Of a stretch of DNA of 64,000 nt, positions 1 to 64,000 are shown piece after piece. The stretch comes from Coffea arabica (taxonomy: Eukaryota; Streptophyta; Magnoliopsida; Gentianales; Rubiaceae). The stretch spans positions 47,787,001 through 47,851,000 of the forward strand of contig NC_092316.1 of the NCBI RefSeq assembly GCF_036785885.1, written 5' to 3'. The translations under genes and the position numbers were made by a program. Under the pieces are notes generated by a model that worked only from the letters and a program-made list of their open reading frames with translations, made no database searches and was not told where the DNA came from. Position 1 is the stretch's first letter. Each line of letters opens with the position of its first letter.

Positions 1-1
1 A

Positions 2-2245
2 AAAACACCGCAGCAGAATGGGGTGTCAGAACGTATGAACAAGACACTAGTGGAGAAAGTACGTTGCATGCTGTCTAATGTTGGGTTAGACAGAAAGTTT
101 TGGGCTGAAGTTGTGACATACGCTCAACATCTCGTTAGTCACTTGCCATCATCTGCAATCAGTGGCAAGACTCCATTAGAGGTATGGTCTGGAAAACTTG
201 CAACAAATTATGGTTCTTTGCGTATTTTTGGTTCTAGTGCATATTATCATGTAAATGAATCAAAATTGGATCTACGTGCAAAGAAGGCTCTCTTTATGGG
301 CCTTAATGCTGAAGTTAAGGGATACCGGTTGTGGTGTCTAGAAGTAAAGAAAACCATTATCAGCAGGGATATTACCTTTGACGAATCTGCCATGTTGAAT
401 AAGGTAGCACAAGATGGGACTAGTAGTACTCCGCAACAGGTGAAGTGTACGCCGAAACAGGTGGAGTTTGAGCAAATAATGGTGAGTCCAGCAAACAGCA
501 CCATCAGTGACTCTCCCATGGCAGAAGAGGAGTCAGATGAGAAAGAGGTTTCAACCCAAGAGGCTCAACAGCAACAAGAGTCAATTGCTGTCAATAGAGC
601 AAGACGAGAAATTCATAAACCTGCTCGTTTTGTTGACATGGTGACCTATGCACTTCCAGTTGTTGATGATGTTCCATCCACATTTTCTGAAGCAGTTCGA
701 AGTACAAAAAATAATAGATGGAAAGATGCTATGGAAGAAGAGATGCAATCTCTTCAGAAGAACAGGACATGGAAGTTGACACAACTACCGAAGGACAAGA
801 AGGCAATTGGATGCAAATGGATATTTGCAAAGAAAGAAGGATTTTCTGACAAGAATGATGTTCGTTACAAGGCAAGATTGGTGGCTAAAAGCTACGCTCA
901 GAAGGAGGGAGTTGATTATAATGAGGTATTTTCTCCAATTGTTAAACATTTCTCTATTAGAATTTTGTTGACTTTGGTAGCGCAGCTGAATTTGGAGCTA
1001 GCTCAACTTGATGTGAAGACCGCGTTCCTTCACGGTAACTTGAAGGAGAAAATCTATATGTCTCAACCAGATGGATTTAAAGTTGCTGGTAAAGAAAATT
1101 GGGTTTGTAAGTTGAGCAAATCGTTGTACGGATTGAAACAATCACCGAGGCAATGGTACAAACGATTTGATCAGTTCATGATGGGTCAGAAGTACACAAG
1201 AAGTAAATACGATCACTGTGTGTATTTGCGCAAGTTACGAGATAATTCCTATATCTACTTCCTCTTGTACGTTGATGATATACTGATATTATCAAAGAGC
1301 CAAGTTGAAATTGACAAAATGAAGGCTCAGTTGAGTAAAGAGTTTGAGATGAAGGATTTGGGAGAAGCAAAGAAGATTCTCGGCATGGAAATAAGTAGGG
1401 ATAGAACGAGAGGCAAGCTTTGTCTGACACAGAAGCTGTATTTGAAGAAAGTACTACAACGTTTTGGCATAGATGAAGATTCAAAGCCTGTAAGTACTCC
1501 GCTTGCTCCTCATTTGAAATTTAGTAGTCTATTATCTCTAAAAACGGATGAAGAGCGAGCATACATGGCGAAAGTCCCGTATGCTAGTGCAGTTGGAAGC
1601 TTGATGTATGCAATGGTGTGTACAAGACCCGACATTTCACAGGCAGTTAGTGTGGTAAGCAGGTTTATGCATGATCCGGGCAATAGTCATTGGCAAGCTG
1701 TGAAATGGATTCTACGGTATATCCAAAATACCGTAGATGTTGGATTAGTATTTGAGCAGGATAAATCACTTGGTCAATGTGTAGTTGGATATTGTGATTC
1801 TGACTATGCAGGTGATTTGGATAAGGGACGTTCTACAACTGGCTACTTGTTCACATTTGCCAAGGTACCAGTTAGTTAGAAGTCTACTTTGCAGTCAACG
1901 GTGGCTTTGTCAACAACGGAGGCAGAGTACATGGCGATTACAGAAGCTATGAAGGAGGCAATTTGGCTTCAAGGATTGCTTGAAAACTTGGGAGTTAGTC
2001 AAAAACATATTGACGTATTTTGTAACAGTCAGAGTGCTATTCACTTAGCAAAGAACCAAATCTTTCACACAAGAACGAAGCACATTGATGTTCGCTATCA
2101 CTTTGTGCGGGAAATTCTCGAAGAAGAGGAGATTTTTCTCCAGAAGATTTGGACTACGGAGAATCCTGCAGATATGCTGACCAAGGTGGTTATAAGGTCC
2201 AAATTTGAACATTGTTTAGACTTGGTCAATATCCTGCATATTTGA
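2..2245 (+). pseudogene. Ty1/copia retrotransposon pol, 3' part (integrase end, RT, RNase H), one in-frame stop
   Basis: This is the C-terminal part of a copia polyprotein, open from the left window edge; gag and most of integrase lie outside. The first residues carry the end of the integrase core (GVSERMNKT, including its catalytic Glu). A variable hinge follows, then reverse transcriptase from about position 700 with the catalytic YVDDILIL near 1270-1290, and RNase H with CDSDYAG near 1795. A TAG at 1877-1879 replaces the Trp expected before the [19 protein letters not shown] motif. The frame then continues unchanged to the stop at 2243-2245. A second likely defect is [12 protein letters not shown], where the family has Asp in place of the first Asn. 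The 3' LTR begins about 100 bp downstream. Motif style resembles Tork/Tnt1-type elements. The element is probably immobile unless complemented. Confidence 0.95.
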
Positions 2246-2346
2246 GTTGGGGTCTGACGGCGCAAATTTGGAAGCACCGCAAGGACAGTTTAGGTGAGAA
2301 GGTTTGTATTTTGGGTGGGATTAGAAATTATGCCAAGATGGAGATT

Positions 2347-3040
2347 TGTTAAATTCAACATTTGAATTCAAAGCCAACATTATTGACTATCTCAAGCCAA
2401 TATTGTTGATTTTTTGGCAAAATTTACAAATCCCACATCGGTAGGATTATTGGTAGAAGCTTGGCTTGAGAGCTATAAATAGCTCTCAAGTCCTCCAAAT
2501 TGAAATGTACCAAAAATAAAAAGAATTACCCAAAAGGATTTTGTAATTCTTTTGTAATCTTTCTTCTCCTAAATTATAAAAGCATGCTACTTGAGTGGTG
2601 CTCGGAGATTAGGCAAAATTGGCCGAACTCCGTTATCAATTTTTCGGGTGCGTTCTTTCCTTATCTCTTTTATTTATTCCGCACTTATTTAGTAGTTTCT
2701 TTTCTATTGTAGTATAGTATTCAATATATTTGTCTATATTTGTCGGGTTTATTTGTAGTGTTTTATACGATTCATTTGGGTGTATTTTCTTATTCGTGTG
2801 TACGTAATATTTATGTATACACGGGTCTAGTTGTGATAATACACAGTGCACATAAATTCTGTCTAGGAGACCGGATTTTAAATGGGATCGCTTGTGACCC
2901 CTCCAGCCTTTCAAGGGAATTTACTTGGAATGGTAATTCTGACTAAGTAGATTGTTTCAGTGATCTTTCCTGGGAATTACTGAATCGGTTTAATCACTAG
3001 TTGTATTATTTGAGTGGAAAATTACCCGGTTTCCCCAACA
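2347..3040 (+). repeat. 3' LTR of the copia element
   Basis: A 694-bp LTR starting TGTTAAATTC right after a purine-rich tract (GCCAAGATGGAGAT) and ending CCCCAACA, so the ends are the short inverted repeat TGTT/AACA. It contains a TATA box. The sequence immediately after it reads as O-methyltransferase exon, which fixes the right end. The 5' LTR is outside the window, so the target duplication (expected 5 bp, CACAT at 3041-3045) cannot be checked. Confidence 0.85.
2474..2482 (+). promoter_or_regulatory. TATA box of the copia LTR
   Basis: TATAAATAG lies between two matching arms (GAGAGCTA and TAGCTCTC) in the LTR. This is a normal core-promoter position for a plant LTR. Confidence 0.65.
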
Positions 3041-5056
3041 CACATGGGAAAAACTTCTGGTCTTATGCTGCTGCAGAACCTCAATTTGGGAAAATCTTTA
3101 ATGAAGCCATGGCTGGTGACTCTAGCTTAATCGTTAGGCAGGTGACTCTAGTTTAGTCGTTGATGTTGGAGGACCTGGCATGTCTGGTGATGACCCAATG
3201 CATGTCTGTGTTTGAGGACCTAACATCTTTAGTTGATGTTGAAGGTGGCACTAGTGAATTTACTAAGGCCATTCCCAAAATTTTCCCAACTTAGAATGTC
3301 TTGTATGTGATCTCCCACACGTGGTGGCCAACCAACACAGAACTGAGAACTTGGACTTTGTTGCAGGAAATATGCTAGAGATGGTACCTCCTGGTGATGC
3401 AATCTTACTCAAGGTAATTAGAGACATCCACCATCCTTGCTTTAACTATTTGAATATTTTGAGAAATAAGCTATAAATTGTGCTATACAGTATTTGGTGA
3501 TTCCTAGAAACCATCCAAAAAAAAAAAAAACCTCTAACCTTACCAGTTGATTTGGCAAGAGCTAGCGTTGACTAAGATGGCAATCGTAAAAATAGAATAA
3601 CAATGAATAATGTTAATTAATCGCAGTTTACACCCTAAACTTTAGAGATTATTACACTTAGAAAATCTACAGTTTGACAATGAAGACAAGCTTTGCGTTA
3701 AAAAGAAGAGCTAACTCCATCCAAAATATGAGTGTAATGACATCTCCCATCTATTATTGTTAAAAGTACATCTTTAGGTACCACAGTTGTTTAGCATCAT
3801 ATGAGATAGAGGATAATGTTCCAAGTATTAAAAATATATTCAAGTCATAGTAATAAGATTAAAACAACATAACTATCAATTTCATTTTACGTACACTTTT
3901 AGATATACGAATCTCGACAAAGAGTTTCAAAAATTTTATTTACAAAACTTTTCATAGAAAAATTTGTTCATACAAAATTTATTGATTCCTTGCATGACTC
4001 ATTCATTTCTTGTTCTTTAAATTCAAAAATTTTAAGATTAATAACATAAATTTAAAAGATATTAATGTAAATGAGATTATCAATAGTGAACTATGTGTAA
4101 GAAATAACAAATATGTGACTAGTCCTATTTCGAACACAAAAATTGGAGAAAATTGAAATTATTGTGAAAGACGATATCAATAACTTTTCAAAATAAAGTA
4201 TATTTGTTAAGCATCATAAATTACAGTATGTTCTGTTTTTATAACTGATTCATGTTTACTTAAAATGAAAATATAAATTATTAGGTATAAAAGGAAAAAG
4301 AAAGGGGATTGAGATTTCACTTTTCCCACTATTACTCTTTAATATAATAACACTTCGCTATCCTAAACATTCAAAATATACAATTTGCCTGTAACGATAC
4401 TATTTCAATCAGAAGAAAAAAAAATGACATCACATAGCTCAATTATATAGCTCTAACTCTGTTAACTTGGATAGGAAAAGTGTATATATGAGAAGCTAAG
4501 GGTGGTAAAGTATGATTATATCAAAGCTTCACGAGAAGGGGGAAAATTGTGGGTATCCCTAATAGATATATCCTTATTTATCCCTAATAAATATGTCCTC
4601 ATTTTTTTCTGAGAAGCTAGAATATTCGCAAAAGAAACTAGGAGTTGTTTGGCTGCCAATTAACGTAAGAGAATGGTGAAGCGCCATAAATAGTTTTGGA
4701 CGCCAATATAACTATTTATATTCTAAATTTGTGATTTCATTGGCAAACAGTCGATTCTCCATGACTGGAGTGATGATGGCTGTGTGAAGATACTCAAGAA
4801 CTGCAATAATGCTATTCCAGAAAGATCCAAAGGGGAAAAAGTGATTATTATAGACATCATAATGGAGAGCTAGATAGAAGATAATAAGTCAGTTGAAACA
4901 TAGGTTAATATGGACATGGCGATGTTGGTTCTACACGGCGCTAAAGAAACAACTGAGAAGGAATGGGCAAAGCTTTTTCAAGATGCTGGATTCAGTAACT
5001 ATAAAGTATTTCCAGTGTTGGGTTTGAGGTGTCTAGTTGAGGTTTATCCTGATTAA
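3041..5056 (+). pseudogene. O-methyltransferase pseudogene, 5' end cut off by the copia insertion
   Basis: Two exons of a plant SAM-dependent O-methyltransferase of the isoflavone/resveratrol OMT type are recognisable. Exon 1 (3041-3413) starts mid-gene with FWSYAAAEPQFGKIFNEAM. It continues to the SAM-binding region (FEDLTSLVDVEGGT, then [10 protein letters not shown] in a shifted frame) and [19 protein letters not shown] across frames. It carries stops, frameshifts and a small tandem duplication near 3115-3165. A GT-AG intron follows (3414-4750). Exon 2 (4751-5056) is one frame: [41 protein letters not shown] and VLGLRCLVEVYPD, ending TAA at 5054-5056. Two in-frame TAG codons (near 4870 and 4900) sit where the family usually has other residues, probably Gln. 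The intron sits at the family's usual place. The gene is dead; the original 5' half should lie beyond the 5' LTR, outside the window. Confidence 0.85.
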
Positions 5057-5597
5057 GGAGGATTCAAAATTGGCACTACGATTTCTGAGATATACAGTTC
5101 TATCCACGTACTTCTTTTTTCCATCTTTTGGTTTTGTTTTGTTTAACTTCTTATCACCATATTGGCAACAGATCTAAATTACATCCTTGTTTTAATGCAT
5201 AAATACCAACTTATTCAATGTTTTCTTTCACGCTAAATTATAGAAGAATAATACAGTTTCCTTAGATCTAAACATCAGGAACCAAGCAATATCATTAAAT
5301 GCTTTACGTTTGTAAGACCGTATCAAAGGAACTGCCAGCCTTATCAATATAACTGAGTCATATATGGTTGGAATACTGATTTTGCTCGAAAAATATTTTT
5401 ACAAGCGATCATAAGTTTAATTACTTATTGATAGGGAGAAATGCCTCGAGAGAGTCCACCAAAGAATCCAATATGTAAGTCAAGAATCTAACTTTGACCC
5501 AAAAGTTTAAACCATTAGGTTTTGTACCCTTACTTACATATTAAACGCTTTTTCTGCATCTTTCGGACCAATGTGGGATATAACTCTTTATTCATGA
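5057..5597. other. Non-coding stretch after the O-methyltransferase pseudogene
   Basis: AT-rich sequence up to the left target-duplication copy (CATGA, 5593-5597) of the next solo LTR. I see no supported gene in it; the first part is presumably 3' UTR of the pseudogene. Confidence 0.5.
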
Positions 5598-8500
5598 TGT
5601 CGTGCCCCATTTTTCCGTGATAGAAAAAATATAGTATTTACAAAAGATGTGGTTTTGTTTTAAAATAAGTAAAAAGGGATCTAAAATGGGACTTTAAAAA
5701 TGCTACAATTTGGGTCCAAAATTTAGTCTAAAAGGGTTTTTAAGAAAAATTAGGAGTCGTCACTTGGTATTGAATTTGGGTGTACCTACGGGTGGAAATG
5801 GGGCGGGGGACACCTCCCCCAACCCCCGCCCCGTTGCATTTTAATTCCCCCCGCCCCTGCCCCACCCCGCTTCCCTCGAGGGGGCACCCGAGGGGTTAAA
5901 AGTTTTATTATATAATTTCATTATAATTAAATTTGAGCAAATAATCAAGTACTAAAATATCAACACATCACCAAATTATTATTCATTGTAACTTCATAAT
6001 TGAAACTCATAAAAATAATTAAACAAAGCTTATTTGAATACAATCTAATATGATAAAACAAATATAACTACAATAATCAAGTTTTCACTTTTGATACAAA
6101 TACAATTACTAAATTATTATTGTGTTTTTTTTTTTAGAAAAAAGTGTTATTGTATTAAGTGTAGTTAGGAGTTTAACATGAATGTATTAATAAATTTAGT
6201 ATAAATAATTAATAATATTTATTAATAGACATGTATAATTAGTAGTATAATTGATAATATTATTATATATAATTATGTACATATATATATTTTAAACGGG
6301 AGGCGGGGGGCGGGAGTGTTTCTAAACGGGGGGAAAAAATTCCCCCCCGCGGGGCAGGTGCCCGCGGGTGCCCTCCCCCATTGCCATCTCTAGTGTACCA
6401 AGTCACCCAAAAGTGTTTTTAAATAAAATAAAATAAAACCCTTTTCGACAATTTCAGGTTTTTGAAAATAAGTTCGGAAGCCACGGTTGAAGAAAGGGAA
6501 AGCTAATGTTTGATTAACTCGAACCTAAGGCACTCTTTCAACCTAATCTAACCTAGTTGCATGATTTAGTCAAAATTTTTTTATTTTAACCTTTAAATTT
6601 ATCACATTTGGATGTTTACTACATGAATGCAAATAAAAATGTCAAGAAGGGCAAAATGTCCATTCAAGATTTAATTGATACCAATCGCATTAATTGCGAA
6701 TGGCAAAATAATTCCTTTAATGGGTCACGAGTATGCAAATGATGAAATAAAAAGAAAAGAAAAGAAAATTAAATTATATACATAGATATAAGTGATCAAA
6801 AGAAAAGGAAATGCAGCATAATGGGTACGGGAGGTAAAAACTCGTGACATAATTTTATTACACAGGAATTAATGGGTATTTAAACTAAAAGTTATAATCA
6901 CCCATTTCCCATGTTCAAAGATTAATTTTCCTAGTCTAGACATGCAAATGAACTAACTTGTTTTTTTGCAATTTCTTAAATGAGATGCAATTCTAAATGA
7001 TATGATTAACACATATAAAGGATAGGGGATAATATAATAGGCAATATCATGCAAATGAGAAAAGATCCTAAAAATAAAAAATATACATGAAAATGTAATG
7101 AGTATCACACAAAGATGAATCTAACGTAGGAATGATCTAAGGGTCAGCGTTAGACTAGTCCATTTCTAAAAATCCTTACTGGTATTGGACTAACAAGTAA
7201 ACGGAAGGAGAAGCCACAACTAACGTTGGACTAGTGTGGTGACATCATGCATTAACAATACATAGTAAACAAATAAAACTTGAATTAAAACAAATAAACA
7301 TATAAGAGCACATAGTACATAACATATAAGCATGATATCTAGATACAAAAATCCTAAAAATGCGAGTAAACACATAAGCACACGAGCATGCAAACATGTA
7401 AACAAATAAAAGTGAATAAAGACCTAACTATTATATTCGGGGCCCTAACTACAATCTAAAGGGGTAAAGAATGAAAAATAATAACCTAACTATTACAATT
7501 TGGCATTTAAATGCCTCTCAAATAATCAAAAATTAAATTAAAGTAAATATACAAAATTAAAAAATAAAATGAATAACTAAATAAAATAAAAACATTCAAA
7601 AATATGCAATTATACACATAAAATCACATAGCAGCACATAGGAGAATTTAAAATGACACAAGAAGATACCTCCTTTGACTTAGTAGCCAATGGGGAATGG
7701 GATTTGCCCTATTTAACTCCAAAATTAACATAATCTTCAAGGCATCAATTTAATTAACAAATAAATTATAAAAAATAAAAATAAATATGAAATCAATCAA
7801 TTGAATCATTCAAATGAAAGATAATCAATAATTAAAGAAGAAAAATAACTTCTATTTAAGAAAATCAAATCTATCGGCGATCGAATTGCAAAGATTAACA
7901 AAGTTTCAAGGTCAAATTATAATTATCATAAAGATTAGAGTCCAAAGTAAAGAAAAATAAAGTCTAAGGACCTATTTGCAATTAATTAAGGACCTAATTG
8001 AAAGAAACTTAAAGAATTTAGGGCTAAAACGTAATTATTTAAAAATACAGGGACTGTTCTACAAATTTATCACCAGATCTCTCAAGAAATTGGGCCACTG
8101 GGCCATTTTTATTTCTACCTTGGGCCAAAACCTTTCAAGCCCAGAGAAAAGTCCAAGAAACATATATGGGCCAATCCACCTTTATTTATCAATGCAACCC
8201 AACCAAATTAATCAAAACCCAATCCGAAAACCCAATCCAAAGTGTTGGATTTTAACCTCCTAGGCCCAAGTCAAAACCCAGAAAAATAAGCCAACAATTC
8301 TATCAAAACCCAAACAAACAAACCACAACCCAAAATTTCACTTATTTTACCAAAAACCTTGTAAGATAAAAATCATCTAAAAAAATTAAGGTCTAATTAT
8401 AACCTAAAATCCGGAATTAATCTACCCAAAAGACTACTTAAAAAATAAAAGGATGATTAAAATTCAAAAAGGGCGAAATTGGTTCAATTGCAAAAGTGTA

Positions 8501-8827
8501 TGGGCCATAGTGAAATTAATGAAAAATTGGGAGAGCAAAAGTGCAATTTTTGAAAATGAACATGCAGCCGAAGAAGCTTTATTCTTCCTGCGATAATTCT
8601 TATGAAACTTTGCTTCATCATGGCCGCCGCCACCAGTAACCAAGGTCATCATGATGTCTGCACTTTTATTTTTTTATATTTTTGCTAAAATCAAAAATTT
8701 TTTTTCTTATTTTAAACAAACCTGCAAAAATAAGAAAAATGCACATTAAAATATAAGAAAATAAATAAATCATTAAACAGAAAAAATTCAAGAAAACATT
8801 AAAATTAACAAAAATTTGATGTCTATA
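5598..8827 (+). repeat. Solo LTR of a large gypsy-type (Ogre/TAT-like) retrotransposon
   Basis: Begins TGTCGTGCCCCATTTTTCC and ends near TTTGATGTCTATA, flanked by the direct 5-bp repeat CATGA (5593-5597 and 8828-8832). It contains the phrase TTAGGAGTCGTCACTTGGTA typical of this LTR family, and no internal polyprotein. Without the nested MITE it is about 2.6 kb, within the range of long LTRs of this lineage. Family assignment comes from remembered LTR phrases; the paired CATGA is direct evidence. The last base differs from the usual CA end, so the right border may be off by a few bases. Confidence 0.65.
5787..6392. mobile_element. hAT-like MITE nested in the solo LTR
   Basis: Ends are imperfect inverted repeats: TACGGGTGGAAATGGGG on the left, and the complement of TAGAGATGGCAATGGGG on the right. 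They are followed inwards by G/C-rich palindromic blocks around an AT-rich core. GTGTACC flanks both sides (5780-5786 and 6393-6399), a 7-bp direct repeat; hAT elements normally make 8 bp. Removing it restores the LTR phrase 'TTTGGGTGTACCAAGTCACC'. No coding capacity. It shares its terminal motif with the element at 62858-63558. Confidence 0.7.
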
Positions 8828-8832
8828 CATGA

Positions 8833-9949
8833 AGCTAACAAATCTCTCCCTTCATGAGTAACCCCCGCATTAAACCCAAATTTACAAGCCCTTCTTCGAA
8901 TTCACTTTAGTACACAATGCAAGTCCACCTTATCACCTAAAGTCACATATTCTTCCAATCATGGACCTACTCTTTTTCAACATTTAAACTGTATTTTGGA
9001 TCCCTGCCGACCCTTAGCTCCTTAATCTAACCCCAACCAGACCTCCGGCCAAACCCATGGCACACTTAATCCAACACTAGTCAAATTCCTTAGCACTTTG
9101 GCGTATTAAATCATAAGGGAATTATATGGTAAAATATAAAAATTATACGAGGTTAATATGCCATGTATTTATACGAGTAATTTCGATATTTTTAGAAGTT
9201 TCGATATTTCCGTCACTTTGACACTTTAATTTAAACCATGAAGAGATTAATATAGTTTTTAAAATCATAGGTGGGTTATGTAAAAAATACTAAATCACAA
9301 GAGGGTAAAATGTAATTTGCCTTTTTTTTTAGTAAGACTAATAACCAACTGATTCGGAAAAGGTAGCTAATAATGGCCCACCAAAATCTATCACCAACTT
9401 TCCCTCTTCCTCAAGGTTAGTGGCCAATTTTTGAAAGATGCTTTTCTTCATGACTTTCTATTTTCCGCTTCAATCTCTAGAATCCAGCCTAAAAACTTAG
9501 ACAAAAAGTGCAGAAAACTAAACGTAAAAGCTCAATATATGCCTCTGTTTGATAGAAGTAGTTGTACCAGATGGAATTTGTCTCCGGTACTATTCTACAC
9601 ACTAGACATGGTCAGTCTAAATTATACTAAATTTTGTTCTGTTTACCATGGAAATGTTGTTTACCACGTAAAGGTAAAGATCACATAAAAGAAGCTTAGT
9701 CCAACATCATCTGTTTTCATCATCTTCCTAGTCTTGGATTCACATTTTAGATCAAAATTCACAATATTTCACGTCTACTCACTTTAAGTAAATAATTATT
9801 TGGTCAACTTCTGAATTCAGCAGAAGCTTCAACATGATTATCATACTGTCCTATTTAAACAAGCACATGACAACGTGCATTAAAATTTGATCTAGTGAAA
9901 AAAATTGAACAAAACCAACCATTTCTACATTTAGCCTCCTCAACAAATC
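8833..9949. other. Non-coding stretch upstream of the LRR receptor kinase pseudogene
   Basis: Contains a MITE fragment (9113-9328, listed separately) and otherwise unremarkable AT-rich sequence. The last few hundred bases would be the old promoter of the receptor kinase. I see no other gene. Confidence 0.5.
9113..9328 (+). mobile_element. Fragment (3' half) of a Mutator-type MITE
   Basis: Runs parallel to about 10505-10740 of the complete MITE in the next gene. Shared phrases include ATATGGTAAAATATAAAAAT, GACACTTTAAT and GGGTAAAAT. The left half is missing and the sequence is more diverged, so this is an older truncated copy. Confidence 0.65.
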
Positions 9950-12900
9950 ATGAAGAAAAGTAACTTCCTCTTCCCTCTTGCTGCTTCATTATTTCTTTCT
10001 TTCATTGTTCATTTAGCTCTGTCTGAAGTAAACATCACAACTGATAAATCTGCACTTCTTGGTTTGAAAGAAAGTATTTCTTCTGACCCACAAAATGTCG
10101 TGGCAGACTGGTCTGATACAAGCTCTGTTTGTAGTTAAATTGGAGTCATGTGTAGCTTTTGCCATCAAAGAGTTATAGCCTTGAATATTTCCAACATGGG
10201 TCTTATCGGCAGCATTCCTTCACACATGGGAAATCTGTCTTTTTCATGTCACTGGACATTAGTAATAATAGGGCAAATTCCACTTTACCCCCCTGTGGTT
10301 TAGCGTTTTTCACATAACCCCCCTATGGTTTCGAAAGTTATACATAACCCCCTTATGGTTTGGATTAAAGTGTCAAAGTAACGGAAATAGTCACTCGTAA
10401 CGGCGTCACCTAAAATGTCAAAAATACCCTTATGTAAGGTTGAAATTTATGTATTAACCAAGGGGGGTTATGTGTATGTTTTGAAAATCATAAGGGGGTT
10501 ATATGGTAAAGTATTAAACCATAGGGGGGTTATATGGTAAAATATAAAAATCATAGGGGGTTAATGTGTCATGTATTTATAAGGGTAATTTTGACATTTT
10601 TAGAAGTTCCGTTACGAGTGACTATTTCCGTTACTTTGACACTTTAATCCAAACCATGAGGGGGTTATGTATAGCTTTTGAAACCATAGGGGGGTTATGT
10701 AAAAAAACGCTAAACCACAGGGGGTAAAATATAATTTACCCGTAATAATATGTTCCAAGGAAAACTACTTGAAGAATTAGCTTACCTGCATAGGTTGCAG
10801 TACATGAATGCAAACTTCAACAACTTGACAGGAGAGATTCCATCCTCATTTGGTCTCTTACCGAACTTCATCACTTGTTTCTTGCATATAATACACTTTC
10901 TAGTCTTACCCCACCATCTCTATTTAATGCATCGAATCTAGAGACACTGGTGTTGGGGTTCAATTCTTTAGAAAGAGATGTTTTAGATGAAATTGGCAAC
11001 TTGAATAAGCTGCAATGGTCGAGTTTAGGAAGTAACCAGCTTACAGCTTCTATACCTCCAAGTTTGTTTAGCATATCATCTTTGCAACGAATTGTCTTGA
11101 CTAACAATAGTCTATCTGGAAATCCTCCCACTCACATGTGCTCAAATCTCCCTAAGGTGGGAACATTTGCTTTCTCTGTGAACGAATTGGAAGGCCAAAT
11201 TCCAACTATCCTGAAGGGATGCTCAAAACTTCAAATCTTGTCATTATCATATAATAAATTCAGTGGAAGCATACCAAGATAGATAGGGAATTTGACCCAG
11301 TTGACCAATATTTATCTTGGTAACAACAACTTAGAAGGTAAACATCAACTTCTTTTGACTTACTGTGTGAACATAAACGTCTTGAATGACATTAATGTCA
11401 TGCAATTTCAATCTTCAACTGCAAACACTTCACAGGAAATATAACCTTGTGTGATTCTTCCATTTGGAAGACAAAGAACATCGAATTTTGAATTTCAGAA
11501 CAATTTTTCTATGTTGGAATTTATCATTGACATTGAACATCCTTTCTACAGGAGAAACCCTCACATATATTGGCAATCTTCCTTTCCAGTTGTTGAGCTT
11601 GGAGAGCTGTGGCCTTGGTGGAATCTTGCCATCCTCTATCTATAACATCACTTCTTTGATAAAGATCAATGTTTACAAGAACAAACTGTCTAGCAGTTTG
11701 CCAGAAGACTTGTGCTCCAATCTTCCTGCTGTTCAATTTGTAGATCTTGGAAATAACCTCTTCTCCGGAAACATTCCAAGAGAAATTGGGAATTGTACTT
11801 CTTTCACCAATTTCTATCTAAGTGGAAATCAGCTCACTGGTAATGTTACATCTTCTTATTCTAGCTAAATTTTGCCTTTTGGACATAATTGTTTCCCTTT
11901 TAACAATCAAAAGATTCTACCAGAACCTGTTAAGCACTTTTTTATGCATTTGTACTTTTGGCAGGGGAGGTACCAATGGAAATTGGTAATCTATTTAACA
12001 TGGACAGGTTAGCACTTGACAACAATAGTTTTACAGGCCGAATCCCACCAATAGTGTTCAACATCTTAGGGATTAGAGGCATCTCTCTTTTGTGCAATAA
12101 CTTTTCTGGAAATCTTCCAGAAACTATAGGCATTGGCCTACCTAGTCTCGAAGAACTTTATCTTGGAATAAATAATCTCAGTGGAGTTATCCCTGATTCT
12201 GTTTCAAATGCATCAAAACTCACTGGACTAGGACTTGGTCAGTTTACTGGTTTATTTCCACACCCCTTTGGTGATTTAAGATTCTTGCAGTATCTAAATG
12301 TCTTTGAAAATAATTTGATGACCGAATCTTCATCACTAGAATTGAGCTTCTTCAGTGCATTAACACATTGCCAACAGTTAGAACAACTATGCATAGGTTA
12401 CAATCCCCTGAATGGTATTTTTTCATCTTTTGTTGTTAACCTTACTACTACTCTTGAATATATGTATGCAGCTTATTGTGGAATTAGGGGCTACATTCCA
12501 AATGAAATCACTAATTTGTGCAGCTGAGCATTCTTATTTCTACAAGGCAACGACTTGGCTAGATACATTCCGGCAACAATTGGAGCACTATCAAAACTGC
12601 AAGCATTTAATCTTTACGACAACAAAATGGAAGGACCATCCCAAATGGCATCTGCAACTTCATCAACTTGGAATTTCTAAGTTTGAGCTATAATGAGTTT
12701 TGCTGCATGGTGCCAGCATGCTTAGGGAATATTGCATCCCTAAGATACATTTATCTAAGTTCCAACAAATTTAACTCTGCTATACCTTCAAGCTTAGGAA
12801 GCCTCCGTTATCTCTTGAATCTTGATTTGACTTCAAACTATTTGAGTGGCTCTCTTCCCTTAGAAATCGGAAGTTTAAGGTTGCAACACTGTTAAATGTT

Positions 12901-14390
12901 TCTATGAATCAAATTTCAGGGGTCATCCCTAGTACAATTGGAGGTATGCAAGATGTGATTGATCTTTCCCTTGCAATTAATAGATTTGAAGGACCTATTC
13001 CTGGATCAATTGGCAGCATGCTAGCCTTGGAATTTCTCGACTTATCAAGTAATAACCTATCTGGTTCCATCCCTAAGTCACTGGAAGCACTTTCACATCT
13101 TTCATTATTTAACGTGTTATTCAATAGATTAAGTGGTGAAATTCTTGCTGGAGGTCCTTTTGCAAACTTCACATCTAAATCCTTTATGTCAAATGAAAGA
13201 CTTTGTGGCGCTCCTCAACTTCAAGTCCCAGCATGCAGAGCTAACTTATCTGGAAAGCGAATGACAATAAGAGTACTACTAATCATAGTTGTGGCCATCA
13301 CCATTCCTGTTGCCTTAATGCAATCTAGAAAAACAAGCAGCACAGTGACTAGAGGAGATTTCTTAGATGCTATAGTACATGAAAGAATATCATATCATGA
13401 AATTGAACAAGCTACTGAAGGATTTAGTGAGAGAAATTTGATTGGCATGGGAGCCTATGGTTCTATTTACAAGGCATTAATCAATGGATCAAATGTAGCT
13501 GTGAAGGTGTTCAACTTACAAATAGAAGTGCATTTAGATGTTTTAACATAGAATGTGAATTACTACGTAACCTTCGTCACAAAAATCTAACCAAAGTCAT
13601 TAGCAGCCGTTCCAGCCCTGACTTCAAAGCTTTAATTCTTGAATACATGTCTAATGGAAGTCTTGAAAAGTAATTGTACTATTAGGATCTATACATGGAT
13701 TTTTTGCAAAGACTAGACATAATGATTGATGTAGCATCAGCATTAGACTATCTACACGATGGTTATTCAATTCTTGTGCTTCACTGTGATCTGAAACCAA
13801 GCAATGTTTTACTTGATGAAAATATGGTGGCACATGTGGGTGATTTTGGCACTGCAAAATTATTAGGGATGGGAGAGAGCGTGGCCCAAACTCCGACACT
13901 AGCAACACTGGGATACATGGCACCAGGTGATGACAGTTGCTTCTAATTTTGTTCATATCCCTCAACATAATTGTAATCTTTCTGATAAGCTGTTTCACTT
14001 GGTGCAGAGTATGGATCAGAAGGTTTGATATCGAAGAAGTGTGATATCTACAGTTTTGGAATCATGTTGATGGAAACTTTCACAAGAAGGAAGCCAACTA
14101 ATGAAATGTTCTCAGGAGATATGAGCTTGAAGGACTGGATAAATGCATCATGGCTAGGTACTGTGTCTGAGGTTATAGATGTTGATTTGATGAGGCTGGA
14201 AGAGGATCTAACAGGGATGGTTCACTACACATCATTGATAATGGAAGTAGCTTTCAAGTGCTCAGCAGAGATACCTAAGGAGAGGATAGCAATTGGAGAT
14301 GTTCTAACTTCACTAGAGAAAATCAGAAATCACCACATTAAGAGCCATCAGGATGTCATCAAGAATATTCCTTCTTTTCTGCTTGTATAG
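9950..14390 (+). pseudogene. LRR receptor-like kinase pseudogene (LRR-XII, Xa21/EFR-like)
   Basis: The start ATG is followed by a signal peptide and an LRR N-terminal cap (DKSALLGLKESISSDPQNVV). Leucine-rich repeats of the NxLSGxIP type follow through about 13150, then a membrane segment (VLLIIVVAITIPVAL, near 13270-13320). The kinase has GMGAYGSIYKA, VAVKVF, HCDLKPSNVLL and DFGTAK. HCD instead of HRD marks a non-RD kinase, typical of immune receptors. Spliced LRR units are visible (introns near 11337-11550 and 11841-11964) and a kinase intron lies at about 13927-14007, resuming EYGSEGLISKKCDIYSFG. Damage includes a stop at 10136-10138, a frameshift near 10245, a MITE at 10271-10741, a stop at 11280-11282, further stops and shifts at 12520-12900, and a frameshift near 13525. 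The last exon is open to TAG at 14388-14390. Non-functional, but one nearly complete gene. Confidence 0.92.
10271..10741. mobile_element. Mutator-type MITE inserted in LRR exon 1
   Basis: A 471-bp palindromic element. Its ends are GGGCAAATTCCACTTTACCC and the complementary GGGTAAATTATATTTTACCC. It is flanked by the perfect 9-bp direct repeat GTAATAATA (10262-10270 and 10742-10750). Runs like GGGGGGTTATG repeat in both arms. Nine-base duplication is the Mutator hallmark. Excision in silico rejoins the receptor reading across SLDISNN to MFQGKLLEEL. No coding capacity. Confidence 0.9.
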
Positions 14391-14829
14391 CAAATATGGT
14401 CGCAATAGTTTGGTCTATAGTGTTGACAATTAAAGCTAAACTTTTGGTTTCATATGAAAGGTTCAAGCATTCCAAATGATTTTCTATTGCACAAGTCCCT
14501 CTTACATCCTTATTACACTCATGTTAGACATCTTAGTGTAAATCTTGGCATACACTAATTCAATAAAAGGATATATATCTTGGTAGCTATAAGTTATTGT
14601 CACATGATTTTGCAAACAAAAAAAGTACAAATAAAATAAATGTGTGAGATATCGTGGTGTTGTAAACTTGTAATTGATAGTTTAAGGGCAAAGTGTTAAA
14701 CACAAATGTCATGGGGTGTAGAGTGCAATCAACCCTTAGATATACCTAAATAACGGAATGAAAAGCAGGTCAGTCCTATACTTTAATTGTTATGCAAAGG
14801 CAAGAGTCTCGGATTCTACCTTCTAAATT
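14391..14829. other. Non-coding spacer between two LRR-RLK remnants
   Basis: AT-rich sequence with polyadenylation-like AATAAA motifs (for example near 14560), probably 3' UTR of the receptor kinase pseudogene. No gene seen. Confidence 0.4.
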
Positions 14830-15645
14830 GTTGGTCCACGCATCATCAAATTCCCAATTTGTTTGGGTATGATTCCAGTTAAATGGTTCATAGACAAGGA
14901 TAGCACCTGAAGCAATGAACACTGAGACAATGTTGGAGGTATTTGATCACTGAAATTATTATGTGCTTGACCAAGCTATGTAAGTTTCTGAAGGCTGCGA
15001 CAGATGTTGTCTGGAAGAATGCCAGATAGCCTATTGTTATTGAAAGAAATGTTTAGTGAGGAGATATTGAAAGTGTGGAGTGGCAGAGAACCTGACTCTG
15101 AAATTCTGCTGGAATTGTTCCGTCAATGGAATTGAAGGATAGCCATAGGGTCTCCAAGTTTGACATGTTACAGACGGAAGGTGGGAGAGAACCCATAAAG
15201 CTATTGTTTTTGGGAGACAGGTATTGGAGTTTCTATAAGGAACCAAACCAGGAGGGAAGTTGTCCACCAAAATATTGAACCAAGATTAAGGTATCTCAAT
15301 CTGCGCAAGTGAGCCAATTCGTGAGGCAGTTCTATAAGGAAATTGTTTCTGCTAATGTCAAGGGAAACGAGAAAGGACAGATTCCCAAGTTGAGGAGGTA
15401 TGGTACCCCCAGAAAAGTTCATGTTTGAAATATGTAAGGTAGTCACTCGACGTGTCGAGAACTGCAGGTGACCCCTATCCAATCACAAATGGAGGAAGTA
15501 ATTGACCAATTTTTTGCCAAGAAATCTTGAGGTTCTAAAGTGATCATGTCACTGATTGATCCATAGTAATATTACTGTTGCTAGCTGCCATGCCTGCTAA
15601 CCTAAAGATAAGCAAGAAGAAGTAGTAGATTTTGTCCTTGGCCAT
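14830..15645 (-). pseudogene. N-terminal fragment of a second LRR receptor-like protein
   Basis: Read on the minus strand from ATG at 15645, it begins with a hydrophobic leader (YYFFLLIFRLAGMAAS) and a cap region. LRRs follow: ISNMNFSGGTIPPQLGNLSF, LVSLDISRNNF, then in other frames NNSFMGSLPPSVCNMSNLE, NNRLSGILPDNIC and LSMNHLTGIIPKQIGNL. Several stops and frameshifts are present (for example just after the leader, and near 15270 and 15090). Similarity ends near 14830, before any membrane or kinase part. It faces the neighbouring pseudogene tail to tail and is probably a truncated duplicate of the same family. Confidence 0.8.
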
Positions 15646-16877
15646 GCTTATGGTTCAATTTCAGATTTCCACACTCACCAGGGCAGTCACTAATTAAGAA
15701 TTGGGATGAACTGCAAAACGATATCCTTATATTATATAAGATTGAGTTTTGATCAAAGAATAGGTTGAATTTCAACCGCATAGGTGGGGGCTTTTTGGGA
15801 ATGTGAAATGTTGTGTATTAGTTTAAAAATTTTAAGTACAAGTTAAGAAAGCATGTTTTTGGGTATGTTTACTGAAATGACCCCATTTTAATACATTTAA
15901 AGTTATCATTGATGAGCCATCTGGGTATTGATGAAATGTGTAATTAGTGTGCAACTGTTTTTACATTTTCTACAACTCGTATATGTTTGTGTATTAGTGT
16001 AATTACCGGAATATCCCATAGCGACCAATAATTCCCCTTTTCAGCCATAGATGACCATTTGAGATGTTATTTTGTCTGAAATGTTTGAATGGCAATCGGA
16101 TTTAGGAAATGAGCCAACGATTTTTCTATCAATGGTAGGAACTCATTTCTCTATCATTTATAATTTGTATTTATGAGTCACAAACTTTGGTCAGTTTATC
16201 CTCTTTCAGCTTCATGAGTTAAATTTTCCCTTTTTGCCTTTGTCTACAACGATTTGGCTCATTGTTTTCTCTTCCATCCGAACTTAACTCTGAAATTACC
16301 TATTATTTGGTCATTAATTACATCCAATTCAATTGCCGAACCATTGGTATATTAATGCCTAAACGGTTGATTATCAGTTTCTCCCTGTTCGCATTCTAGA
16401 ATTGGGATAATTCTACCTGATTTCAAACTAATCAGCTCAGAATGCTCTTCAGTCCCAGCTACTCTTAGTGGTTCAGCGTGAGGTTAGATTTCACCCCCCC
16501 AATTTTTCAATTTCTCCCTTAATTTTATCGGTATGTTCTTAGTACCTACAATTAGCGACTCTTATCGCGTTGCCTAGGTGCAAGATAGCATTTTTTGTGT
16601 TGTCTAACTTCAATTGGTTTGGGTTGGTTATAATCTTATAGAGTTGGAGCAATAGCAAGAAAGAGATCTCGGTGGGGATTCTAGAATAAAGTTAGTTTTC
16701 TGTGTTGTTCTGCCTTTCTGCATTATCAACGACCTTCAATTTGACCCAATTTTATTGTAACGCTGTATGAATTGATTGATTATATTATTTATCTTTTCAT
16801 ACTAAGTTTTATTTTTTCTCACAATGTACTATTGTTTGTTCAACAAAAAATCTTCCTTGTCCACAAACACCAAACAC
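15646..16877. other. Non-coding stretch
   Basis: No supported reading frame. If the Helitron end at 16906 is real, part of this stretch, possibly including the LRR fragment, could belong to that element. I could not find its 5' end. Confidence 0.35.
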
Positions 16878-16906
16878 CCGCGCGATGCGCGGACACTCCT
16901 CCCTAG
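16878..16906 (+). mobile_element. Probable Helitron 3' terminus
   Basis: A perfect hairpin CCGCGC-GAT-GCGCGG (16878-16892) is followed after ten bases by CTAG and then T. That is the standard Helitron 3' end: a stem-loop about 10 nt before CTRR, inserted between A and T. No RepHel protein is seen, so it would be non-autonomous. The 5' TC end was not located, so only the terminus is called. Confidence 0.5.
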
Positions 16907-16908
16907 TG

Positions 16909-17248
16909 CTCCCTTCCTTTTTTTATAACTGACGTTTAAGAAATTTGCTCTAGTGTACTTTTATCTATCGTTTTATTATTCCCATACAGTATTAATTATT
17001 TTATTTACAATTTTACCCTTTTATCTTTTTTTTCCAATACAGAGTTCTTAATTACTATTCCATTTAGTTTGCATTGCTCTTAGCCTAGTAAAACAGCACC
17101 ATTTAGTACTCTAGTGAGAGAAAATATGGGTAAATTGGACAATTAATGAGGGTACAAAAGGAAAGTAGTGTACAGATTTAAGCAATGAAAAACTTTTCTT
17201 AATTGATGTGCAAAATTTTAAATGTCAGTTATAAAAAAAGGGAGGGAG
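16909..17248. mobile_element. Stowaway-like MITE
   Basis: Left end CTCCCTTCCTTTTTTATAAC and right end GTTATAAAAAAAGGGAGGGAG are near-perfect inverted repeats of about 30 bp. The outer CTCCCT is the Stowaway/Tc1-mariner signature. The left end abuts the putative Helitron terminus, so the TA duplication is not clean. No coding capacity. Confidence 0.6.
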
Positions 17249-17937
17249 TGTATAAAAAGGAAAACGACTTATAGAAAATAGCCAAGCAACTGCATCAATG
17301 AGCTATATATTCTTAGTAATTATGTCATCATAGTTTCATGCACGATGCGATGTCCTAGTTAAAGCATAATTAAAGCTTTTGCTTTTCCAACATCATTTAA
17401 TTTTGTTTTTTGTTTCTTCAACAGGTATATCATGGCTGCTGTTAACGAGACCAACCGTGTTAGTTATCGATAAAAAAAAAAAAATCCCAATAAATTGAAA
17501 AGTGACTAAAAGCAAGGGCCCTTGGTGGATACACTTTTTTTCTTTCTAAAGTGAAAACACCTATTTTCCCTCAAGGTTTTCCTTTTCGAATGGGTTTTTA
17601 TATAGAAACTCAAGAAAATAAGCATTAGGAAACTCGGCAACACGGTAAGTTTCACTGCGAATGATACATTTTCCTCTTTTAACTTTATATTATTTCTGCA
17701 ATAAGACCTTGAACCCAATATATTTCAGTGAAAAAAAATCTTTCTTAATATGTGATGGTTTCTCAAATCAAAGTACAATTCTTTATCTATATATATCCCC
17801 ACAATATGATATTTAACCAAGTCCTAGAAATTCTATCCCAATAAACCTCCTAAACCTCTCCAGCTTTTCAACAGAATCACGAAATTACTGTGATATCTAC
17901 AGAAAAAAGATTACGTTGCTAAGCAATACATATATAT
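17249..17937. other. Upstream region of the response-regulator gene
   Basis: AT-rich sequence including a TATATATAT run near 17790 that could serve as TATA region for the gene starting at 17938. No separate gene. Confidence 0.4.
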
Positions 17938-20387
17938 ATGTCCGGGAAGATGTTTAACGCTCACTTGGCTTCTCAGCCGTCGTTTCAACAGCGCGACAAT
18001 CATTTTTCTCAAGGGTTAAGAGTTCTAGCCATTGATGATAATGTCGTCTGCCTCAAAGTGCTCGCTTTTGAACTTCAGAAATGTGGCTATCAAGGTCTGC
18101 TGTAGTTTAAACTTGCATTACAAGGCAGTACGAGTTTTACATGCATGAGGGATCCTTTTATTTATTTTCCCTTGCCCTACCTCTTTTTCTTCTGGTCTCG
18201 TGAGGAGAGGGGATTTTTTTTTTTTTTTGTTTACTTTCTTTTTTCTCTGGTTTCGTGAGAGAAGAGGGGTGAATTTTTTTTTTTTTTTTACTAGGGAAAT
18301 TCTAGTTTTTGGGCGGGGTCTGGCGAGAAAAGGAAGTTGGTTGAGTTATTAGGGGTTTTATGCTTTCTTGTGTTTTAGGCTAGGAATAGCAAACGAGGGC
18401 GTAGGGTTTTGCAAGGCGAAAATTCAGGGTTTTTTTTTTCTTAAGAAAAAATTCTTAATGGTTATTTGCTCTAGCAAGTCTTAAATTTAAGAGAAGTCAA
18501 AACTCATAGATTCCTTGATATTATTCTGCAATTTTAGAAATTTACTTCCCCTTACTTCCTTTCCTACTTTTAATGTGTGTATTTGTAGGTACCTCTTCTA
18601 TATATTCATTGTTGAGTTGGCGCTTACATTTTTGGTCCTAGCGATAGAGAACATGATATCCGTTACATAAACTAGAGCAGACTCGAATCTGATTATTTGC
18701 TGATTTTTTTTTCCCCACTTCCATGATGACGAGTATTTGATGATTTGCAGTTACAGCCACCACAAAAGCAGCCGAAGCTATTGAGATGTTGAGGAAGAAC
18801 AAAGATAGCTATGATATCGTAATTACAGATGTCATGCGGTCTGACATGGATGTTTTCAAACTTCTGGAGATCATAGGCCTGGAGATGGACATCCCCGTTA
18901 TAAGTAATGAGCCAACCTCGATCTTCTCCATAAGATTTGTGTTCAGTAGTAGTCTCAAATTAGTCATAGGAATCATGCAGTTTGATTAATGCCTTTTTTA
19001 AACAAATTAGAACTCATTTAATCTCTGTATATTGAATTGATTGCAGTGACATCGGCAAATAATGACTTGGAAGTCATCGAAAAGGGTGTTATGCATGGCG
19101 CACGCGACTACCTGGTAAAGCCTGTTGGGCCTGAAATCCTCAAAAATATTTGGCAGCATGTGATAAGAAAAACAACGTATAATCCTCTACCAGCACAAAG
19201 AATCGAAGCAAATAGGGCAATTAGGATACCGGCTCAACAAATTGAAGCAAATATGGCAAGTCGGGTACCAGCTCAAAAAATGGAAGCAGATAGGGCAATC
19301 AGAAGAAGTGCTAGAGTGCTCCACAGAAAGAATCACACCGTGGAAGATGGTCAAGCTGTTCAATCCCATGATGCACCACCCCTCCTGGAGCATAAGAAGG
19401 CCAGAGTCACCTGGACACCGGAATTACATGCAAAGTTTTCGGCTGCTGTGCAACAACTAGGTCAAGAGGGTAAGTGTTGTTTCCTAGTACATATCGAGAC
19501 ACGCATCTCATTATACTTCTGAAATTTACATCCATCATCATTGTATTTGCCTTGAAAATTTGGTGAGAGTTTGTCATATTTATAGAGAGGACTGTGTATG
19601 TGATCTCATAAAATCTTAGGCGTAATTTATTCCATCCGCTTTCGCTCGCTCGTCCAGATAATTCTCTTGATGTCTATTAGGCAGAGTTATCTATGTTTGA
19701 AGGCATGCATGGTTTTGGCATTCTAAAGATAATAGGCAGCGATATAGCCTTAACTAAGCGATGAAAGATGGATGACGAGAACGTGTTATTTTTGCATACG
19801 TAAGATGTTTCAAGGGACAAAAATGATACTCCATGTTTAGATTAGGAGTCCTGTCGTTTAATTCTGTATTTGCACTCTGTCCTCTGCTGCAGCGGTTCCA
19901 AAGAAGGTTCTTGAACTCATGAATGAGCCCCACCTAACCAGAGGAAACGTAGCAAGTCACCTTCAAGTAAGTTTGGCATTTGTTCTTATCCCTTGAACTT
20001 TTGGAATTTACTTTGAAATTTAAAGAATGTAATTATTATGTGAGCTAATTGCATGTTATATAATCAATATTGTTCATACTCCTTCCTCAAAGTATCAAAA
20101 AGTGTAGTACTGAAAAATTTATGATATTCTGCAATGACAACAGCTTACAACTACTCCTTGACTTCCAGAAATACAGGAAAGCGGCTCTAAAGCAAAAGGA
20201 AGACGCAAGGCAGGAGATTGAGTATCATTGTGATGCAAACATGAGGAGGCATTTGGATGATGCTAATATCCGGGCATCATCTTCTCAGAATCAACGTTTT
20301 CATGCAGTGAATCACTCCAATAGTTCTGCTGCCTATGGGAGATACAATTTAAGAAGTCAGAATAATCCTTCGCTTCATGACTCTTAA
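17938..20387 (+). CDS. Type-B response regulator (ARR-B-like), five exons, apparently intact
   Basis: The product would be a cytokinin two-component output factor: a phospho-receiver joined to a GARP/Myb-like DNA-binding domain, acting in the nucleus. Exons are 17938-18094, 18751-18903, 19047-19469, 19893-19966 and 20169-20387. All junctions are GT-AG and the phases match, giving 341 codons without a stop. The receiver (about residues 26-140) keeps the acidic pair (AIDDN, D33/D34), the phosphoacceptor D79 in VITDVMRSDMD, the conserved Thr in MTSANND and the Lys in YLVKPV (K128). The expected MPDMDGF is altered to MRSDMDVF. A linker with three 13-residue repeats (152-190) leads to the GARP domain (about 220-280): KKARVTWTPELHAKF, AVPKKVLELMN, NVASHLQKYRKAAL. 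The long Gln-rich tail of ARR1/ARR2-type proteins is missing, so it resembles short divergent members. Expression is unknown. Confidence 0.88.
19190..19306 (+). repeat. Three 39-bp in-frame repeats in the response-regulator linker
   Basis: Three consecutive 39-nt units encode PAQRIEANRAIRI, PAQQIEANMASRV and PAQKMEADRAIRR. The frame is kept and the units differ mostly by single bases, so this is a coding tandem repeat between the receiver and GARP domains. Confidence 0.9.
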
Positions 20388-20535
20388 TCACCTGTCTGAT
20401 CTTTTTCTCCAACAAAATGTTGGTCTAGTATACAGATAGAAACAAGCATAGAAGTCCACTAATAACACATTCCGGGAATAATAAAACCAAATCAATGGAG
20501 AAAGCTTGTCACATTGATTTATTTTCCAAGTAGAT

Positions 20536-22076
20536 TGACAGGTGTCGAGTTTGTGCAATAATAAATACCTACTCGAGAAAAATACAAATTTTCTATGTAT
20601 AGTAATGAATAGGGTCGAATCTACAGAGACCGGAAAAAATTTGATTCTTTTCAAGTTCGGGACACGGGGGATTTTTATCGGAATAAAAATAGGGACAATT
20701 AAACAATTCAACCAAAACGAATAATTAACTAGTACGAAAGTAAACAGGAATTAAATCAATAATAGACAAATTCTAACCAAGGATACAACTACGCAGACAC
20801 AGTCCATTCATCCGATCATTGATAGAAAGGGGGTTCACTTAATTTTATTAACAGGTTAGTTATAGTCGCCAATAAACTCTGACAACTTACTTTTCATTAA
20901 TTTATTGATAACCAAGGTACGACCGTTGATTACCCCTAACCAGAAAACACTCGTAGATACGACTGTAGGAATTAATTTTCTAGTTGCCTTAAAAACTAGA
21001 AAAATCTAACCCGAATCAATAACACGCTACGAGGGTTATTTAAAGCAGATTGTACGTTCCCCTAGTGTGTGAAAACACTAGTTGCCACTGATATTAATCG
21101 ATTAAACAATTACGGATTTAATTGATTAATTTGATAGGAGATTAATAAGTCAAATTGCACATCGGGCCCTTGATATCATTAACAAAATAATTCCATGAAA
21201 ATTCAAATAGAAAACATGCAAATATTAATAAATTAAAGAACACATGAAAATTAATTCGATCTCACAGATATTTGAAACTTCGTCGTCGCGTTGATCCTTG
21301 ACTAGATGAGAAGATTAGCCACGCCTCATAAGAAAATTCCCACACAATTTAATTGAATTCAAAGGCATAAGTCTCTTGCTAGTAATCTAGAATGAGAGTT
21401 TGAGTCTCCGTAATCTCCCTGGAAGAGAAACTAGTCTAATGCAAGAAGCACTAGTCTTATGGAAGAGACGAAAACATAAAGCAAGCCAAATGAAGAAAAC
21501 TACACGCCACAAAAGAATGAACCAGTTCCTATTCTAAACAAAGGACTACCTATATTCTACTCCGTGCTCTCCTAGGAGCAAAACTAGTCTAATAGGAAAA
21601 TGTTATCTAATTGGAGCACTAGTCTCATAGGAGAAACTAATCTTGTGGACGAAAGTGAAAAGTCCTATAATCATCAAAGCCAACCCACGGCTTATGAATA
21701 ACATTCCCAAAAGAAGAACCAAATGGCTAAAGCAATCCACTCCCTATCCTACGCGGCCCCCGCTAGATAATGAAAGAAAACAACATCCCAATAAATTCCA
21801 GCACAATCATCAATTCCACTGCAATCATGCAAATGAAGGAGTCCGCTACAATCATCAATTCCAGTACAAATACACCCGAGGAGCCTGGCTTGTATTTTCT
21901 TTTAGAAACTTCCCACGTGTGGAGTATTTGTTGCAAGAAGATCTCCCTTTTCTGCTTCACTTCCTGAAGTTGAGTCCAGATGCCAAATATAAGTATATGT
22001 TAACAATTAAAACAATATTTGGCAGGAACAAGGAGAAAAATTAATAATAAAATTGTTAACAATTAACACCCTATCA
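20536..22076. repeat. Probable solo LTR downstream of the response regulator
   Basis: Ends are TGACAGGTGTCGAG and CACCCTATCA, a short inverted TGAYAGG/CCTRTCA pair. They are flanked by TAGAT (20531-20535) and TAGGT (22077-22081), a 5-bp duplication with one mismatch. It includes a phrase often seen in plant LTRs (AGGGTCGAATCTACAGAGAC). No polyprotein inside. Orientation is uncertain. The insertion lies about 150 bp after the response-regulator stop. Confidence 0.55.
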
Positions 22077-22285
22077 TAGGTTCCAAACAAGGACTATCAA
22101 ATCATGGACAAAATGGAGCTTGCGATGCTGGTCGGGAAGGGGCCGCTATTAACTAGTCTTGCTTTATTCCTTCATTGACTTTAATTCCAGTTTCCATTAG
22201 TATATATGTGGATGGAGAAGAAACAAACCCAAATCTAGACTTGTCCCCATTTGAAGTCTCCTTTGAAAGTGAATGGCATGCTTTT

Positions 22286-22633
22286 TGTTGGTTTTTTGGG
22301 GTATAAACTAAGAAACAACATCTTTGTGTTGGAAAAAAAAAGGTTCTAAGAGACTTGTATTGAAGTTGGAAAATAAGCTTATGTTATTCATTAATCAACT
22401 CACCATTTAAAGTGATTACATGAAATAAACTAGTAAAATATCCAACTAACAATTATCCTAAAAATCTCAACAAAATATAATCTTCTTCTACTAGCAAATC
22501 TTAGCTAAAATATTTGTTAACAAACCAACATGATCTTTGGTTAACAAATATCCTTGTTTTTCTAATAACAAAATTATTTTGATATCAAACTCAACTTGAT
22601 AAAATCTGTAGGAAAAGTTGGCATATCTCAACA
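22286..22633 (-). repeat. 3' LTR of the small copia-type element
   Basis: On the plus strand runs from TGTTGGTTTTTTGGGG to ATATCTCAACA. Matches 23476-23824 along its whole length. On the minus strand it is preceded by the polypurine tract GACAAGAAGGAG. Confidence 0.9.
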
Positions 22634-22971
22634 CTCCTTCTTGTCACTTTTGCTATAGATTTTCAATTCTCTTCTCAAATCTTTGAACCTTGTTTTGGAG
22701 AAGGCTTTCATAAAAATATCTGCAATCTCGTCATCTGTCTTGCAATGTTTTTGAGCCAGACATCAAATAAAGATGATTTTTTTTTATATTTCTAAATAAT
22801 ATTCTCATAAGTTCAAAGTGGAACATCTTTTGATGATATTTGAATCTATACAAAAAATATGAAATTCTGCATGGTTTTCATTTTGTCATCACCATCAAAA
22901 TCTGTAGACTCAAAACAAAAATATTAAAATCTTGATAAATATTAGAAATCAATTTGATACCTCCTGACTTA

Positions 22972-23412
22972 TCAATAATCTCCTCTTGAATTTTTTTCGC
23001 GATCTGAATTCTTGATTTCATCATCATGTTCCACTTTAGAATTGTCAAAATCTGACCAATTCATAGTAAAATTTTTTCTCTTTATGTTAATTGAGAATAA
23101 GTTATTCTCAATCAAATCATTAGCCATTATCATTGTGAAAACAGCATCAAAAACTAATATGTGAATGCTGGCTTTGAATCTCTGTCTAACTACAACTCTG
23201 TGGTTTCTAATTTGTGTATCCATCAGCTCTTCAAATACTAGCGAAACAAAATTTGTCTCTACCATATCCAGTAGATCATTGATTACCAAATATGTCCAAA
23301 ATTTTGTGGCCCAAATTTGGTAAGTTTCACTACTAAAAGTTGAAACATTTGATAAAAAGTTCTTTCCTATCATGGTTTTTAACTTATAAACGATCCTCTC
23401 CAGTGCACTCAC
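22972..23412 (-). pseudogene. Truncated copia gag-like ORF
   Basis: The 146-codon frame contains YQIWATKFWTYLVINDLLDM, the N-terminal gag motif (DUF4219/UBN2 style) of plant copia elements. Little of the rest of gag is recognisable; there is no zinc knuckle, protease, integrase or RT. It begins after a poly-A/T run of about 20 bases next to the primer site. Its reading frame is open, but whether it makes a useful protein is doubtful. Confidence 0.6.
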
Positions 23413-23458
23413 TCTGAAAAAAAAAAAAAAAAAAAAAGACTCAGGCCCTTAAGATATA

Positions 23459-23472
23459 GGCTCTTGATACCA
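23459..23472 (-). promoter_or_regulatory. Primer-binding site (initiator Met tRNA)
   Basis: The minus strand reads TGGTATCAAGAGCC three bases after the 5' LTR. The plant consensus is TGGTATCAGAGC; one A is added here. Confidence 0.85.
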
Positions 23473-23475
23473 CTT

Positions 23476-23824
23476 TGTTGATTTTTTGAGGTGTAAACTA
23501 AGAAACAACACCTTAGTGTTACAAAAAAAAAATGCTTATAAGAGACTTATATTAAAACTAGAAAATGAGCTTATGTTATTCATTAATCAACTCACTATTT
23601 ATAGTGATTACATGAAACAAACTAGCAAAATATCTAACTAACAATTATCCTAAAAATCTCAACAAAATATAATCATCTTCTACTAGCAAATCTTAGCTAA
23701 AATATTTGTTAACAAACCAACATGATCTTTGGTTAACAAATACTTTGTTTTTCTAATAACTAAATTATTTTGATATCAAACTCAACTTGATAAAATCTGT
23801 AGGAAAAGCTGGCATATCTCAACA
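23476..23824 (-). repeat. 5' LTR of the small copia-type element
   Basis: On the plus strand runs from TGTTGATTTTTTGAGG to ATATCTCAACA. It is the direct-repeat partner of the LTR at 22286-22633 and lies next to the primer-binding site. Confidence 0.9.
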
Positions 23825-23829
23825 CTTTT

Positions 23830-24180
23830 CCTATTCCAATTTTATGGTAGGGAATTGTTAATTTTCTGCCTTTTGTCAGTAGATTATTTAAATTAAAAGG
23901 TAGCCAAGAACTCAGTCAGAATTAAAAGAAGGAAAAAGAAAAGCAAAATAAAACCTCAGATGCAATGTTCCCTATAACTGAAAGTCCAAATGCGATGTAG
24001 ATGACACCTAGGGAATAATGTACATCTCTCTCTGACCTCCAAAATAAATCAAGCTTACAAATTATACATCAATATCTGTTTGCATTAGCCAAAAGCATTG
24101 TTTCTGATACGATCAAGACCTGACCGTATGCTGCAAAAAATAGCAGGTTATAAGCTCAATTGAATGAGGAAATATCACTT
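23830..24180. other. Non-coding stretch
   Basis: Flank of the small LTR element and 3' flank of the kinase fragment on the minus strand. No gene seen. Confidence 0.4.
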
Positions 24181-24803
24181 TCAGCATTGAGAAGTAAAAT
24201 TTGCACATAAAGGATAAATACTTACTGTCATCAGAAATTGAAATTGATGCTTGATCTTTATTAGTTCTATTAAAACATCTTTCATACCGATCCTTTCTCT
24301 TGGACATTCTCTAGAGCAGTTTAAAGCCAATTTCATAATCAATGTAACACACTTCAGCTTGTCAGTGAAATGTTCATCCTCTGGCCGTATCAAGTTTGCA
24401 TCAACGACCTGAAGTGCATCAGGAAGAGAATCTTCTACCCAGCTGTTAAGGCTTAAATCTCCAGAAAACATTTCATCACTAGGCCTCATCCTTGAAAAAA
24501 CTTCCATCAAAACTATTCCAAAACTATATACATCAATTCTTGTCGAAACTATCCCCTCTGATCCATACTCTGTAATGAAAATTACAATAGTCAAAATAAT
24601 AGAATTGGTTAAAAGATTAACAACAGATAAACAACATCGTAGAAGTAAAGAAAATGGAGACAGCAAAAGCTAAATGCTTAACCTGGTGCAATGTATCCCA
24701 ATGTTGCGCGGGTGTGGGTATGCAAAATACTTTCTCCTTCGCCAAACATTTTTGCTATGCCAAAATCACTTACATGGGCAACCGTATCTTCATCAAGCAA
24801 GGT
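24181..24803 (-). pseudogene. 3' kinase-half fragment of an LRR receptor kinase
   Basis: On the minus strand the first exon piece (24803-24683) reads LLDEDTVAHVSDFGIAKMFG and ATLGYIAPG, i.e. the DFG loop and activation segment. A GT-AG intron (24682-24570) follows. The second exon (24569-24181) starts EYGSEGIVSTRIDVYSFGIV and includes VDANLIRPEDEH and NCSRECPRERIGMKDVL, the last kinase subdomains. The intron matches the one in the 9950-14390 gene, so both come from the same LRR-XII family. Everything upstream (LRRs, membrane segment, ATP-binding lobe) is missing: past 24803 the sequence is T-rich and non-coding. A 3'-only remnant. Confidence 0.85.
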
Positions 24804-25046
24804 AAGATGTCTTTAATGTTTTTTTTTTCTTTTTAGTTTTTTTTTTCTTTTTTTTAGTAACAATTAATTCCCTTCTTTTTTCACTTCATAAATTAACCAT
24901 TTATAATATATTTAATTTTAATATTTCTCTTACAATTAGTGCATTAAAATTTATAAAATTGCATTTTAAGTTCTTTTATAAAAATCTTATAGGGAAAAGG
25001 ATGGGTTAGGTGGCACAGAAGAAGTGAGATGTCTTGAAATTGAGAG

Positions 25047-25063
25047 CCCCCCCCCCCCCCCCC
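25047..25063 (+). repeat. Poly-C tract
   Basis: Seventeen C in a row inside AT-rich DNA, probably a slippage-prone simple repeat. Confidence 0.9.
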
Positions 25064-26689
25064 AACAGCCAATCCCCCGGGCTTACAATTCAAAACTTTA
25101 TTTTATAACATTTTTTGTTCAAAAAATAAAAATTATAGAACATAAAAAAGTGCCCCTACAAATGCATGGAAAAGAAACTAGTATATATAATAGTTTGGTA
25201 TTCAATTCTTATTTTGGTTGGTAATTGACATGGCTACTCTCACATTTTGTTCTGCTAATACTCTGTCTTGTGGCCTTAAGGACATATATGCTTTACTAAA
25301 ATTTGGACAAATTTTTACTTTTCTATAATTCTATCCTTCATTTTTTGGTAAATTTGAATTAGTGTATTAATATCCTACTTAATACATGCTTACACTGATT
25401 GTGACATCTTTTATCAATTAATCATACTTTTCCTTTTCCAATTTTCTCCGTAATTCTCTATTCTTATTATTTGGCTTGATTGTTTATCAATAGTTGTCAA
25501 ATTTTGACAATTTTTATTCTCCAATCATTCAATGTTTTGTGACTTTTTTGTATGATACTTGTACTAATTCATTTAAGTTGTTCAATTAGTTATCCTTTCC
25601 TAAATTTTTTCCACTAATTATTTTGCTTTTTCTGTGGGGTCCAATTTCTTTGTAACTTATTACAAACCAATGTCATATCCATATAAGCACTCACATAAAA
25701 GAGTTCTCGATTTTTAATTTTTTATTTATTTCAATAAATTAAAAATTACCTCTAAAATTAATTTTATTTTCATAAGAGAAAACAAGAAATGCAACAAATA
25801 ATTGAAGTTTAAGTGTATTTATATTTTATTATTGTTTCCTTACATGTACGGATCCTACATTAACTTTTGTGTCAAAAAAAGTAAGCATGTACAGTTTTCT
25901 TTGACATATCTTCTTCTCTTATAGTTCAACTTGCGAATAATAATTAAAGTACGCAAAATTGGGTATGTTGTTCAAGAATTTACTATTTTCATCATGTTTA
26001 ACTTCAAATTTTTTTATAAAGTATTTTAGCTCTTTGGAATCAAAGTTCTTTAAAAAGAAGAAAACAACTTTGGATTAAAAGAAGTGCCTATGCAGATGCA
26101 CCGATGAAAAACTCAATGTCAATATTTGAGTTTCATATAAAAATGACAATAATAAGAATAAACATAATATAATATAACCTCTATAAATTAATAACCTTGG
26201 GATTATACGAATTTTACTAATTTGAAGAGGTAATGATTTATTAATTTATCGAATCTACTTGCAATTCAAATAAATATTTATTTAATCAACTAAAGTTTTA
26301 TTATATTTTATAAAAATATGAATTATTCTATTGATAAAAGGAGGCTAAAAGTCTTAGGAATATAAACTGATCCATATCCATTTGATTTGCAATTATGATT
26401 TATTTCCATTAATGTTCTCAATATAAGTATGTAACCACTAATGTAAGTGCGTTACTAATATCATTTTTCTATTATCAAAGATCAAAAAAGATTTAGGAAT
26501 CCTAAACGATGGATCATAAGTGATATCATTTTTCTATTATTAAGAGGTCAAAAAGATTTAGAAATACTAAATGATAACTGTCCACTTCTGTTCTATTAAA
26601 TCTATATAATGAATCAGATTAATAATACTATGTATATAAATGATAAGGAAGTCTTCTTATAATAAAAAGAATTAAATGCAGAAATAAGG

Positions 26690-27600
26690 GTACTATTGTC
26701 ATCTAATTGTCTAAGGCACTTTATGGCCTTAATCAATTAGAAAATAGTAACAAAATTAACTTCATCCAAATAATCGATGAAGTGATCGATTTATCCTCCA
26801 TTAAAAGCTTGTAAGTGACAAAAATACTTTTTTGGTAGAGAAAATTGTCATCTTAAATGGATTAATTTTCACTTCATAATAAAATTATAACTGAAAACAT
26901 ATAACAAGAAAATGTATAATCATTTTGAATGAAATTAAAACAAAAGAAGTGGGAAAAAAAGAAAGGGAATAAATTTAATTCAAGAATCTTAGCAACCTTA
27001 TTTTACTACATATTTCAAGTTAGCCTAGTAAGAAAAGATTGTTATCAAGGAAAAGTAAATAATCTAGGAGTTATATTGAAATTTCTAAATCCAATATTTT
27101 GTTTACTAATATGTTGTTTTTAATTTTGGTTAGGTATTGCAACTTATATTGCAGTTATTGTACTAAATTATATGAAAATTTTTGGATTCTACTCCAATTT
27201 TATTCTTGTAAAGATTTCAAGTGAAATTTTGCTGATTATATGAAGTTATGGCATTATCATGCGTTGAAGAAAATTATGAGATTTTAAAATTGCAATAGTA
27301 GCCACTTAATATTTCCATATTTTGCCCCTCATTTTAACGCAATAGTCTTAATTCTCATTCAAAGTAAAGCAGCATAATTTTTTATGTGTTAACAATTAGA
27401 CTATTTGATACCAAGAGAAAATTAGTCTTTTTAATGTAGTAATCTTTGCCACCAAATTGTATTTTTGTTACTTAAGTTTTTAATGGAGGATAAATTGGTC
27501 ATTTCAACAGTTACTTGGATGAAATTAATTTTTGCATTATTTTTTAGTTGATCAAGGGTGTAAAGTGCTTATTAAAATACTTTAGATTGTAAAGTGCAAC
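26690..27600. mobile_element. Probable inverted-repeat transposon without coding capacity
   Basis: The left arm (about 26690-26850) has AACTTCATCCAAATAA, TTATCCTCCATTAAAA and GTGACAAAAATAC. The right arm (about 27430-27600) has their complements in reverse order: GTATTTTTGTTAC, TTTTAATGGAGGATAA, TTGGATGAAATT and AAAGTGC. Arms are about 150 bp. Exact ends and target duplication were not determined. Long arms would fit a Mutator-type non-autonomous element. Confidence 0.55.
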
Positions 27601-28704
27601 TAGTATAAAAGTTTGTGGTGACTACACATTTAATCGTATTAAATAAATACAAGGTCTTCTCATATATCTCATTGTTAAACTACAAATTTCCACCTAAAAG
27701 ATGTTCATAAATCAATTAAAACTATCAATAAGATCGGGCTCTACAAAAAAAAAAAAAAAAATAAAAAGCTTATTGAGCCTAATTTTAATTAGGTCAAACA
27801 GAGTTTGGGCTTAAATATTAAGCCCAAATTAAACAGGAGATAATGTTAGCCCTTTCAAGACTTAGGCCTTATTAAAGCCCAACCCATCTATGAGTATAAT
27901 TATATGATATATATGTATATAAATTTATGGTAATTTGTAATTATTAAATATATATTATATATAATAATGTATTTAATTATGAGTTTTGGCTAAGCCCAAT
28001 TTGAGTTCGAAACTCATATAAAAGTGTAAAATGAGTTTGACTTTTCTAATTTGGTCTTGAAATCTGAAAGTTCGTTACTCAAAAGCCTTATTATGAGTCG
28101 ATGTTGTACCTGCAAAAACCCAACTTACAAAGCTTGATTGACAGCCATCAATAAAGTACTATGTAGTATAATAGATAACATGTCACATGCACTAAAAAAA
28201 TGATTGCAACAATGGATTTATGAAAAAATAAACAATAATTGACTCACTTTTTAAAAGTTTATGATATATAATTTTTGTCAATTATTAATTTGTGATATGA
28301 ATGGGACAAAGAGTTAGCCAAGGCCGTGACTGAAACAAGCATTATTTAATAGATATTATTAACTTATAAAAGTTCTACATACATCCACAATTAAGTATGT
28401 CCCTAAGATAGAAGAGGAAGCTCTCATGAGTTTGGGGAAAAGTATGCATATGCAAACTCATAGCAAGTATTCTCAGTCCAAGCTATATTCCGATATTCTC
28501 TCCATCTAAGACGAGCTTTATTCCGATATTCTACTCCGTCCAATACAAAGGCATGTATGTCGTTCCTCATTCTTTACCCATGTGTATTTATAACTGCACA
28601 AATAGCATCCAATTTCTAAAGCTCATCTATTAAGAACCTTAGCTTTTTGTTTGAATTACTCCATTAGTTCTAATTTCTCCACTATTATACACTTTTGGGC
28701 TATA

Positions 28705-31700
28705 TATTTTTTTTTCCGAAACGATAATAGTCATATATTAAACATCAACTAAACTTTACACTTGGAGCAAAGGCCCCTAATTCTATACAAAAGTGCTCAA
28801 TAGCACAGAGGATTGATCCATTCCTCATCATGTAAGATGCCTAAGGCATACTCCCCAACTGTAGTACTAACATGATTATCATTTTTAGATATAACACCAA
28901 AAGAGCACATTTGAAACAGCACTTTTAAGCTAAGAAAATCCTCAACTAGAGTATGCAACTTGATATTTGATGCACTCCCCGCACTAATCTGCTGATGTAG
29001 GTGTTTGTTGCAGCTCTGGATGTTGACTTTTCTCCAGCCTTTGACAGCCAATTTACTCATAGCTATCTTGATAGCCTCGGCCTCGTCCAATTGTGGACAA
29101 TTGTAGCTTCTTTCATGCATAGCCCAAGCTGCAACAATAACATTTCCTTCAGTCATAGCAGTCACACCTATGCCAACCTTTTTGATGTTCAGTTTGCTTA
29201 GTGCAGCAACCTTAACTTGGATCACATCTGCATTCTCTGCTTCTATCCTTTGCATTTGGTAAGCAGCTGTTTCTGCTGTGCTCACTTGCTCCTGCTGTTT
29301 GTAGGCTTCGCTGAACTCCATCCATTCCTCTTGAGCTTTCTGAATAGTTGTCATTGCATGCCTTTGTTTGTTGTTGAATTCCCACTCATTTCTGCTTTTC
29401 CATACTTGCCACAAGATGTTAACTGTTAGAGCCAGGTGTTCTTCACCATCCTGTCTCGATTTGGCTCCTGTAATTTCAGTCCACCAGGCCTTAAAACAGC
29501 CTTGTTTGTCCTTAGCACCCCCCATTGTATTGGTGCTATCTGCCAAACCTGCTTAGCCTGTCTGCAGTTCAGCAACACATGTTCCACCGTCTCTTCCCCT
29601 TCACCACATGCTTTACAGATGGGATCTCCTTTCTTAGACCTACTAAAGATTACTTCCTTGACTGGGAGCGCATTATTGATGCATTTCCACATGAAGGTCT
29701 TTAGTTTCTGTTTGATGTTGAGTTTCCATAGGTAGGACCACATCTATTTTGCTGCATTGTGTGTACTGGGACCATCACCCTTATAGCCAATCCTTTCTTG
29801 TGCCTCCCTCTCTTTCGTAAGTACCTTGTAACCTGTGCTCACTGTGTACTGTCTTGTAGGAGAGTGCATCCAGAAATTACGGTCCTCCTTTCCTGCTAAG
29901 CTTATAGGAATATTTAAGATTCTGTCAGCATCCTCACTATTAAAAGTTCTAAACACTTCCACTCTATTCCACCTCTTCTGAATGATTAAGTCTTGAACTT
30001 TCTGCACTTTGCATTCTGGAGGTTTGGGTGTTGAGGGCCTTCCTTCCTTGTTCCCAACAATCCACTTGTTCTCCCAGACATCTGTACTGCACCCATTTCC
30101 AACTTTCCTCCAGGTGCCATCCTCCACCAACTGTTTAGCTCCCATTAGGCTCTGCCAGATCCATGAAGCATTCTGTGGGCACTTGCAATCGAAGATGGAT
30201 CCTGTAGGGTAGTATATCGCTTTCAGAACCTTGGAGATAAGCAAATTTGGATTTACAAGCAGTCTCCAAATCTGCTTACCAAGTAAGGCTCTGTTAAAAT
30301 TGACCAGGTCTTTGAACCCAAGTCCTCCCTGGTTCTTGGTTTGGGACATTCTCTTCCAAGAGCAAAGATGCATCTTATTCTTTCCATTAGTGTCTCCCCA
30401 CCAGTAGCTTGCCATTAGCGCACTGATCTCTTTGCACAGTTTCAGAGGTAGTTTAAAGCACGACATAGCATAAGTTGGCATTGCTAGAGTCACTGCTTTT
30501 AACAGGATCTCCTTCCCTGCTTGATTCAGCAATTTCTGTTTCCAACTTCCAAACTTCTTTTGAATGTTGTCTCTGATGAATCCAAAGATTTGGTCCTTAG
30601 TCCTCGTTATCACCATAGGCAGCCCCAGGTATTTGCCTTGGTTGACCATCTGGATATTCCCCAGTTTGCAGCATACTTCAAGCTTTTTGTCATGATCCAT
30701 ATTTTTGCTGAAGAAAATAGAGGACTTCTCCATATTGATCAACTGTCCAGAGCTCGTTTCATATGTCACCAGGATCCTCTTTAGCTCCTCAGCTTGGTTG
30801 GTGTCTGCTTTACAGAAAATTAATGAGTCATCTGCAAAAAATAAGTGAGTTAGTCTAGGTCCATTTCTGCTGATTTTGAGACCAGAAATTTTCTTTTCCT
30901 CTTCAGCTCTTATCAGCAGATTTGAGAAGCCTTTTGAGCACAGTAGGAAGAGATAGGGTGAGAGGGGGTCACCCTGTCTGATTCCTCTTTCAGGTACAAT
31001 GTATTCCTTAACCTCACCATTAATATTGAAAGAATAAGAGACAGTTTCAACACATTTCATAATCCAGTTAATCCATCTGCTACAGAAACCCATTTTTTGC
31101 ATCATTACCCTCAAAAAATGACATTCCACTCTATCGTAAGCTTTAGACATATCTAACTTAACAGCCATGTACCCCTCTTTCCCTTGCCTTTTATTTTTCA
31201 GGAAGTGCATGTATTCATGAGCTAAAATAACATTGTCTAGGATCTGTCTACCAGGAATGAAAGCATATTGGGTTTTACTAATACAGAAATTTAACACAGC
31301 TTTAAGCCTATTAGCCAGAATTTTAGAAATCACTTTATAAAGTACATTACACAAGCTAATAGGCCTATAATGCTTCAGATTGACAGGATCTTTAATTTTA
31401 GGAATGAGGGAGATCAGGGTGTGATTCAGGGCTCTTGGCATGGAATTGGAATGAAAAAAGCTCTAGACTGCTTGGACTATCTCATGTTTAATAATAAACC
31501 AGAATTTCTGGAAAAAATGGGGGTCATACCATCCATCCCAGGAGCTGTATCAGGAGACATAGAGAAAATTGTTGTTCTGATTTCTTCTTCATCAACACCT
31601 CTAACCAGTTGATCATTCATGCTAGCCGTGATGGTGGATGGAATACCTCTAAGGATCTCCTCTGAGCTGCCATTCCAACTACTAGTAAAAAGCAGCCTGT

Positions 31701-32968
31701 AGTAATCTGCCACTTCCTTTCCTAACTCATGCTCATTCTCAGTCCAAGATCCATCTTCCTTTTGCAGATTCAACATTCTGTTTCTCCTCCTCCTTCCCTT
31801 GACTTGAGCGTGAAAGAAATTAGTATTCTTATCCCCCTCCTTTATCCAGTTTAGTCGAGCTTTTTGGTGCCAATACAGTTCCTCCTCCTTGTAGGCCTCC
31901 TTTAACTGCTCTTTTAGAATCACTGTCTCTTTTCTGTTGCCAGAATGAGTGCTAGACTGAAGCTTCTCCAGCTGACTTTTGATCTGAAGGATCTTCTTTT
32001 TAGCATTGCAGTTGGAGTTATTCTTCCATTTTAATATCTCAACTCTGCAGTTTCTGATTTTGCATTTGACCCTAAACATTCTGGACCCCTCATAATCTTT
32101 TCCCATGCTTTTCTAATCACATCCTGGATCCCTTCTCTCTTAAGCCATCTTTTGTCAAAATAAAACCTTTTTTTCCTCTTCCTAGTATCCGGAATAGTAT
32201 CTATCAGTAACATGCTGTGGTCAGAAGCAAAAGTGTCAACATGTTTGCACTAGGCCGTATCAAAAACAAGTGACCAGTTTATGCTACACAGGCCCCTGTC
32301 GAGTCTTTCTCTGACTTCCCCTTCATCCTCCCAATTGTTACTCCATGTCCAGGGTTCCCCTCAAACCAATGTCAATCAATTGGTTATCATTTATAAAGTT
32401 GTTAAAATCTGTGAAACTCTTCTCTTCTCTCCATCTGCCTCCCCACTTCTCCTCATTTGATAGAATGTCATTAAAGTCCCCAGCTATTATCCATTTATCT
32501 CCCCACAGCTTTTTCCTTGCTTCCACCACCTTCCACTGACTCTTCCTGATCAAATTGTCACAGCTTGCATATATTCCAATGAACCACCATGTAGTCTTTG
32601 CCTCCCTGTCTTCCACATGAGCTTCTATAGTAAAGGCCGTTTTGATTATCTCTTTTATTTTTACTTCCTCTTTCCACATTAGAGCCATGCCCCCAGATCT
32701 ATTTATAGATTCCACCACACAGCTACTCTCGAAATTCAACTTTTGTGTCACTCGGTCCATATATCTACTCCTATTTTTAGTTTCACTCAAAAACAGCATA
32801 CTTGGGGAGAAGAGGTTGGAAACCTCCCTCAGATGGGGAATTGTCAAGGTGCTCCCAACACCTTGGCAATTCCACACCAGAACCTTCATTGAGGTTTGGG
32901 GGCCCAGAGTAGGCTGGTCCCCTCCCCCTCTTGAACCTGAACTTCATAGTAACCCTCAGGACACCCTT
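28705..32968 (-). mobile_element. LINE (L1-type) retrotransposon, 5'-truncated
   Basis: Bounded by a 15-bp direct repeat CACTTTTGGGCTATA (28690-28704 and 32969-32983), as target-primed reverse transcription makes. The minus-strand 3' end carries a short A tail, seen as a T run near 28707-28716. The body holds endonuclease, reverse transcriptase, zinc-knuckle and RNase H domains. ORF1 is absent because the copy stops about 80 bp before the endonuclease start. Confidence 0.92.
28797..32889 (-). pseudogene. LINE ORF2 (endonuclease, RT, zf-RVT, RNase H), frameshifted
   Basis: From ATG at 32889, MKVLVWNCQGVGS opens an AP-endonuclease-like domain (SETKN, GDFNDIL). It breaks by a one-base deletion near 32345 inside the expected NPWTWSN motif. 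The frame resumes with a stop near 32250, then FYFDKRWLKREG and GDKNTNFFH. After another shift near 31480 comes RT (31441-29744): LISLIPKIKDP, YRPISLCNVLYKVISKILA, RQGDPLSPYLF and catalytic FADDSLIF. The zinc-binding segment (ICKACGEGEETVEHVLLNC, 29743-29426) and an RNase H-like end (29546-28797, AEAIKIAMSKLAV) follow in separate frames. It cannot make a whole ORF2 protein. Confidence 0.92.
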
Positions 32969-33051
32969 CACTTTTGGGCTATAGACCCAACGCAGACCAT
33001 CGTTGTTGGGCCCCAAAAAATAAACAAATAAAGAATCAACCCAGTGTTTCC

Positions 33052-34666
33052 ATGATCTCGAGTAAACCTATCGCTGCTAGTTTCACAAGTCCTGGGTGCT
33101 CTGCTTCTGTCTCAAAACTCCATGGGAACGGTATGGGATTGTCGCCTTGCTGCCCTTCCACCGCCTCCCGTTCTCTCTTGCAGCATGGAGGAGTCTATGG
33201 TCCGCGTTTATTTAATGGTAAGTCTGGTGGTTTCTTATCAATTTCATATATATATGTATATTTATATATTTATTTATTTATTTCTCTCCGTCCGCAACCA
33301 TTTTTTCGGTTTATGCTTTTGATTTTCCTCATCCCTAATTGGTAGGTATAGGTTTCTCCCGTTTGTAATCTCGTGTTATCATTATATATATATATATTTT
33401 GAAATTTAACTCTTTTTTGAAAGGTGTTCGCCTGATGCCCTTGGGGATTGTACATTCCATAAATAATCGGCCATCGACAATGGTGCATAGCAACTCAAGT
33501 CATTCGATGCCGATGCTGCAGATGGAGGAGAATGGCCATGTTAATTCCCCCCCAAACACTACTCCTCTGCCCCCTCCTGAAGCTATTGGGGTTAGTTTTG
33601 TTTTGTATTATTATTATTATTATTATTATTATTTAAGCAGGGAGGGGATGGGGAGAGGAGAAATTGGAGCTCAGGACCTTCTGCAGCCTCACTTGAATTT
33701 GTTTGCTTACACTTGTTAACACTTGATCTCTGCTTCCTCACATAAATTTCTATTTCTATTTTTATTTTTTGCATGAATTTCTATTTCTAAGGGAGTGCGA
33801 TTTAGGAGAAGGGGGAAGGGGATTGGAACCTAGGAACTCTTGCAGCCTCACATGAATTTGGTCGCTTATACCTGATCTTTGCGTGCTCACATGAATTCAT
33901 TTTGCATTTATTTTGTGGGGTTTAAGAAGGGTGAGGGGGATTGGAACCCAAGAAGTTTGTTTGCTTACACTTTGGATATCTGCAGCCTCTCTTCCCCGTT
34001 AGTTCTTGTGAAACATGTGTTTGGCTGGAATTTTGTTATTTATGTTAGGATAATTGTTAAGTCTTAACTTTCATTGATTTACATCTCTTGAATTGTTAGT
34101 CACAAGAATAAAATTTGATCTCGGGTGATTCAAACTTCATCATGATATAATGTTATAAATTATACATGGGGAAGAAACTCACTTTTATTTACATATGTTT
34201 TTCTTATAATGTTATAAATTGAAATTTCTTGTTTCTAACATACTTTTGGTTGTGGCATCAGGAGGACCACCGTTAGCGAGAAGAAGAAAGTTTTGGATGA
34301 GATATCCTATAGAATTGAGCGCAACGAGAAAGATATCGAATTCCTTAATGAAGCTTTAAAACCGGACCTACCTGGGTTAGCTAGAATCATAGCGAGTATT
34401 TGTGCTGTAGTCTTGGTATGCATTTTAATTAGGTATCTATTTTATGAGAAAAACATTAAATCAAACTAAAAGAGCTGATGCATGATCGTGCGCGTTGTTC
34501 TGCACAGGTGGCGGTCCAAATAGCTCTGCTAGTAGTAAAACCGACCTTGGAGTGTTTTATTTATTGGCTAATTATTCAGAATATCGTTGAAAAAAAAGAA
34601 AAGCCGGACATCTATCGCTCTAATAGTGATCTGCTACAAATCTATGTCAACTTGGCAGTCAAAAAG
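33052..34666 (+). CDS. Possible uncharacterised host gene with a membrane segment, cut by the giant MULE
   Basis: Not a recognised family. Exon 1 (33052-33217) begins MISSKPIAASFTSPGCSASV, Ser-rich like a plastid transit peptide, and ends at GTAAGT. Exon 2 (33424-33590) continues in phase (GVRLMPLGIVHSINN ... PLPPPEAIG) to GTTAGT. A third open stretch (about 34281-34415) reads KKKVLDEISYRIERNEKDIE and LPGLARIIASICAVVL. After an intron, 34508 onward reads VAVQIALLVVKPTLECF, so a hydrophobic helix spans the junction. The acceptor before exon 3 is uncertain: the most canonical AG (34260) does not keep the frame, while one at 34280 does. The frame runs into the MULE target site. The coherent frames suggest coding, but chance is not excluded. 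Confidence 0.4.
33607..33633 (+). repeat. (TTA)n microsatellite
   Basis: About nine uninterrupted trinucleotide units in what would be intron 2 of the possible gene at 33052. Confidence 0.9.
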
Positions 34667-34800
34667 GGATTAGGGGCAGGAGCGGTCATCAGGCCGACTG
34701 CTCCTGAACTGTCCTCTCACAGGCAAAAACATGAGGAGAAAAATGATCCACGTCAGGAAGGCTTAAGAAAGGGTGAAAACGACGCCGTTTGAAATAAAAA
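34667..34800 (+). repeat. Left terminal inverted repeat of the giant MULE
   Basis: Starts GGATTAGGGGCAGGAGCGGTC and contains GATCCACGTCAGGAAGG and GAAAACGACGCCGTTTGAAA. These match the complement of the right end with moderate divergence. Confidence 0.75.
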
Positions 34801-36158
34801 TTTTTTTTATTCCAAACGGAATCAGACGGAGCAAATGTCTTGAGTTCAAAATTTGAAAAACAAGTTGAAATTTTGAATGACCTGCAGAAAACAAAATTGA
34901 GGGAAGAGTCTTGGCGTGCTCTGTCTGAAGGTAGGGAGTTGACAGAAAACTCGTATCTCAGTTTTCTTTTCTCAGAAAACCTAGTCCCTTTTCTCAGTTT
35001 CCGTTCGAGAAACTTACCAAGAAACTGAGAAGAGACTTCGGCTACTGGGTCAACAAATGTTGTATCCATTTTAAACGCTTACAAGGCAGGCGGCAAGGTA
35101 GAAGCAAACAGAGGAAATTCTTGTCCTTCAACTTAATAGCAGAAGCAGCTACGCTCTCTGAGTTTGGTGAAACGTAGAGCGTATTAGCAGACCAAGGTAA
35201 CGTGACTGAACCATGTAACTAACTGTAGCCAATCATTTATAACCCAAATGCACATCTGTTAAATGAAGGATGAAATTAGATATGAAGATGATAGAAGAAT
35301 AGTAAAGTTGTACCGTATCTATGTGTTTGTGAGCATTCAGCTTTTCAGTGATGAACTATAATGGGATAGTAATTATTGGAAGACCTAGAGATATGTATTC
35401 AAGTAAACCGTCGAAAGAAATTAGGGAAAGATGAGAGAAACAAAGTCACATTTAACAAGTGAATGAATGTACATCCTGTTGTAAATTAGTTACAGGTTAT
35501 AGGCACTGTGTTACAATTGACGTGAATCATTGTGTGCCCAATAGTTGGTCCATGCCCATGACACAATCTTAGTTTGCCCCTCTCTTCTGACCATGCGGTG
35601 TGTATAAAATGGAGGTGCAGAGTTGAATGAGGTGAAGCAGAAGAAAAGGCCGACCTATGTGAATAATAAATGGGTGTACTTGGTGTTGTAAGTAAATTAC
35701 ATGATGTAATAAATATATTACAATGAGTAGAGAATGCTTGTTTGGCCCTCAAAATATAGAAATAGTAAAAAATGCGGAGTTGGCTTCGGCGGTTGTCATT
35801 GACGAATGACATAAGATCCAGTGAAACAAAGTACCCGGAACCTAAATATAATCACCCGAGTGGATGTACATACAGTTAAAATACACTTACATCATGTGAT
35901 CAACGTATTACAGTACGTATAACTTATTGTACACGGAATTGTATTTGTACATATATAATGCCGTTGTCTTAGAGTATAATAGGATTTGATATACAAGTAT
36001 CTGTACAACATTAATCATATCGATGAGAGTAATAATAGGATTTGGTACACGAGTAATGGGTGTAACATAACATATTATGAATGATAATATACTTTTATGT
36101 TGTCGTTTATGTACATACTATTCATGAACTGTTACAAATTATGGTGTTTGATGCATAA
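34801..36158. other. Left subterminal region of the giant MULE
   Basis: About 1.3 kb without a supported gene. It probably holds the promoter and leader of the transposase. TTACA-containing phrases recur here and in other non-coding parts of the element. Confidence 0.5.
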
Positions 36159-39100
36159 TTGGTAGGAGCAGAAGTAATGGATTGTAGCAAATTGGCAGAA
36201 GATGGGACCCCTGAATTAGGAATGGAGTTCAATAGTGAAGAGGATGCGTATAAGTTTTACAACAAATATACCTTTAAAATGGGTTTTAGTGTACGTAAAG
36301 ACTATCTAAATAAAGACAAAAACGGTGTGACCACGTCTAGGAGATATAATTGCTGCAAGGAAGGTGTAAAACGCAAGTACGAAGGTGATGTGATGCCAAA
36401 GAGAACTCGAGCGCCGACGAAAATGGGGTGTGGAGCTAAAATGGTTATCGTGTTGCTTAGAGGGACAATGAAGTACCGTGTACATGACCTTATCTTAGAA
36501 CATAACCATGAGTTGCACATTGCTCAATGTTCGCACATGATGCCATCACAAAGAAAAGTGAGTGAGCCTTAAGGATTCCAAGCTAAAATAGGCGTGGATG
36601 CTGGGCTTTCATTGAAACAGAGTCACGAGCTTATGGGAAAGGAGGCAAGTGGGATGGAAAATGTGGAATATACTCGAGAAGACTTGAAACGATATCTTCG
36701 TACTCGACGGGAAAGGAGTTTGAAATATGGAGAAGCAGGTAGCACATTGAATTATTTTCAAGAGCAAACACTCGAGAATCCATCATTTTTTCATGCCGTA
36801 CAGCTAGACTGTGAAGAGCAGATAACGAATATCTTTTGGGCTGATGCAGGAATGTTAATTGACTACAACTTTTTTGGAGATATAGTCACATTCGACACAA
36901 CGTACAAAACAAATAAAGAATACCGGCCACTTAGAGTATTTGTGGGTTTTAACCAACATAGGTAAATTGTGATATTCGATGCTGCCCTTATGTATGATGA
37001 GACTATAGATTTTTTCAAATGGGTGTTTGGTACATTTCTAAAAGTAATGTGCGGAAAGCATCCAAGTACCATACTAACCGATCAAGATCACGCCATGGCA
37101 GCCGCTCTTTTAGTTGTCATACCTGAAACATTTCACGGTCTATGTACGTTTCACATAAGGCGTAATTTTATGAAACATCTTGGCAATCACTACAAGGAAA
37201 ATAGTGATCTTCCATACATGTTTGGTGCCTACATATATGAGTTTGAAGAAGTGGAACAATTCAATAGGGTGTGGGAGACGATGGTGAAGAAACACAATCT
37301 TGAAAATAATGAATGGCTCTCCGGGTTGTATCGAATTCGTGATAAATAGGCAAGGTGCATGATGAAAGAAAGATGGACCGCGGGAATGCGAAGCACCCAA
37401 CTTAGCGAAAGCCTAAATGCAGCAATTAAAAATCATTTGAAACTGAATCATGACCTTGTGCAGTTCTTTAGACATTTCAATCGGGTGGTTGATAAAAAGA
37501 GACATAATGAACTGATCGCAGAATATGAAATGAGACAAAAGCTCCCCATGGTAGGGTTAAGGCAAACACCTATGCTTGTGCATGCATCAGAGACGTATTC
37601 ACCAACCGTATTTGTTGCATTTCAAAATGAATATGGCGAGTCAACAGCTATGGTTATATTGAGACAACAAGATGCAGCGATGTTTGTGGAGTTTGTGGTC
37701 ATGAGGTATGATGGAAGACCTGAAATGTGACGCCCCGAAAAAAAATGAGTGTGAGAACCCGTAAAAAACCCTAATTTTTTCCGAGGGTTTTATTTCCTTT
37801 AATAGCATGTTTTCTGCATTTCCTGGCTTAGGAAATTTTTCCTGAGGAATTTTTATGAGTAATTATAGTTTTTAGATGATTTTTCTAGCCTTGGAGAGTT
37901 TTTGGAAAATTAAGAATATATATTGGACGTGGGACCCATTAGTGCGAAAAGTTCGGAAAAATTCGGCCAATAAGGTTAAGTTTTGGATACTGTGTAAACT
38001 TTATCGCGTGTTACGAGATAAGTAGAGTGTGTGATATGATTGATGTGAGAGGAAAAGAAAAGGATTGACATGCATTAATGGAGTGCCACGTGTCACTTGG
38101 TGGTTGGTTGGACTTTATGGTTTACTATTCACATTTTTGACTTTTTTGACCAAAGGTTAAATATCTTCAAAATTCATTAAAATTTCCTCATTCTTTCTTC
38201 ACCATAGCTGGCCCTCTCAAGCTCCGAAAGGAAGAGAACTCCATCAACTTTCAAGCTTCTACTTGGTGCAAATCACCCAAAAACATTAGCTTACATCCAT
38301 TTTACTCCATACAATCTTTCCTTTTAGTGATAGTGAGTGCTTTAGTGAAGTTTTTTGGAAGAGCTAAGGTGTCCAACATCTTCCCCTCTCTTGTTTACTT
38401 GGTAAGTGAAGCTTAAACTTTCACCTACACCTATTGATGCTTAAGATATGATTAGTAGTGATTAAAGTGCTGAAATTTCTGGTTTTATCTTGGTTTGAAG
38501 TGATTTGGTGAAGTTTTGATTTTATTGATGATTTTTCTGGTTTAATTGGATTATGGTGTTGTGGTTGTTTATGATGATTGATAATGAGGGGTTATGACTC
38601 TAGTGGATGGAAATGATTGATATTTGCAACCAATTTTGGATTTGGAATAAATTTTGGAAAGTTAGGGTTCATGAAGCTACATTCTGCCTGAATTTATTGC
38701 ACCATGTTAAAGGCCGAATTGGCCTTGGCTTAAAACATGAAAGTTGTAGGTATTGATGTGTTTGAAGTGACTGTAAAATTTCAGGTCATTTGGACTAGTG
38801 TAGAGTGAGATATGTCGATTTTACTGTTGCTATTCTGGGTTGACCAGAATGCGAAAACTGCGCTTGTAATCGTTTGTTTTGACTGGAATTGGTTTGGATT
38901 TTGAAGTTGGTGTCTTCTGATTAAATGTATCTGGATGTCTTAGCTAACATATGCCTTTGGAATTTCGGCATTTGGACCTGTATAGACTGAGTTGTGTTCA
39001 TTACAGCATAGTGGGATTTGTGAACCTGTTTTAGTGGTTCTGGTTTGGTATTTTTGGCATATTTGACCTAGTTGTGCTCGAAACTGGGTCGAATGACCTT

Positions 39101-40636
39101 CTGTAATATTGAAACCCTATCTCTTAGCTTCGAAACGGTATATCTTACACCCCCATCCGACAATCGTAGCGCCTTTGGTACCATTACCGCAAAATAACGT
39201 CAAAACTATTTTTCTGGTTTTGAGCTTAACTTTCATTTCCGGACTTTTCCCTAGCTTGACTTGTGCTAGTACTACTTGGAGCTTGCTGAATGGATATTAG
39301 ATGAACTTATTTGTGTGACTTTGGGACTGGCTGAAGTAATAATGAAGCCATGATGGCTGGAAAAGTTAGCAAATTCAGGGGAAGTGCTGTCCGAACTTTG
39401 AAGGGACTTGTTTGCGTTAAGTTTGTGATCTAAGACTTGGTTTTGAGCAAGGCAATGATACATGATGGATGGTTTCTGAGCCGTGGAGGTGAGTGACCCT
39501 AAACTGTTTCCAAAGTTCTTATGAACCGTTTCTTGCACTATTTACTTGATTGCATATCATGAGTGCTTGCATGTGGCCCATGACATATTTTGGCATAAAT
39601 GAGTGCTTGGAATTCGTGTGCTGAACACCAACGTCTCCACTTCTGTGTACTGTTCATCTGGAGCAAATGCCTCCCCCACTGACTGTTTACGGTTTAATGT
39701 TTGTTTGGAGCATTGGGTGTTTCAGTACAATGATTTCGCTGGCTCACGAGAGCAATAAATGTACAGTTGATCTTGAAATCATGACATCACTGAAATGAAC
39801 GACTGTGAAACTGAATTGATTACTGATTTTAATGGTTACTCGCTGAGCTTCTAACTCACCCCAAAAATGTTTTACTTCCCCCCCCACAGGGCTCAAGGCG
39901 AAAAAAAGCTTGGAGTGCTTATTCACGTGACTGGATGGCTTATATCGTGTACAGTTTAAGTTTGGATCTATTTTATGTACGAGTTGGTCTTGTATAAATA
40001 TTTGAAATTGATATGGATGTAAGTATACGTTCCACGATTGGAATCAGTTTCCGCTGCATTTGTAATATGTAATCATTGGAGAATTTGATGTAATTTTGAG
40101 GTTTATTCTTGTAATTCATTTGAGGATTGTAGTAAGCGACTGAGTCCCGGCGAGAGTTGGGCAGGCGGCCGGCCGAACCCTCTGGTTCGCCTTAGGGGGA
40201 GGTGGGGCCGTTACATGAAAGAATAGTGGTATTCAATCGGAATGATCTAAGTGTACGTTGTAGTCGCAAAAAATACGAGAATGAAGGTATTTTATGTGGG
40301 CACGCGTTGAAGGTGTTTGATACTGTGGGCATAAAAATAATTCTTCCTGAATACATTAAGAGGCAATGGACAAAAAGAGCTCGGGCTGGAGACTGTTTTG
40401 ATCGGCGAGGACGGGAAGTTGTGGCTGATCCTAAAATAATAATTTCAACTCGTTATCGGGAGTTCGTTCCAGTCATGATTAAGGTCGCAACTCGAGCAGC
40501 AATGTCGGAGGACACTAGCAAAGTAGCAATCACTGTCATATCCAATTTGACAAAGAGAGTTGAGCTCCTCCTCTCAGAAAGCGAAGAGCAACCTTTGCAA
40601 AATAAAAAAAAATCTGAATATGGAGGAACGGGATAA
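36159..40636 (+). pseudogene. FAR1/MURA-type MULE transposase, inactivated
   Basis: One frame holds a FAR1-type DNA-binding region (GMEFNSEEDAYKFYNKYTFK and CGAKMV, ending in LEHNHELH). A MULE DDE core follows: FDTTYKTN (first Asp), LTDQDHAMAAAL (second Asp), CTFHIRRN, and the Glu in QLSESLNAAIKNH. A SWIM zinc finger lies near 40255-40310. Three stops interrupt the same frame: TAA 36570-36572 (after SEP), TAA 36963-36965 (after NQHR), TAG 37347-37349 (after RDK). Each can be explained by a single C-to-T or G-to-A change. A solo LTR (37726-40215) splits the gene, but the frame is continuous once it and one target copy are ignored. In the SWIM motif the second Cys appears as Arg (VRCSRKKYENEGILCGHAL). 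The last frame ends at 40636. Related to FHY3/FAR1 proteins, but the context says transposase. Confidence 0.93.
37726..40215 (+). repeat. Solo LTR (gypsy-type) inside the transposase gene
   Basis: Starts TGTGACGCCCCGAAAAAAA, ends GGTGGGGCCGTTACA, and is flanked by the perfect 5-bp repeat TGAAA (37721-37725 and 40216-40220). It is 2,490 bp with no polyprotein. These ends are familiar from plant Ty3/gypsy LTRs. It is the product of recombination between two LTRs of a former full insertion. Confidence 0.92.
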
Positions 40637-41158
40637 AATTGAAATTGTGAATGAAATGGGGGAGGCAATAGTCGCAAGAGGCAATAAAAAATGAGGCGCT
40701 GGGAGGAAAAGTAGAGTGATGTGAAGTTGGGTCGATAAATTTGACAGAGTAAAAAGAAAATCTAGATTATCAAGGACTACACAGACTACGGTATGGATCA
40801 AATTTTGGTACTTGGGGAACATTTATGCTAAAACTAAGTTATCGTTATACTATTAACTAAAGTTTAAGTATTATTCATTATGAATAATATTATTACCGTG
40901 TCAATACTGTAGGTCTCAGAATCGGAGCCGACATCGGTTTCATTTGAGGAATACATGTTTATGGGATGCCGTTCATCTACTGACTCTGTTTCGCTTAGTA
41001 TAAAATGGACATGACTCTTGCTTTTATTTGGATGTTTCTAACATCATAAATAGTTACATTGTGTGATAATGTTGTTACGGCCGTCATCTCTCCTGATATA
41101 CCTATTTTGTTTGTCTTATACAATGATTTGGCCCATATGAAACTCGTAGACGCATTCA
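40637..41158. other. Region after the transposase frame
   Basis: Possible short exon from 40914 (VSESEPTSVSFEEYMFMGC, after an AG at 40912-40913), open to about 41012. Otherwise nothing recognised. Confidence 0.3.
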
Positions 41159-41877
41159 ATGAGCCAGACAGTGAATGGCCCTTCAAACGCTGTTGCTCCC
41201 GATATCGATGAAAGTGAAACGGTATGCATACATTTAGTAGTTAAAATAAAGACCTTCTTGTTCGTGTAGTAGAGCTACCTTTTTTTCTTTAATTGTAATG
41301 GTGGGCACCCGAATGCTGTTAAATCATGCAATATTATGTAGTTAACATATACTCGCTTTAATAACATATTAATTTTTATTATTCGAAGGTCCACCGTTTG
41401 GCTAATCAGAGGCCTCCTGCAAGTGTCCCTACAGAATGGATGCATCCCAAATTTTCTATTTTTTCCAAGCATAACTTCGTCAGAGATGTCTTAATGGCCT
41501 GATATATCATTTTTGTTATAATGCCTAGTCCAATTTAATTTTATAAGTGAGCAATATAGGTATTGGTAATGATTTCTTGACAGTCGATTACTTATACTAT
41601 GTAATGTAGGAGGAGCGTGCGGCAATTTTAACACACTGTGATGTTGATACATATCATGTATTTGCACCATCACCCCAGGTGACAAACTTTTATCGTACAA
41701 CACATATTTATGTAATGTTGTTAATTGGAGACTTGGACATCGTATATCATTAATCGTATGTTTCATTAATAATATTTGTTGATTTGCCGTCGTTACGCAT
41801 TTTAGGGAAGATATAACGCCCAGGGATTGCAACTACGCGTTGACGTCGCCTCCCTCAAGAATGGGGTTGATGAATGA
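41159..41877 (+). CDS. Possible small multi-exon gene or transposase 3' exons
   Basis: Not a recognised family. ATG at 41159 opens MSQTVNGPSNAVAPDIDESE, ending at a GTATGC donor. A second open piece after the AG near 41389 reads VHRLANQRPPASVPTEWMHP. A third after the AG near 41610 reads EERAAILTHCDVDTYHVFAP and ends at CAG|GTGACA. A fourth after the AG near 41804 reads GRYNAQGLQLRVDVASLKNG, ending TGA at 41877. Several pieces fit in phase with AG/GT borders, but the donor of the second exon is unclear. It could be an independent accessory protein or alternative 3' exons of the transposase transcript. Evidence is splice logic only. Confidence 0.33.
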
Positions 41878-42799
41878 TGTGTAACTATACTTTTTGAACG
41901 AGACATTAAGTGGTTGTCCCAACCTGGGAATGCTGCATATATACGTTACAAGCAGTTAATAAACTGTTACAACTTATTGATAAGGTTGTACAGGCACCAT
42001 TGATATTTCAGTCTTTTCAAATTTAGACAAGTGGATTACAATTGTAATCGCATTTAGTGTTAGTAGTCATCAATAGTTTGCATTGGGTTGTATAAAATTG
42101 TTAGGAAATTATAAAGTTGGTAGAAAATTGAAGTAATAATTTTGCAATAGAATTGAACGTATTTTTTGTGATCGAATATTTTTCACTAAATCGACCATAA
42201 CAGTTGAATGGTTGTCGTGATATGTATACCATTCTACTACATTCAATTGCATACCTTAATAACATATTTATTGGCATAGATCGCACCGCCAAAGGTATGA
42301 TGTATAAGATAACATAATCTAAAGTATAAATTGCCTTGATTTTGTTACGATGCTAAATTCGAATTATTATTGGAATATTTTTATAAAAACATTATCATTT
42401 AGGCCATTTGTTTTGCATCACTTGACGAAATTAGTGCACCATTGACATGATGTATCACAGGCACATCAATTGATATTACAAGTTTTTAGGTTAATTGAAT
42501 TATAGTCAAGCCAGGTCACGATCACATGTTGGTAATAGGTGCGCATAAGAAAATGATTTCTTGGAGAACTAATTTGTAACGTTAAAATGAAGTTTTACAA
42601 TGCAACAAAAAGGAAGAACGAACAGTACACAATAGGTTACAACCAGTTAGGGATATGTTACTGTTGCGTTACAACTAGTTATGACTGTTTAACAGGCATG
42701 ATTAATATCCAAATATGGTAAGCAATTTATTTGAGTAGAGATTATAATGAGCATAGTTTTATCGCTACCCTGACGAACATTGGACTACATCCCTTGTTA

Positions 42800-43432
42800 T
42801 CAGTTGTAGCCCATACAACACCTGGGAACGCCGTCATGCATTAGACAATGAGGTATGTACCTTTGAAAGTCATCGTCGCTTGATTCAGTAAAGTCAGATA
42901 GGTCCGGGTCAGATATAAGCATGGGATCTGCTAAAATGTGCTGAACATCAAATTGTTTTCCAATACCATGTCTTTTTGCGGCCTGGATCTCATGGAACCT
43001 GTGAAGCCTACGCTCCATCTGCATAACTTTTCGCTGTAGCCTATATAATACGCTTGCATCGTTGGCTTGTGGTCCTATAACAAGATCCGTTGACCTTGTT
43101 CTCGGGACGCGGAGGCCATGTAAGCGACAAAATATCTCTAATTCCATTCTTCGCTTACGAACAGGCTCCCACATGGGTCCATGGTCTATAACAAAATAGC
43201 CAGACGGTAGATGATCGTTGACGGTATTTTTAAAAATATGGCCACCTAGTCCCAGAGAGTTGTTGGTGTTAAATGGAGTGTTCCTGAACTCGCGTTTGGT
43301 ACCATATAAAATCCTCCCGTCTGGTGTTTCGTACTTACTTATGGCATTTGTTGGACCCAACGATACTTTCCATCTTTTTTGCTGAACATTTGATGGTGAG
43401 CTTGTATGAGATCCTTCGTTTGTGGATTGCAT
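42800..43432 (-). CDS. Unrecognised 210-codon ORF in the giant MULE
   Basis: Long for this AT-rich DNA and of coding-like composition: hydrophilic, with few low-complexity runs. It starts MQSTNEGSHTSSPSNVQQKR and continues with GYFVIDHGPMWEPVRKRRME and LYRLQRKVMQMERRLHRFHE (basic, helix-prone). An acidic C-terminal part (DPDLSDFTESSDDDFQRY) precedes a Cys-containing end (VPRCCMGYN). I recognise no domain. A further open stretch upstream on the same strand, MVAMPSSIHPGVQSRGERHE (43653 down to about 43550), could be a first exon. It lies on the same strand as the GRF and Ulp1-like genes and opposite to the transposase. The product could be a DNA- or RNA-binding accessory factor, but that is only suggested by charge pattern. 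Confidence 0.55.
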   Translation of the reverse strand: MQSTNEGSHTSSPSNVQQKRWKVSLGPTNAISKYETPDGRILYGTKREFRNTPFNTNNSLGLGGHIFKNTVNDHLPSGYFVIDHGPMWEPVRKRRMELEIFCRLHGLRVPRTRSTDLVIGPQANDASVLYRLQRKVMQMERRLHRFHEIQAAKRHGIGKQFDVQHILADPMLISDPDLSDFTESSDDDFQRYIPHCLMHDGVPRCCMGYN

Positions 43433-44169
43433 GACTATGCTAATACCTACTGCTTTTTGGTTGGATGAAAGGAAAGATCCACTGATAAAGAATTAGGTGG
43501 GAGAAAAAAAGAGGTAGAAATTTTTAACGGAGCACCTGTTTCAGACCATGCATAGTAAATGGTTTCTTCTGGCAACTTGACCAACTACTTGCTGTGTCAT
43601 TTCATGCCGTTCTCCACGGGATTGTACTCCTGGGTGAATAGATGAAGGCATGGCAACCATCTATTAACGAGAGAATAGATTCAACGTTTGGTTAAATGTA
43701 TAGTGTATGGATGAAATAATGGTTCAATTTGATTGGGTCATGACCTGTACTCCAACAACAATTGGGTCAGGTGAATACCCAGTTATACATCAGTCACCTT
43801 ACTTTTCAAGTGTAACAAGAAGTTACAACCAGCATATGTACGTTACAAGAAGTTAATAAGCTGTTACCGATTATTGATGTGCTTGTACAGCCACCTTGTC
43901 ATTTGCCTGTATGTTAAAACTTAGACAATTTGTTTACAATTGTATTAACGATGAGTATTACAGATAGTATTACAGGCACTTCAATATGTATTACTCATTC
44001 AGTACAGAAATGAAGTTACAATTGACAGCTCGACTTGGTTCCACATGACCACATAATAAGTAACAGTTTCGCAGAAGAACATGATACTTCGTTGGGACAA
44101 GTAATTTGAAAGTAGGGTAACTAATATTTAAAATGCAATAAATTTTGATTACTCCATGTACATTTTGAG

Positions 44170-44550
44170 TTACAACCAGTTATATATATGTTACAATTCA
44201 TTACAACTAATGAATTTGCAATCGGCAGTTTTTTGTCTTATGTAGTTAAAACTACTGATATTACAACTAGAAATTCCCTGATATTACAACTAGTAATACT
44301 ACAACTAGTTAATATCTGATGAACATTTCCTCTTCTCTCGTTTGTGCAATTACGCTTGGCACAAACAATAAGTCCTCCCCCCTAACACATAAAATTTCTT
44401 AGACACTTTAGTAAGTGTCTATTGAAAACATAGAGATGGTCGATTCGAACCCCAAAACAATTGATGTAGCGAGGCCTTCTCGAACATCTCATTAAATTAG
44501 CGAGATCTTCTCGAACATCATGCAACCTACTAGCTGCTATTTGGCACCCA
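44170..44550. repeat. First copy of an internal duplicated block
   Basis: About 380 bp that recurs at 45012-45395 in the same orientation. Shared phrases include ATGTTACAATTCATTA, AAATTTCTTAGACACTTTA, GTGTCTATTGA/ATGTCTATTGA, CGAACCCCAAAACA and AGGCCTTCTCGAACATCT. Confidence 0.75.
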
Positions 44551-45011
44551 AGAACTTGATTTCTGTGTGAACCCTCTATTGATGACACTGCAATTGAGGT
44601 TAGACGAGAGTTGAAGAATACTAATAATAAATTTCATGCACGGGTTCATTGCCACCCTTCAGTAGAATGAAATGGGAAGTGTGAAGTTATTGAAAATGGA
44701 AAATCTTTGTGTAGCAATGAAAGGTGGACGGAAAAGTTTTTGTTGTTGAGGGATATACTACTGCAACCGCGCCCTTTTATAGTCCGCAGGACCCTCACAA
44801 TGTGGTAAAATATCACTGGACAACGTATTCCAGGCCAAACAATTTTGTCGTGGCAGTGGAAGTTGTAGAGTTCGATGCATGCCATTGAATTGTGTCAAAT
44901 CTGTTCAGACAATAAAACAAATTATCCAGCTTTTGTCATGAAATGTCCTGTACACCAATATTAAGGGTCACGTGAATAAAGAGTTACACATCAGTGACCT
45001 GTACGTTTTAC

Positions 45012-45395
45012 TATGTACAGATTGCGTTGCAACCAGTTAGGTGTATGTTACAATTCATTATAACTAACGAATTTGCAATCAGCAGCTTTTCGTCTGCTCT
45101 ATTTAAAACTGAATAATATTCCAACTAAATATTCCCCGATGTTACAACTAGTGATAATACAACTAGTTAATATTCGATGAACCTTTTCTCTTCTCTTGTT
45201 TGTGCTATTGCCCTTGGCAGAAACGATAATTTCTCCCACTGACACATTAAATTTCTTAGACACTTTATTAAATGTCTATTGAGAATAGTTACGATGATCG
45301 TTTCGAACCCCAAAACATTGCGTAGCAAGGCCTTCTCGAACATCTGATTAAAATAGTGAGATCTTCCCGAACGCATATGAGGCCAACTAGTACAT
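45012..45395. repeat. Second copy of the internal duplicated block
   Basis: Direct repeat of 44170-44550 with many single-base differences and small indels. Similar minus-strand peptides occur in both (NRHLLKCLRNFMC and NRHLIKCLRNLMC). This could mean an old exon was copied, or merely that the DNA was. Confidence 0.75.
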
Positions 45396-46235
45396 CACGA
45401 GAGAAGAGACTGTAGACCCACATGCAGTGCCTGAACCATGTCGGATAAGTTTCGTGCTGTACAACGCATCAGATTTGTAGTACCGACAGTGAATATACGT
45501 GTTACGTGCTGTTGCTAATCGTTTACAGATTTCAACACATGTTTTCGCAGCTTTTATCATCTAAGGACTTGTACTCCAATGTTGGGGGTCACGTCTATGC
45601 AGAGTTACACATTATTGACGATAAGTTTTACTAATACCTTACACAGTAACGCTCTAAATACACTGTTTGCACTTTACCTTCTACTATTTGTTGGGTGGCC
45701 CAACATTTTCATTGTTGTAAATAAGAACGCACAAAGCTGTATCTAAGAATGCATGATTTGTGACTAGCTTAATAAACAAACAATCTCATGTATTAGGTTC
45801 GTCAATATCTAGTTGGTGTCTTAAGGTAACCATACAATCTCGTTTAGCTCAAAAAACACAATAGTTGAAACGCTTGCTGATGTCATTAACACAGAACAAT
45901 TGCGTAGTGCAAGTGTTTTCAGCTGTAAGGTTTTGTACACTTACTAGTTCCCAATAACTTGGGTGGGAAAAAAAATTAGTAGAACATGCTGTCAACATTA
46001 CACTAAAAAAGTCACAGATAGTGCGAATGAGCTTACATCTAGGAGCTCTCTAATACACAAGTCCGGTTCATATATCTTGCAGTCTAGCTGAGGTTTTCAT
46101 TTGCTTGATGTCATTCTGGAGGCGTTGCACAGGATAGGAGAATGTGGTTGATTGATGGAGCACTGTTGCGGGACTGTCGAACGAGCTTTCTCTAGTTATT
46201 TCTTGTCGATTAGGTGAGGTGGGGTAATAGTTAGT

Positions 46236-46439
46236 CTAAACAAACTCATCATCCCTCCGTATTGGATGAGCCCAGGCAAAAAAAGGACATGCTTTTGCAT
46301 CACAGACGAAGTATAACAAACCTTTCGTTGGTTTCTGTGACTCCACGATCTTCAGGTTAGCCCTTTTTCCACAGTTACAATACCGATATTGGTACCTTAA
46401 TTCGCTAGATCCGCCACCAACATTGCTAGATGAAGACAT
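46236..46439 (-). CDS. GRF-type zinc-finger small protein
   Basis: A 67-residue frame starting MSSSSNVGGGSSELRYQY. The core is CNCGKRANLKIVESQKPTKG, then LLYFVCDAKACPFFAWAHP, the zf-GRF pattern CxCG...C....CxFFxW. GRF fingers bind single-stranded nucleic acid in larger proteins and are frequent in small ORFs carried by plant transposons. All zinc-binding residues look present and there is no stop, so it may be functional. It lies between the 210-codon ORF and the Ulp1-like gene, all on the minus strand. A downstream exon is possible: the frame simply ends after RRDDEFV. Confidence 0.78.
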   Translation of the reverse strand: MSSSSNVGGGSSELRYQYRYCNCGKRANLKIVESQKPTKGLLYFVCDAKACPFFAWAHPIRRDDEFV

Positions 46440-46773
46440 CTAAACCATGTAAAACTCGTTTGGGGCCTATGATTAGAGAATATGGGGTGAGGGGATGAAA
46501 TAATGGGGATGGTTGTGTGTTGATCGTGATGATTCACACAGGTGGCAGTTAATATGTGGCCAGTCTCAGATATAAACTAGCAACCATGGAGTAAAAGGCG
46601 CAGCAGTGATAACGTACAAAGTGTTAAAGCGGCAGTACCAGATATTCGAACATTGTTACGTGGAGTTACTAACCTGTTACGAAAAATTGGTGCTGTTTTT
46701 GTCAAAGGAACTTAACAACAACTACGGGCCGGTGCTAATGTACAAAGCGTTACTGTAGCTTATATAAAAAAAA

Positions 46774-47410
46774 AGGGATAATTTCAGATACCTCCCCTGA
46801 GGTTTCTGATAGTCTCACTTCCCTCCCCCGTGGTTTCAAAAATGCCACAAAATTCCCCTAAAACTAAATAAGTAGTCTCAAAATAGGCCCGATTCAAAAA
46901 TACAAACAATAAAAAATGGGTAGTTGGAGAGAGAAACAACTATATAACTGTGAATGCCCTGATTATCTTGCATTAGTGAGTTAATCTCATATGAAACAGG
47001 CAAGTAACTTGTATTTCTCCTTGCAAGTTGCAGTAGGTATGTAATTTTATCTATATGACTAATACTGATTTATCTATAAACACCTTACTCGGGGTGATCT
47101 ATGAGGTACAATAAGTTTATAAACATATACATTATGTTAGATGCTAGTTACTTGCCTGTTTTTATATTGGTTAAAGGTTCTAATTTATCGTTAATTAGAT
47201 TAATTGTGTTTATAACTAACTTCACCAAATTTGTGCTGATAATCACGAAATATTAGCTAACTTGTGAGGGTATTTAAGTCTTTTTGGCCATGATAATGTA
47301 AGAAATGGGACCTAAAATTCTGACATGGGAGGTTTATGATATTTTTGAAATTACAAGGGAGGAGAGTGAGACTGTCAGAAACCTCAGCTCTAAATATCTG
47401 AAATTATCCC
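46774..47410. mobile_element. Mutator-type MITE inside the giant MULE
   Basis: Ends AGGGATAATTTCAGATA and the complementary TATCTGAAATTATCCC. It is flanked by T plus eight A on both sides (46765-46773 and 47411-47419), a 9-bp duplication though of low complexity. It contains CCTCCCCTGAGGTTTCTGA and its complement-like partner. Non-coding. Confidence 0.75.
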
Positions 47411-47588
47411 TAAAAAAAAGGGGTGATTCTTCTGCTTTAGTATACGTGCAACTAATTGTTAAGGTAACCATTACAGTTTGAGGTTTGGTCCAATGTCAAT
47501 AAAAAGAGAGTATGAAATGGAACTAACAGTAAAGTGGGGTTAGACGAGAAGTTTTGCAACAGGGGTCAGTATATTAAACACTGGAAAC

Positions 47589-47605
47589 GGGGCAGGAGCG
47601 GTCAT
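47589..47605 (+). repeat. Internal copy of the MULE terminal motif
   Basis: GGGGCAGGAGCGGTCAT is identical to 34673-34689 of the left terminal repeat and in the same orientation. It is followed by similar CTCCTGA(A/G)CTGT sequence. It may mark the left end of an older related element nested here, or a duplicated end. Confidence 0.6.
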
Positions 47606-48573
47606 TCTGATGACCTCTCCTGAGCTGTTAATGGCCATAATTTGGTATCAACAAATTGTGCGATCCAGATCACAAGTTGTTCATCGATTTTCGCACCGTA
47701 TGTGGGACCCACAAAATTTTGTACTAAAGTTACACGTGGTGCAAACAAAGTTACGCCGTGTGCAACCAAAGTTACGCGCTATTGAACATGGCCAAAACTA
47801 GTATCTCTAATATTTGATGCAACTTATTACCAGTCTGACTAATATAAAGTGAGATCAGGTGGAAGTTATAAACTTGCGCAATATTCAAGATGTCTTATAC
47901 AAAACCACTATGTGTAACTTTTTATGTGCTCTATGTAACACACTTTCAACTACGAAAGTAGATATATACCAATCCATGTCAATTAATAATCCTTGCGTAC
48001 AAAGCGTGAAGGCGATAAGAACGAGCATCTCTATAAGTGTCATAACGTGTTTCTAATAAGTCAAGAATTTTGCCATTGCTCTTCATTGTCCATAATCTTC
48101 GTAGTGCCGGTATTACAAGTAGTTAGCAAAAAGTCACAGACAGATTTAAAACAATTAATGTTCGGCTAATGTTATTACTGACAATATTCTAGTGATAACT
48201 CAAAACCTAACTTAAATTACAAGTAGCTGCAAATATTGGTGCTAATGTGTCCAGAAAAACAAAACCAGTAACTGTTTCAAAAAATATCCTTTGCTATTAT
48301 GCATAGCAGAAACAAGAATTTACATCCCTGTTGAAGATGCTCTTGCAACCATTTACTATTTACTCCCAAGCGTGGCGGCAATAGTGTCTACAAACTTTGT
48401 ATTATGCTCCAAACTACAAAGCCGCGCGGTGTACACCATTCGATACTTCGTAATATTTTCCTGCCACAATTTCACCTCTGATAATCAGCACCACGATTAA
48501 GGTATTTATTAACCGTTTTATTGCCACAAGTACGTAAAAAGATAGTTACAAAACGTGACTACACCTTTGTAAT
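47606..48573. other. Non-coding stretch in the giant MULE
   Basis: Contains clustered short phrases such as AAAGTTACGC near 47730-47785. No gene is supported here. The end of the minus-strand Ulp1-like gene lies just to the right. Confidence 0.4.
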
Positions 48574-51500
48574 TCACATAGCCAATCTTCCACTCCAATG
48601 TTCAAGAAAGGTCATTGTGAAAATTCCACTATCGAACCTGATCAGATCAACATGAATCTTCTCAGGAATAAGGATAATATAGTAAAGTGATGGTAGTACA
48701 CCATTGCAGTGATAAGGTATCGGGGAAAAGGTCATGGAAAATCCGATATTATACCAACTATCGGGTGGCTGATGAGGGACATCAGCAACTTCGAGTTTGA
48801 AACTTGCAAAGTCAATTTTCATCCCAAATTTAGCTGCCATTATCAGTCCGAGGGCACGTTGCTGCACGAAACACGGTCAAGTAACTCAACATATGATAAA
48901 AATCAATGAACTATTCGCATAAACAATTATACCAAGCGCTTTAGAACTGTAATATCTTTGCTTTTTGCTTGTTGTGGGTCAGGGTCTAGTAGATGGACTA
49001 TGTGATGTGTGACATGCAAGGAGTACACGAACCAGTAACTATCTACGCAGACAGGGACAAGAATCTGATGCAGAGCAAAAAACTTTTTCAATGGTAAACT
49101 ACCATAATAGAGCAGTTTACTAATAACTTGCCAATAAATACAAATTCAGCAATAGTTACGATAAGATTATGTCCATACCAACTGACACTTGGAAGGATCA
49201 GCCGTATTATCCGGGCCGCGGATCTTGAACAACTTCATAAGCTTAGCAGTTAGGATGTCATCCGACTGTGCATCGAATTTTCAAAGATTCAAGATGCCAT
49301 CCTGTTAATAATCAGTACAAGGGAATATAAGTGTTAAGGGTGATTTTCACAAATAGTATAAGATTACAACATGCATTTGTGCGAAATTTTCATAATAGTT
49401 TAATGAATAACTTGCCATTAGCCAACAATAATTTTAATGCTTACAACTGCTATAGGATCGACAATATAGCGTTTGACTCTACTAGTTGTGCTAGTCGCCC
49501 CGCCCCAGTTGATATGCCGGGCAAACATGTCCATGACCTGCTTATTCACAACACAGTGATAGAATTGATTTAGTTACTGCCATTTCAAAAACCTATCATT
49601 TTACCTTACCAAACCAACACAATGTATTATTTGTCGTATGTGTCAAATATGCCTAACTCGAGTCGAGACATGCATGCCATCACAAAGAGTTCTGAGGTCA
49701 TCTCGTGTGAGAGAAAGTTGAAACATTTGAATGAGAGTCTCCCTGCAATTACGCGAGACAAAAGGAGGCGCTATTTAAATTTGCCAGTTCTTATCAACCA
49801 TGAGTTACAAAAATGTAAATGCTTTATCAAGTTGTTACACTCAGTTTCAGCCAACAAATAGTAGCACTAATAAACCATGCATCCCCTAGGCTGGAGAAAT
49901 TTTATTACATTCAGCTACTTCTTCATTATAATCAAGTAGTAAAAGATACGTAATTTGGGAGAAATTTTACAACCGTCTTCTAAGAAGAAGTGACGCTACT
50001 GCAAACCAACTTTTAATTCTAATTGGGAGAGCATAAAAATTCAAAGGCAACATGCAAGAAATGACTGACTATTTATAAAAGGGATAATTTCAGATACCCT
50101 CATTTGGCTTTTGACAGTCTCACTCTCCTCCCTTGCGATTTCAAAAAATTTCAGAAAAAGTCTTACACACCCTCCTTTTCATAACTTCAGGTCCTATTTC
50201 TTACATCCTCGTGGCTAAAACGACTCAAACCCACTCACGACTTTGCTATTTTTTCGTGATTATGGGTTCAAGAATTCGTCTAACATTCTCAAAAGTAACA
50301 TTTGAGTATTCTATATCTAATCTCCATTCCACATGTATAAATAATCAAGTAACTAACACCTAACAGGAAGTACATTTTGCTAGTTTTAACTTGGTGACTA
50401 ACAAATAATTAAATCGAAGGAGAGGGACATGCAGTTAACCTTAAAAGATGCATGAATTCATTAGGAATGGACTGGAGAGATGCACTTAACAAATAGTAGC
50501 AACTATAAATTCTTAAGTGGCTGTAGCATAACCTTATAATCGTATTATAAACACATTGGAACCTTACTTGGGATTCTGATCTACCTCTCATGCGAATGCA
50601 GCGATCCTTTTATCGTACGTGCTGACTGTTACGTGTGAAGACAGAAGGTACTCGGCTGACCGTAGCATGCTGCTTTTCTTTGTTGCCCGAGTTGGTCTCC
50701 CTTCATTCTCATCTTCAACAGCTACTGAAGATATCAATACATCAGAAAATATAATTCAATAATTAGTTCACACTGACAGAATAACGCTTAGGTATGCGTG
50801 TTATACAAAAAATTAATAGGTCAGCAGCAGGGCAGTAATGTTTAACCGATTAACCGATCAGCCAAGTATTCTTCAATTGATATGCAAAACTAAAATGCAT
50901 TGAACATAATTTAGCCTCAACAGTATCAGGGTTTACAGTCGATAGAACATAATACAATAAATTCGTGGAAATTCGTATATCAAATTCTTGACAGCCACCA
51001 AGTTTACTAACCTTTCCTTTTGTGACTATAAGACCGCAACCTTCTCGGTGTGTTTGGCCCATCCAAAGGATGCTCAATTCGTATGGGACCTGTTGAGCAA
51101 TCATGCTGCATATGTTGTGTGGATTCATCTGTAATGCGGTCAAAAATGCTTGTTATATGGTCAGTATGTACTTCAACGCCTCGTGAATCAGGTTGGCCAA
51201 TTGGTGGGGTATCATTTGCCCTGTCTCCACTAAATGAAATGTCCTTCCCATCACCTATGATGCCATCATTTTCTGCCTCCTTTCCATCACTAGTTCTCCC
51301 ACTTTGCTCTTTTTCAACCGTCTTCTGCCCTATTGATTGTCGATTTGTTGGTTCAGTCTCATCTATTGATCTGATTGACGTCCCAATGTCATCGGCAGTA
51401 CCGCCGACATCTTGTTCTTTTTCACTATCACCGTCATCGAGGTCTTTGGAGTCCTTTCCATCCTCAGTCGATTCATATTCTGAATGATCTTCACTTTCCA

Positions 51501-53525
51501 TATCAAGATATATTTGCTCTGAATCAGACAGCCTCTGTTTCCGCTTTTCCTTTGAAACGACCTCTGTTGCTGCTGTTTTGGCCCTAGGATGAGAACACAA
51601 TATTTCTGCAATCTTTAATATCCTTCTTTGACAACTTACTGTCATACTGTACACTTCTGAAAGCTCAGCCTGCTTATACATTAACAAACCATAATGAATA
51701 GCTCGTTTCGACTTAATCCAGAACAGATAATAGGAAATTATGCATTGATGTGTATTACTTCCTCGTGGATCTCACTAAATCTGCCTTTTCACTTTCAATT
51801 GGTGAAATATTTTTCATGACTAAGTTATGAATATCCAGTTATACATGAAAATGCCTTAAGCTGTATTTGCCACTCGAATCGAATAAGGTTATGATAGTTA
51901 CCTTTATATTTTACATGAATAATATGCGAGAATTTTTTTCACTGCTCTTTTCTGTCATAGAATATGGAAAATACGACACGATCTGTTCTATGCAAGAAAT
52001 GTACCTAGATTAGATCACAACAATAATGTTATTTTGTGACCGGCATTTGAAAAATGTTGCCACCTTTTACAAAGCTTAACAAACGAATGGGTGTACTTAT
52101 TTGTCCCAAACTCCACTTACAACTAACTTTCCTATTTTTGTATGTTATGCATAGCAAACGCAAAATGATTGTATGCGGTCATGGAAGATTTATCATGATT
52201 GTATTGGACAAGATAACTTTCCCCAGTTACTTAGGTTTGGCTGCTTACAAAAACATCAGTATAAATGCATAACATTTGCTCTTAAGCAACAACATTACAG
52301 AATAAACTTTCTTCTAAGAAAATTAGGCAGCTTACAGCAATGTCATGATGACCGCTATCCATCATTATTCCAACTAGTTCAGGGGGTAGCTCATTTATCT
52401 GTGCACCTGATTCAGTCTCTTCCTCTTCATGCGCCCCAATCTACGAAAATAAAGTCAAACCATCATTTCATAAGTACATGGTATGTGTGTCTTATACATA
52501 TGAACTAGTAAGTTACAATCCTTATCCAAGCAAAAATAAATTATCTCTCTTACTAGTTTTCCTTTTCCATAACCTCCGAGATTATCGATCTCCAATGCAT
52601 CCCGCTGTGAAATTAAAGCATCTGTCCATGCCTTTGCTCTTGGTGTAATTCGAGCCACTCTGTGCTTTAGTATTATCACTCGATCGATGTAATGCACTTG
52701 CAATCCAATTGGCAACTAACTCATCATTTATATCATTTGCAAACAATATATGTATCACGAATTTCAAAATTTTATTTATATCTAATGTCCCGTTTGTGCG
52801 ACAATCCTCTTTCCCGTCCTTCATACTCACTTATCATATCATAATATGTACGTTGCATAAACAACCTTCATGTGCCTAATTAAAATTTCAAAATCGTTGC
52901 ATCCCCTACTAGTTAAATGACTTACTAACTTTCAATAACGTGTAACTAAACTTACCAATAGAACAAAGATGCAGCCCCCAACATATTGGTGCTGCTTTCC
53001 GGTTTTCTTCTGCACTTCTAATATCCTATTGCATAGTACATTTCTAACGTACTCTGTCCAATTTAATGAGGCCACCTCAGTAACCACCTTCGTGCAACCC
53101 CATAGCCGGATTTTATGCTCAGCCCGTGTAGTTGGAGCCAATAGACATCCACAAGCAAATGCAACAAATAGTCGCTTGAACTCATCCCTACTGCTCATGG
53201 ATACTAACTCCTCTGGCAGCTCTTTCCATTTGTATGTTCGGCGACTTGGTCCAGAATCTCCACCCTCACTGCAATCAGCATCTTCAACTGGTAAGGGGCC
53301 ATCATTTGGGATTCCAAGGATGAAACCGATGTCTTTTGCTGTTAGGGGTAGCACACCATCTCCATGTAGCTGAAAGCTGCTTAGTGTAGGATTAAAATTG
53401 TCGACCAGCCAGGTTCCTATGCCGTTCGGAATGGAGCGACACTGTATTTCCAGCAGCCCTCCAAACCCCATATCTCTGATTTGCTGTTTTTTTGTTTCAT
53501 CAATGTTCGATGCTAACCAAACCAT
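48574..53525 (-). pseudogene. Ulp1 (C48) protease-like MULE accessory gene, multi-exon, probably damaged
   Basis: On the minus strand the first large exon (53525-52956) reads NPTLSSFQLHGDGVLPLTAK, DIGFILGIPNDGPLP and KRLFVAFACGCLLAPTTR, ending GGCIFVLL at a GTAAGT donor. This N-terminal arrangement is typical of Ulp1-like genes carried by plant MULEs. Another exon (about 52702-52547) gives VHYIDRVIILKHRVARITPR. An acidic, Ser-rich exon (51687-51007) follows. Near 48760 the C48 end appears: VADVPHQPPDSW, then, after a likely small intron, FDSGIFTMTFLEHWSG. The family's catalytic Cys (DCG) appears as Ser (DSG). A MITE fragment (50081 on) lies in it. In SUMO proteases this domain cleaves isopeptide bonds; here the role in the transposon is unknown and the enzyme may be inactive. 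Exon borders between 51000 and 48900 are not resolved. Confidence 0.65.
50081..50370. mobile_element. Truncated Mutator-type MITE
   Basis: Starts GGGATAATTTCAGATACC, the same end as the MITE at 46774-47410, and continues with its G/A-rich subterminal sequence (GACAGTCTCACTCTCCTCCC). No matching right end was found. Confidence 0.6.
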
Positions 53526-53850
53526 CTGATTTGGTGAACAACGAATGGTGTACTTCGGATTCTATAATCAAGTTCAAGCGAAAAACCTAGTTAGTCATAC
53601 ACAAATTATCACATACCAACCTAAACTTCATCCATGCTTTGTGCTTACCTTATACTGCTTTATTGGCAGTATAGTCTTTCCAAGCCGCGTCATTTCTCTC
53701 TTGTACTCCTCTTTTTCTTTCCAATAGTTCTCTTTCGATTCTGTACTTCTTCCTCGCTCAATTTATCATATGCTGCTTTGACCATTTTATTATACTGCAT
53801 TCGATGCATATAATCGTTAATCATTCCTAATGTCATCATCATTTTCTAAT

Positions 53851-54776
53851 GGGTTAATAGTATAATTCCTCCCCTGACTTTTGTTCTAATCACATCTAAC
53901 ACCTCCCAAGTTAATGTTATCACACCTAGCATCCCTGGCAGTGGGATGTGACAGATTATCCTAATCAAAAGATAATAAATTATTCAAAAATCACCAACAT
54001 CTACCCCATGCCACAAATAACCTTAACTCATTCTGAGACAAAAAGAAATCTGGATAAATAATGTTATACCACAACTAAAGTTGAATGGCCATAATTTAAA
54101 AATAATCTATGCAGTATACGGAGACCAATACTCCACTACAAAACTAAGAACAAAACTGTATACCAAAACAGATAAAAAAAATCAGAAAATTCTTTTAAGA
54201 ATTTTTTGATAACTATTCTGAATTATGTTATATTTTTATACAAATTGTAACTCTAATTGAACTATCCGTAAAACCTATCATAAGAGATACGATTATTACA
54301 TATTGGACCCATATGTACACTAATGTGTTACACAAAATTACAAAATGTTCAAAACGTGTTACCCTGTTCAAGGATGATTGATCTAACAACCTTATTTACC
54401 TCGCATCTCTCCAAACGATACATATCGTCATACTCCATGGTCTACAAAATAACAAATTCGGTTACAGTTTCATACAAATCCTATTACAACCCTAATGCTA
54501 TCCTATTATTTATTATATGATCATTTGCGTATACTAAAAATCAAGATTTATACCTGTTTTGCTACTACGAAGTATACTCATTTTGGGTTATGGATAAAAG
54601 TGGAACAAAAATAAAGTCTCTCTCCTATACTTCATTTTTTACTACTATTTTCAAATAGAGGGGCTGACAATGACATCAAAGTTGTCATTCCAGTGGTGCT
54701 AAGTGTGATTTTGATAACATGGAGGGTGCTAGGTGTGATTCTAAGGAACCAAGAGGGAGGTTTCTGATATTAACCC
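53851..54776. mobile_element. Mutator-type non-autonomous element
   Basis: Ends GGGTTAATAGTATAATTCC and the complementary GGGTTAATATCAGAAACC, with CCTCCC-type subterminal motifs. It is flanked by TTTTCTAAT (53842-53850) and TTTTCTGAT (54777-54785), a 9-bp duplication with one mismatch. Interior AT-rich, no ORF of note. Confidence 0.75.
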
Positions 54777-55109
54777 TTTTCTGATTGTGTTGATTACTTT
54801 TACCGCGCCCTAACTTTCCAAATTAATGTTTTATTTAGTTCTTATGCGTACCTCTATTATCTTAATGCCTTTCGCTGGAACGGTGCTTTGATACTCCTTC
54901 CTACACACATTCAATATTAACCAATTAACTGTGCATTCTACTCATCATTATTATTTTTAATAAACACCAACATTACCTAAACTTCATCCACGGATTCAGC
55001 GGTGGAACTGGTTGTCTGACTTCACTTGTCCCCGCTGCCTCTATTCCTTCATTTTCATTCATTTTCATCTAAACTCTTGTTTCGTCTTTTGCTTCTTATC
55101 CGTGCCATC

Positions 55110-56560
55110 CTGTTTATACATAGCAATGAATACAATAAACATATACCAACGAAGTCTCAAATACGACATACCAATTACGCACTAACTTTTCTACTCTATT
55201 TTTTCTCTATACTTATTAATCCACACCATGTAACACTTATCCAACACAACCGTGAACATGCACAAGAACTAATACAATTAACATACATTAATGCAGTTTC
55301 AAATGGAAGCAAATTTCAATTTCAATCTAACATTTCTCTTCACTTTCTGGCCTGTGCCTGTTAATCCACACCATGTAACAATTATCCAACACCATGTAAC
55401 ACTTTTCCAACACTTTGTTGATGCAAAAGAACTAATACAATTAACATACATCAATGCAGTTTCAAATGGAAGCAAATTTCAATTTCAATCTAACATTTTT
55501 CTTCTCTTTCTGGCCTGTGCTTGTTAATCCACACCATGTAACAGTTATCCAACACCATGTAACACTTTTCCAACACTTTGTTCATACACAAGAACTAATA
55601 CAATAAACATACATCAATGTAGTCCCACATACGACATTCCAATTTCAATCTAACCTTTCTCTTTTCTTTCTGTTCTATTCCTGTTAATCCACACCATGTA
55701 ACAATTATCCAACAACATGTAAGACTTATCCAATATTGTGTTCATACATGTGAACTAATAGAATAGACATACACTAATGAACATCCAGAAACGACATACC
55801 AATTTGAGACTAAAATTTCTACTATGTTTCTTCTCTGTGCCTATTAATCTACAACAAGTAACACTTATGGAACACTATGTTCATGCACACAAACTAATAC
55901 AATAAACATATACCAATGATGATGCAAATACGACATATAAATTTCAAACCATCAATTCTATTCTATTTGTGTCCTATTTCTGTTAATCCACAACATGTAA
56001 CAGTTATCCAATATTGTGTTTATGCATAGCAACGAATACAATAAACATACACCAATGAAGTCTCAAATATGACATACCAATTACACACTAACATTTCTAT
56101 TCTGTTTCTTCTCTGTACTTGTTAATCCACACCATGTAACATTTATTCAACATTTTGTTCATGCACAACAACTATTACAATAAATATACATCAATGCAGT
56201 CCCAAATACCATATTCCATTTTCAATCTAACATTTATGTTCTCTTTCTGTCCTGTACCTGTTAATCCAAACCATGTAATAGTTAAAGGACAACATGTATG
56301 ACTTATCTAACATTGTATTCATGCACTTGAACTAATATAATAGACATATAGTAATGACGATCAAAATACGACATACCAATTTTACACTAATATTTGTACT
56401 CTATTTCTTCTTTGTGCCTGTTAGTTCGCAAAAAGTAAGACTTAGCCAACATTGTGTTCATACACACCAACTGCTACACTAGACATACAGATCTGAAATA
56501 TCAAATACAACATACCCATCCCAGACTAACATTTCTTATGTTAATACTTTACACTTAATA
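55110..56560. repeat. Subterminal tandem array of about nine 140-160-bp units
   Basis: The phrase TTAATCCACACCATGTAAC or a close variant recurs at about 55216, 55360, 55523, 55682, 55841, 55980, 56119, 56260 and 56418. Each unit also carries AACTAATACAATAAACATA, a CGACATACCAATT-type block and a pyrimidine-rich end. Units differ by substitutions and small indels. The array lies about 1 kb inside the right end of the giant MULE. Confidence 0.85.
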
Positions 56561-57419
56561 CACCATATCAATGTTTCTCCATGTCACTTTTTTCTCACAT
56601 ACCATAACATAATTTTTAGCCAACATGCTGTATGACCCATCCTTCACTGAATTATCTTGTGACTATTTGATAACGCAGTGTATCACACACTCAACACATT
56701 GTACATCTACTCAGCATATAGTAATTAGAATGTACACCAATTTTTTACACCTACGAACTCCCTCCCAAATCCATGCACACATTTTCTCAAGCGGTTGTGC
56801 CGCAACATTTTCCCCTCCTTTCCCACTATCCTGTTTCGACAATCAAAGGCTAACGTGTAATACTCCTATCATGCTGCACTTATCAATTACTATACACAAA
56901 TTATGCATGTGTGACATCCCTCTGTACAATCATCATAGTGTACACCAACAACATCCAGAAAGTAAGGTTTTTCCACTTTTTGGTCAAATTACAGGCATTA
57001 CTATATCATTCTAGGCTTTCTCATGTTTTACCTGACTGATTTGTGGTCGTTCACTACTTTCGAATCTCACGATCTTCCACTTTCAAACTTGGGTTCAACT
57101 TTCTTCTTCTTTTATTAAACCCCAATCACCAAAAACTTTTACTTCCACCACCACTTCTTCCTTCTCTTTGCTCTTATTTTCCTTCAACGATGCCGCTGTT
57201 CCACAACTTTTGGCAATGTCGAACTTTGTTGCCCGTCTTCTAGTTTCCTCTTTTAGTTCCTCCACTCCAATCTTGCCCTATCTTTTTACATTTGTTAATT
57301 TCAGCAACCGCTTCCTTTGGGAGGGAGTGTAAGTGGGGCTCTTCTTGGGAACGTTTCATTTTAGGCGGGACTTTGCTTGCCATTGGTGCTGACGGTCCGT
57401 TACGGTCAACACCGTCATC
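56561..57419. other. Right subterminal region of the giant MULE
   Basis: No supported gene. It may be the upstream region and leader of the minus-strand genes. Confidence 0.4.
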
Positions 57420-57543
57420 TATTTTTTTCCCTTCATTTATATTGAAACAACGTCGTTTTGGAAGTCTGCTGAAGGCTGCTGACGTGGTTCATTTCTCGCC
57501 TTTCCTTTCTGCTTGTGAGGAGACCGCTTGGGAACGGTCATCC
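57420..57543 (-). repeat. Right terminal inverted repeat of the giant MULE
   Basis: Read on the minus strand it starts GGATGACCGTTCCCAAGCGG and contains GAACCACGTCAGCAGCC and AAAACGACGTTGTTTCAA, collinear with the left repeat. Confidence 0.75.
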
Positions 57544-57552
57544 GTCAAAAAG

Positions 57553-58270
57553 GCAAATCATATTTTTTTGAACTCTGACACAGCCGGCGGTGGATAAAAT
57601 TTTTTTTCCGGCAGCCAGTTCAATATATTTTAAAAAAAAATTCCCTTTTTTTGTATATTTTCTTCTTGGGAGGGTAGGAGCCATTGGTCGACAAAAAATG
57701 AGTCGCATACAGATCACTGAAACAAGGGCCATTAATATCGTTCCTGTGTAAAAGAAAATCAAGGACACCATCACCAGTAAGGCCTACAATAACTAGATTC
57801 CTTCCCAAAACCTGTATGTACTGCTAGTATCTTGTGAGGTTGGATCCTGACCAACATAAGATGAACTAACAACAAAGAAATTAATGTTCGCAAGTTAGGT
57901 AGGCCACAATTTAGGCGCGACCAAAATATTTGGTAGCTATTAAAAGGAAGTGTGGAGCATTTTGTAGGAGTAGGAAGTCGTCAATTATAGCAACAAGTGT
58001 GAACTGTTAATAAGGCACAAAACTACGGAATGATAGAGGGCTTAATCTTGAGAAAAAAAAGAATAAATTAGAAAAATTAGTTTATAAGCAATTAAAACTG
58101 GAAAAAAAGGTCTAATCTACCAATAGTTTCAAAGCCGAACTTGAATCAGTAGACGACCCCTCAAAAAAATAAATAAATAAATAACTCTAATTGAATTTTT
58201 ATTTTCCTTTTTTTGTGAAAATAAAAAGGTCCAGATAAAGATGTACGAAAAACCAAAGCAATTAATACTA
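57553..58270. other. Spacer between two MULE-type elements
   Basis: The first 90 bases are the right half of the giant MULE target. The rest is AT-rich and shows no gene. TTAATACTA at 58262-58270 is the left target copy of the next element. Confidence 0.5.
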
Positions 58271-59984
58271 GAGTGAATGGCCCAAAAGATCACTAAACTA
58301 TTAAAAATGGCACCCTTTGGTCACCAAACCTTTTTTGTGGCCCAAAAGGTCACTAAACTCACAAAAACACGCCAGCGGAGTCATTTTACCGATTTTCAGT
58401 GGTTTCTCATCCGGTTCCAAGGGTCTTGAGTTGAATGAAAATTCTGATATGGGCAAAAATGTCCAAAAGATTATTGGGACAGGTGAACTCATAGATTGTT
58501 TCGTTCCCAAAAGTTGACCAATTGATCATTTCCCTAGCTATCGCCTTCAAATTTGCAAGCCCAAATATTAAATCCTAAAAAATGTCAATTAATACTCACA
58601 CTAACAAATCTAAATCCATCCTTCATCTCCGCCACCGCCCCATCTTACATCTTTCCTTCATTATTTTCCTCCTATTCGTGGTTCCTAAATCTGTCGCACC
58701 AATCCCCGAAGCGACGTCACTAAAGCTTCGACTCGCGGGAGCATCCGAGATTGCACTGATGTCAGGTCAAGATCCGAGTGCTCGTTGAACGCCAAATGTA
58801 GGTGGTGCCGCAGTAGAAAGCTAGCACTGGAAAGAAAAGCCACTTTCTTCGTGAGAAGGATTTCTAGCCCCGGGTAAAGGAAGCTTGACTTGTTGGGAGA
58901 TCATCCACCAAGACTGGATGTCGCAGCAAAGGAATCATATTCAATTGCAATCGGCCTTTTCACTTTCTTCCCTTCTGCAATGTAAAGAGTAGTCAACAGG
59001 CGGTTGGCTAAGAGTCTTACTCTGAAGAAGCGAAGGAGACCAGCCCTTGAACCTAACCCTCGGAAGATAAGCTCGGACTCTGCCCAAGGCTTTAGATTGT
59101 TGGTTTATAGATAGCACCAGTCAAGAATCGAATTCTAGGTAGCGTACTGAATGAAGTCAAGGCTATTTCGTCTTTCTAGTCAAGCTCCGGCGAAGGGGAA
59201 GACAGAGGAATTCGATCGAAAGTGAAAGGCATTTCGTCAAGAAATTAAATGCGTAAAGGACAGATGCAGCTCAGTCGAAGGAGATGAGATGAAATCGACT
59301 CAATAGTTAACGGAAAGGAAGGTAATGAATGGGCTAGGAAGCCACTGATTATGAAGGGAATGATAAGGCTGCTTTTAGGCCATCGACACCATCGATGACT
59401 TCTGCTTCTCCAAATCTGATGTCTTGCGGTTGCCCTCCCAAGTCTTCGCTTGCGATTGAATTTCTTCCTTTTTCTGGGGAAAAAAATATTCCCTTTGTCC
59501 AGCTTTTTTTCGCTTTGAGATGGAATTTTTCTGCTCCCTGTTGAACCTTTTTCTCTATTCTCTGCTTTTTTTCTTCAATTCCTCAGACTGAACGAAGATT
59601 TGTGTGAGATGAAAAAAAGGAATCAATGAACTAATTAGGCTGTAAATCTCGTTATTTCCTATTTTGATTTGCTCTATAGGTGGTCGCAGTCACTACTTTT
59701 ACTGCTGGAGATGAAGTCAATCTATGGGTGGAGGTTGGTCAACTTTGGGAACGAAAAATTTTGGGCTTCACTTGTTCCAATAACCTTTCGGACATTTTTG
59801 CCCCTTTATTATATTCCTCCACTACACATTGTCCATGCCACCGGATGAGAAACCGCTGAAAATCGGTAAAATGACTCCGCTGGCGTGTTTTTGTGAGTTT
59901 AGTGACCTTTTGGGTCACAAAAAAAGTTTAGTGACCAAAGGGTGCCATTTTTAATAGTTTAGTGACCTTTTGGGCCATTCACTC
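58271..59984. mobile_element. MULE-type element with long inverted repeats and captured DNA (Pack-MULE-like)
   Basis: Flanked by the perfect 9-bp repeat TTAATACTA (58262-58270 and 59985-59993). Ends are GAGTGAATGGCCCAAAAG and its complement. Inverted arms run about 250 bp: GGTCACTAAACTCACAAAAA, CCGATTTTCAGTGGTTTCTC and TCGTTCCCAAAAGTTGACCA all have counterparts on the right. The interior (about 58570-59690) contains no transposase. A 68-codon frame at 58582-58788 starts with a leader-like stretch (ILHLSFIIFLLFVVPKSVA) but is short. From about 58790 to 59400 the sequence is more GC-rich and resembles plant organelle intergenic DNA. Capture of outside DNA between TIRs is the Pack-MULE pattern. 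Confidence 0.85.
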
Positions 59985-59993
59985 TTAATACTA

Positions 59994-60362
59994 ATATTCA
60001 CCCAAAGCAATAATTAATCTAGATTTCCGATTTACCAAAATACCCACCAACTTTCTCCATCATAAAACTCTACTTGCTAGTATTAGCTTGACCACCTTTT
60101 TTTTCTTCTTTGGCTACTTATATTCATTTCTTCCTCGGGTTTTCCAAAATTTTTCTACATCTATTCATAAAAAACATGAAATAATAATAATAATAATAAT
60201 AAATAAATAATTCTCAACGAAAACATACCGACCAAAGGAGTTTTAAGAAAAAATTTTGCAAATAAAACAAGCTCCAACAAATCTAACCATCAAGCAAGAT
60301 GAAAAAGAAAATAAAATAAACTAAAAATCAAAGTAAAATATAGAGCTAGGAAAACTTCATAC
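59994..60362. other. Truncated intron and flank of the protease exon
   Basis: AT-rich sequence downstream (minus-strand sense) of the protease donor site, with a trinucleotide repeat. No second protease exon found before the MULE-type element. Confidence 0.5.
60181..60210 (+). repeat. (ATA)n / (AATA)n microsatellite
   Basis: Seven ATA units grading into AAATAAATAA. Confidence 0.85.
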
Positions 60363-60831
60363 CACAGCTTCCTTGATCTTTGACCAGAAGAACAGCATCT
60401 TTTTCTCTCCCGTCAATGGAGTTCGGCAGGCTATCACCTACTTTTGGACAGTAGCGATCACTGGAAGTCTTGGCCAACCTCCTTTTGGGGTTAGGGCGGG
60501 TTCCCAAGTAAGTGGAACAGTACTCCTCGTTGCTCAGATCAGCGAACTGGTTTAGCCCGAGCTGGTACGTCCTGTTGGGCAAGGTGTTTTGTTCGTCTTT
60601 GTACCTCAGATCAACCTTAAAAATCTCAAACCTTTTATCTCTCTCTCCCAGGCCGTTGTACGACTTGCCATGTTTCACTGGCCATTCCTCGTACAAGGCC
60701 ATCACTTCTTCATCCGTCCTCCCACTGCCACTCGTCTTTAGGTTTGCGTTACCGTAGCTCAGGATGGACATGTCCTGAGCTGATGAGAAAGAAAGCAAAG
60801 AAAACAAGAGAAGAAACGAAAGAGTCGCCAT
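60363..60831 (-). pseudogene. Papain-like cysteine protease, orphan exon 1
   Basis: The minus-strand start at 60831 gives a signal peptide ([20 protein letters not shown]). An I29 inhibitor prodomain follows with the ERFNIN-type stretch [20 protein letters not shown] and [13 protein letters not shown]. The mature enzyme begins with [20 protein letters not shown]. The exon stops at SCG followed by GTATGA, exactly where RD21/oryzain-type genes have an intron, just before the catalytic Cys. No later exon with CWAFS, His or Asn residues occurs downstream in the window. Trp of the usual DWREKG is Gly, so decay has begun. The prodomain would keep the enzyme inactive in the vacuolar route; here no enzyme can be made. 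The exons may have been lost when the neighbouring elements inserted, or lie beyond them. Confidence 0.88.
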
Positions 60832-60949
60832 GTTTTGGGATTTCTTTTCTATGGCGGAGGGCCGGCCGGAAAAGACTGAGCTGGGAAATGTTGGGGGGGG
60901 GAGCCTAGAGTTATAAAGGGAGAGACGAGCTTGTCAGCCCAGCATGCAG

Positions 60950-61180
60950 AACAAGCTCGGCATGCAGAATTCTGCCAGCTGCCGGGCTGACTTTATTATA
61001 AAAAAAAATTTTTGTCCGCTGCTGGGCTGACGGTGTCAGAGTTAAAAAGAAATAATTTGCCTTTTTGACTGCCGGGCTGACAGTCATCGATTTGCAGCAC
61101 ACTCCTGTCAGAACAATAGATGTCAGATTTTTCTTTTTGTCTTTAATGATATTCTAAGTAATTAGTCTAATTCATATCGT
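60950..61180 (-). repeat. Paralogue of the giant MULE target, without the insertion
   Basis: Minus-strand sequence AGAATATCATT, GACATCTATTG, TGCTGCAAATCGATG, GGCAGTCAAAAAGGCAAAT, AACTCTGACACCG and GCGGACAAAAATTTTTTTTT is collinear with 34572-34666 joined directly to 57544-57640. One GTCAAAAAG is present instead of two. It lies upstream of the protease exon. Confidence 0.8.
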
Positions 61181-62440
61181 GAGTATTTTATTTTTAACTT
61201 GGTTTTTGTTGCCTCTGTGAATTACTAGGGACTTCATTGGTTGTCATTGAGCGGATGGTGAATTTTTTTATTTTTATTTTTATTTTTTTGAAGAAACTAA
61301 CCCAAAGTTCATTAAGAGCAAATTGGTCTTGATGGTTCATATATATATCAGATTAATAAATGCATCAAAATTTGCTACGTCATTTGTGATCATGATCATC
61401 AAGTATTTTTTTTTATCGGTTTAGATTGATAGAATAGACAAATATTGCACAATATTTTTTGAAACAAAATATTACACAGTCGTGGCAAATGATATTGGCA
61501 CTCCTAAAAAAACCTCTAGCACTCCATTGCTAATTTATGATTTATTGGAGGAAACTGACTTAATGGATGAAACTATCGTCCATTTTTTTGACACAAGTAT
61601 TTAGAGGTAATTGTGTGTTTCTTTTTTCTTTTTTTTTTTTTAAATTTTTGGTCAATTGAAAACTTGAATTTATTATATGCACTTCAATACAGATTTTTGT
61701 TAAGTTTGTAGGAGTGATAGTTTACATTGTAATAGGAAGTTATCTTTGTCTAGTTGGATGCATTTGAGACGAATTAAACTGTCGAAGTAGTGGTTGGTTT
61801 AGCAACATTATGGAATGACAATGAAGAAGAGAATAATGAGATAAAAGCACATATTGAGTTGATGAAGAAAGATAGAGCAACAAGCATTAGTTTGGGACAT
61901 GAACAAGTGGTTGAAGAAATGCCATGAGTAATAGATGATGGAGGGCATTTTCGGAACTTAGGAAACATAAATCAACGGTAGGAGTGCGAGTAGTTTTTGT
62001 TGAGGTGCAAATATCATTTGCCTAAAGTGGTAGTCTGGGGTAGAATTTATTATTTGTCCTACATTTTTCTTTTGCCCTTAGTGTAGGGTTATTTTCTAAC
62101 CAACTTAATTAACTCATCCTTGCTTGGTAAATCTCAGGGCATACCTTGTTTCTTCGACATTATTTGCTTCAGGGTGTTTTCGAGCATGTATCCGCCAATG
62201 TTTTGTGTTGAGGGATGGCAACAATTTGGTGCTTTAATTGTTCATCACACGTCTCTTGCATTGGCACGTTTGAGTTGGTTCTGGATTTGGTTGACTATGA
62301 AGGGATTAGTTGTTTGGTGAGTATGTACTTTGGAGTTCTTCACCCAAGCAGTGCGTCTTACCCAAACGTTGCAAGACGACATTGAGCTCGGGACTTGGAA
62401 GTGCAGGTTCTCTATAATGTATTTATAGGGGTTCGTATGT
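61181..62440. other. Non-coding or unrecognised stretch
   Basis: A short open stretch near 61780-61930 on the plus strand (VGLATLWNDNEEENNEIKAH) looks protein-like but is isolated, and I do not recognise it. The rest is AT-rich. Confidence 0.4.
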
Positions 62441-62857
62441 GATGTGGCTGCCAAAGACACAGTCCGAGCTGAGCTGCTTCGAGCCGGGCTAGCTAACTGC
62501 AGCCGGACTGAGAGGAGAAATCGAGCTGGCGACCCTGCGAAGAGAGAACAACGGCGGAACTGGAGTCCCCGGAGTAGCTCCGACGATCAAGTTAGTGGAG
62601 CTTATGAGTGGGGTAATGGTATAAAGTGCTGTAGATGGCGTACCTTATGTTGTCGCATAGCATCATATTTATAGGCTTGCGGGTGGTAGTAGTTTCCATA
62701 TAGGAGTCAGAGTCCTCTTAGGGTTCGGAGTTGTTCTAGGGTTTCATATGGCGGCCCCTAAAGATCCGGAGGTGGCGGCCCACGAGACCCACTCCCTGGG
62801 GAAGCGGCGGCTAAGGCCGAGCTGGCCCTCTTTATCTCCTGAGCTGATGCGCTCGAG

Positions 62858-63558
62858 TTAGGGGTGGCAATTTCTGATACGACCTGAAAACATGACACGA
62901 ATCTAACACGAAATTAATGGGTTTGGATTAAGGTTTCGGGGGTTCGGTTCAGAATCGGGTCGAACCCGATGAACCCGAAAAGAAAACAGGTCAATTTCGG
63001 GTCAACCTGTGGTGACCTGATATGACCCGTTTACGAATTAAAAATAATTTAATAAATATAAAAATTATTTTATCTAACTAAACTAAATCATTCTTTTTTT
63101 TCAAAGGCATTAATTATTTAATCCTAAATGAATTTATTTAACTTGTGTGAAGTTGAAATTATTATATTTGGACAGATAATATATTATATTATTTTTTACT
63201 TTTATGCTGTTTTAATTTATTTTATATTTGGTTTGGGATAAAACACTTTTACAGTGTTTAATTTATTTTAAATTTGGTTTGAAATTATTTATTTAAAGTT
63301 TTATTACTTGATGATGTAATTAAATTTGTGAGAAATTGATTTTATTAGAAATTACAGTGATAAATTAATAAATTAAAATTAAGTTTTGGGTCATTTCGGA
63401 TCGACCCGCCAACCCGTCAATTCAAAATTTTCAAGTTCATGTCAGGTATCCTGACCCGTTTTGGATTGGCGGGTCAGGTTCGGGTCAACGGATTTTTTGT
63501 TATATTTGGGTTTCAACCCGACCCGCCAACCCGAACCCGATCTGATTGCCACCCCTAA
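62858..63558. mobile_element. hAT-like MITE
   Basis: A 701-bp element with perfect 14-bp ends TTAGGGGTGGCAAT and ATTGCCACCCCTAA. Subterminal blocks are rich in GGGT(C/T)(C/G) and AACCCG. CTCGAG stands on both sides (62852-62857 and 63559-63564); it is a palindrome, so a clean 8-bp hAT duplication cannot be shown. No coding capacity. Confidence 0.75.
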
Positions 63559-63900
63559 CTCGAGCTGCCAGGTACCTGTGGCCGAGCTCGGGCATGATTT
63601 GGCCGAGCTAGCACGTGTCCCGTGCGTATTAGCCCCCTTACACTAGCCCCCCTTTGAATCTAGAGTCATCGGGGGATCGCGTGAATCTGGACCAAATTTC
63701 GAGACGAAGGGTCGGTTCAGCGTGGGGCCCACAATTCCCTGTTCGTGTAATTGCCATGTTCGCTGGCGTAACCGGCGTTCCGGGGGTCACGTTCCCTCAT
63801 AATGGCGGTTGTCAGCTCAACCGTCTCCCTAGGTAACGGTTTTTAAGTAATAAATTTGAAATTTTAATTCAGGACTCTTTATCTTTCCGCCCAGGTAGCC

Positions 63901-63910
63901 TATAAATAGG
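63901..63910 (+). promoter_or_regulatory. TATA box of an LTR-like sequence
   Basis: TATAAATAGG, followed within about 60 bases by pyrimidine-rich leader-like sequence (CTTTCAAGTTTCCTTCCTC). Likely the promoter of the element that continues beyond the window. Confidence 0.5.
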
Positions 63911-64000
63911 CCCCTCCGGACGTCGCTTTCAAGTTTCCTTCCTCATTTTCTCTACTTTCAAATCTCCACCAGCTCGCCCTGCGCTTAGTGAGCTCGCTCG

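Follow-up and report, generated by a model that had tools for sequence, protein, structure and literature searches.

The window, that is, the whole 64,000-nucleotide stretch of Coffea arabica DNA analysed here, contains a single 22,877-bp Mutator-like element (MULE; positions 34667-57543), the ends of which are inverted and diverged and are flanked by a perfect 9-bp target duplication (Table 1). The four genes recognised in a previous sequence-only reading are all present, namely a FAR1/MULE transposase on the forward strand and, on the reverse strand, a Ulp1-like gene, a GRF zinc-finger gene and a 210-codon ORF (ORF210). The core consists of the transposase and the oppositely directed Ulp1-derived gene in the right part. 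The MULE-type DDE transposase, the ~9-bp target duplication and the long terminal inverted repeats, an optional feature, mark the element as a MULE, and the Peptidase_C48-like gene inside it as an ULP1-carrying one.

Table 1. Features of the element, in window coordinates
Feature	Position	Strand	Remarks
Left target-site duplication	34658..34666	n/a	GTCAAAAAG; abuts element end exactly
Left end	34667..34798	+	34696-34798 aligns with right end
FAR1-MULE-SWIM (Jittery-type) transposase gene	36177..41874	+	seven matching pieces
Transposase pieces 1-4	36177-37715, 40217-40609, 40560-40793, 40913-41224 (with intron)	+	
Transposase pieces 5-7	41389-41496, 41601-41687, 41806-41874	+	
Nested later insertion	37726..40212	n/a	2,487 bp, inside transposase gene
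ORF210	42803..43432	-	210 codons, intact (whole gene or last exon); no Pfam domain
Probable upstream exon of ORF210 gene	43544..43660	-	splice inferred
Internal duplication	44156..45872	n/a	in motif-rich spacer; repeats ~857 bp apart, 83-90% identical; approximate outer border
GRF zinc-ribbon gene	46071..46439	-	E 1.2e-8
Small nested element with inverted ends	46778..47413	n/a	borders by eye
Ulp1-like gene	48359..54438	-	match to P0123
Ulp1-like gene parts	52935-53561; 51010-51669; 49747-48565	-	N-terminal region; acidic part; C48-like exons
Minisatellite	55111..56560	n/a	units ~139-163 bp; upstream of Ulp1-like gene
Right end	57436..57543	-	57436-57539 is the aligned part
Right target-site duplication	57544..57552	n/a	GTCAAAAAG; abuts element end exactly

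The transposase contains a FAR1 domain (E 3.4e-19) and a MULE core (PF10551, E 1.2e-22). SWIM scored 19.4 bits, slightly below the cut-off of 19.6, in the relative P0003, which is 93% identical to the window transposase over 513 residues, and was not found in the window's own exon. Judged by this set of three domains, the element is classified as a putative FAR1/Jittery-type MULE. The window transposase carries at least five in-frame stops and a nested insertion with TG...CA ends and TGAAA at both sides, solo-LTR-like as judged by eye and devoid of AGTTAC-type sites (see below). All seven copies that align across the site lack this insertion, which rules out a 2.5-kb transposase intron; the transposase of copy c18 is likewise uninterrupted there (tblastn).

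The 9-bp direct repeat reported earlier at the borders is weak proof by itself because the same 9-mer recurs in the window at 26547 (+) and 61061 (-); the chance of finding it exactly at two given places is 5e-6, or 0.005 with slack of +-30/+-5 bp. The ends, previously described as related, are identical in 77 of 107 aligned columns, and each is the best match of the other in a scan of 300-bp tiles of the window on both strands. For the right end, the left end scores 77 and the next, unrelated match 42; for the left end, the score of 77 is followed by 51 (an internal partial copy at 47589) and 46. The window right end lacks ~25 bp of outer repeat that are present in the other copies read. In five copies, the terminal inverted repeats align over 107-134 columns with 70-84% identity (the right side being nine bases short in the c15 alignment and a few bases short in that of c8), and in c22s they are 100% identical over 140 columns. 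Perfect target duplications flank five of the eight elements read at both ends: 9 bp in the window, c7c (CTACTTGTT), c3b (TCATCTTGA) and c15 (ATGAAGCAC, read by eye), and 10 bp in c18 (GCCAACTTAT, read by eye). No matching target duplication was found for the other three (c8, c22s and C4:66503047-66526718).

Copy c7c is collinear with the window element from end to end (pieces 92-96% identical, one 530-bp piece 86%), c8 is collinear as well, and c3b spans 18.15 kb. Complete copies are each flanked by a different target duplication, which shows that the block is mobilised as a whole, and the window element is almost certainly one mobile unit; the search for further copies that the sequence-only reading had proposed did not yield two independent elements. 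Its expectation that the gene block travels together was borne out, too: at many loci, ORF210 accompanies the Ulp1-like gene, always in a single geometry. At least 42 Ulp1-like loci, including the window and some near-identical loci that are perhaps segmental duplicates, were found in the genome among the matches listed, and at 35 of the 42, ORF210 lies no more than 25 kb away; strand and side agree in 35 of 35 pairings (one of which depends on an 18-residue ORF210 fragment). Among the copies read, those with both the transposase and the Ulp1-like gene (c7c, c8, c15 and c3b) have the two arranged identically. Copy c22s (11.4 kb), one read out of six such pairs, contains only Ulp1 remnants and gave no ORF210 or GRF match, so that the accessory genes are dispensable for some movers, unless provided in trans. 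In several copies, the history of the left half differs from that of the right half. Copy c7b was discarded as a segmental duplicate, given that 24 of 25 left-flank bases match the window, with ~99% identity. For the near-identical young copies, a search for target duplications located just one end each for C6, C22 and C8 and no end for C4:20; c21 was examined without its right end.

ORF210 has no Pfam domain, and a GRF domain in this ORF was ruled out. A peptide resembling the probable upstream exon occurs in c7c, c8 and c15, with a stop in the latter two. Manual merging of 140 rows, with short fragments counted, gave 109 ORF210 loci genome-wide, many of which are stop-free. The GRF frame is broken after 67 codons in the window; in c8 and c7c, it continues beyond this break, with other stops, and ends in a C-terminal tail that is hydrophobic. 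Most copies of the element contain ORF210 and some contain GRF, and both are missing from some mobile copies. The window copy is decayed, with stops in the transposase, GRF and Ulp1-like frames and ORF210 intact.

The exon map of the Ulp1-like gene was drawn from a Coffea relative; the window copy contains in-frame stops. Peptidase_C48 was detected in the hand-joined window exons (E 8.9e-6, 26.1 bits against a cut-off of 20.7), with no match in the unspliced window frames, and in P0123 (21.7 bits), where it is the sole Pfam domain found. The N-terminus of the relatives is weakly HMG-box-like. The positions that we take to be the catalytic His and Cys, assigned by C48 motifs, PDB sequence searches having yielded no alignment to a solved Ulp1, read DSYW and FDSG in the window, c7c, c3b and P0123, DRY*/FDNG in c8, and GKHW/YDSG in c15. 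Thus, Cys is replaced in all six sequences covering these sites and His in five, and at these presumed positions the His-Asp-Cys triad of an active C48 protease is missing. The earlier label of SUMO-protease-like needs qualification in view of the replaced catalytic Cys and, in most sequences, His; judging from these residues, the protein is probably non-catalytic. Two AlphaFold models had mean pLDDT of 35.7 and 31.4, too low for use. No Ulp1-like match was found in L030, L032 and L033, and scans of viral contigs with ORF210 and the Ulp1 N-terminal exon gave nothing useful.

Between lineages, silent changes per site in the Ulp1-like gene greatly exceed replacements. For c15 and c3b, dN is 0.22 and dS 1.46 (dN/dS ~0.15) over 540 codons, paired, as in all these estimates, without gaps and with some intron codons included at exon borders; the differences by codon position (119/94/261) are concentrated at third positions. 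The C48 part differs at 43/38/84 positions over 156 codons in the same pair, and yields dN/dS of 0.18 over 80 codons for c22s and c3b. For ORF210, dN/dS is 0.35-0.72 across 10 pairs excluding c7b. Close, decayed copies give higher values, up to 0.61 for Ulp1 parts and 0.40-0.88 for GRF. Catalytic residues are gone, yet the gene appears to be kept under selection, which suggests another job for the element.

The noncoding DNA of the element, 14.8 kb after de-duplication, contains AGTTAC 27 times, versus 8 times in 41 kb outside (p 2e-16) and three times in 6.0 kb of exons. Merged AGTTAC/GTTACA-type sites number 60 in 14.2 kb against 25+-5 (order-2) or 37+-6 (order-3 Markov) expected, counts that are descriptive because the motif set was picked after viewing the window. 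With 4.2 sites/kb in the element and 0.97-1.58 AGTTAC-type sites/kb in the flanks of other copies, enrichment is ~3-4-fold rather than ~8-fold. The sites are spread across the spacers and the introns of the Ulp1-like gene; the right end (1.0/kb) and the small transposase introns (1.5/kb) are poor in them. These hexamers are also frequent in other copies, the left halves of which are homologous and hence not independent motif samples. The right half of c15 is diverged; there, AGTTAC ranks first among ~2000 hexamers, but only at p 8e-6 (2.55 sites/kb). Motifs clustered in noncoding DNA, as in the VANDAL/VANC system, are present, subject to these reservations.

As a whole, the element is best explained as a long FAR1/Jittery-type MULE with a Ulp1-derived non-catalytic cofactor, a reading to which we assign a probability of about 0.5. 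The FAR1/SWIM transposase would bind the ends and move the element, making target duplications of 9-10 bp. The Ulp1-derived protein is most likely a DNA-bound, non-catalytic anti-silencing or transposition cofactor, the fold of which may have been kept as a surface that binds SUMO itself, a SUMO-like protein or a silencing factor that is sumoylated. A DNA-binding part, perhaps the weakly HMG-box-like N-terminus, would bring it to the AGTTAC/GTTACA-type motifs and the minisatellite, where it could counter silencing or aid transposition within its family, much like VANC in VANDALs. The hydrophobic-tailed GRF protein and ORF210 would be accessories at some step. The interpretation given by the sequence-only reading is supported in part: an accessory toolkit for transposition or against silencing would be consistent with the conserved pseudo-protease and the dispersed motifs.

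That anti-silencing is the main role of the Ulp1-derived protein is a tentative proposal, at clearly less than even odds. MURB is thought to be a transposition cofactor for maize MuDR, and the Ulp1-derived protein and other accessories could likewise act at the ends or in integration and not on silencing. The purifying selection and the constant geometry with the transposase (c7c, c8, c15 and c3b) agree with such a role, whereas noncoding motifs across the spacers and Ulp1-gene introns misfit an ends-only factor, and we regard it as possible but rather unlikely. Gene capture by MULEs is common, and the accessories might be functionless passengers, captured host gene pieces. The absence of ORF210 and GRF from some mobile copies and the reported frequency of ULP transduplication, or loss, in MULEs (PMC2528002) point this way; the dN/dS of ~0.15 with third-position excess over 540 Ulp1-like codons, the many stop-free ORF210 loci among the 109 (merged by hand, fragments included) and the geometry fixed in 35 of 35 pairings make it improbable. 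An active protease with a Ser nucleophile or shifted residues is highly improbable: the sequences do have the Asp and Gln of the C48 motif, and c15 retains His alongside Ser, but His is changed to Tyr in five of six sequences and c8 has Asn at the nucleophile position. Chance pairing of two unrelated elements, for which the non-unique 9-mer and the unpartnered outermost 25 bp of the left end might speak, is refuted by two complete collinear copies, c7c and c3b, in which the right end is full and the target duplications differ from that of the window.

A more novel reading, for which we see a smaller chance, is a second, independently evolved sequence-specific anti-silencing system. Here, a SUMO protease of the Ulp1 type would have lost catalysis in a FAR1-type MULE lineage and become a DNA-targeted reader of silencing factors that bear SUMO (or NEDD8/ubiquitin-like modifications), guided by AGTTAC/GTTACA-type motifs seeded across the noncoding DNA of the element. 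The ORF210 protein and a membrane-tailed GRF zinc-ribbon protein would be helpers, and the right half, with reader and motifs, would be swapped between lineages. If true, element-encoded anti-silencing would extend beyond the VANC family, in a many-copy crop genome. With a domain conserved after the loss of catalytic residues, binding can be told apart from cleavage, so that the reason for the frequent presence of Ulp1-like genes in MULEs becomes directly testable.

ULP1-carrying MULEs, Jittery-like ones included, have been described in grapevine and melon (PMC2528002; melon as cited there), so this kind of element is known. The precise function of the Ulp1-like genes is given as unknown (PMC13317346). 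The unusual length emphasised by the sequence-only reading is half right: grapevine MULEs reach 17.7 kb, an ULP-marked MULE there measures 16.2 kb, and Jittery-like elements measure 11.9 and 14.4 kb (PMC2528002). Like the coffee element, the grapevine ULP1 MULEs combine a transposase with an ULP1-like gene, in either orientation, in TIR and non-TIR, MuDR-like and Jittery-like elements; in the text available, no GRF- or ORF210-like gene is mentioned and catalytic-residue loss is not discussed (PMC2528002). The Arabidopsis KAONASHI/KIU MULEs share the Ulp1-like gene reverse to the transposase, as one of three coding genes, but are non-TIR with a mudrA-type rather than FAR1-type transposase (PMC13317346, PMC6117577). 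At least 97 MULEs are reported to have intact C48 domains (PMC6117577), whereas the catalytic Cys is replaced in coffee. CitMule of citrus, Jittery-like, has FAR1+MULE+SWIM, a 9-bp target duplication and degenerate ends (65 bp, 78%) as well, but is ~6.9 kb long, with no accessory genes described in the text available (PMC4334395).

VANDAL/Hiun is, like the coffee element, a multi-gene MULE with degenerate ends, the noncoding DNA of which contains tandem repeats as well as short motifs (PMC5735166, PMC10398659). VANC proteins contain DUF1985/DUF287, VANC21 binding YAGTATTAY and VANC6 AGTTGTCC/AGTTGTAC-type motifs (PMC5735166, PMC10398659); neither domain had a Pfam match in the Ulp1-like N-terminal exon or P0123. 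No report of GRF or of a pseudo-catalytic Ulp1 in MULEs was found in the literature searched, subscription papers being outside its scope. New in the coffee element are a Ulp1-like domain with the catalytic Cys, and mostly His, replaced yet with dN/dS of ~0.15 between lineages; two more co-travelling genes, for a GRF zinc-finger protein with a hydrophobic tail and for a 210-codon family without a recognised domain; left and right halves with different histories; and AGTTAC/GTTACA-type motifs that are enriched in noncoding, not coding, element DNA and recall the sites targeted by the anti-silencing protein VANC in Arabidopsis VANDALs.

The Mutator-like element (MULE) in the window is established as a large multi-gene MULE of the FAR1 type carrying an Ulp1-like gene that is conserved without its catalytic residues, of which the copy in the window represents a decayed family member. 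The 9-bp direct repeat and the related inverted ends described in the sequence-only reading were both confirmed, as was the presence of four genes, the last three of them opposite to the transposase. Chance alone would put the 9-mer at two given positions with a probability of 5e-6, rising to 0.005 if generous slack is allowed. The diverged inverted repeats are identical in 77 of 107 aligned columns and are mutual best partners when both strands of the 64-kb window are scanned as 300-bp tiles: the right end pairs with the left end at a score of 77 (next unrelated tile, 42), and the left end with the right end, followed by an internal partial copy (51) and then 46.

Features of the element and of the surrounding window (window-relative positions)
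Feature	Position	Strand	Remarks
Target-site duplication GTCAAAAAG, 9 bp	flush with both borders of 34667-57543		exact direct repeat
Transposase	36177-41874	+	FAR1, MULE and ZSWIM domains; seven matching pieces
Later insertion	37726-40212		2.5 kb
ORF210	42803-43432	-	intact frame
GRF zinc ribbon	46239-46439	-	domain match, E 1.2e-8
Ulp1-like gene	54438-48359	-	mapped with P0123
LRR receptor kinase gene fragments	10794-13551; 24181-24669	+; -	by eye
Response-regulator/GARP-like exon	19022-19522	+	by eye
Non-LTR retrotransposon (LINE, L1-like) remnants	28797-32943	-	endonuclease, reverse transcriptase and RNase-H-like frames; translations, by eye
Papain-like cysteine protease gene, its start	60346-60933	-	by eye

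The transposase frame of the window copy contains at least five in-frame stops, and its closest relatives are Coffea proteins, including P0003 of C. eugenioides (93% identity). ORF210 (210 codons) has no Pfam domain match and two relatives (90% and 61% identity) among 96 candidates; a peptide upstream of it resembles a first exon, and similar peptides are found in the genomic copies c7c, c8 and c15. The GRF frame in c8 and c7c continues into a hydrophobic tail, with stops present in both frames too. The protein used to map the Ulp1-like gene, P0123, is an annotated C. arabica protein of 877 aa from a cluster of 14. The Peptidase_C48 (C48) domain of the window gene was detected on hand-joined exons only, the domain search of translations giving no match in the unspliced window frames. 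The related proteins P0124 and P0125 (725-728 aa, with an HMG-box-like start) have an N-terminal region in common with P0123; they match the HMG box weakly (18.1 and 17.6 bits, below the cut-off of 25.4), show no C48 match in the domain search, and possibly represent a related or domesticated gene.

The gene block moves as a single unit, as had been proposed. Scanning the 1.198-Gb assembly (131 contigs) yielded at least 57 segments matching the left end (best 40 of 261 candidates scored). Eight elements were read at both ends: the window copy, c7c, c3b, c15, c18, c8, c22s and, at the ends alone, C4:66503047-66526718. Five have their own exact target duplications, namely the window copy, c7c (CTACTTGTT), c3b (TCATCTTGA), c15 (ATGAAGCAC) and c18 (GCCAACTTAT, 10 bp); comparison of both ends showed no matching duplication in c8, c22s and the C4 element. 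The expected copies with the same ends and gene order were found in c7c, where an insertion interrupts GRF, and c8, both holding all four genes. The other copies hold fewer genes: c15 has the transposase and ORF210 together with an Ulp1-like gene that has diverged, c3b the transposase and Ulp1-like gene, c22s the transposase and Ulp1 remnants, and c18 only part of the transposase. The Ulp1-like N-terminal exon occurs at no fewer than 42 loci, including the window, c7c and c3b (best 52 of 1383 candidates scored), and ORF210 at 109, merged by hand from 140 matches with short fragments counted. Among the matches listed, ORF210 lies within 25 kb of 35 of the 42 Ulp1-like loci, at 2.9 to 23.4 kb, always (35/35) on the same strand and the expected side (chance 0.0045 per locus); in one of these pairings (C21) the ORF210 match is a fragment of 18 residues, and some loci are so alike that they may have arisen by segmental duplication.

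Near-identical copies elsewhere indicate recent multiplication, via transposition or duplication. A spacing of 9.76-9.77 kb between ORF210 and the Ulp1-like gene recurs on C20 (near 0.57, 9.6-9.9 and 17.2 Mb), C13, C17 and C11, which we read as recent amplification or segmental duplication. C7:48515900-48541000 (c7b), about 0.7 Mb from the window (C7:47787001-47851000), is a segmental duplicate of the window insertion with the same left flank, ~99% identity and a further internal insertion of ~13 kb. c15 adjoins the end of a second element (C15:35221623-35221730), with ATGAAGCAC lying between the ends of the two; it looks as though one had inserted into the target duplication of the other. Facing left-type ends ~11.4 kb apart occur at C22:11254254-11265647 (c22s) and in five similar pairs on C9, C19, C22 and C17 (two); in c22s, the one such pair read, ~2 kb are inverted and the two ends show 100% identity over their outer 140 bp.

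The left and right halves of the element differ in history in several copies, pointing to modular exchange. Compared with the window, c15 has a dS of 0.16 in the transposase and 0.15 in ORF210 versus 1.4 in the Ulp1-like gene, with 87-92% identity in left pieces, 69-79% past 52 kb and 86% in one piece at 46.4-46.7 kb. Identity to c18 is 88-89% in left pieces and 74% at the right end; for c3b it is 94-96% in the right half and 86% at the left end, and for the C4 copy 98% in the last 1.2 kb and 83% at the left end. The window copy's 22.9 kb include the later insertion and a small nested element. The full form may naturally measure ~20-24 kb, because the C4 copy, whose Ulp1-like acidic exon is 100% identical to P0123, spans 23,672 bp between the two ends read; shorter forms of 18.2, 16.0, 11.4 and 6.1 kb also occur.

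The Ulp1-like domain is a predicted pseudo-protease. With residues placed by what we take to be the C48 catalytic pattern (HW...D...Q...DCG), Cys is substituted in 6/6 sequences and His in 5/6: DSYW and FDSG stand at the His and Cys sites of the window, c7c, c3b and P0123, DRY* and FDNG at those of c8, and GKHW and YDSG at those of c15. Because c15 has the His but YDSG at the Cys site, Cys loss seems to have preceded His loss. Between c15 and c3b, dN is 0.22 and dS 1.46 (ratio 0.15; point estimates over 540 codons, paired without gaps and taking in some intron codons at exon borders), with 119/94/261 differences at codon positions 1/2/3, and 43/38/84 in the C48 part alone (156 codons). Closer, decayed copies give higher dN/dS point estimates: 0.28-0.61 for Ulp1 parts (window, c7c, c8), 0.40-0.88 for GRF and 0.20-0.79 for the transposase, leaving out the window-c7b pair (1.31). 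The catalytic residues are replaced yet dN/dS is 0.15, which is most simply explained by retention of the protein for a job other than cutting. We infer a non-catalytic, DNA-targeted cofactor, perhaps with an anti-silencing role.

The noncoding DNA of the element is enriched in particular hexamers. AGTTAC occurs 27 times in its 14.8 kb of de-duplicated noncoding sequence versus 8 in the 41 kb of window outside it (p 2e-16), and GTTACA 32 versus 15; further hexamers are enriched too, and the exons show no such enrichment relative to the rest of the window. Merged sites number 60, against 25+-5 expected under an order-2 Markov model (maximum 44 in 300 runs) and 37+-6 under order 3 (maximum 52). 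Density is 2.9-7.4/kb in 11 of 14 blocks, the poor ones being the right end (1.0/kb), the small transposase introns (1.5/kb) and the later insertion (0). In eight overlapping 12-kb control slices outside the element, the best-hexamer p was 3e-5 to 2e-7 in seven and 6e-18 (poly-A) in one. The same hexamers are high in other copies, whose flanks have 1.0-1.6 sites/kb; AGTTAC ranks first in c15's diverged right half (p 8e-6; 2.55 sites/kb). The motif set was picked on the data in which the motifs were counted, so the enrichment is a lead, not proof. The distribution of the motifs resembles that of VANC targets, which are noncoding and rich in tandem repeats (PMC5735166, PMC10398659).
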